From NCBI GenBank assembly GCA_026770585.1, contig MU646578.1, forward strand, positions 41,639 to 69,136: DNA of 27,498 nt. The letters are read 5' to 3'. Positions 1-27,498 of this stretch are shown piece by piece. The number at the start of each line of letters is the position of its first letter. The stretch's first letter is position 1. The DNA is from Baffinella frigidus. Taxonomy: Eukaryota; Cryptophyceae; Cryptomonadales; Baffinellaceae. The notes beneath the pieces were generated by a model that saw nothing but the letters and a program-made list of their open reading frames with translations, did not search any database and had not been told where the DNA came from. Both the position numbers and the translations under genes were made by a program.

Positions 1-335
1 AGAGAGCGATCCGTCGGACGAGACATGGCAGCCTGTCCGGTCCGTACCAGATATTTCATTTTTAGCATGCAAAACGTAATAATTTTTTTTTGTCATTATC
101 CCTTATGTGGCCAGGTAGGCAAATTTGACGGCCAAGAGGTCCTAGGCAGGTCCTAGGGCCCTACGGTAGGGCGTATGCGCCTACTGGGCACTTAAGGGAT
201 AGTTTGTAATTGATGCCTGGCATCCTGCGTGCTTGGATGCCTTGGAGCCTTGAGAAAACCTGTTTGCCCTAAAAAAGTGCATCATCGGTTGGTGTCATCG
301 CCCTGCACCAAACACCACACCCTAAACCGTGAACC

Positions 336-381
<46 letters not shown>

Positions 382-450
382 ACCCTAAAACCCTACCCCT
401 AAACCCTGAATCCGAAATGCAGGCCATCAGTAACGACGCATGTTTCTCAG
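1..450 (+). other. Upstream or intronic stretch, no exon recognised
   Basis: No coding exon is recognised. Positions 140-200 hold CCTAGG, CCCTACGGTAGGG and CACTTAAGGG, which recall the interior of the 162-bp foldback family found elsewhere in the window, so this may be a decayed copy. Positions 336-390 are a CCCTCAA heptamer array. Confidence 0.4.
341..390. repeat. CCCTCAA heptamer array (telomere-like variant)
   Basis: About six near-perfect copies of CCCTCAA stand in tandem and grade into CCCTAAA. The unit differs from the plant-type telomere heptamer by one base and has been amplified locally. Confidence 0.85.
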
Positions 451-483
451 CGCGAAACTGAAATGGAGATGGCAAAACTGAAG
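451..483 (+). CDS. Exon 1 (first recognised), coiled coil
   Basis: TTTCTCAG acceptor, then 11 codons reading RETEMEMAKLK, then a GTAACG donor. Phase 0 at both ends. The charged composition fits the following coiled-coil exons. Earlier exons probably exist outside the window or unrecognised within it. Confidence 0.5.
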
Positions 484-3400
484 GTAACGTACACCCTACA
501 CCCCAATCTCATCCCGTCAGGCATTTGATTTAAATGCTCCGGAATTCCCCAAATCAACGAAATTCACTACGCAAGTGGTCGCGTCCAGGCCTGGACGTGA
601 CTGATTTGGTCAGTTATGTAGTAAATTTCTTTGATTCGGGGAACTCAGAAGCATTTAAATCAAATTCCTGGTGGGATTAAATCCCAAACCCTGAAGCCAT
701 CTGCGGAGACGGCCAACCCCAAGGGGCCGTCCAGGCTGCAACCCCCCTGAACCATATACTCTCAAACCCAATCTTAAACCCTCAACCCTACAACCCTGAA
801 CCCTACACCAATCTTAAACCCTAAATCCTAATCCTAAACACGAAACCCTTAACCCTACACCCATCTTGAACCCTACACCCTAAATGAGGTGACCAAACGC
901 AAGGTCACTTTGCAAATAGGCTTATACCACACAGCGGGCTACGAAGGGATCTCCGGCCCGATTCTATCCACCTTTCCGTTACCTTATCCGTAGGAACCCT
1001 CTTATGTCCCTGCGCTGTTGCCTACCGTAGGGGCTTATGTCTTAACGCTTATGGGGTTTTCACGGAATGCCTTCGAAGCCCGCTGTGTGACGTACTGGAC
1101 AGACGCAGCATATGGCCCAGACTGCAAATGCTATATCACGTGCACGTTGCGTCCACCTCTCTCTCTCTCTCTCTCTCTCGTTCTGTCTTTCTCTCTCTCT
1201 CTCTCTCTTGTTCTCTCTCTCTCTCTCTCTCTCTGCTTTCTGTCTCTCTCTGCGGACATTTGCATGCGGGTATCTGGGTTCCCAAACCCGGCCATTTGTT
1301 GGACCCCAGACTCTAAACCCCAAACCCCAACCCCCCAACCCGAAAACAGGTGCGGCTTGCAAAGGCGCTGTCGGATAGAGACCGCAATGCGAAGATGCTC
1401 AGGCAACCCCTACACCCCAAACCCTTAACCCTAAACCCCAAACCCGGAACCTGGAACCCGGAACCCGGAACCCGGAACCCGGAACCCGGAACCCTAAGCC
1501 TGAAAAACTACAACTTAAACCCGAAAGCCCAAACCTCAAATCCTGAACCCCACACCCTAAACCCTAAACCCCAAACCCTAAACCCACAACCCCAAACCCC
1601 AAACCCTAAACCCTAAACCCTAAACCACAAACTCCAACCCCCAATAAACAGTACACAATTAACCATAAACCCTAAACCCCGAGCCTCCCTGTGCGCAGAG
1701 AGTCAGAGGAGAACCAAAAGAAGCACCTCACCGCGCTAGAAGCTCTCGATGAGGCCGCGACGACTGAGGCAGCCAAGGTCCATACCACCACCACACAGTG
1801 GAATACGGACCTTTCATCAAAAGTCAAGTTACCCTGTGAGTAGTTAACTTTAAGGAGTTTCTCATGGAAATTTGGTCACGTTACCGCTAAATCTAGGGGT
1901 CTCGAAACCCTCGTAGCCCACCGTGTGGACCCTCACAGCCTGAGCAAATCGTCGAATTTGAGGCCACGTATTTCCCTCGGAGGCCGCCGGATTCCGGCGT
2001 CCGTGGAGCTATTTTGCCTTGAGATCGAAAATCGAAAATCGTCGATTTGCTCAGGCTGTGAGGGTTGGTGGTAACCTGTTTAGGACATTCCTCCTAAACA
2101 CTGAAAGACTTTCCGAGGGACCGGTTTGTACCAGGCAGGGGCCGAAACCCGGCGCCTCGGGGCTGCCCCCCGGTACAAAAAGGTCCTACTAGTTGATAAA
2201 TAACTAGGCGCAGAAAGTCGATTAGGCACCCTGGTTGACCTTTCCGCGCTACCACTCGAGACTGGAAGAGGGAGTATTTTAAAAGTGGGGTTGTTAAATT
2301 TAGTACCAGTCACGGGCATGCTTGGTCACGTATCTCAAGTTATAACTTGAGATACGTGACCGAATGCCCCTATTTGTGTGAAAATTACTACACAATTTCC
2401 CCCTCCTTAACTTGTAACATAATGACTGTTTTAAAATAGTCCCACTTCTAGCCTCGAGCTGTAGAAGCTCTCGATGAGGCTCCGACGACTGAAGCCGCCA
2501 AGGTCCGTGCCCTGAATCCTAAACCCTGGCCCTCAACCCCGCCCGCCTCTCTCTCCCGCGCCCTCTTTACCGCTTGAATTGCCACCTGTTGACGATAAGA
2601 CAGTCACAACTCTCTTAACCAAAAACCTGTAACCCACAAAGGTCGTCTGCTGACACGGAAACACGCCTTTCCGCAGATCGCGACGGCCGCGCGCGGGGAC
2701 CTCTCCGTCGAGGCGCAGTGGCAGTTCACCATCGCCTCTCTCTCCCGCGCGCGCCGTGCGGGTCCCGAGGCGGGCCTTTCTCATCCTGAGGTGGGCCTGT
2801 CCGGTCCCGAGGCGGGCCCGTCCCATAATGAGGCGGGCCCGTTGGGGTCTAAGAAAGACGGTTTGGATGCGCGGGGAGCGGTCGTGGCGCTGGAGGCCCA
2901 GGTCGGCTGGACCTTACACCCTTCACCCTAAATCATACACCCTATACCTTAACCTCTACATCTGAACCCCGAAACCTGAAACCCGGAACCCAGAGCCCGG
3001 AACCCGAAACCCGAAACCCTCAACCGTGATCCCTGAACCCCACACCCTGCGATACTCTCTTCTCACCACCTCAAACCTTAAACTCCTGAACCAGGTCCTT
3101 AACTCCTGAACCTTAAACTCCTGAACCTCAACCTTGAACTCCTGAACCGTAAACCCCTACGCCAGGTTGGCGCGCTGGAGAGGGAGCTCGGAAAGGTGAT
3201 GCATGACCTGCGGACCCAGAAGAAGCACGCTCTTTACTACCTGAATTCGCGCGCTTTTTACTTCCGGAATTGCTGACGAGAAGACGGTCACGACTCCCTT
3301 AGTAAGTCACGGCTCCCTTAGTAAGTAACCCAAACCCTACACCAGATCGGCGCGCTGGAGAAGGAGCTGGGGAAGGTGATGCATGACTTGCGGACCGAGA

Positions 3401-6400
3401 AGAAGCACACGCTCGTGCAGGTCAACGGGGGGGGTAGGGTTAGGGGTTGAAACACCTGGAAGGTTCAGGGTGTAGGGTTCAGGCTTGCACCTGCACGAGC
3501 TGCTGGGTTGACGGTTAGGGGTTCAGGGTTGACGGTTAGGGGTTCAGGGTTGACGGTTAGGGGTTCACGGCGCACGGTGTAAGACTTGCGGACCAAGAAG
3601 AAGCACACGCTCAGGTGCCACCCGCGAACCCTCAACCCTGAACCCAGAAGAAGTTTCAACCCCGAACCCTGAAGCCTAAACCTTAAACCCACCCGCTCGT
3701 GCGAGTTCACGCCCACTGCGAAACTTTGTTGAAGTGAGTCAACCAAGTTGACTTAATGATCGCGAGAGCTCGGCTTACGCCTGATCACCGAACCCTAATC
3801 CCGCTCATCCCAAACCCCACACCTCAAGGAGCGTTTAAAGCCAAACCCTAAATCATAATCCATCATCCTAAACCCGATACCCCAAACTCGAAACCGCAGG
3901 ACCGGACGATCAGGCAGTACAAAGACGAGAAGGGAAGCACCCTGGAGCACGCCACTACACTGCTCAATCCCAAACCCGAAACCCAACCCCTACACCCTAC
4001 ACCCTACACCATACACCTACACCATACACCTTACACCCTACACCCTACACCCCACCCCCCCAACCCAACACCCCAAACCCGAAACCCGAACCGCAGGAAC
4101 GCTCAACCCTAAACCCTAAAAACCCCGCAGGAGCGGACGATCCGGCAGTACAAAGACGAAAAGGGCAGCACTCTGGAGCACGCCAAGATGCTACGCCTGC
4201 AGGCGAGTTACCCCGTACCACCATCGACTAACCTCATTTGATGCTGCATGTGTTCTATGCTGCGTGTGTATTCTCTGACGAGGCCTAAGTGTGTATTGTC
4301 TGACGCCAAGATGCTACGCCTGCAGAAGGAGGTCGAGGAGTTGACGGGCAAGCTCAACACCAAGAGCGAGATGGAGGTCCGAAACCCTAAACATCTGAAC
4401 CCTAAAACCTGTAAACCCCTAAACCTGGTGGCACCCGGGTCACATGAGGCAGCCCCTAGGAAGTCACATGAGGCAGCCCCTAGGAAGCCCCTAGGAAGCC
4501 CCTAGGAAGCCCCTACTAGGAAGCCCCTAGGTCACATGAGGCAGCCCCTAGGAAGCCCCTAGGAAGCGTTTTGTACGGGACTGGTTGTAGTGAGTAAGGT
4601 GCGGGGGGCGTACAATGGACACGTGGGGTTGAGGGAGCACGCGAAGATGCTACGTCTGCAGAAGGAGGTTGAAGAGCTGACGGGGAAGCTCCACACCAGG
4701 AGCGAGACGGAGGTCTGACACCCTAAAAATCTGAACCCTGGATCCTAGATCCCAGACCCCAGACTCTACACCTGAATTTTAACGTTAAGAACGAAGAGCT
4801 GACTGCGAAGCTCAACGCCAAGAGCGAGATAGAGGTCCGAATCTAAACCCTAGACCCTAAAATCTAAACCCTGAAATCTAAACCCTAGACCCTAAACCCG
4901 AGGAGCTTACTGGGTAGCTCAATCTCAAAAACGAGATGGTGGTTCGCGCGCAAACCCAGATTCGGGACCTGCGAACCCCTAAACCCTAAACCTTACACCC
5001 GAAACCCGAAACACTTAAGCGGAGCTGACTGGAAAGCTGAACACAAAGTGCAAGATGGCGGTGGGAAGCCTCAAAATCTATAACCTAGACCCTGGACCCT
5101 ACACCCAAGTGAAGTAGAAGAGGCTGTTCAAGAGCACTAGAAAATGCTGCTTGCCCGACGCACGCTCTCGATCCACACAGCGGGCTACGAAGGGATGTTC
5201 GGCCCATTTCGGGCCGAGTTTCCGTGACCTTATCCGTAGGAACCCCCCTATGTCCCTACGGGTTGCCTACCGTAGGGTCGTAGGTCTTATCGCTTAAGGG
5301 TTATTCAGAAATCCTTTCGTAATCCGCTGTGTGGGCGGGGGGCGCAACCACAGAATCGGGACCTGGAGGGCTCTCTCGCGAGCGACAAACTCTCAACTCT
5401 AAACTCTAAACCCTGAACCCTAAACCCCAAACCCTGCCAGGTGCGCGCGCAGAACCAGATACGCGAGCTGACAGGCGCTCTCGCGACTGCCTAACCCTAA
5501 ACCCTGAACCCCAAACCTCAACCCTAAAACCTGAACCCTAAACCCTAAACCCTAACCTCTAACCCAAGTACGCGCGCAGAACCAGAAACGGGTCCTCGCC
5601 AGCAACCAGCCTGGAGGGCACATTAGGGTATTTTGAGCATTCTTAAGTCAACACCCCTTGAGATGCTACCTTCCGGCGGTAGCACCGTGATGAATGGATC
5701 TGGTACACAAAGGTCTAATAAGTATTTTAGTGGTACACATCCTGTCAACTTTTGCGATAACGGGTTATTCGGGAATGGCCGCAAGTCCCCTCCAGGGTGG
5801 TTTTGCGAGCGCCAAACCCTAACCCCTGAGTCTTACACCCCACACCGCATCCCAGGTGCGCGCGCAGAACCAGATACGCGAGCTGACAGGCGCTCTCGCG
5901 ACTGCCAAACGCGACCTCTCGTCCCGCCGCAACCCCTCCCAGGTGGCTGCAAACCCCTAAGCCCAAACCCCGTAACCCTAAACCCTAAACCCTAAACTCG
6001 AAACCCTAAACCCTAAACCCTAAACCCTAGATTCAAACCCGTGTGTTTCCCTTTCGGATCATGTCCATACGTGACCTTTCTTCCCGACGGAACACCTTCC
6101 ATGTGACAGCCCCTAAACCACGCTAACCTAGGGCTAAATCACCCTGGACCCTTACCCCTAAACCCTAAACCCCAAACCCTAAACCCTGAACCCTCGCACT
6201 CAACCATCCTAAAGCAAACGCGACCTTTCTTCCTGCCGCAATCCGTCCCAGGTGACCGAAAACCCCTGCACCCCAAACCCCTAGAGCCTTATACTCTAAA
6301 CCTCTCTTCCTTCCTTTCAGATGATGTGTCGGCGAGGGGAGGAGACCGCTGAACCCTAACCGCTGCCGAGGGAGGACGGGACACAGTTTTAATGGGGTTT

Positions 6401-9400
6401 AAAAACTTTCACCTGAATCCTTGGAGGAGAGGGGCCTTTCAAATGAAAAAGCCAGAGCCTCCCTGAACACTACACGCCCTTGAACCACGAACCACTAAAC
6501 ACGAACCACGGATCACGAATAACTAATCACTAAAAACTGACCACTCAACACCACACACTACACACTAGCCACTCCCTGAACACTACACGGCCTTCCCAGG
6601 AGCCGGATGCAGTCTCGGCGCGGGAAGCCGCCCGAGAGTCTCTGCAGGCTGCCCTCTCTGACCTCCAGCGGTCCGCTCCAATACCCTCCACCTCAAACCC
6701 CGAAACACGGACCCCTCTCTGACTTCCCGCGGTTCGCTCCTGCACCCTGAACCTGAACACCCTAAACCCTGGACCCTCGCGCCGCCACAACCCTCAACCC
6801 TCATCCCTAACCCCGAAGCCCTCAACCCTCGCGCCGCCACAACCCTCAACCCTCATCCCTAACCCCGAAGCCCTCAACCCTCGCGCCGCCACAACCCTTA
6901 ACCCTCATCCCAAATTATAAACCTTCAAACCCAAACTCGAAACCTTAAACGCGCGTTCTCCCACAGAGCACACGGCGAATGTCTCCGTCTCCGGGAGCTG
7001 GCTGAGAAGCACCTCGCCTCCAGTAAAGCCGCTCAAGTAAGCCCCATAAACCCTAAATCATTAACCCCAAAACTTAAGTTCGAAAACCGGACCCGAAACA
7101 GGTTTCTGGTTTCGGATTTCGGGGTGTAGAGTTTAGGGTTTAGGGTTTCGGAGCTTCCCTGAGCCGCTTTACTGGCGAGTGTCTCCGTCTCCGGGAGCTT
7201 GCTGAGAAGCACCTCGCCGCTAGCAAAGCCGCTCAGGTAAGCCCCTATTATGATAAAACCCGAAACCCGAAACCCGAAACCCGAAACCAGAAGCACCTTG
7301 CAGCCAGTGAAGCCGCCCAGGCAAGCCCTGAAACCCTAAATTATTCACCCCGAACCCTGAGCCCGAAACCCGAATCCGAAGACCGAAGAGACCGGACCGT
7401 TAGAACCGTCTGTCAACTCCTGTCTCACTTAGTCAATTTCGTTTTGATTTACTGTCACAGATGACTTTTTGAGACAGGAGTTGACAGGCGGTTCTAACGG
7501 TCCGGTCTCCTGAAACTCGAACCCGAAATATTTCGCCCGAGACCCGAGACCCGAGACCCGAAACCCGAAACCCGAAACCCGAAACCCGAAACCCTGAATC
7601 GCAGGCGGAAGCGGATGCGGCGAAGGCACGCGCGGGGACTCTCTCTGCCTGAAACTAACCGGGACGAGTATTTAATTTAAATACAGTACTTAATTTAAAT
7701 AATCCCCGCCCGTATGGAATTGGAGCCGTTAGCTTGATTTCTGAAGGAAATGCTCAATTCCCCTATCGGAGCGAGTGCTGAATTAAATGCTCGTCTGGAT
7801 GGAATCGCAGGCAGAAGCGGATGCGGCGAAGGCGCGCGCGGGGGCCCTCTCGACTGAGATCAAGAACCTCCGGTCCCAACCCTAACCGAAACCCGAAAGA
7901 ACATCAGGTCTAAATCCGAAACCCGAAATCCTGAAACCCGAAACCGAGGGGGCGCTATCGACTGAGATCAAGAACCTCCGGTCTCAACCCCAACCCGTAA
8001 CGAACGTCCAGTCTCAACCCGAAAACCGATAGAGAAAACCAGAAACCCGAGACGCTTGTCGACTGAGATCAAGAACCCCCGGTCTCAACCTGAAACTTGA
8101 ACCCTGAACCCGAAACCCGAAACCCGAAACCGAGGGGGTCCTCTCGACTGGGATCAAGAACATCCGGTCTCAACCCGAAACCCCTACCCCCTTAACCCGA
8201 AACAACGTCATTTCTAAACCCGAAAACCGAAACCTTGAACCCCGAAACCTTCAAACCCGAAACTTGAAACCCGAAACCGAGGGCCTTTCAGCTGAGATCA
8301 ACAACCTCCGGTCTCAACCCTAACCCCCGAAACGCCTAGCCCGAAACGCTAAACCCGAAACCCGAAACCCGACACCCGAATCCTGACACCCGAAACTCGA
8401 AACTCGAAACTCGAAACCCTAAACTCTAGGTCAAGTTCCGGGGAGCAAGTTGCATGGCTGCAGGGAGAGTGGGCGTCGCAACCCCAAACCCTAGACGCTA
8501 AACCCTAAACCCTAAACCCTAAACCCTCAACCCTAGGTCAAGTTCCGGGGAGCAAGTAGCAAGGCTGCAGGCAGAACTGGATGCGGCGGTGAATCGCACC
8601 TTCGAAGTGCAGGTATCCCTAGGCCCTACACCCTACACCCTAAACCCTAAAACCTAAACCCTAGGTGGAACTAGTCCCTGCACTCTTGCCCCTAGACACT
8701 TCCAAGACCTTCCAAGTGCAGGTGCTGTTGAAATTTGGCGTGGCTTCGGGGTTGGGTCGGGGAATCCCATCAAACGAGGTAGGATGCTAGGTTAGGCATG
8801 GGTTTCATGCCAAGATATCATCGCCCACCCAAGGTGCGGTTTCGGGTTTCGGGGTTGGAGGAAGCCAGGCTGCAGGGAGAGCTGGACGCGGTGGTGAACC
8901 GCACCTTGGAAGTGCAGGTATCATTAGCCCCTACACCCTAAACCCCACACCTTAAACCCTTACGAACCCGCAACCGGAAAACTTGAAACCATAAGAACCC
9001 GAAACCCGAAACCCGAAACCCGAAACCCGAAACCGCACGTTTGAGGTGCAGGTAACACGCCAACACTCTGGACCCCAGACCGGAATCCCCACACCCTAAA
9101 CCCTAAACCCTAAACCCTAAACCCCAAACCCTAAACCCCAAACCCTAAACCCTAAACCCTAAACCCTAAACCCTAAACCCCAAACACTACACCCTCCCTC
9201 ATAAAATACTCCTATTAGGTAAACCCTAAACCCTAAATACCAAACCCTAAACCCTAAACCCTGAACGTGAAACCCTCCCTGTCAGGAGCGGTGTGTCGAG
9301 CAGCAGCAGCGTCTCATGTCATTGAGGAGGGGTGCGACAAGACACCTGCGGCGCTACCCTAAACCTTCAAATCATAACCCCCAAACCCTGCACCCTACAC

Positions 9401-12400
9401 CCTACACCCTACACCCTACACCCTACACCCTGAGAAGCCCGTGTCCTGTAAACTCTGAACACCAAAACCTAAACCCTGGGAGCTAAGCCATGACACCCTA
9501 ACCGCAGGAGCGGTGTGTGGAGATGCAGCGGCGTCTCAAGTCATTGAGGCGGGGCGCGATAGACACCGAGCGCGAACGCGCCAACCTTCAGCGCGAGCTG
9601 GTGCGTTCTATCGGAACCTAAACCCCAAACCCTCAACCCTCAAACCTAAACCCTAAACCCTCAACCCTACGCGCGAACCTCCAGCGAGAGCTGGTGCGCC
9701 CCCCCTTGATTCTGCATGCTACCGAGTCCCAAACCCTGGACCCTCAACCCTAATCACCATAGAGGTTTGGTCCCAGGCTCCATGTTTTGCATGAAACGAG
9801 CGGCAGACACCGCGCGCGAACGCGCCAACCTCCAGGGCGAGGTGGTGCACCCTACACCCTAACCCCATGAACCCGAAATCACACACCCTACAGACTGAGT
9901 TACCATCTCATAACACCAAACACGAAACACGACAAGCTGAGGTTCCATCTGCTTCCTCTTGCAAGAGCGTCCCGAAAGTAGTACCGGGCTGTAACAAGGC
10001 GGTACAAAAAGGTACAAGCCGGTACAAAAAGTTACTACCGTCACGTCCAAATAAGCCGTCCATCTATCATATATAGGCCACACCCACAAGAATTTTCACG
10101 TGCGCACCGAGACAAACGTCCAGAGGGGGGCGTCTCAAAGCAAAAGTGGAACATCCGTCAACTTAAGGTAACGGTGGATATCTGGGTGCAGGTCGTGGCG
10201 TCAGAGCCAGTCAAGGCGCAGGAAACGCGCGTTCTGAGCCCTCAAACTTGTCTAACCCCACACCCCTATCCAACCCTGCACTCCTACTAACCCCCCAGGT
10301 GCGCGCCTCGCTGCTGCTCCATCTCCTCTCTGGGTGCAGCTTGAAATATCTCGATGAAGCTGGGTGTGATGGCCCAACCTCCCAACTCTGATCCCCAACC
10401 CCTAAACCCTGAACCCTAAGCTAGGTCGTGGCGGCGGAGCCAGTCAAGGCGCAGGAGACGCGCGCGCTCACGCACGAGGTCAACTCTAAACCCTAAAACC
10501 CCTAAACACTAAACCCTAAACCTCAAACCCTACACCCGAAACCCGAAGCCCTAAACCCTAAACCCTAAACCCTAAACCCTAAACCCTAAACCCTAAACCC
10601 TAAACCCTAAACCCTAAGCCACGACCCTAAATTCTAAATCTTAAAAGCTGGACCCTAAACCCTAAAACCTAAACCTTAAATCCTAAACCCTAAACCCTAA
10701 ATCCTAAACCCTAAACCTCAAACCCTAACCCAAAACTCCTGCGGCCTAAACCCTAAACCCCAAATCCCAACCCCCGTCCACAGGTATCAATTCGTCCTAA
10801 ACCTCGAACCCCTATTCAGGTATCGGTGCTCCTTGGGCAGCACGGCGACACACTCCTGCTCCTAAACCCCAAAACGCCCTAAAACTCCTGAACCAGAAAC
10901 ATCAAAACCTGCACCCTGAATCCCAAACACGAAACACGAATCACCAAACACCAAACACCACAGGTATCGGTGCTCCGTGGGCAGCACCGCGACGCGCTCC
11001 TGCTCCTCACGAAATACGAACACGTCATCCGCGTCCTGTCCGAGCGCCTCGGTAACCCCTAAATCCTGAACCGTTTAGGGGTTTAGGTCAAGCCCTATAC
11101 CCGGAACCCGAAAACCCGAAACCCGAAACTGCGTCCTGTCTGAGCGCCTGGGTAACCTAAACCAGAACCCCGAAAACCCGAACCCCGGGAAGTATTTCGG
11201 GTTTCTGGCATCGGGATTCGGGGTTTCGTTTCTGGCATCGGGATTTGGGTTCAGGGCGTAGGGTTTAGGTCTCGTGGTTCGGGTTTCGGTTCGGAGAGGC
11301 AGCACCGCGACGCGCTCCTGCTCCTCACGAAACACGAGCACGTCATTTGCGTCCTGTACGAACGCCTCGGTACCCCCTGGAGGGTTTGAGGTTTAGGTTC
11401 TGGGGTTGGTGTTTAGGTTTTTGGGATCGGGCGGGGATTGGTGTTGAGGGTGTAGGGTTTGGGGTGGGGTTTTGGGTAGGGTTTGGGGATGGAGTTAGAC
11501 CATAACCCAACGGCCATAAACCCCAAACGACCCGAAACCCGAAACGCGACGCGCTTCTACTCCTCACGAAGTACAAACAAGTCATCCGCGTCCTCTCGGA
11601 ACGCCTCGGTAACCCTCAACCACCACACGGTGGGCTACGAGCTTTTCAAGACCCCGGAATCCGGGGGCTACGCGATCAAGTTTGTACCAGAAAAGGGCTA
11701 TACTCCGTGAAATTGGAAGCACCGTAGCGTGCTCCTGATCCTCACGAAGTACGAACACGTCATCCGCGTCCTCTCGCGACGCCTCGGTAAACCCGAAGCC
11801 CCACACCCTACAGTCCAAGCTCGACCCGAGACCGAAACCGAAAACCCCAAACCCCAAACCCCAAACCCCAAACCCCAACCTCGGCTCGAGACCGAAACCT
11901 TCACCCCTGAACCCTGAACCCTGAACCCTCATCTGACTCGCGAAACCCCAAACCCCAAACCCCACACCCGAAACCCCAACACCCAACCCCGTGCAGGCCT
12001 TGCAACAGACTTATCCGGGCTGCCAACCAACATCAACCCTAAACCCCGCGGTCCGCCTCGGCTCGAAACCGAACCCCGAAACACCAAACCACGAACCCCA
12101 ACCCCTTAACCCTGATCTGCTTCGCGCAGGCCTCGCCACGGACGTCTCCGGGCTGCCCACGAGCCTCAAGAGCCTGCTGCCCGAATCTCCCCGAGCCAAG
12201 AAGGCCGCCGCCGCTGCTGCAGGTTCCACTGAAAGATGCTACCATGAATCCTGATTTCGCTCCCAGTTGACCAGTTTGTACCGCACGCCCAGCATGCCAA
12301 TGTAAGAATAGGTTGCCAACCAACATCAAGAGCCTGCTGCCCGAATCTCCCCGAACCAAGAAGGCTGCTGCTGCTGCTGCAGGTTCCACTCCAAGATTCT

Positions 12401-15400
12401 ACCTCCAAGATTCTACCATGACTCCGGCCCTTGAACCCTGCCGTAACTCTACACCCTGAACACCAATCCCTGAACCCTGCACCCTAAACTATGGACACTA
12501 AACAGCAGGGTCGCGCAAAGCGGGCGAACAGGAGGACCCTGCCTACCTCTATTTCAGTCTATTTAGGCATGGCGATGTGGAGAGCCCGGGCGTGTTTCCG
12601 CTTGAAAGTTGACGGATTTGTACCGCGGACCCAGCGTGTCAACTTAAGAACAGTCCGCGAGCTAACCCGGCCGAGGCAGAGCAAGGGAACGTCTGCGGGT
12701 TGCAAGACGTTACGAACCTGCAGTATCAGGTGCGTGAGCATGGCTACCCCGACTGCCAACTCAGTCGGGTTAGCTCAGGGTTTCTGATAATTTTCAGCGT
12801 GGCGCTGCCACGCTTCGCGTCCCTGAGCTACTTTAGACGTGACCGGGGGCAATCAAAAGTTGACACCCTTGCAGAATAGCCCGAAAACGGGCTATTCTTC
12901 CAAAAGTTGACCTCGCGGCAGTGAGGAGTTGACTTTTGCGATTGACCACCCTCAGGTCTAGCGTAGCTAACCCGACTGCCAACTCACAGCAGGGTGACGT
13001 GAGGCCCCTGAACCCTCCCATAACTCTACACCCTGAACACCGATCCCTGAACCCTGCACCCTAAACTATGGACACTGAACAGCAGGGTCTCGGGAGGCGG
13101 GCGAACATGAGGACCCTGCCTACACCGCCCATGAGCCGAGGTCTCTCCCCAGACACTAGTCCCTAAACCCATTAACCTCCAAGCCATCAACCTCCGAACC
13201 TTGAAGCCATTAACCCAAGTCATTAACCTCCAAACCCTGAACTCTAACCCCTATAATCCAAACGTTAAACCCAAAGCCCCACACCCTAATCCTTAACCTC
13301 CAAAGCACAAACCATAAACCCTAAACCTCATTCTCCCAACCCTAAACCCCCAACCTTGATCTCTACCCCCTCCCCCCCCAACCAGCATGGACGTGGACGG
13401 CACCTTCTTCTCAAAGATCAACCCTACGCCGCGATTCCTCATCAACCCCAAACCCCACACCCCAAACCACAAACCCTAATCCTACATCCATAAATCCAAA
13501 TTCCTAAACCCCAAACCTTGAACCCTGAATACCAAACCAGCGTGGACGTGGATGGACACTTGCTGCTGGAAGATCCACCCTACGGCGCGATCTTCTCCGC
13601 GTCGAAGGCACTCGTGCACACCATCGATGACTCGACCGGCTCTTTCTGGCTGCTCCCAGACGCCTCTGAGGTCGAACCCTGAACTTATAGCTCTGTCTCA
13701 GTCTATTTGGGCGCACCAAGCTGGTGAGTCCGGGCTCTTTTCCGCTCCAAAGTTGACGGTTTTGTACCACACACCCAGCATGTCAACTTGAGAATAGTCG
13801 GTCAGCCCAAGTGACTCAGAGCTAGAACTTAGGGGCTCCTCAGATCTTGCGCGAAACCCGAGTTAGAATCAACCCACATTTTTGCTGACGTTTTGTCCTG
13901 TTTGTTTTTGAAGGGATCGACCCTGAAACCTAAACCCTAAACCCCAAACCCCAATCCCTGAATCCTAAACCCTAAACCCTTAACCGAAACCCTAATCCCC
14001 TAAACCCGAAACCCTCAACACCAAACCCGAAACACCAAACCCCAAACCCTAGACCCTAGACCCTAAACCCTAAACCCGAAAAATCCGTCAAGTTAATTGG
14101 CTTCAGGTAAGTTGACTTTTGATGAAAGGTTCGTAGTCCACCGTGTGGACTATCGACGATTCCACCGGCTCTTTCTGGCTGCTCCCAGACGCCTCTGTTT
14201 GGGGTTTGGAGTTTGGTGTTTGGGGTGTGAGGTTTATGGTGACAGAGAGCAAGAACTTAGGGCCCATCTGCGATCTGCCGCGAAACCCGACTTAGAATCA
14301 AAATCCGTTTTCACTGGCGTTTTGCTCTCAACCCTACATCCCATAAATTCTGAAGCCTACACCCTACACTGTAACCCAGGGGTCATTCGTGGTGGATCTC
14401 GGGGCGCGTCGCACCGTCACTGGCTTCCGGTTCACCCTCAACCCTACACCCCCAACCCTCCCCCCTGAATCTTGAACAATAAACTTCCGGTAACGCTTGC
14501 ACCCTTTGTGGATCACCGGAAGCCTGGTGGCCGCCCCTTTGACAGCCCCGCCGGCAGGCTCGTAAACGCCCGCGTGACCGGTCACGCGGACGCCGAAGCC
14601 AACTGTCCGAGGTGACTGCCTTGCGTGTGCTGCCTGTGTTTGGGGGTTCTACTGCCGGCCNNNNNNNNNNNNNNNNNNNNNNNNNNNNNNNNNNNNNNNN
14701 NNNNNNNNNNNNNNNNNNNNNNNNNNNNNNNNNNNNNNNNNNNNNNNNNNNNNNNNNNNNNNNNNNNNNNNNNNNNNNNNNNNNNNNNNNNNNNNNNNNN
14801 NNNNNNNNNNNNNNNNNNNNNNNNNNNNNNNNNNNNNNNNNNNNNNNNNNNNNNNNNNNNNNNNNNNNNNNNNNNNNNNNNNNNNNNNNNNNNNNNNNNN
14901 NNNNNNNNNNNNNNNNNNNNNNNNNNNNNNNNNNNNNNNNNNNNNNNNNNNNNNNNNNNNNNNNNNNNNNCCCAAACCCCAAGACCCAAACCCTAAACCC
15001 CACACCCCTGAACCACAAACCCCAAACCCCAAACCACAAGCCACAAAACCCAAACCACAAACCCCAAACCCTAAACCCTAAACCCTACGCTAGGCTCAAG
15101 AACACGCGAAACAACGGCTGGAAGAATCGCGGGACCCGGGAGTTTGCGGTACCCAAAACCCTAACCCCGAAACCCTAAACCCTAAACCCGAACCCGAAAC
15201 CCAAACCCGAAACCCAAAAACCTGACCCGAAAATCGAAAATCGAAACTCTAAACTCGAACCCGAAACCCGAACCCGACAACCCGACAACCCGACAACCCG
15301 AACACCGAAACCCGAATCCCGAAACCAGGTTTCGGTTACGAGCCTCGACCCGGAGATTGAAAGCCCGGACTGGGAAGAGGTACTCAACGCATCCCTCCGA

Positions 15401-15761
15401 GCCCCCTAACCCCCTCAATCCTAAGCCCCCTAACCCCCTAACCCCGGGACCCCAACTGCGAAACCTGAAACCCCAAAGTGTTTATGATTGCTCATCATTT
15501 TGAACCAAATCCTACACCCTACACCCTAAACCCCAAACCCCAAACCCCAAACCCTAAACCCTAAACCTTAAACCCCATACCCCATACCCCAGACCCTCAA
15601 CCCTCAACCCTAAACCGCAATTGAGCACGCACGCCCTGATTCTCAGGTGCTCTGCGAGTCTCTCCCGTGCGCGTGGGCGCACGCCGACACCATCCCCTTT
15701 GTCGTCAAGAACGTCACCACTAAACCCTAACTCGAACGCATACCGACACACGAAACACTCC

Positions 15762-15798
<37 letters not shown>

Positions 15799-18700
15799 GT
15801 TCAACCTATATATCTATCTTTCTATCTATATATCTATACATACCTATCTATCTGTCTATCTATCTATCTATTTACGAAACGCTCACGCGAACGAAAACAC
15901 GGCAGGTGCTCCGCGAGTCTCTCCCGTGCGCGTGGGCGCACGCCGACACCATCCCCTCTCTCGTCAAGGACATCACTCCGGTGCGACCGCAAACCCTAAT
16001 CCCCGTCCCTGCACGCGAGCCCCCCCCCCTTTTCAGACCCAAATTTATGGTACCGATTGGGCCGTGGGTGCACGCCGACACCGTCCCCTCCGTCGTCAAA
16101 GCAATTCCTCCGGTGCGCACGCAAACCCTACCGTTTCCTCTTAATCTTTTCAACCAATTATTTTCTGAGAAATTCCCGTCCCTGCACGCGAGTTCCCCCC
16201 TTTCTCAGACCCAGATTCATGGTACCGATTGGGCCGTGGGCGCACGGCGGACACCATCCCATCTAAGACGTCGCTCCGGTCCATGTCCCACCACCTTTAG
16301 GGTCTAGGGTCCGGGGCTGACAATATCCCCTCGATTTATGCTTTCGGGTCTAGGGCGGACACCGTCCCTTTGGTCTTCAAAGACGTCGTGCAGGTCCATG
16401 CCCCACCACCCGAGTCAGCCGAAATTTTGCGTCAAAACACGCCCCACCGGAACCCTAAACCCGCAACCTGAAACAGGTGCGGGTGTGGTACACCCTGAAC
16501 CCTAAACAAACCTCAAACCTTCAGCCCTAAATCCGCACCCCCGAACCCTATCCTCTAAACCTGCAACCCGGAACAGGTGCGGGCGTGGTATATCAAGTTC
16601 ACAGCGCTTGGGTGGTTCGGCATGATCTAAATCCGAAGCATGAACCCTGAACCCTAAACCCACCGCCCTAGTATTTAAACGCTTAACTCGCAACCCGCAA
16701 CCCTAAACAAACGTCAAACCCTAGACCCTAAACCCTAAACGCTAAAACTTTAACACACCCGCAACCCTAAACCCCAAGCTTCAAACAGGTGCGGGCACGG
16801 TACATCAAGTTCACAGCGCTCGGGTGGTTCGGCATGGGCGCCGGCCTCAATTTCTTCCAGGTGCGTCCTAGACACACATACGTGCTTCCTAGACACACGG
16901 ATTTCAGGGCTGGTGAAGCAGTCGTGTCCGCAAACAGTCGTATTGAGGAAGCTGCACATCAAGTTCACCGCGCTCGGGTGTTTCGGCATGAATGCTGGCC
17001 TCAACTTCTTCCAGGTAAAGAGACACACACCACTAAGTGGGCTACGCGGGTTTCGTTGACCCCGGATTCCGGTGTGTTACGTGACCAATTTGCATAAAAC
17101 AATCCTGCAACTTAATCGTCTTCAGGTAAGTTGACTTATGATGAAAGGTTCGTAGTCCACCGCGTGGAATCCACCTCCGCAAGAACTTCGTCCCTCGCAA
17201 CCTCAACAGCCTGGTACTAGCCACGCAGTGGACTACGAAGAGATTCCGTGAATAACCCACAAGTGGATAATCCATAGAAACTACGGTAGTCGTTCGGCCT
17301 GGGCGCCTCCAGGTGCCTCCCTAAACCCTCAACTTTTCCAGGTGCCTCCCTAGACCCTAAACCCTGAACCCTAAACCCTAAACCCTCAACCCTAAACCCT
17401 CAACCCTAAACCCTAGTGCTAGACACAGTTCTATATTGAGGAGGTGTGTGCGTCCACTACGGGCGGTTTGAGGAAGCGGGTTTGGCTTGAGGAAACCTGC
17501 GTGTCTGTAGCGGTGCTGAGGAAGCGTGTGTAGGTCCACAACTTCTTCCAGGTAAAGCGACACACACCACTCGGTGGGCTACGATGGTTTCGTTAACCCT
17601 GGATTCCAGGGTGATACGTGACCAATTTGCATAAAAAATATCCGTAAAGTTAATTGTCTTCAGGCAAGTTCACTTTTGATGAAAGGTTCGTAGTCCACCG
17701 TGTGGATTGAGGAAGTGCTCGTGGGTTGAGGAAGCGTCCGTGTCCGCAACGGGCGTGTTGAAGAGGCGGTCGTGTCCGCAACAGTCGTATTCAGGAGGCC
17801 GCCGGGCGTGTTGAGGAAGCGTTCGCGTAGCCACCCGGTGGGCTACGAGGGTTTCGTTGACCCCGGATTCCGGGTGTTACGTGACCAAGTTGCATTAGAA
17901 AAATCCTTAAAGTTAATTCTCTTCGGGTGAGTTGACTTTTGATGAAAGGTTCGTAGTCCACCGTGTGGGGAAGCTCGTGTCCGCGAACAGGTGCTGTTCG
18001 ATACTGTCGGACCCAGCCCCGCAACTCTAACCCCGCAACTCTAACCCCGCAACTCCAAACCCCATCAGGTGCGGGCGCAGGCCGTGGGGCCGGACGCGAT
18101 GCAGGCTGAGCATCAGTGTTCCCGGATTGAGGAAGCGTGTTCGGGTATTGAAGACCAAACAGCGGGCTATCAAGGGGATTTCGGCCCATTTCGGGCCCAC
18201 TTTCCGTTACCTTATCCGTAGGAACCCCCCTATATCCCTACGGGTTGCCTACCGTAGGGTCGTATGTCATAACGCTTGTGGGTTATTCACGAATCCCTTC
18301 GTAATCCGCTGTGTGGGTGTCCGTGTCCGCAACCATCGGATTGAAGAAGCGTTCGGACAGGTGCGGGCGCAGGCCGTGGGACGCGATGCGTGTTGAGGAA
18401 GCGTTCGTGGGTGTTGAGGAAGCACTCGTGTCCGTATTGAGGAAGTGTTCGTGTCCTGGAACATGTGCGAGGTCAGGTGGCTCAGTTGACTTTGGGGACC
18501 ATGCAAAGTTAAGTGGCTCAGTCGACTTTGGGGACCATTCAGGTGCGGGCGCAAGCCGCGGGGCCAGACGCGACGCAGCCTCGTGACAGTCAACTAAGCT
18601 ACTTAACCTTGCATGGTCCCCAAAGTCAACTGAGCCACTTAACCTCGCACCTGCTCCAGGACACGAGCACTTCCTCAATACGGACACGAGTGCTTCCTCA

Positions 18701-19682
18701 ATACCCACGAGTTGACTTTGGGGACGATGCAGGTGCGGGCGCAGGCCGCGGGGGCGGACGCGACGCAGGCTGAGCTGGTCTCTCTCAAGCGCGACCTCGG
18801 CGACGTTCTCGCCGAACGGTACCGGAGCAAATCTGCGTTGTCAAGACCCCTGATTTGTACCACAGGTTGCCGGATTCCGACGACCTCCAGTACAAATCAA
18901 GGGGATAAAAAAGGCAATTTGCTCCCCCTTTCAGGGCTGGTGGTACATACCTAAACCCTAGCTCTGTCTCGGTCTATTTGGGCGACACAGTTTGGTGCGC
19001 CCGGGCGTTTTCCCGCTCCAAAGTTGACGGATTTGTACCGCAGACCCAGCGAGTTGACTTGTCAATAGTCGGTGAACCCGAGTGAGGCTGAGGTGGTCTC
19101 TCTCAAGCGCGACCTCGGCGACGTTCTCGCAGAACGGTGCATACCTAAACCCTAAACCCTAAACCCTAAACCCTAGACCCTAAACCCTAAACCCTAAACC
19201 CTAAACCCTAAACCCTAAACCCTACACTAGAAATGAAGAACCCTAAACCCTAAACCCTACCCAAGGCCGAACGGACGAAACCCGGAACCCAGAACCCGAA
19301 ACTCGAAACCCGAAACCCAACCCCGAAGCCCGAAGCCCCTAAATGCGTTTTTGGATCAGACGCGGAAGGAGGCCAAGGGCTTCCAGCGCGAACCCTCACC
19401 ACTTAGCAGCCACCGAGGGCTTCACGGATACAGTCCATCTAAACGATTTGTACTGGAATCTTATCCAGTTGCATTGGATTCGAACCGCGTTTTCCCCGGA
19501 TATCCGGGGGGAAAGGAACTCATATCCGGGGGGAAAGGAAGTCGGCCGCTGCGAAGTGGGAGGACGCCGCACGTCGCCGAAACCCAAACCCCGAAATCCG
19601 ACACCCGAACACCAGGAACCTGAAGAAGAACCAATTCGCGTGGACGGCGTCGGCAAGCGCCGCGGCGCTCGCTCGCGAGGCT
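451..19682 (+). CDS. Multi-exon gene: coiled-coil protein with a discoidin (F5/8 type C) domain
   Basis: This is the overall gene span; the exons are listed separately. I chained exons by AG acceptors, GT (rarely GC) donors, phase agreement and peptide continuity. At least 23 exons join without a frame break. The N-terminal two thirds are rich in Glu, Lys, Arg, Leu and Ala with heptad-like spacing, as in a coiled coil. Next comes a segment with VDVDG, then a discoidin-type carbohydrate/lipid-binding fold, then further coiled coil. True start and stop were not found: the first supported exon begins mid-coil, and exons after 19.1 kb are uncertain. Introns are filled with CCCTAAA-like heptamers, foldback elements and partial exon copies. 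Discoidin domains usually act in binding at surfaces or membranes. The cellular role here is unknown, and I see no signal peptide or membrane segment. The domain call is strong. The exact gene model needs RNA evidence. Confidence 0.72.
511..677. mobile_element. Foldback element (MITE-like), 167 bp
   Basis: Imperfect terminal inverted repeats: ATCCC-TCAGG...GATTTAAATGC at the left, GCATTTAAATC...CCTGGTGGGAT at the right. The inner arms (AAATCAACGAAATTCACTAC and GTAGTAAATTTCTTTGATT) match the motif CAACGAAATTTACTACACAAAT seen again near 19.74, 22.19 and 22.6 kb. No protein is encoded. Confidence 0.75.
927..1089. mobile_element. Foldback family 1, full copy A
   Basis: Ends are CCACACAGCGGGCTACGAAG and CTTCGAAGCCCGCTGTGTG. 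The interior has TTACCTTATCCGTAGGAACC, CCTATGTCCCT, GCCTACCGTAGGG and a CTTAACGCTTATGGG block shared with all other copies. Length is about 162 bp with no coding capacity. It is a MITE-like non-autonomous element; the superfamily is not determined because no clear target-site duplication is visible. Confidence 0.9.
1157..1250. repeat. CT/GA microsatellite
   Basis: Mostly perfect CT dinucleotides with a few interruptions (CGTT, TTGTT). Apparent SLSLSL or RERERE proteins here are readings of this repeat. Confidence 0.97.
1350..1402 (+). CDS. Exon 2, coiled coil, GC donor
   Basis: AACAG acceptor; reads VRLAKALSDRDRNAKML and ends in phase 2 before GCAACC, so a GC donor is proposed. The split Arg codon (AG + A) is completed by exon 3, which supports the boundary. 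Confidence 0.6.
1437..1620. repeat. CCCGGAA and CCCTAAA/CCCCAAA heptamer arrays
   Basis: Positions 1443-1492 hold tandem CCCGGAA units. Positions 1540-1625 hold CCCTAAA and CCCCAAA units. Neighbouring units are more alike than units of other arrays, so the variant was amplified on the spot. Confidence 0.85.
1699..1777 (+). CDS. Exon 3, coiled coil
   Basis: GCGCAG acceptor. One base completes the Arg codon of exon 2, then ESEENQKKHLTALEALDE and AATTEAAK follow, ending at a GTCCAT donor in phase 0. A 3' partial copy lies at 2463-2502. Confidence 0.72.
1791..1928 (-). mobile_element. Foldback family 2, copy a (reverse orientation)
   Basis: Begins CCACACAGTGGAATACGGAC and CTTTCATCAAAAGTCAAGTTACC, the reverse complement of the right end of the family 2 copies at 17-18 kb. 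It ends with CTCGTAGCCCACCGTGTGG. It abuts the next foldback at 1929. Confidence 0.82.
1929..2071. mobile_element. Foldback family 6, copy a
   Basis: Left arm ACCCTCACAGCCTGAGCAAA-TCGTCGA pairs with right arm TCGTCGATTTGCTCAGGCTG-TGAGGGTT. The AAATCGTCGA core and GAGGGTTGGTGG end recur at 21.47-21.64 and 21.85-21.99 kb. Confidence 0.85.
2077..2101. other. Short hairpin
   Basis: TGTTTAGGA and TCCTAAACA form a 9-bp perfect stem around a CATTCC-like loop. The function is unknown; it lies in an intron. Confidence 0.6.
2324..2361. repeat. 38-bp perfect palindrome
   Basis: Two exact arms (GGTCACGTATCTCAAGT and its complement) meet at a TATA centre. Pairing continues imperfectly outward. The lack of a loop suggests the centre of a young foldback or an end-to-end junction. 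Confidence 0.88.
2463..2502 (+). pseudogene. 3' stub of exon 3
   Basis: Reads EALDEAPTTEAAK and keeps the GTCCGT donor, but lacks the 5' half and acceptor of exon 3. It lies downstream of the complete exon, matching the polarity seen at other exons. Confidence 0.8.
2677..2901 (+). CDS. Exon 4, long exon with GPEAG-type repeat
   Basis: CCGCAG acceptor, 75 codons, GTCGGC donor, phase 0 at both ends. It starts IATAARGDLSVEAQWQF. About four degenerate 12-residue units follow (GPEAGLSHPEVGLS, GPEAGPSHNEAGP), encoded by a GGTCCCGAGGCGGGCC minisatellite, and it ends ARGAVVALEAQ. The largest exon of the gene. A related minisatellite lies in inverse orientation at 20.85-21.01 kb. Confidence 0.68.
3166..3232 (+). 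pseudogene. 5' stub of exon 5
   Basis: CCAG acceptor, then VGALERELGKVMHDLR and TQKKHAL, after which homology to exon 5 is lost before its donor. A neighbouring segment at 3241-3333 repeats part of the exon 4 upstream intron (2558-2640). Confidence 0.75.
3346..3420 (+). CDS. Exon 5, coiled coil
   Basis: ACCAG acceptor; IGALEKELGKVMHDLRTEKK and HTLVQ, 25 codons; GTCAAC donor. Phase 0 at both ends. Flanked by a 5' stub at 3166 and a 3' stub at 3583. Confidence 0.78.
3436..3570 (-). repeat. Heptamer-like array in inverted orientation
   Basis: TTAGGGGTTCAGGGTTGACGG repeats stand with the G-rich strand on +, opposite to nearly all other arrays in this gene. This suggests a small inversion inside the intron. 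Confidence 0.75.
3583..3614 (+). pseudogene. 3' stub of exon 5
   Basis: Reads LRTKKKHTL, then CAG and a GTGCCA donor; the acceptor-side half of exon 5 is missing. Confidence 0.72.
3900..4103 (+). pseudogene. Two 5' stubs of exon 6a
   Basis: Positions 3900-3953 read DRTIRQYKDEKGSTLEHA after a CGCAG acceptor and then lose homology. Positions 4097-4103 keep only a few bases after another CCGCAG. Between them (3985-4053) lies a CCCTACA array. Confidence 0.72.
3985..4053. repeat. CCCTACA / ACCATACACC array
   Basis: Tandem CCCTACA heptamers with interspersed ACCATAC variants, a locally amplified telomere-like variant. Confidence 0.85.
4131..4202 (+). CDS. Exon 6a, coiled coil, GC donor
   Basis: CCGCAG acceptor, ERTIRQYKDEKGSTLEHA and KMLRLQ (24 codons), then GCGAGT, a plausible GC donor. 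The copy at 4636 runs through this junction without a break into KEVEELTGKL, so 6a and 6b look like two halves of one former exon. Confidence 0.62.
4326..4376 (+). CDS. Exon 6b, coiled coil
   Basis: An internal CTGCAG acts as acceptor; KEVEELTGKLNTKSEME, 17 codons; GTCCGA donor, phase 0. The bases before it (4303-4325) repeat the end of exon 6a (AKMLRLQ), so splicing CAG to CAG would restore the uninterrupted sequence without doubling it. Confidence 0.6.
4439..4568. repeat. CCCCTAGGAAG minisatellite with TCACATGAGGCAG units
   Basis: About eight copies of an 11-bp CCCCTAGGAAG unit are mixed with three TCACATGAGGCAG units. It is intronic and unrelated to the telomere heptamer. Confidence 0.9.
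4636..5065 (+). pseudogene. Four 3' stubs of exon 6, one fused to exon 7 sequence
   Basis: 4636-4712 reads EHAKMLRLQKEVEELTGKL then HTRSETE with donor GTCTGA. 4793-4834 reads EELTAKLNAKSEIE with donor GTCCGA. 4900-4974 reads EELTG, a stop, LNLKNEMV, and then continues without an intron into VRAQTQIRDLR, which belongs to exon 7. 5020-5065 reads AELTGKLNTKCKM. CCCTAAA-like heptamers separate them. Confidence 0.75.
5173..5334. mobile_element. Foldback family 1, full copy B
   Basis: CCACACAGCGGGCTACGAAG to TTCGTAATCCGCTGTGTGG, 162 bp, same interior as copy A. Its right end directly abuts a partial copy of exon 7 (5342). Confidence 0.92.
5342..5619 (+). pseudogene. Three partial copies upstream of exon 7
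   Basis: 5342-5392 reads AQPQNRDLEGSLASD and has lost its acceptor next to foldback copy B. 5441-5491 reads VRAQNQIRELTGALATA after CCAG, then stops. 5568-5619 reads VRAQNQKRVLASN. The last two are 5' stubs. Confidence 0.78.
5620..5830. other. Intron stretch without heptamers
   Basis: Mixed-composition DNA with TTTGCGATAACGGGTTATTC-GGGAATGGCCGCAAG and GTGGTTTTGCGAGCGCC. No exon or clear inverted repeat is recognised. Confidence 0.4.
5856..5942 (+). CDS. Exon 7, coiled coil
   Basis: CCCAG acceptor; VRAQNQIRELTGALATAKRD then LSSRRNPSQ, 29 codons; GTGGCT donor; phase 0 at both ends. It is the only full-length copy among at least six related segments. Confidence 0.8.
6069..6251 (+). pseudogene. 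Two 3' stubs of exon 7
   Basis: 6069-6102 reads RDLSSRRNTFH. 6216-6251 reads KRDLSSCRNPSQ and keeps the CAG/GTGACC donor. Both lack the 5' two thirds of the exon. Confidence 0.75.
6321..6354 (+). CDS. Possible small exon or stub
   Basis: A strong acceptor (CTCTCTTCCTTCCTTTCAG) is followed by MMCRRGEETAEP and then a stop with no donor. It may be a 5' stub of an unrecognised exon or a skipped cryptic exon. Confidence 0.3.
6600..6670 (+). CDS. Exon 8, coiled coil
   Basis: TTCCCAG acceptor; EPDAVSAREAARESLQAALS then DLQ and a split Arg codon (CG), phase 2; GTCCGC donor. A 3' stub at 6713-6731 keeps LSDFPR-like sequence with the same donor position (GTTCGC). Confidence 0.72.
6745..6935. repeat. 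CGCCGCCACAACCCTCAACCCTCAT tandem repeat
   Basis: About three copies of a roughly 57-bp unit containing GCGCCGCCACAACCCTCAAC and CCCTCATCCCTAACCCCGAA. A higher-order repeat has formed out of heptamer-like sequence. Confidence 0.85.
6967..7036 (+). CDS. Exon 9, coiled coil
   Basis: CCCACAG acceptor. The first base completes the Arg codon from exon 8, then AHGECLRLRELAEKHLASS and KAAQ follow, ending at GTAAGC in phase 0. The phase match with exon 8 supports both calls. Confidence 0.78.
7105..7155 (-). repeat. Inverted heptamer segment
   Basis: GTTTCTGGTTTCGGATTTCGG and TTTAGGGTTTAGGG stand here on +, opposite to the surrounding CCCTAAA arrays. This suggests a local inversion. Confidence 0.7.
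7174..7320 (+). pseudogene. Two 3' stubs of exon 9
   Basis: 7174-7236 reads GECLRLRELAEKHLAASKAA then Q, with donor GTAAGC. 7291-7320 reads KHLAASEAAQ with a GC donor (GCAAGC). Each lacks more of the 5' side than the one before. Confidence 0.8.
7388..7509. mobile_element. Foldback element, 122 bp
   Basis: About 40-bp arms: GAGACCGGACCGTTAGAACC-GTCTGTCAACTCCTGTCTCA at the left and the nearly exact complement ending GGTCCGGTCTC at the right, with a short AT-rich loop. Intronic and non-coding. Confidence 0.92.
7528..7597. repeat. CCCGAGA / CCCGAAA heptamer array
   Basis: Three CCCGAGA units are followed by about six CCCGAAA units, again a locally homogenised variant. Similar CCCGAAA runs are at 7255-7289 and 8996-9033. 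Confidence 0.88.
7604..7654 (+). pseudogene. 5' stub of exon 10
   Basis: CGCAG acceptor, AEADAAKARAGTLSA, then a stop with no donor. It precedes the complete exon 10. Confidence 0.8.
7663..7795. mobile_element. Foldback element, about 133 bp
   Basis: Ends GACGAGTATTTAATTT and GAATTAAATGCTCGTC are inverted repeats. Inner TTTAAATA palindromes lie near the left end. It sits between the exon 10 stub and the complete exon. Confidence 0.7.
7811..7872 (+). CDS. Exon 10, coiled coil
   Basis: CGCAG acceptor; AEADAAKARAGALSTEIKNL plus a split Arg codon (CG), phase 2; GTCCCA donor. The same donor position is kept in four downstream stubs. Exon 11 starts with the G that completes Arg. Confidence 0.78.
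7947..8310 (+). pseudogene. Four 3' stubs of exon 10
   Basis: At 7947-7980, 8055-8081, 8134-8166 and 8281-8310, ALSTEIKNLR-like sequence is followed each time by GTCTCA. The reading frame has decayed in some (NNP, GIKNIR, SAEINNLR). CCCGAAA-rich DNA separates them. Confidence 0.85.
8430..8478 (+). pseudogene. 5' stub of exon 11
   Basis: TCTAG acceptor, SSSGEQVAWLQGEWASQ, then heptamers. The 3' half and donor are missing. Confidence 0.8.
8537..8612 (+). CDS. Exon 11, coiled coil
   Basis: CCCTAG acceptor supplied by a heptamer unit. The first base closes the Arg codon, then SSSGEQVARLQAELDAAVNR and TFEVQ, GTATCC donor, phase 0. It is the only complete copy among five. Confidence 0.8.
8707..9051 (+). 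pseudogene. Three 3' stubs of exon 11
   Basis: 8707-8721 keeps only TFQVQ with GTGCTG. 8858-8916 reads EEARLQGELDAVVNRTLEVQ with GTATCA. 9034-9051 reads RTFEVQ with GTAACA. Order by length is not strictly decreasing, but all keep the donor side. Positions 8722-8850 are unrecognised sequence. Confidence 0.8.
9099..9275. repeat. CCCTAAA telomere-type arrays
   Basis: Long runs of perfect CCCTAAA with some CCCCAAA at 9099-9182, and again at 9220-9265. C-rich strand is on the coding strand. Confidence 0.95.
9285..9348 (+). pseudogene. 5' stub of exon 12
   Basis: GTCAG acceptor; ERCVEQQQRLMSLRRGATRH, then divergence. The 3' third of exon 12 is absent. Confidence 0.8.
9393..9432. repeat. CCCTACA heptamer array
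   Basis: Six perfect CCCTACA units. Confidence 0.92.
9508..9600 (+). CDS. Exon 12, coiled coil
   Basis: CCGCAG acceptor; ERCVEMQRRLKSLRRGAIDT then ERERANLQREL, 31 codons; GTGCGT donor; phase 0 at both ends. Confidence 0.8.
9670..9844 (+). pseudogene. Two 3' stubs of exon 12
   Basis: 9670-9693 reads RANLQREL with GTGCGC. 9801-9844 reads ADTARERANLQGEV with GTGCAC. Confidence 0.8.
9860..10180. other. Intron stretch, no feature recognised
   Basis: Mostly non-heptamer DNA. Three closely spaced GGTACAA motifs lie at 10000-10030, and CGTCAACTTAAGGTAAC occurs near 10157. No exon was identified. Confidence 0.35.
10192..10239 (+). pseudogene. 5' stub of exon 13
   Basis: TGCAG acceptor; VVASEPVKAQETRVLS, then homology ends before the donor. 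Confidence 0.8.
10425..10478 (+). CDS. Exon 13, coiled coil
   Basis: GCTAG acceptor; VVAAEPVKAQETRALTHE, 18 codons; GTCAAC donor; phase 0 at both ends. Confidence 0.76.
10551..10760. repeat. CCCTAAA telomere-type array
   Basis: About ten consecutive perfect CCCTAAA units (10551-10618), then decayed units to about 10760. Confidence 0.95.
10784..10862 (+). pseudogene. Two 5' stubs of exon 14
   Basis: 10784-10797 keeps only VS-like bases after CACAG. 10820-10862 reads VSVLLGQHGDTLLL after TTCAG. The stubs lengthen toward the complete exon. Confidence 0.8.
10964..11051 (+). CDS. Exon 14
   Basis: CACAG acceptor; VSVLRGQHRDALLLLTKYEH then VIRVLSERL plus one base of a Gly codon, phase 1; GTAACC donor. 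Four 3' stubs follow. Confidence 0.82.
11160..11500 (-). repeat. Heptamer arrays in inverted orientation around an exon 14 stub
   Basis: GGGTTTCGG, TTTAGG and GGGTTTGGGG stand on +, while the exon stub inside (11299-11369) keeps + orientation. Inverted intron pieces therefore flank a non-inverted exon piece. Confidence 0.7.
11623..11714 (+). mobile_element. Foldback family 2, truncated copy f
   Basis: CCACACGGTGGGCTACGAGC and ACCCCGGAATCCGGGGGCTACG match the left half of family 2. The right half is lost. Confidence 0.7.
11838..11988. repeat. CCCCAAA heptamer arrays
   Basis: CCCCAAA units at 11841-11877 and 11944-11967, with CCCTGAA units at 11905-11926. Confidence 0.85.
11997..12036 (+). 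pseudogene. 5' stub of exon 15
   Basis: TGCAG acceptor, GLATDLSGLPTNI-like peptide with small changes, then heptamer DNA. Confidence 0.75.
12130..12222 (+). CDS. Exon 15
   Basis: CGCAG acceptor. It completes the Gly codon of exon 14, then LATDVSGLPTSLKSLLPESP and RAKKAAAAA, ending in phase 1 at GTTCCA. Likely the end of the coiled coil and a low-complexity linker. Confidence 0.8.
12313..12382 (+). pseudogene. 3' stub of exon 15
   Basis: LPTNIKSLLPESPRTKKAAA with the GTTCCA donor; the 5' part is lost. Preceded at 12250-12312 by a family 3 foldback fragment (GTTTGTACCGCACGCCCAGC). Confidence 0.82.
12509..12545 (+). pseudogene. 5' stub of exon 16
   Basis: AGCAG acceptor then SRKAGEQEDPAY in the exon 16 frame. 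It is cut off by foldback family 3 at 12546. The preceding 80 bases repeat those before exon 16. Confidence 0.75.
12546..12682 (+). mobile_element. Foldback family 3, copy b
   Basis: CTCTATTTCAGTCTATTTAGGC at the left, GTTGACGGATTTGTACCGCG and CCCAGCGTGTCAACTTAAGA inside, GGCAGAGC at the right. It parallels the copies at 13688 and 18959. Confidence 0.78.
12769..12982. mobile_element. Foldback element with nested hairpin
   Basis: Outer arms GGGTTAGCTCAGGG and CCCTCAGGTCTAGCGTAGCTAACCC. Inner arms around CAATCAAAAGTTGAC and GTTGACTTTTGCGATTG. A perfect 10-bp hairpin with AAAA loop is at 12874-12897. Confidence 0.72.
13086..13140 (+). CDS. Exon 16
   Basis: CAG acceptor; GSREAGEHEDPAYTAHEP, starting with two bases that close the Gly codon of exon 15 and ending with two bases (AG) of a Ser codon; GTCTCT donor. 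Phase agrees on both sides. Confidence 0.65.
13386..13440 (+). pseudogene. 5' stub of exon 17
   Basis: CCAG acceptor, MDVDGTFFSKINPTPRF, diverging from exon 17 after VDG. Confidence 0.72.
13541..13670 (+). CDS. Exon 17, start of the discoidin domain
   Basis: ACCAG acceptor; closes the Ser codon, then VDVDGHLLLEDPPYGAIFSA, SKALVHTIDDSTGSFWLLPD and ASE; GTCGAA donor in phase 0. The DDSTGSFWLL segment sits where F5/8 type C domains carry the D-G/D-x-S-x-x-FW motif, shortly before the VDLG strand, which follows in exon 18. Confidence 0.85.
13688..13824 (+). mobile_element. Foldback family 3, copy c, with 7-bp flanking repeats
   Basis: Ends TAGCTCTGTCTCAGTC and GTGACTCAGAGCTA are inverted repeats, and GAACTTA stands directly outside both ends. 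Interior GTTGACGGTTTTGTACCACA and CAACTTGAGAATAGTCGG are shared with copies at 12546 and 18959. Confidence 0.82.
13920..14080. repeat. Mixed heptamer array
   Basis: CCCTAAA, CCCCAAA, CCCGAAA and CCCTAGA units within the intron between exons 17 and 18. Confidence 0.8.
14079..14148 (+). mobile_element. Foldback family 2, copy b (right half)
   Basis: AAAATCCGTCAAGTTAATTG, then TTCAGGTAAGTTGAC, then TCGTAGTCCACCGTGTGG. The left half is missing. It directly precedes the exon 17 stub. Confidence 0.82.
14149..14196 (+). pseudogene. 3' stub of exon 17
   Basis: TIDDSTGSFWLLPDAS, nearly identical to the end of exon 17, followed by TTTGGGG instead of a donor. Positions 14240-14330 repeat 13822-13910. 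Confidence 0.85.
14380..14429 (+). CDS. Exon 18, discoidin VDLG strand
   Basis: ACCCAG acceptor; GSFVVDLGARRTVTGF plus two bases of Arg; GTTCAC donor, phase 2. VDLG-x-x-RTVTG is the hallmark central strand of F5/8 type C domains. A tiny 3' stub (TTCCG/GTAACG) is at 14484-14489. Confidence 0.85.
14500..14660 (+). other. GC-rich open segment before the sequence gap
   Basis: One frame reads VDHRKPGGRPFDSPAGRLVN then ARVTGHADAEANCP with a possible GAG/GTGACT donor. Joining exon 18 directly to exon 19 gives a better domain, so this is probably not coding. An 18-bp perfect palindrome CGCGTGACCGGTCACGCG is at 14571-14588. Confidence 0.35.
14661..14970. other. Assembly gap (310 N)
   Basis: Unknown bases within the intron between exons 18 and 19. 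The stated length may be an estimate. Open frames spanning it are artefacts. Confidence 1.
14971..15090. repeat. CCCCAAA / CCACAAA heptamer array
   Basis: Heptamer variants run directly from the gap edge, so the gap probably arose from unassembled heptamer repeat. Confidence 0.85.
15094..15148 (+). CDS. Exon 19, discoidin domain
   Basis: GCTAG acceptor; the first base closes the Arg codon of exon 18, giving FRLKNTRNNGWKNRGTREFA at the join; GTACCC donor, phase 0. The NT-x-N...RGT-x-x-F pattern is typical of discoidin domains after the VTG strand. Confidence 0.87.
15180..15326. repeat. CCCGAAA / CCCGACA array
   Basis: CCCGAAA-like units, then three tandem ACCCGACA units at 15272-15297. Confidence 0.8.
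15329..15379 (+). CDS. Exon 20, discoidin domain
   Basis: ACCAG acceptor; VSVTSLDPEIESPDWEE, 17 codons; GTACTC donor, phase 0. The sequence after the donor resembles the start of exon 21 (VLNASL against VLRESL), so the exons may have separated from a once continuous exon. Confidence 0.72.
15647..15716 (+). pseudogene. Near-complete upstream copy of exon 21
   Basis: TCTCAG acceptor; VLCESLPCAWAHADTIPFVV and KNV, then no donor. It could serve as an alternative exon only if an unseen donor is used. Confidence 0.7.
15771..15872. repeat. TATC/ATCT tetranucleotide microsatellite
   Basis: Tandem CTAT units with interruptions in the intron between the two exon 21 copies. Confidence 0.97.
15906..15980 (+). 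CDS. Exon 21, discoidin domain
   Basis: GGCAG acceptor; VLRESLPCAWAHADTIPSLV then KDITP, 25 codons; GTGCGA donor, phase 0. It corresponds to the variable stretch before the last strand of the domain. Confidence 0.78.
16002..16393 (+). pseudogene. Three 3' stubs of exon 21
   Basis: 16053-16112 (VHADTVPSVVKAIPP, GTGCGC), 16228-16278 (ADTIP, frame decayed, GTCCAT) and 16353-16393 (ADTVPLVFKDVVQ, GTCCAT). The first two share 60 bp of upstream sequence (CCCGTCCCTGCACGCGAG... ATTGGGCCGTGGG), so stub plus flank was duplicated again. Confidence 0.8.
16477..16626 (+). pseudogene. Two 5' stubs of exon 22
   Basis: 16477-16490 reads VRVWY. 16577-16626 reads VRAWYIKFTALGWFGM. Both follow AACAG acceptors and lack the donor. 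The stubs lengthen toward the complete exon. Confidence 0.85.
16789..16860 (+). CDS. Exon 22, end of the discoidin domain
   Basis: AACAG acceptor; VRARYIKFTALGWFGMGAGL then NFFQ, 24 codons; GTGCGT donor, phase 0. RYIKFTALGWFG-x-GAGLNFF is the classical last strand of discoidin domains (compare RYVRFVALSWYG...GGGL in family members). Confidence 0.88.
17030..17167 (+). mobile_element. Foldback family 2, copy c
   Basis: CCACTAAGTGGGCTACG...TTTCGTTGACCCCGGATTCC at the left; TTCAGGTAAGTTGACTTATG and TCGTAGTCCACCGCGTGG at the right. Confidence 0.88.
17221..17258 (-). mobile_element. Foldback family 1, end remnant
   Basis: CCACGCAGTGGACTACGAAG then AGATTCCGTGAATAACCC matches the reverse complement of the right end of family 1. 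Confidence 0.7.
17340..17416. repeat. CCCTAAA / CCCTCAA array
   Basis: Alternating CCCTAAA and CCCTCAA heptamers. The rest of 17169-17560 holds GAGGAAGCG-type repeats (GTGTTGAGGAAGCGT) that recur at 17.7-18.4 kb. Confidence 0.8.
17567..17705 (+). mobile_element. Foldback family 2, copy d
   Basis: CCACTCGGTGGGCTACGATG to TCGTAGTCCACCGTGTGG, 139 bp, about 85-90% like copies c and e by eye. The internal TTCAGGCAAGTT has C in place of T in the GTAAGT block. Confidence 0.9.
17706..17830. repeat. TTGAGGAAGCG(T/C)..GTGTCCGCAAC repeats
   Basis: Degenerate direct repeats of TTGAGGAAGCGTTCGTGTCC-GCAACAGTCG type. They recur at 16.92-16.95, 17.44-17.53, 18.12-18.15 and 18.33-18.46 kb. Confidence 0.8.
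17831..17968 (+). mobile_element. Foldback family 2, copy e
   Basis: CCACCCGGTGGGCTACGAGG to TCGTAGTCCACCGTGTGG, 138 bp. The interior has GACCCCGGATTCCGGGTGTT and TCTTCGGGTGAGTTGAC. Confidence 0.92.
18069..18110 (+). pseudogene. 5' stub of exon 23 (first)
   Basis: ATCAG acceptor; VRAQAVGPDAMQAE, then divergence. Second and third 5' stubs lie at 18361-18391 (VRAQAVGRDA) and 18543-18583 (VRAQAAGPDATQ). Confidence 0.82.
18155..18316. mobile_element. Foldback family 1, full copy C
   Basis: CCAAACAGCGGGCTATCAAG to TTCGTAATCCGCTGTGTGG, 162 bp, standard interior. Confidence 0.9.
18406..18709. repeat. Large inverted duplication around an exon 23 stub
   Basis: About 100-bp arms (CGTGGGTGTTGAGGAAGCAC... 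TTGACTTTGGGGACCATGC and its complement to 18709) enclose the 5' stub of exon 23 at 18543. This is host-derived repeat sequence, not one of the short element families. Confidence 0.85.
18733..18818 (+). CDS. Exon 23, coiled coil after the discoidin domain
   Basis: TGCAG acceptor; VRAQAAGADATQAELVSLKR then DLGDVLAE plus two bases of Arg; GTACCG donor, phase 2. Three 5' stubs precede it and 3' stubs follow. Confidence 0.78.
18824..18925. mobile_element. Foldback element, 102 bp, just past the exon 23 donor
   Basis: GGAGCAAAT...CCCCTGATTTGTAC pairs with GTACAAATCAAGGGG...ATTTGCTCC. It starts six bases after the exon 23 boundary and might hide or present the donor in RNA structure. Confidence 0.82.
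18959..19086 (+). mobile_element. Foldback family 3, copy d
   Basis: TAGCTCTGTCTCGGTCTATT, GTTGACGGATTTGTACCGCA and TAGTCGGTGAACCCGAGTGAG as in the copies at 12546 and 13688. The right end merges with the following exon 23 stub. Confidence 0.82.
19087..19280 (+). pseudogene. 3' stubs of exon 23 and CCCTAAA array
   Basis: 19087-19136 reads AEVVSLKRDLGDVLAE with a GTGCAT donor. 19265-19273 keeps only GCCGAACGG. Between them (19143-19224) is a near-perfect CCCTAAA array. Confidence 0.82.
19349..19391 (+). CDS. Possible exon 24
   Basis: LDQTRKEAKGFQRE is plausibly coiled coil, but neither phase nor donor is convincing. A related fragment (GAGGGCTTCACGG) follows at 19420. CCCGAAA units precede it. 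Confidence 0.35.
19494..19542. repeat. Palindrome and direct repeat of ATATCCGGGGGGAAAGGAA
   Basis: CCCCGGATATCCGGGG is a 16-bp palindrome, and ATATCCGGGGGGAAAGGAA occurs twice in direct orientation. Confidence 0.8.
19634..19682 (+). CDS. Possible exon 25
   Basis: Reads FAWTASASAAALAREA with a GTGACG donor after CTAG. Partial copies with the same donor side are at 19785-19806 (ALAREA-like, GTTCGT) and 20384-20409 (ATALAREA, GTGCGT). This again gives a complete segment followed by 3' stubs. Confidence 0.45.
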
Positions 19683-19689
19683 AGGTGAC

Positions 19690-20180
19690 GCCTTCCACCC
19701 TCATCTCAGAGGATCTATTCATTCAAGCCTTTCCTCCCAACGAAATTCACTACACAAATGCCTTGACATTTACTGCACAAATGTCACGCGCTCGCCCGCG
19801 AGGCCAGGTTCGTTACCGAAGGATTTAGCCCTGGATGGCTTTCGCATCCCCCTTTTTAGACAGTTTTGTGGTCTAAAAGACAGTCTCGTGGTACAAATGT
19901 TAGGTGATGTCTAGAGGCTAGGTGATGTCTCCAGGGTACCTCGCTCATAAGAAAGCGCGCCCCCCCTAGAACCCTGCAGTAGGACTATGCCTCGGGCCCT
20001 ATGGTGATCTCGCGAGGCCGGGTTGGGCAAGGTTGTTCGCGGCCATGATTACATTTCGTTCCAGATTTGGCTTGGCGTTGGAGCCATTTCACACTTGTAG
20101 GATTTTCAAACACCTGGTTTTGTACCAGGGATCTTTTAGATGGGCACCTCGCGAAATAGAATATGTTCTGTGTTGGGACT
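19690..20180. other. Intron or 3' flank, non-heptamer
   Basis: CAACGAAATTCACTACACAAAT at 19739-19760 resembles arms of foldbacks at 551 and 22185. CCGAAGGATTTAGCCCTGGATG at 19815 recurs at 20415 and 20440. No coding exon apart from the stub noted above. Confidence 0.45.
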
Positions 20181-20378
20181 AGAGCGTTTGCGGTAATTGT
20201 TGTCCGTTTTGAAAGTGCGATTTTCCGGTTTTCCGGTTTTCATTTGCTCCCCCCCCCGATTCATTTGTACCAGAGAAGTGTCCATTTAAAACATTCAACG
20301 ACCTTTACAACATTTTAAAAAACCGTAAAACCGGAAAATCGCACTTTCAAAACGGACAACAATTACCGCAAACGCTCT
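20181..20378. mobile_element. Foldback element, 198 bp, near-perfect arms
   Basis: AGAGCGTTTGCGGTAATTGT-TGTCCGTTTTGAAAGTGCGA at the left, with an exact complement ending AACGCTCT at the right and a short poly-C and AT-rich loop. The high arm identity suggests recent activity or conversion. Confidence 0.92.
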
Positions 20379-20647
20379 AAGATGCCACGGCGCTCGCGCG
20401 CGAGGCCAGGTGCGTTGAAGGATTTAGCCGTTTGGAAAGGATTTAGCCCTGGATGACTTTCTCAACCCCCTGTGAGGTGTTTTGTGGTTCAAAGTTTACA
20501 ATTCACGGAGCTAAAAGGCTCCTTCGGCGAGGTTCGAACTTCGCGACATCAGGTGACGCCTAAGCGTGGATTGCGTCATTGATTTCGAGCAACCCCTGCA
20601 TTTCATACTAGGGTACACTGGCCTACCATCTGACAGAGCGAACTCTG

Positions 20648-20943
20648 GATCTCAGGAAGCGGGTCCAAACCTTAAACCCGAAACCCGAAACCCGAAACCC
20701 GAAACCCGAAACCCGAAACCCGAAACCCTTACCCAGGAAGCGGGTCGGGGCGCATGTTGCCTTTGCGGAGGACCAGGGCCCCGCGAGCTCCTAAGTTGTC
20801 CGCGAACCCCTAAGTTGTTCGCGGCTCCGACGCGCAAAGTCAACTCCTTTAAAAGTCAACTTCCGAGGCGGGCCTGTCCGCCTCGAGCCTCTGCGCCGGC
20901 GATATCCTGTACATGTAGAAACAGCCGAGCAACAAACTGCCCC
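20648..20943 (+). CDS. Possible last exon(s), Cys-rich reading
   Basis: After a CCCGAAA array (20676-20728) and CCCAG acceptor, an open stretch reads EAGRGACCLCGGPGPRELLS then CPRTPKLFAAPTRK, running to a stop at about 20944. The CxxC...C pattern slightly recalls a zinc finger, but the remaining ligands do not fit. GCGAACCCCTAAGTTG units are duplicated inside it. A stub of the first bases (GGAAGCGGGTC) is at 20655. Confidence 0.3.
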
Positions 20944-21015
20944 TAGAAGGTGGGCCCGCCTCGGGACGGATGAGCCCGCCTCGGGACGGATAGGCCCGCC
21001 TCGGGACAGATCCGC
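20855..21015. repeat. GCCCGCCTCGGGACGGAT minisatellite
   Basis: Three tandem units of GCCCGCCTCGGGACGGAT at 20950-21010 and a related CCGAGGCGGGCCTGTCCGCC at 20863. It is the reverse complement of the minisatellite that encodes the GPEAG repeats of exon 4. Confidence 0.85.
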
Positions 21016-21053
21016 TGGCCCGGAGCTAGGATTGGTCAGCGTGCTGAGAGTTC

Positions 21054-21059
21054 AATAAA
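21054..21059 (+). terminator. Possible polyadenylation signal
   Basis: AATAAA stands downstream of the last possible + exon. Many protists do not use this motif, so support is weak. Confidence 0.2.
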
Positions 21060-21099
21060 ACATCAAAGCATCTGCGCCTCGCTGTGCATGCTCCCGTAT

Positions 21100-21207
21100 C
21101 AGAGAGAGAGAGACCTTTATTGATACCACCACGGCCGCCTTGTATGCACCCACATAGAGGCTCTGTCTGGGCAGGACCTACATGTAGGGAGAAGTCATAA
21201 AGAGTGA

Positions 21208-21242
<35 letters not shown>

Positions 21243-21326
21243 AGTGAGAGTGAGAGTGAGAGTGAGAGTAAGACAGTGAGATGGAGAGTGAGATGGAGAG
21301 TGAGAGAGTGAGAGTGAGAGTGAGAG
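21100..21326. repeat. GA-rich microsatellite (GAGAGT)n
   Basis: AGAGAGAGAGAG at 21102-21113 and a long GTGAGA/GAGAGT array at 21200-21326. Confidence 0.96.
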
Positions 21327-21375
21327 GCGCACTCTACACGTCCTGGGGGTGGGAGGAGTTCAAACGGTCACACTT

Positions 21376-21393
21376 CAGAATCCGCTGTGTGTT
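21376..21393. mobile_element. Foldback family 1, solo end
   Basis: AGAATCCGCTGTGTGTTG matches the right terminal repeat only. Confidence 0.55.
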
Positions 21394-21465
21394 GTCGAAT
21401 TGTATGTTATTAATCGCAAGTAGCCCCTGTACTGCAAAGAGTAACCCCTGTACTGCAGACGCCTC

Positions 21466-21638
21466 TACCAGCCCTCACGGAAGGACGGAAAGGTCGATTT
21501 TCGACCCTTTTTAAAAAAGTTGATTCTGCACTGAGGCGCTGGGTCAACTTTTGCCAGCCATTCGATTTCGGGGGGTCTGTCAAGGTAAATCTGAGGTCTG
21601 AAAATCGACGATTTGGTCTTTCCGTGAGGGTTGGTGGC
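21466..21638. mobile_element. Foldback family 6, copy b
   Basis: TACCAGCCCTCACGGAAGGA and GGTCGATTTTCGACCC at the left; AAATCGACGATTTGGTCTTT and CCGTGAGGGTTGGTGGCTA at the right. About 173 bp. Confidence 0.85.
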
Positions 21639-21676
21639 TACGGCGAGCAGGACCGTGTTCTCGAGTACCCGTCGTC

Positions 21677-21840
21677 AACCCCCACACCACACAGCGGGCT
21701 ACGAAGGGATTTTCGGCCCGATTCGGGCCACCCTACCGTTACCTTATCCGTAGAAACCCCCCTATGTCCCTACGGTAGTGCCTACCGTAGGGCCTAGAGA
21801 TGATCCACGCATTCAAAAAGCAACTTGTAGTCCACTGTGT
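21677..21840. mobile_element. Foldback family 1, full copy D
   Basis: CCACACAGCGGGCTACGAAG to CAACTTGTAGTCCACTGTGT, 164 bp. The right end has diverged toward the family 2 type (GTAGTCCAC), linking the two families. Confidence 0.88.
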
Positions 21841-21851
21841 ATGGCGTGGGA

Positions 21852-21990
21852 CCACCAGCCCTGCGAGGCGGACCAAATCGACGATTGTTTGGAGCCATTT
21901 CCTCGGGTGGCACATTCGTTTTCGAAGGTGCCGCCCGAGGAATTTGCGCATGCTCCAGCCTCGACTTGGTCCGCCTCGGAGGGCTGGTGG
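21852..21990. mobile_element. Foldback family 6, copy c
   Basis: CCACCAGCCCTGCGAGGCGG-ACCAAATCG at the left, CGACTTGGTCCGCCTCGGAG-GGCTGGTGG at the right, and an inner palindrome around CCTCGGGTGGCA/TGCCGCCCGAGG. Open frames through it are foldback readings. Confidence 0.88.
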
Positions 21991-22119
21991 GAGTCTCAGG
22001 TACGGAAGACCTTGACGGTAAAGGGCGCGCTTGCTGGCACCATGCACACCTGTTTTAGCGTTTAGGGTAGGGTTTAGCCAATTTCCACAAACCCAAGCCG
22101 CAATGTCCCGTTTCTGAGT

Positions 22120-22295
22120 ATTTGATTTGAGTCACTGGCGGGACGAAATCTCATCCGGGCGAGTATTTATGATAACTGTGTGACGGCAACGAAATTTACT
22201 GCACAAATTCTTTTATGACTACTAGTATGATCCATTTGTGTAGTAAATTTCGTTGCCGCAACATGTTTATCGCCGTGATTAAATCAAGTCATCCT
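22120..22295. mobile_element. Foldback element with CAACGAAATTTACT core
   Basis: Perfect core arms GGCAACGAAATTTACTGCAC-AAAT (22185-22208) and ATTTGTGTAGTAAATTTCGT-TGCC (22234-22257). Weaker outer pairing is visible (GATTTGAGTCAC and GTGATTAAATC). Related to the element at 511-677. Confidence 0.82.
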
Positions 22296-22340
22296 TCCCC
22301 CCGTGCAGGTCGTGTCTTTGTTCCGGGTTTCGGGGTTGGG

Positions 22341-22428
22341 GCCCCCCTATGTCCCTACGAATTGCCTACCGTAGGGTCCTAGGTCGTATCGCTTAAGGGT
22401 TATTCAAAATACCTTCGAGGTCGCTGTT
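22341..22428. mobile_element. Foldback family 1, right-half copy E
   Basis: CCCCCCTATGTCCCTACG to TTCGAGGTCGCTGTT, preceded by GTTTCGGGGTTGGG. The same left junction is found at 23106 and 23646. Confidence 0.82.
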
Positions 22429-22559
22429 TCGGGGTTGGGATTACTTAGCTCTGCCAGAATTTCACGCTCGTCTTGGCAGGCAAGTATTTAAGAGCAGAAA
22501 TCCAGTACAAAAGGGCGAACAGAAAGCCTTTAGGACGAGCCAGAACAAAACTCAGGCAG

Positions 22560-22739
22560 CCACACGAGGCTATCCATGCAAACAGAATAAATGTCGATTG
22601 TAAGCATTTGTGTAGTAATTTTTGTATGTTTGGTCGAATAGATGGACATGCTACACGCTTTCCGTGTAGGTACGTGACCATTCCCCCCATAAGTTTTTTT
22701 AAATCCTTTTATTCTGTTCGCATGGATAGCCTCGTGTGG
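22560..22739. mobile_element. Foldback element, 180 bp
   Basis: CCACACGAGGCTATCCATGC-AAACAGAATAAA pairs with TTTATTCTGTTCGCATGGAT-AGCCTCGTGTGG. The long open frame across this region is a foldback reading without recognisable domain. Confidence 0.88.
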
Positions 22740-22884
22740 AGAGCTGGACCCTCCTCTGAAACGTTGTGTGCTCCTCCTCTGTCTGCCTAGGACCTAACGT
22801 TTCGTAGGACCCCCTCTAGGCCCCTACGGCCTACCGTAGGCAATACCGTAGGCTCAAATACCAGGTTTTCAGGATGTTAGCCTA

Positions 22885-22915
22885 TGAGAGTACCGGACAC
22901 GCCACTTGCGAGTGC
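22885..22915 (-). pseudogene. 3' stub of the second RING exon (most distal)
   Basis: Reads HSQVACP, then GTACTC as donor. Confidence 0.65.
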
Positions 22916-25900
22916 ACTCGGAGCCAGAACATTTCGCCTAAGTCAACTCCCCCTGATAATCATTGTCTCAAGTCAAATGCCTGCTCCGGGAGCAGGTCCA
23001 TCTTAACGAAATGGCAACTTACTGCCGAGGATCAACCAAGTTGACTTAAGGTAAAATATCCTTACTAGCAGTGGAGTGGCCAACGAAGGCCGCGCACCCC
23101 CCGCAGCTTTCGGGGTTGGGACCCCCCTATGTCCCTACGGATTGCCAACCGTAGGGTCCTAGGTCGTATCGCTTACGGGTTAATCAAAATCCCTTCGTAG
23201 CCCGCTGTGTGGTTCGGGGGCGAAGTTACCGGGCATTCCGCTTGCAAGTGGCCGATGAGGGCCGCTGAATATCGGGTCTCAGCTTTCAAGGCGAAAAGTG
23301 ACTTTCTGGGACACGATATGACACCCTGTTCTGCCACGCCAGAGTCTTCGAAGGGGTCGCCAAAAGTCAATTCCCCTGCAAGGCAGTAGTTTTCAAAAGT
23401 CAAAGACCGTGTCCTGACACGGTTAAAAAAAATTAACCCCCTCCTCCACTCTGGCGTGGTGACGGTCCGCTCTCTGGGAGTCTGTACCGGGCATTCCGCT
23501 TGCGAGTAGCCGACCAAGGCTGCTCCGGGAGCAGGTCCATCTAAACGAAATGGCAACTTACTGCCGAGGATCAACCAAGTTCACTTAAGGTAAAATATCC
23601 TTACTAGCAGTGGAGTGGCCGACGAAGGCTGCGCACCCCCCGCAGCTTTCGGGGTTGGGACCCCCCTATGTCCCTACGGATTGCCAACCGTAGGGTCCTA
23701 GGTCGTATCGCTTATGTGTTAATCAAAATCCCTTCGTATCCCGCTGTGTGGTTCGGGGTTGGGGTTACCGGGCAGGCCACTTGGGAGTAGGATATGAGGG
23801 CTGCGCACCCCCCGCAGAGCGCCAAATGCCCGCACGGGATCACCGCATGCGTTTTCTCCCCCTGCGGTGAGCGTTTAGGGTTTGGAGGTTGTATGAGGAT
23901 ACTACCCAAGTAGGATGACCGGAGTGACCGGAGTGACTTTACACAGGTCACGTCCACTACATGGGGTAGCATCCACAGAGGTTGGGGGTTGGGGGTTAGG
24001 GGTCGGTCACGGGGGAGAAAATTGAGCGATCAGAGATACACGGGACAACCGCATGCGTTTTCTCCCCCCCACGCAGCGGGCTACGAAGGGATTTTTGGCC
24101 CAAATCGGGTCACCTTTCTGTTACCTTAGCCGTAGGAACCCCCCCTATGTCCCTACGGGTTGCCTACCGTAGGGTCCTAGGTCTTGTCGCTTAGGGGTTA
24201 TTCAAAATCCCTTCGTAGTTCGCTGTGTGGGGGGGGCAGTTGAGCGGCCAGAGAAGTTGCTGGTAGAGCCAATCTGGTAGGACTTGGCCAAAGCGAAGTT
24301 CGAACTAGCGAGATTGCGAACTTCTAGATGGACTCGTTTGGACATGTAGTGTTTTAAATTCAAATTTTTCAGTACAATCATGGTGTTTACTAATAATTAC
24401 GGTCCATCTAGAAGTTCGCAATCTCGCAAGTTCGAACTTCGCTTTGGCCAAGTCCTACCACATTGGCTCTACGAGTTGGACGTGACTGACGAAGCGTTTG
24501 TACCAGGGAATGGAACAGTTAGTCAACACATGTGCAGCTCTGCTTCAATTAATCTGGCGACGCCAGGTCAAAAGTCGAAATTTGAACGTTTTTCATTTTA
24601 CTACACGGTCTAGAAGTAAAATTGATTCTTCTCGAGAAACATGCCAAAAGTGTTGGGAATTGGAGCTGTTTGCTGGCGGAGTTTTAAAAATCTGTACCAC
24701 GATAAGCCATCTGACCACTTTCAGCGCGAACAAGTGTGTGTGAAAAAGGCACTTGTGCCCTGGCGCGGGCTCCTCATTAAACACATCGAGATCAGGACTC
24801 CATACAAACGCTCGAGTACAGAGAGCATCTATGTGAATATATCGAGGAGCCCAGATTAACTCAGGCAGAGCTAAAACTCCCTGCAACACTTTGTCTTCAT
24901 CATGCACCCAAACTCATTCGTATTTGAATCATGTATCCATCTAATCATGTGTGCATGGTGCACTGCGCAGAGCTAGGATCCACGCCAGGTCACTATGAGA
25001 AATTTCAGAACGCGACGGTTCGCTTCGGGGTAATGAATAAGTGTGCGCTTCGCGGCAATACGCAGCTCCTCATCATTTCCACGTCGACGCTTTTACTCAG
25101 AAGATAAAACCCGATACAAAATTAAACCATACTTTGTATCTGAAATTCTACTTTATGACCTGGCGTGGGTGGGCGAACAACTTTACAGAAATGTGCTTCG
25201 TTCCCGAGGCAGGCTCGTTCCTTAAGGCTCATAGACTTGTGTATCACTCAACTCAACTCAAGGCTTGGCCTATCTAGGACCTGTAGCGAGAGTAACAAAG
25301 AAGAAAAAGAAGGGTGGGCGACCTGGCGTAGGTGGGTACCACGAAATATCTAATCCCGGCGAGAAAGCCATCCAGGGCTGAAGACTTTCAAACCCAAGGT
25401 AATGAAGCTAGGAAGTGGGCGAACCTCAAGACAGATGACACACTCGTTTCCCAGCCCCTAGCCTGCTGTTGACTAAGGGGTGAGAAACCCACCCAGGGCT
25501 GAAGCCTTTCCCAGCCCCTAGCCTGCGCGGCGACGTGCGCGGACCGAGAATCCCTTCGTAGCCCGTGTGGGACGGCACAAAACGCACGTAGAAGAAGAAC
25601 AAGGGTGGGCGAACCTCGAGACAGATGACGCACTCGTAGAGCCAATCTGGTAGGACTTGGCCAGAGCGAAGTTCGAACTAGCGAGATTGCGAACTTCTAG
25701 ATGGACTCTTTTGGACATGTAGTGTTTTAAATTCAAATTTTGCAGTACAAATCGGTATTTACTAATAATTACGGTCCATCTAGAAGTTCGCAATCTCGCT
25801 AGTTCGAAGTTCGCTCTGGCCAAGTCCTACCAGATTGGCTCTATCCATCCCGGCAGCCTGCTGTTGACTAAGGAGCGAGAAAGCTATCCAGGGCTGAAGC

Positions 25901-27480
25901 CTTAATGAAGCTAGGAAGTGAAGCTAGGAAGTGGGCGCACCTCGAGGCAGATGACGCACTCGTTATCCAGCCCGGCAGCCTGCGCGGCAACGTGCGCGGC
26001 GAGCCGCTCCTCCTGAGCAGCCGCCACGATCTTCGCTGCCTCCACCTGCACTCCCAGCCAGGTTTGAGGAATTCCAGACGGACACGGCGTGGCCGTCTGG
26101 TTGGAGCCATTTATGCTATCTTAAGTCTTGTTTTGATGCCTAAAATAGCATATCCTTGCTTATCTTAATCTTATCTTGAGGCTAAGATATCTTATCTTGA
26201 GGCCAAGATTCAGAGGGTATCAAATCTCTAAAACTTGGACGTGATCCCGCGTAGTCCTGAGCAGCCTCCACGATCCGCGCAGCCTCCACCTTCATCCGGG
26301 AACATGTTTAATTTAAAAGGAAATGGATTATCAAACCGGATTCTTCCCTAATGAAAACAAATTAGGGCCCTAATTAATCGTCTTCCAACTCCTATGCCAC
26401 CCCCACGATCCTCGCAGCCTCCACCTGCACTCCGAGGCACAAGATTTCAGCTAAGTCAACCAGCTCACCTAAGTCAACTTGCACTCGGTATCCATCCCGG
26501 CAGCCTGCGCAGCGACGTGCGCGGCGAGCCGCTCCTGAGCAGCCTCCAACTTCATCCGGGAACATGTTTAATTTAAAACAAAATGGACTATCAAACCGGA
26601 TTCTGCCCTAATTGAATTCACTTAGGGCCCTAATTAATCTTCTTCCAACTCCTATGAACACATAGGGGTCCGTTTTCTTTTAAATCAAACATGTCCCTGG
26701 ATAAACCTGTGCCACGACGATCCTCGCTTGTGGCTCAGAGTGCAGGTGGAGATTTCAGCTAAGTCAACCAGCTCACCTAAGTCAACTTCACCCTGATTTC
26801 GTTTAGATAGACCCTGCCACCATGGCAGGCATTTGACTTAAGGCGCTGGTTTTCAGGGGGAGTTGACTTGGGCGAAATGTTCTGGCTCCGAGTGCACCTG
26901 TGCCGCAGCGAGCATCGCCGCCACCTCCTCGAGCATGCGCGCGTCCGCGGCTTCCCGCGCGCGCCGCGCCGCCCCCACCTCCACCCGCGCGGCCGCGAGC
27001 ATCTCCCCCCGCTCACGCTCCGCGACGTCCTTGATCGCCGCAGCCACGCGCGTCGCCTCCTCCACCTCCAGCCGTAGGGAGGTGTAGAGTTAGGATCCAT
27101 CCGGAAAATGCTCGTATGAGCGGTCAACACGGGGCACAGTAAGTGGCACAACGTGTAGCATGTGCGGCGCTGACGCTGGTTGCTTGGCAATAATATCATT
27201 ATCTCTCTTCACCTCCAGCCGCGCAGCCTCGAGCCGCCGTAGCCTCGCTCGCTCTGAGGACGCGACAGCCTCGCGTGCGGCTTCCTTGATCGCAGCGGCC
27301 CAGCGTTGTGCCTCCTCAACCTCGACGCTCGCCTCCCTCCCCCCCTCCCTCTCTCCATCTCTTCCCGGACTAACCTCCATCCGCGCAGCCTCGAGAACCT
27401 CCCCCCTCTCCCGCTCGCCGACGTCCTCAATCGCAGCCAAGCGCGGTGCCTCCTCAACATCCATCCCTTCAGCCTCGAGC
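22885..27480 (-). CDS. Multi-exon gene: coiled-coil protein with C-terminal RING finger
   Basis: Overall span on -, convergent with the discoidin gene. Three related Ala/Glu/Arg-rich exons (27375-27458, 27213-27320, 26898-27065) precede exon 25941-26045, which ends in NECVICLE, and exon 23769-23861, which carries HAVIPCGHLALCGGCAA...ACP. All listed junctions are phase 0. The order C-x2-C, then C-G-H-x3-C-x2-C, then C-P fits a RING-HC finger, so a ubiquitin E3 role is likely by family. The last Cys should lie in the next exon (CPV-C), which I could not find. The 5' start lies at or beyond the window edge. Introns are rich in foldbacks and exon stubs but lack telomere-like arrays. Confidence 0.72.
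22981..23220 (-). repeat. 240-bp direct repeat, copy 1 (copy 2 at 23521-23759)
   Basis: GCTCCGGGAGCAGGTCCATC, TGGCAACTTACTGCCGAGGA, AATATCCTTACTAGCAGTGG and a right-half family 1 foldback (23121-23212) occur in the same order 540 bp later. Both hold an LCGGCAAFVGH fragment of the RING exon on - (about 23080-23110 and 23618-23646). Confidence 0.92.
23121..23212. mobile_element. Foldback family 1, right-half copy F
   Basis: CCCCCCTATGTCCCTACGG to TCGTAGCCCGCTGTGTGG, carried in the 240-bp duplication. Its sister copy G is at 23660-23751. Confidence 0.88.
23226..23270 (-). pseudogene. 3' stub of the second RING exon
   Basis: Reads AALIGHLQAECP, followed by GTAACT as donor. The CGH/CxxC part is missing. 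Confidence 0.78.
23482..23530 (-). pseudogene. 3' stub of the second RING exon
   Basis: Reads AALVGYSQAECP with GTACAG as donor. Confidence 0.78.
23521..23759 (-). repeat. 240-bp direct repeat, copy 2
   Basis: Sister of 22981-23220. It includes foldback family 1 copy G (23660-23751). Differences are few, so the duplication is recent. Confidence 0.92.
23769..23861 (-). CDS. RING exon 2 (CGHxxxCxxC half)
   Basis: On -, CCGCAG acceptor; GEKTHAVIPCGHLALCGGCA then ALISYSQVACP, 31 codons; GTAACC donor, phase 0. It supplies Cys3, His4, Cys5, Cys6 and Cys7 of a C3HC4 RING; the eighth ligand is expected in the next exon. Spacing from Cys2 (exon 25941-26045) to Cys3 is 11 residues, normal for RING-HC. 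Confidence 0.85.
24031..24066 (-). pseudogene. 5' stub of the second RING exon
   Basis: On -, GEKTHAVVPC then decay. It abuts foldback family 1 copy H, which replaces the acceptor side. It lies upstream in transcription, matching 5' stub polarity. Confidence 0.8.
24069..24230. mobile_element. Foldback family 1, full copy H
   Basis: CCACGCAGCGGGCTACGAAG to TTCGTAGTTCGCTGTGTGG, 162 bp. Confidence 0.92.
24266..24469. mobile_element. Foldback family 4, copy a, flanked by TA
   Basis: GAGCCAATCTGGTAGGACTT-GGCCAAAGCGAAGTTCGAAC and about 60 further arm bases pair with the right arm ending GGCTC. TA flanks both ends. 204 bp. TA flanks and long terminal repeats suggest a Tc1/mariner (Stowaway-like) MITE. 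Confidence 0.93.
24475..25400 (-). other. Long intron of the RING gene, mostly unexplained
   Basis: AT-richer DNA without recognised exons. GACGCCAGGTC / GACCTGGCGT motifs recur at about 24558, 24983, 25158 and 25319 in both orientations. GGGCTCCTC (about 24768) pairs with GAGGAGCCC (about 24843). Open frames here show no domain I recognise. Confidence 0.45.
25388..25545 (-). pseudogene. Partial copies of RING exon 1
   Basis: About 25418-25462 reads GNECVICLE with donor GTTCGC, missing the 5' side. About 25495-25545 reads RSAHVAAQARGWE without the Cys pair. CCAGGGCTGAAG units at 25372, 25494 and 25890 show that flanks were duplicated too. Confidence 0.75.
25548..25567. mobile_element. Foldback family 1, solo end
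   Basis: AATCCCTTCGTAGCCCGTGTGG-like end only; the remainder of the element is absent. Confidence 0.7.
25615..25858 (-). pseudogene. 3' stub of RING exon 1 split by foldback family 4
   Basis: On -, QAAGMD (25843-25858) is separated by the 203-bp element from ECVICLE (25615-25638) with donor GTTCGC. Removing the element and one TA gives continuous exon sequence, so the insertion post-dates the stub or its parent. Confidence 0.85.
25639..25841. mobile_element. Foldback family 4, copy b, TA target duplication
   Basis: 203 bp, nearly identical to copy a. The flanks CACTCGTA and TATCCATCCCGGCAGC match the empty site CACTCGGTATCCATCCCGGC at 26483. Confidence 0.94.
25941..26045 (-). CDS. RING exon 1: coiled coil plus first Cys pair
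   Basis: On -, TGCAG acceptor; VEAAKIVAAAQEERLAAHVA then AQAAGLDNECVICLE, 35 codons; GTGCGC donor, phase 0. ECVICLE provides Cys1 and Cys2 of the RING. It is the only complete copy; partial ones lie on both sides. Confidence 0.85.
26074..26100. other. Hairpin CCAGACGG...CCGTCTGG
   Basis: 8-bp perfect stem with an 11-base loop, just upstream (on -) of the RING exon 1 acceptor. Function unknown. Confidence 0.55.
26105..26230. repeat. TCTTATCTTGAGG(C)AAGAT tandem repeats
   Basis: Degenerate repeats of ATCTTATCTTGAGGCTAAGAT, with an ATGCTAT/ATAGCAT hairpin at 26112-26150. Intronic. Confidence 0.7.
26245..26560 (-). pseudogene. Partial copies of RING exon 1 upstream in transcription
   Basis: About 26250-26285 (VEAARIVEAAQD), 26396-26440 (VEAARIVGVA after TGCAG) and 26484-26550 (EAAQERLAAHVAAQAAGMD followed by TEC and loss of the second Cys). 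They keep the 5' or middle part and lack the ECVICLE donor end. Another remnant lies at about 26705-26745. Confidence 0.75.
26296..26393. mobile_element. Foldback family 5, truncated copy
   Basis: CCGGGAACATGTTTAATTTAAA and TTAGGGCCCTAATTAATC with TCTTCCAACTCCTATG match the left two thirds of the copy at 26556. Confidence 0.82.
26556..26699. mobile_element. Foldback family 5, full copy, 144 bp
   Basis: CCGGGAACATGTTTAATTTA-AAACAAAATGGAC pairs with GGTCCGTTTTCTTTTAAATC-AAACATGTCCCTGG. Interior TTAGGGCCCTAATTAA is palindromic. Confidence 0.88.
26898..27065 (-). CDS. RING gene coiled-coil exon (longest)
   Basis: On -, GTGGAG start after CTGGAG, 56 codons, CAG/GTGCAC donor, phase 0. Reads VEEATRVAAAIKDVAERERG, EMLAAARVEVGAARRAREAA, DARMLEEVAAMLAAAQ. 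Strong coiled-coil composition, very GC rich. Confidence 0.75.
27213..27320 (-). CDS. RING gene coiled-coil exon, related copy
   Basis: On -, 36 codons: VEEAQRWAAAIKEAAREAVA then SSERARLRRLEAARLE; GTGAAG donor, phase 0. Homologous to the first half of 26898-27065. It could be a true repeated exon or a 5' stub. Confidence 0.62.
27375..27458 (-). CDS. RING gene coiled-coil exon, partial at window edge
   Basis: On -, VEEAPRLAAIEDVGERERGE then VLEAARME, GTTAGT donor, phase 0. The upstream boundary is unclear: the frame stays open into LEAEGMD, and a Met codon lies just before. Homologous to the two other coiled-coil exons. Confidence 0.58.
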
Positions 27481-27498
27481 CCCCCCCCCCCCCCCCCC
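27480..27498. repeat. Poly-C run at window end
   Basis: 19 consecutive C bases at the right edge, likely the place where assembly or window stops. Confidence 0.9.

Follow-up and report, generated by a model that had tools for sequence, protein, structure and literature searches.

The window analysed here is a 27,498-nt stretch of contig MU646578.1 of the unicellular Arctic alga Baffinella frigidus (assembly GCA_026770585.1, positions 41,639 to 69,136). Protein comparison agrees with a source in this cryptophyte or a very close strain: a kinesin piece of the assembly (L053) has 100% identity, across the 64% covered, with a protein annotated as B. frigidus, and Guillardia theta reaches 65%. The plus strand of the window carries a gene that spans positions 451..19280, or reaches approximately 19.4 kb when the last exon is included, and that we modelled by hand as 25 exons with AG acceptors and GT or GC donors (GC at exons 2 and 6; exon 24 is without a donor in the model). 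The 5' end of this gene was not found within the modelled window. By eye, the predicted product is a long coiled coil followed by an F5/8 type C domain, and the latter is matched by PF00754 over exons 19-22 with an E-value of 9.6e-8, a match that scores better than the Pfam cut-off requires. Our choice of full exons is supported because exons 19-22 (six exons with five junctions) join in frame with clean AG and GT ends, giving exactly the protein that was scanned. No homologues of the window protein were found by a method that reaches only relatives sharing short words and in which the best 7995 candidates were scored, and a plasmid collection contained no relative of it. Exon 4 (2677-2901) includes an in-frame GPEAG-like minisatellite with a 21-nt period, and its reverse complement recurs at 20952-21007. 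The introns of the gene are laden with partial copies of its own exons (Table 1).

Table 1. Modelled features of the window, with the partial exon copies found beside each exon. Percentages are identities between copy and exon; 5' and 3' indicate the end of the exon that a copy retains.
Feature	Position	Strand	Copies or evidence
Gene with copy-laden introns	451..19280	+	exon model, PF00754 match and copy search; exon 24 lies just past 19280
Exon 3	1699..1777	+	downstream 3': 2462-2506 (91%)
Exon 5	3346..3420	+	upstream 5': 3155-3228 (89%); downstream: 3583-3612 (97%), 6 nt short of exon end, scored internal
Exon 6	4131..4202	+	upstream 5': 3894-3954 (92%)
Candidate gained intron, 123 nt, GC-AG	4203..4325	+	3' end identical to the final 23 nt of exon 6
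Exon 7	4326..4376	+	whole exon: 4650-4724; downstream 3': 4792-4841, 4899-4946
Exon 7 3' part joined straight to exon 9 5' part, no intron	4899..4971	+	77% over 73 nt, E 4.4e-11
Exon 9	5856..5942	+	upstream 5': 4941-4971 (81%), 5437-5495 (98%), 5563-5590 (89%); downstream 3': 6215-6263
Exon 10	6600..6670	+	downstream 3': 6713-6748
Exon 11	6967..7036	+	downstream 3': 7174-7245 (92%), 7289-7328 (82%)
Exon 12	7811..7872	+	upstream 5': 7596-7645; downstream 3': 7945-7990, 8059-8090, 8131-8176, 8281-8322
Exon 13	8537..8612	+	upstream 5': 8418-8468; downstream 3': 8707-8723, 8863-8922, 9031-9054
Exon 14	9508..9600	+	upstream 5': 9283-9346 (tandem unit 222 nt); downstream 3': 9669-9698, 9805-9848
Exon 15	10425..10478	+	upstream 5': 10190-10231 (93%)
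Exon 16	10964..11051	+	upstream 5': 10817-10863; downstream 3': 11131-11157 (93%), 11298-11378 (91%), 11545-11615 (89%), 11715-11797 (86%)
Exon 17	12130..12222	+	upstream 5': 11990-12036; downstream 3': 12311-12390
Exon 18	13086..13140	+	upstream 5': 12497-12546
Exon 19 (F5/8C domain start)	13541..13670	+	upstream 5': 13377-13435; downstream: 14149-14197, 2 nt short of exon end
Exon 21	15906..15980	+	upstream 5': 15644-15717 (93%); downstream 3': 16063-16124 (82%)
Exon 22	16789..16860	+	upstream 5': 16471-16492, 16572-16624; downstream 3': 16956-17016, 17327-17354
Exon 23	18733..18818	+	upstream 5': 18066-18111, 18358-18380, 18531-18581; downstream 3': 19085-19138
Second-gene exon (candidate model)	25960..26045	-	upstream: three 5' copies; downstream: one 3'-only copy and two stopping 4 and 7 nt short

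To list these copies we compared each of the 25 exons, extended by 12 nt per side, with the window by blastn (E ≤ 0.03, at least 14 exon bases, plus strand). The search yielded 55 exon/copy pairs, 51 of which lie in the introns adjacent to their own exon. Those 51 comprise 19 upstream copies that retain only the 5' end of the exon, 27 downstream copies that retain only the 3' end (one of them, the match of exon 6 at 4303-4325, is really the left flank of exon 7), four internal copies, one whole-exon copy, and none with the reversed arrangement. One-ended copies adjoin at least one side of 18 of the 25 modelled exons. The first-pass annotation had claimed a fixed polarity, with upstream copies keeping the 5' part and downstream copies the 3' part, and all 46 one-ended copies in the window agree with it. 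Among the four non-adjacent pairs, one is an exon-6 tail inside the next copy, and the other three arise because the coiled-coil exons 12 and 13 resemble and match each other; of these three, one is formally a downstream 5'-only copy but sits inside exon 13. Orientation is also strongly skewed, with 53 direct matches in the window against 6 inverted ones, five of which are internal. The chance level at E ≤ 0.03 was 2 matches in the reversed window, 4 in kinesin loci (20.9 kb) and 7 in other loci (60 kb), and at E ≤ 1e-4 it was 0, 0 and 1, respectively. An initial blast with 40-nt flanks and loose scoring gave 298 matches, many of them from telomere-like flanks, and was replaced by the stricter search. 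The side-specific polarity of the copies in the window is real.

Exon 22, previously singled out as a ladder, has the structure described for it: two partial copies upstream and, beyond the full exon, a longer copy followed by two tails at 17327-17354 and 17536-17553, the last of which has an E-value of 0.08 and so falls outside the E ≤ 0.03 cut. For the two exons searched genome-wide, the copies are also local. When exon 16 (88 nt) was searched against the 382 Mb assembly of 1364 contigs, it matched in five places including itself, all within 1 kb and with the expected polarity (bases 1-44 upstream; bases 17-88, 25-88 and 17-88 downstream). Exon 21 (75 nt) matched only itself and its upstream copy. 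Both genome-wide counts are lower bounds, as known weaker copies such as the downstream copy of exon 21 were missed.

A tabulation of exons against their own introns across the genome, suggested by the first-pass annotation, was carried out on a sample of genes. Searching the genome for kinesin domains produced 45 matches, of which we examined 33 in sets of 12 and 21. Two of the first 12 were judged to be copies rather than exons, leaving ten exons in five genes, whose ends were set by hand from the motor-domain matches after we had viewed an unscored duplication map of the loci. These ten exons have 13 upstream 5'-only copies, 10 downstream 3'-only copies and 6 internal ones, with no reversed or whole-exon copies, and 8 of the 10 have copies. 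For the further 21 exons the ends were fixed by a nearest-AG/nearest-GT rule (the cores of L048, L049 and L050 were trimmed by hand for stop codons). Here we found 13 upstream 5'-only and 5 downstream 3'-only copies, again none reversed and none whole, as well as internal copies on the plus (6) and minus (1) strands. One-ended copies accompany 8 of these 21 exons; the other 13 have none in the surrounding sequence, which is mostly about 700 nt per side. Altogether 41 of 41 one-ended kinesin copies have the expected polarity (23/23 at hand-set and 18/18 at rule-bounded exons). The tabulation thus contains no reversed copy at 31 kinesin exons, but in the window's minus-strand gene it contains one exception: a near-full-length upstream copy of the candidate exon scores as upstream 3'-only and breaks the rule.

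Nine dynein exons were also examined. At one of them (194-227 in L054) the boundary rule placed an end inside a telomere-like array, so we excluded this exon. It produced well over 100 rows, five of them downstream 5'-only; these rows are a telomere-repeat artefact. Seven of the eight usable dynein exons are without convincing copies (three weak internal matches in L055, with E-values of 0.010 to 0.016, were counted as none), and the eighth is flanked by two conforming copies (2/2), 5' upstream and 3' downstream, with one internal copy in addition. A myosin search gave four matches. The partial-copy pattern is widespread in the gene sample but uneven between genes.

The window and the kinesin genes together provide 87 one-ended copies on 51 exon sides, 21 of which have two or more copies. 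The exon-derived part of a copy is 15-88 nt long (median 48), with 75-100% identity to the exon (median 89%) and an offset of 61-914 nt from it (median 246). The copies had been described as a staircase of stubs whose length order is not strict. That wording was right that there is no strict order, but it understated the case, for length order is absent altogether: the nearer copy is longer in 20 pairs and shorter in 23, with 12 ties. What survives of the staircase is an order of similarity, the nearer copy being closer to the exon in 40 pairs against 14, with one tie (permutation p = 0.001). By set, the order holds in 21 of 26 window pairs (p = 0.004) and 19 of 28 kinesin pairs (p = 0.07), though the copy closest of all to the exon also resembles it most in no more than 11 of 21 groups, where 8.3 are expected. 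The breaks in exons among the 46 window copies are spread across the exon, at fractions from 0.10 to 0.95. We read the ladder around an exon as one of time, with older copies farther out.

We think it likely that the copies are relics of serial local tandem duplications, each across one splice site. The duplicated segment would begin or end within an exon and reach into the adjoining intron, either upstream or downstream, and the product would retain one intact exon together with a second copy that is missing one exon end and hence one splice site. The spliceosome would ignore a copy with one splice site, by exon definition, so that it could be carried neutrally, whereas a copy of the whole exon would be spliced in and removed. 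Since nearer copies are more similar to the exon, we read the series as repeated strikes on the intact exon, with older copies moved outward: each new event would hit the intact exon again, pushing the earlier copies away from it and lengthening the intron step by step. Repeat-rich intron sequence outside the copies probably gains and loses bases fast, which would hide the intron part of older units. An origin of the copies from spliced mRNA (cDNA) was ruled out for most of them, as intron-less junction copies are few and many units include intron flank.

For 78 of the 87 copies the whole putative unit lies inside the available sequence. Homology covers at least 60% of the unit length in 21 of these 78, compared to 1 of 74 controls made of random adjacent segments, and in 20 of the 21 the cover is clearly above the share contributed by the exon (the remaining one, kinesin C138, is nearly all exon part). 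Three of the four downstream copies of exon 12 are tandem over at least 60% of the unit, for example, and the copy of exon 18 lies within a longer intron-exon duplication, 12426-12546 / 13003-13123, of 121 nt at 92% identity. Across the 21 tandem units, mismatches number 93 in 978 aligned columns of exon-derived sequence and 398 in 2713 columns of the remainder, where gaps are also numerous. The 1.5-fold excess outside the exon part is what one would expect where both copies drift in the intron but, within the exon, one is constrained and the other drifts.

The first-pass annotation had proposed tandem duplication with one breakpoint in the exon and the other in the flanking intron. Direct orientation, adjacency, locality at the two exons searched genome-wide and the 21 tandem units speak for the duplication and its exon break, but an intron break is not borne out for every copy. 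Cover is at least 0.15 above the exon share in 32 of the 78 units; in the other 46, homology outside the exon-derived part amounts to under 15% of the unit, although some of these 46 have exon parts that are 93-100% identical. Among 44 upstream copies, 24 lose recognisable homology at most 5 nt from the acceptor, against a chance median of 3, which is nearer than breaks placed randomly in the intron would lead one to expect; 21 of 42 downstream copies lose it at most 8 nt from the donor. For those copies a second break deep in the intron is therefore unsupported. The same two features favour a rival explanation, patch-type repair of staggered breaks, in which 40-80 nt across a splice site would be duplicated around inserted filler (a telomere-like repeat, a microsatellite or a mobile element) with no long tandem unit. 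An exact 23-nt repeat at exons 6 and 7, which flanks other sequence on both sides, is in keeping with it too, and telomere-like sequence lies within 14 nt of 22 of the 46 broken edges, against a background of 33%. That enrichment is weak, however, and the dynein locus L054 is rich in such arrays (95 CCCTAAA) while its usable exons are without copies; the case for telomere repeats as the cause of the breaks is likewise weak. Because tandem homology extends through most of the unit in 21 of 78 cases, and exon 18 shares intron as well as exon sequence with its copy, we consider patch-type repair unlikely as the explanation, if the least unlikely of the alternatives.

Kinesin locus L050 offers both support and a difficulty. 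Its three upstream copies, which share 94 to 100% identity with the exon, belong to alignable units that follow one another. Two dead copies in this locus, however, are identical at all 59 exon-derived bases, although divergence in the remainder of the unit is much greater. To judge from these alignments, drift alone is insufficient as an explanation. Patch-type repair or local gene conversion may have contributed to the copies. Over L050:1-809 as a whole, three successive kinesin-intron units have exon-derived parts that are 95-100% alike and a diverged remainder, possibly through gene conversion from the exon.

The reasoning that a duplication leaves one intact exon and so passes selection had also been put forward, and only part of it stands. 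Polarity is a matter of geometry and is not by itself evidence of selection, because any tandem duplication over one exon edge yields the same polarity. The scarcity of whole-exon copies is more informative. There is one such copy in the plus-strand gene of the window (of exon 7) and none at the 31 kinesin exons, whereas about 15 would be expected beside the 21 tandem units under uniform placement. Were the duplicated segments short patches, there would be no deficit. If the unit is taken to equal the spacing, the expected whole-exon share is 0.54 for the 46 window copies. Exon definition offers the simplest reading: any copy having both splice sites would be included by splicing and lost, whereas those having one would be passed over. 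With placement assumed to be uniform, the shortage of whole-exon copies may point to a splicing filter.

As had been remarked before, exon 6 does not follow the scheme. The reason appears to be that a single ancestral exon was split into exons 6 and 7 by the 123-nt intron that ends with a repeat of the end of exon 6. This intron contains an in-frame stop if read through. We searched all 24 exon-exon junctions for intron-less copies and found convincing ones at 6|7 and 7|9, the latter being the copy at 4899, which carries a stop. A third, at 20c|21, is weak (of the 19 nt that follow exon 20c, 13 match the beginning of exon 21). It is probable that exons 6, 7 and 9 used to adjoin directly; the intron that now separates exon 6 from exon 7 may be newly gained. 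These junctions, together with GT directly after the AG at the start of 9 of the 25 exons, would fit a second rival, intron birth by the Rogers model: ancestral exons were longer, new introns arose where coding sequence containing AG|GT was duplicated, and the stubs would be leftover coding ends. As an account of the copies this seems quite improbable to us. Few junctions show the expected signature, the listed upstream flanks contain no end of a previous exon except in the copy at 4941, and many units include intron flank.

We find it very unlikely that selection maintains the stubs for a function, be it as regulatory elements, as alternative terminal exons or as decoys for splicing. Their exon parts are nearly gap-free, with 2 gaps compared to several hundred outside, though blast favours ungapped matches, and they can be more alike than their flanks; however, similarity falls off in copies farther away, a stop is present in at least one of them (the 4899 copy), and the number of one-ended copies ranges from 0 to 6 per exon, with many exons having none. 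An assembly artefact, from unresolved haplotypes or collapsed repeats, is hardly credible even though this is a draft assembly with gaps and the window has one N run (310 bases at 14661-14970), since copies and exons differ by a median of 11%, polarity is consistent in genes on different contigs, and the nearest listed copy is 464 nt from the N run.

Several known processes resemble serial duplication across one splice site. Tandem duplication of whole exons within genes is a known process that is likewise local and intragenic, but the copies here are partial and whole-exon ones are scarce. Tandem duplications have reportedly been described at the repair of staggered breaks in plant genomes by Vaughn and Bennetzen and by Schiml et al. 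Such repair is a possible source of short tandem duplications with filler; we know of no description of polarised exon copies in introns in those studies, and such copies are the feature seen here. In a potato RdRp gene, a single duplication across an intron-exon boundary made an intron (PMC4974935). That was one event in one gene, forming a new intron, whereas here there appear to be many serial events per gene, on both sides of exons, with putatively silent copies. PMC4974935 also describes intron creation of the Rogers type, in which an AGGT-bearing coding segment is duplicated; the intron between exons 6 and 7, with its 23-nt repeat, shares this geometry, but most copies in the window lie in existing introns and create none. 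A single tandem event across a splice site is therefore already published (PMC4974935), and for mass, age-ordered accumulation we found no account in the titles and abstract openings searched. That search covered literature on duplication, exon fragments, intron gain, telomere-like intron repeats and Baffinella, with most subscription journals outside its scope, and no polarised partial exon copies appear in the titles or abstract openings.

Growth of introns is usually ascribed to transposons and slippage. We propose, tentatively and at not quite an even chance, that serial tandem duplications, each spanning a single splice site, are a major driver of intron growth in this cryptophyte and now and then give rise to a new intron, that the flanks of exons, because only copies short of one splice site survive, are a time-ordered record reading out the exon-definition rule, and that the process helps explain a nuclear genome several times the size of that of Guillardia theta. 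The genome of Baffinella sp. CCMP2293 is 534.5 Mb, 6.1 times that of G. theta, and the main text of the paper reporting it contains no word beginning with "intron" (PMC9756366). Graded relics of exons could make rates, break positions and a splicing filter measurable within one genome. For genome annotation, partial exon copies can mislead gene finders.

The window contains three other kinds of repeat. Telomere-like CCCTAAA arrays in the window introns mostly have the C-rich strand in the sense orientation (135 vs 6). The same bias is seen in the 24 kinesin loci L029-L052 (180 vs 12), 17 of which are sense-major and none antisense-major, with 7 ties. CCCTAAA and its commonest variants contain neither AG nor GT, whereas the reverse-complement array has both, and the strand bias may reflect removal of cryptic splice sites. 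A dispersed MITE-like repeat of about 160 nt, with CACAGCGG...CCGCTGTG-like ends, occurs at 926-1089, 5173-5335, 18155-18317, 21687-21849 and 24069-24231; its members in the window are 62-89% alike in ungapped comparison, and it is abundant in the genome (40 of 2857 first-look candidates were scored). Finally, there are long near-perfect inverted repeats (92-99%) with short spacers, possibly foldback elements, at 18405-18527 / 18588-18710, 24260-24476 and 25632-25843.
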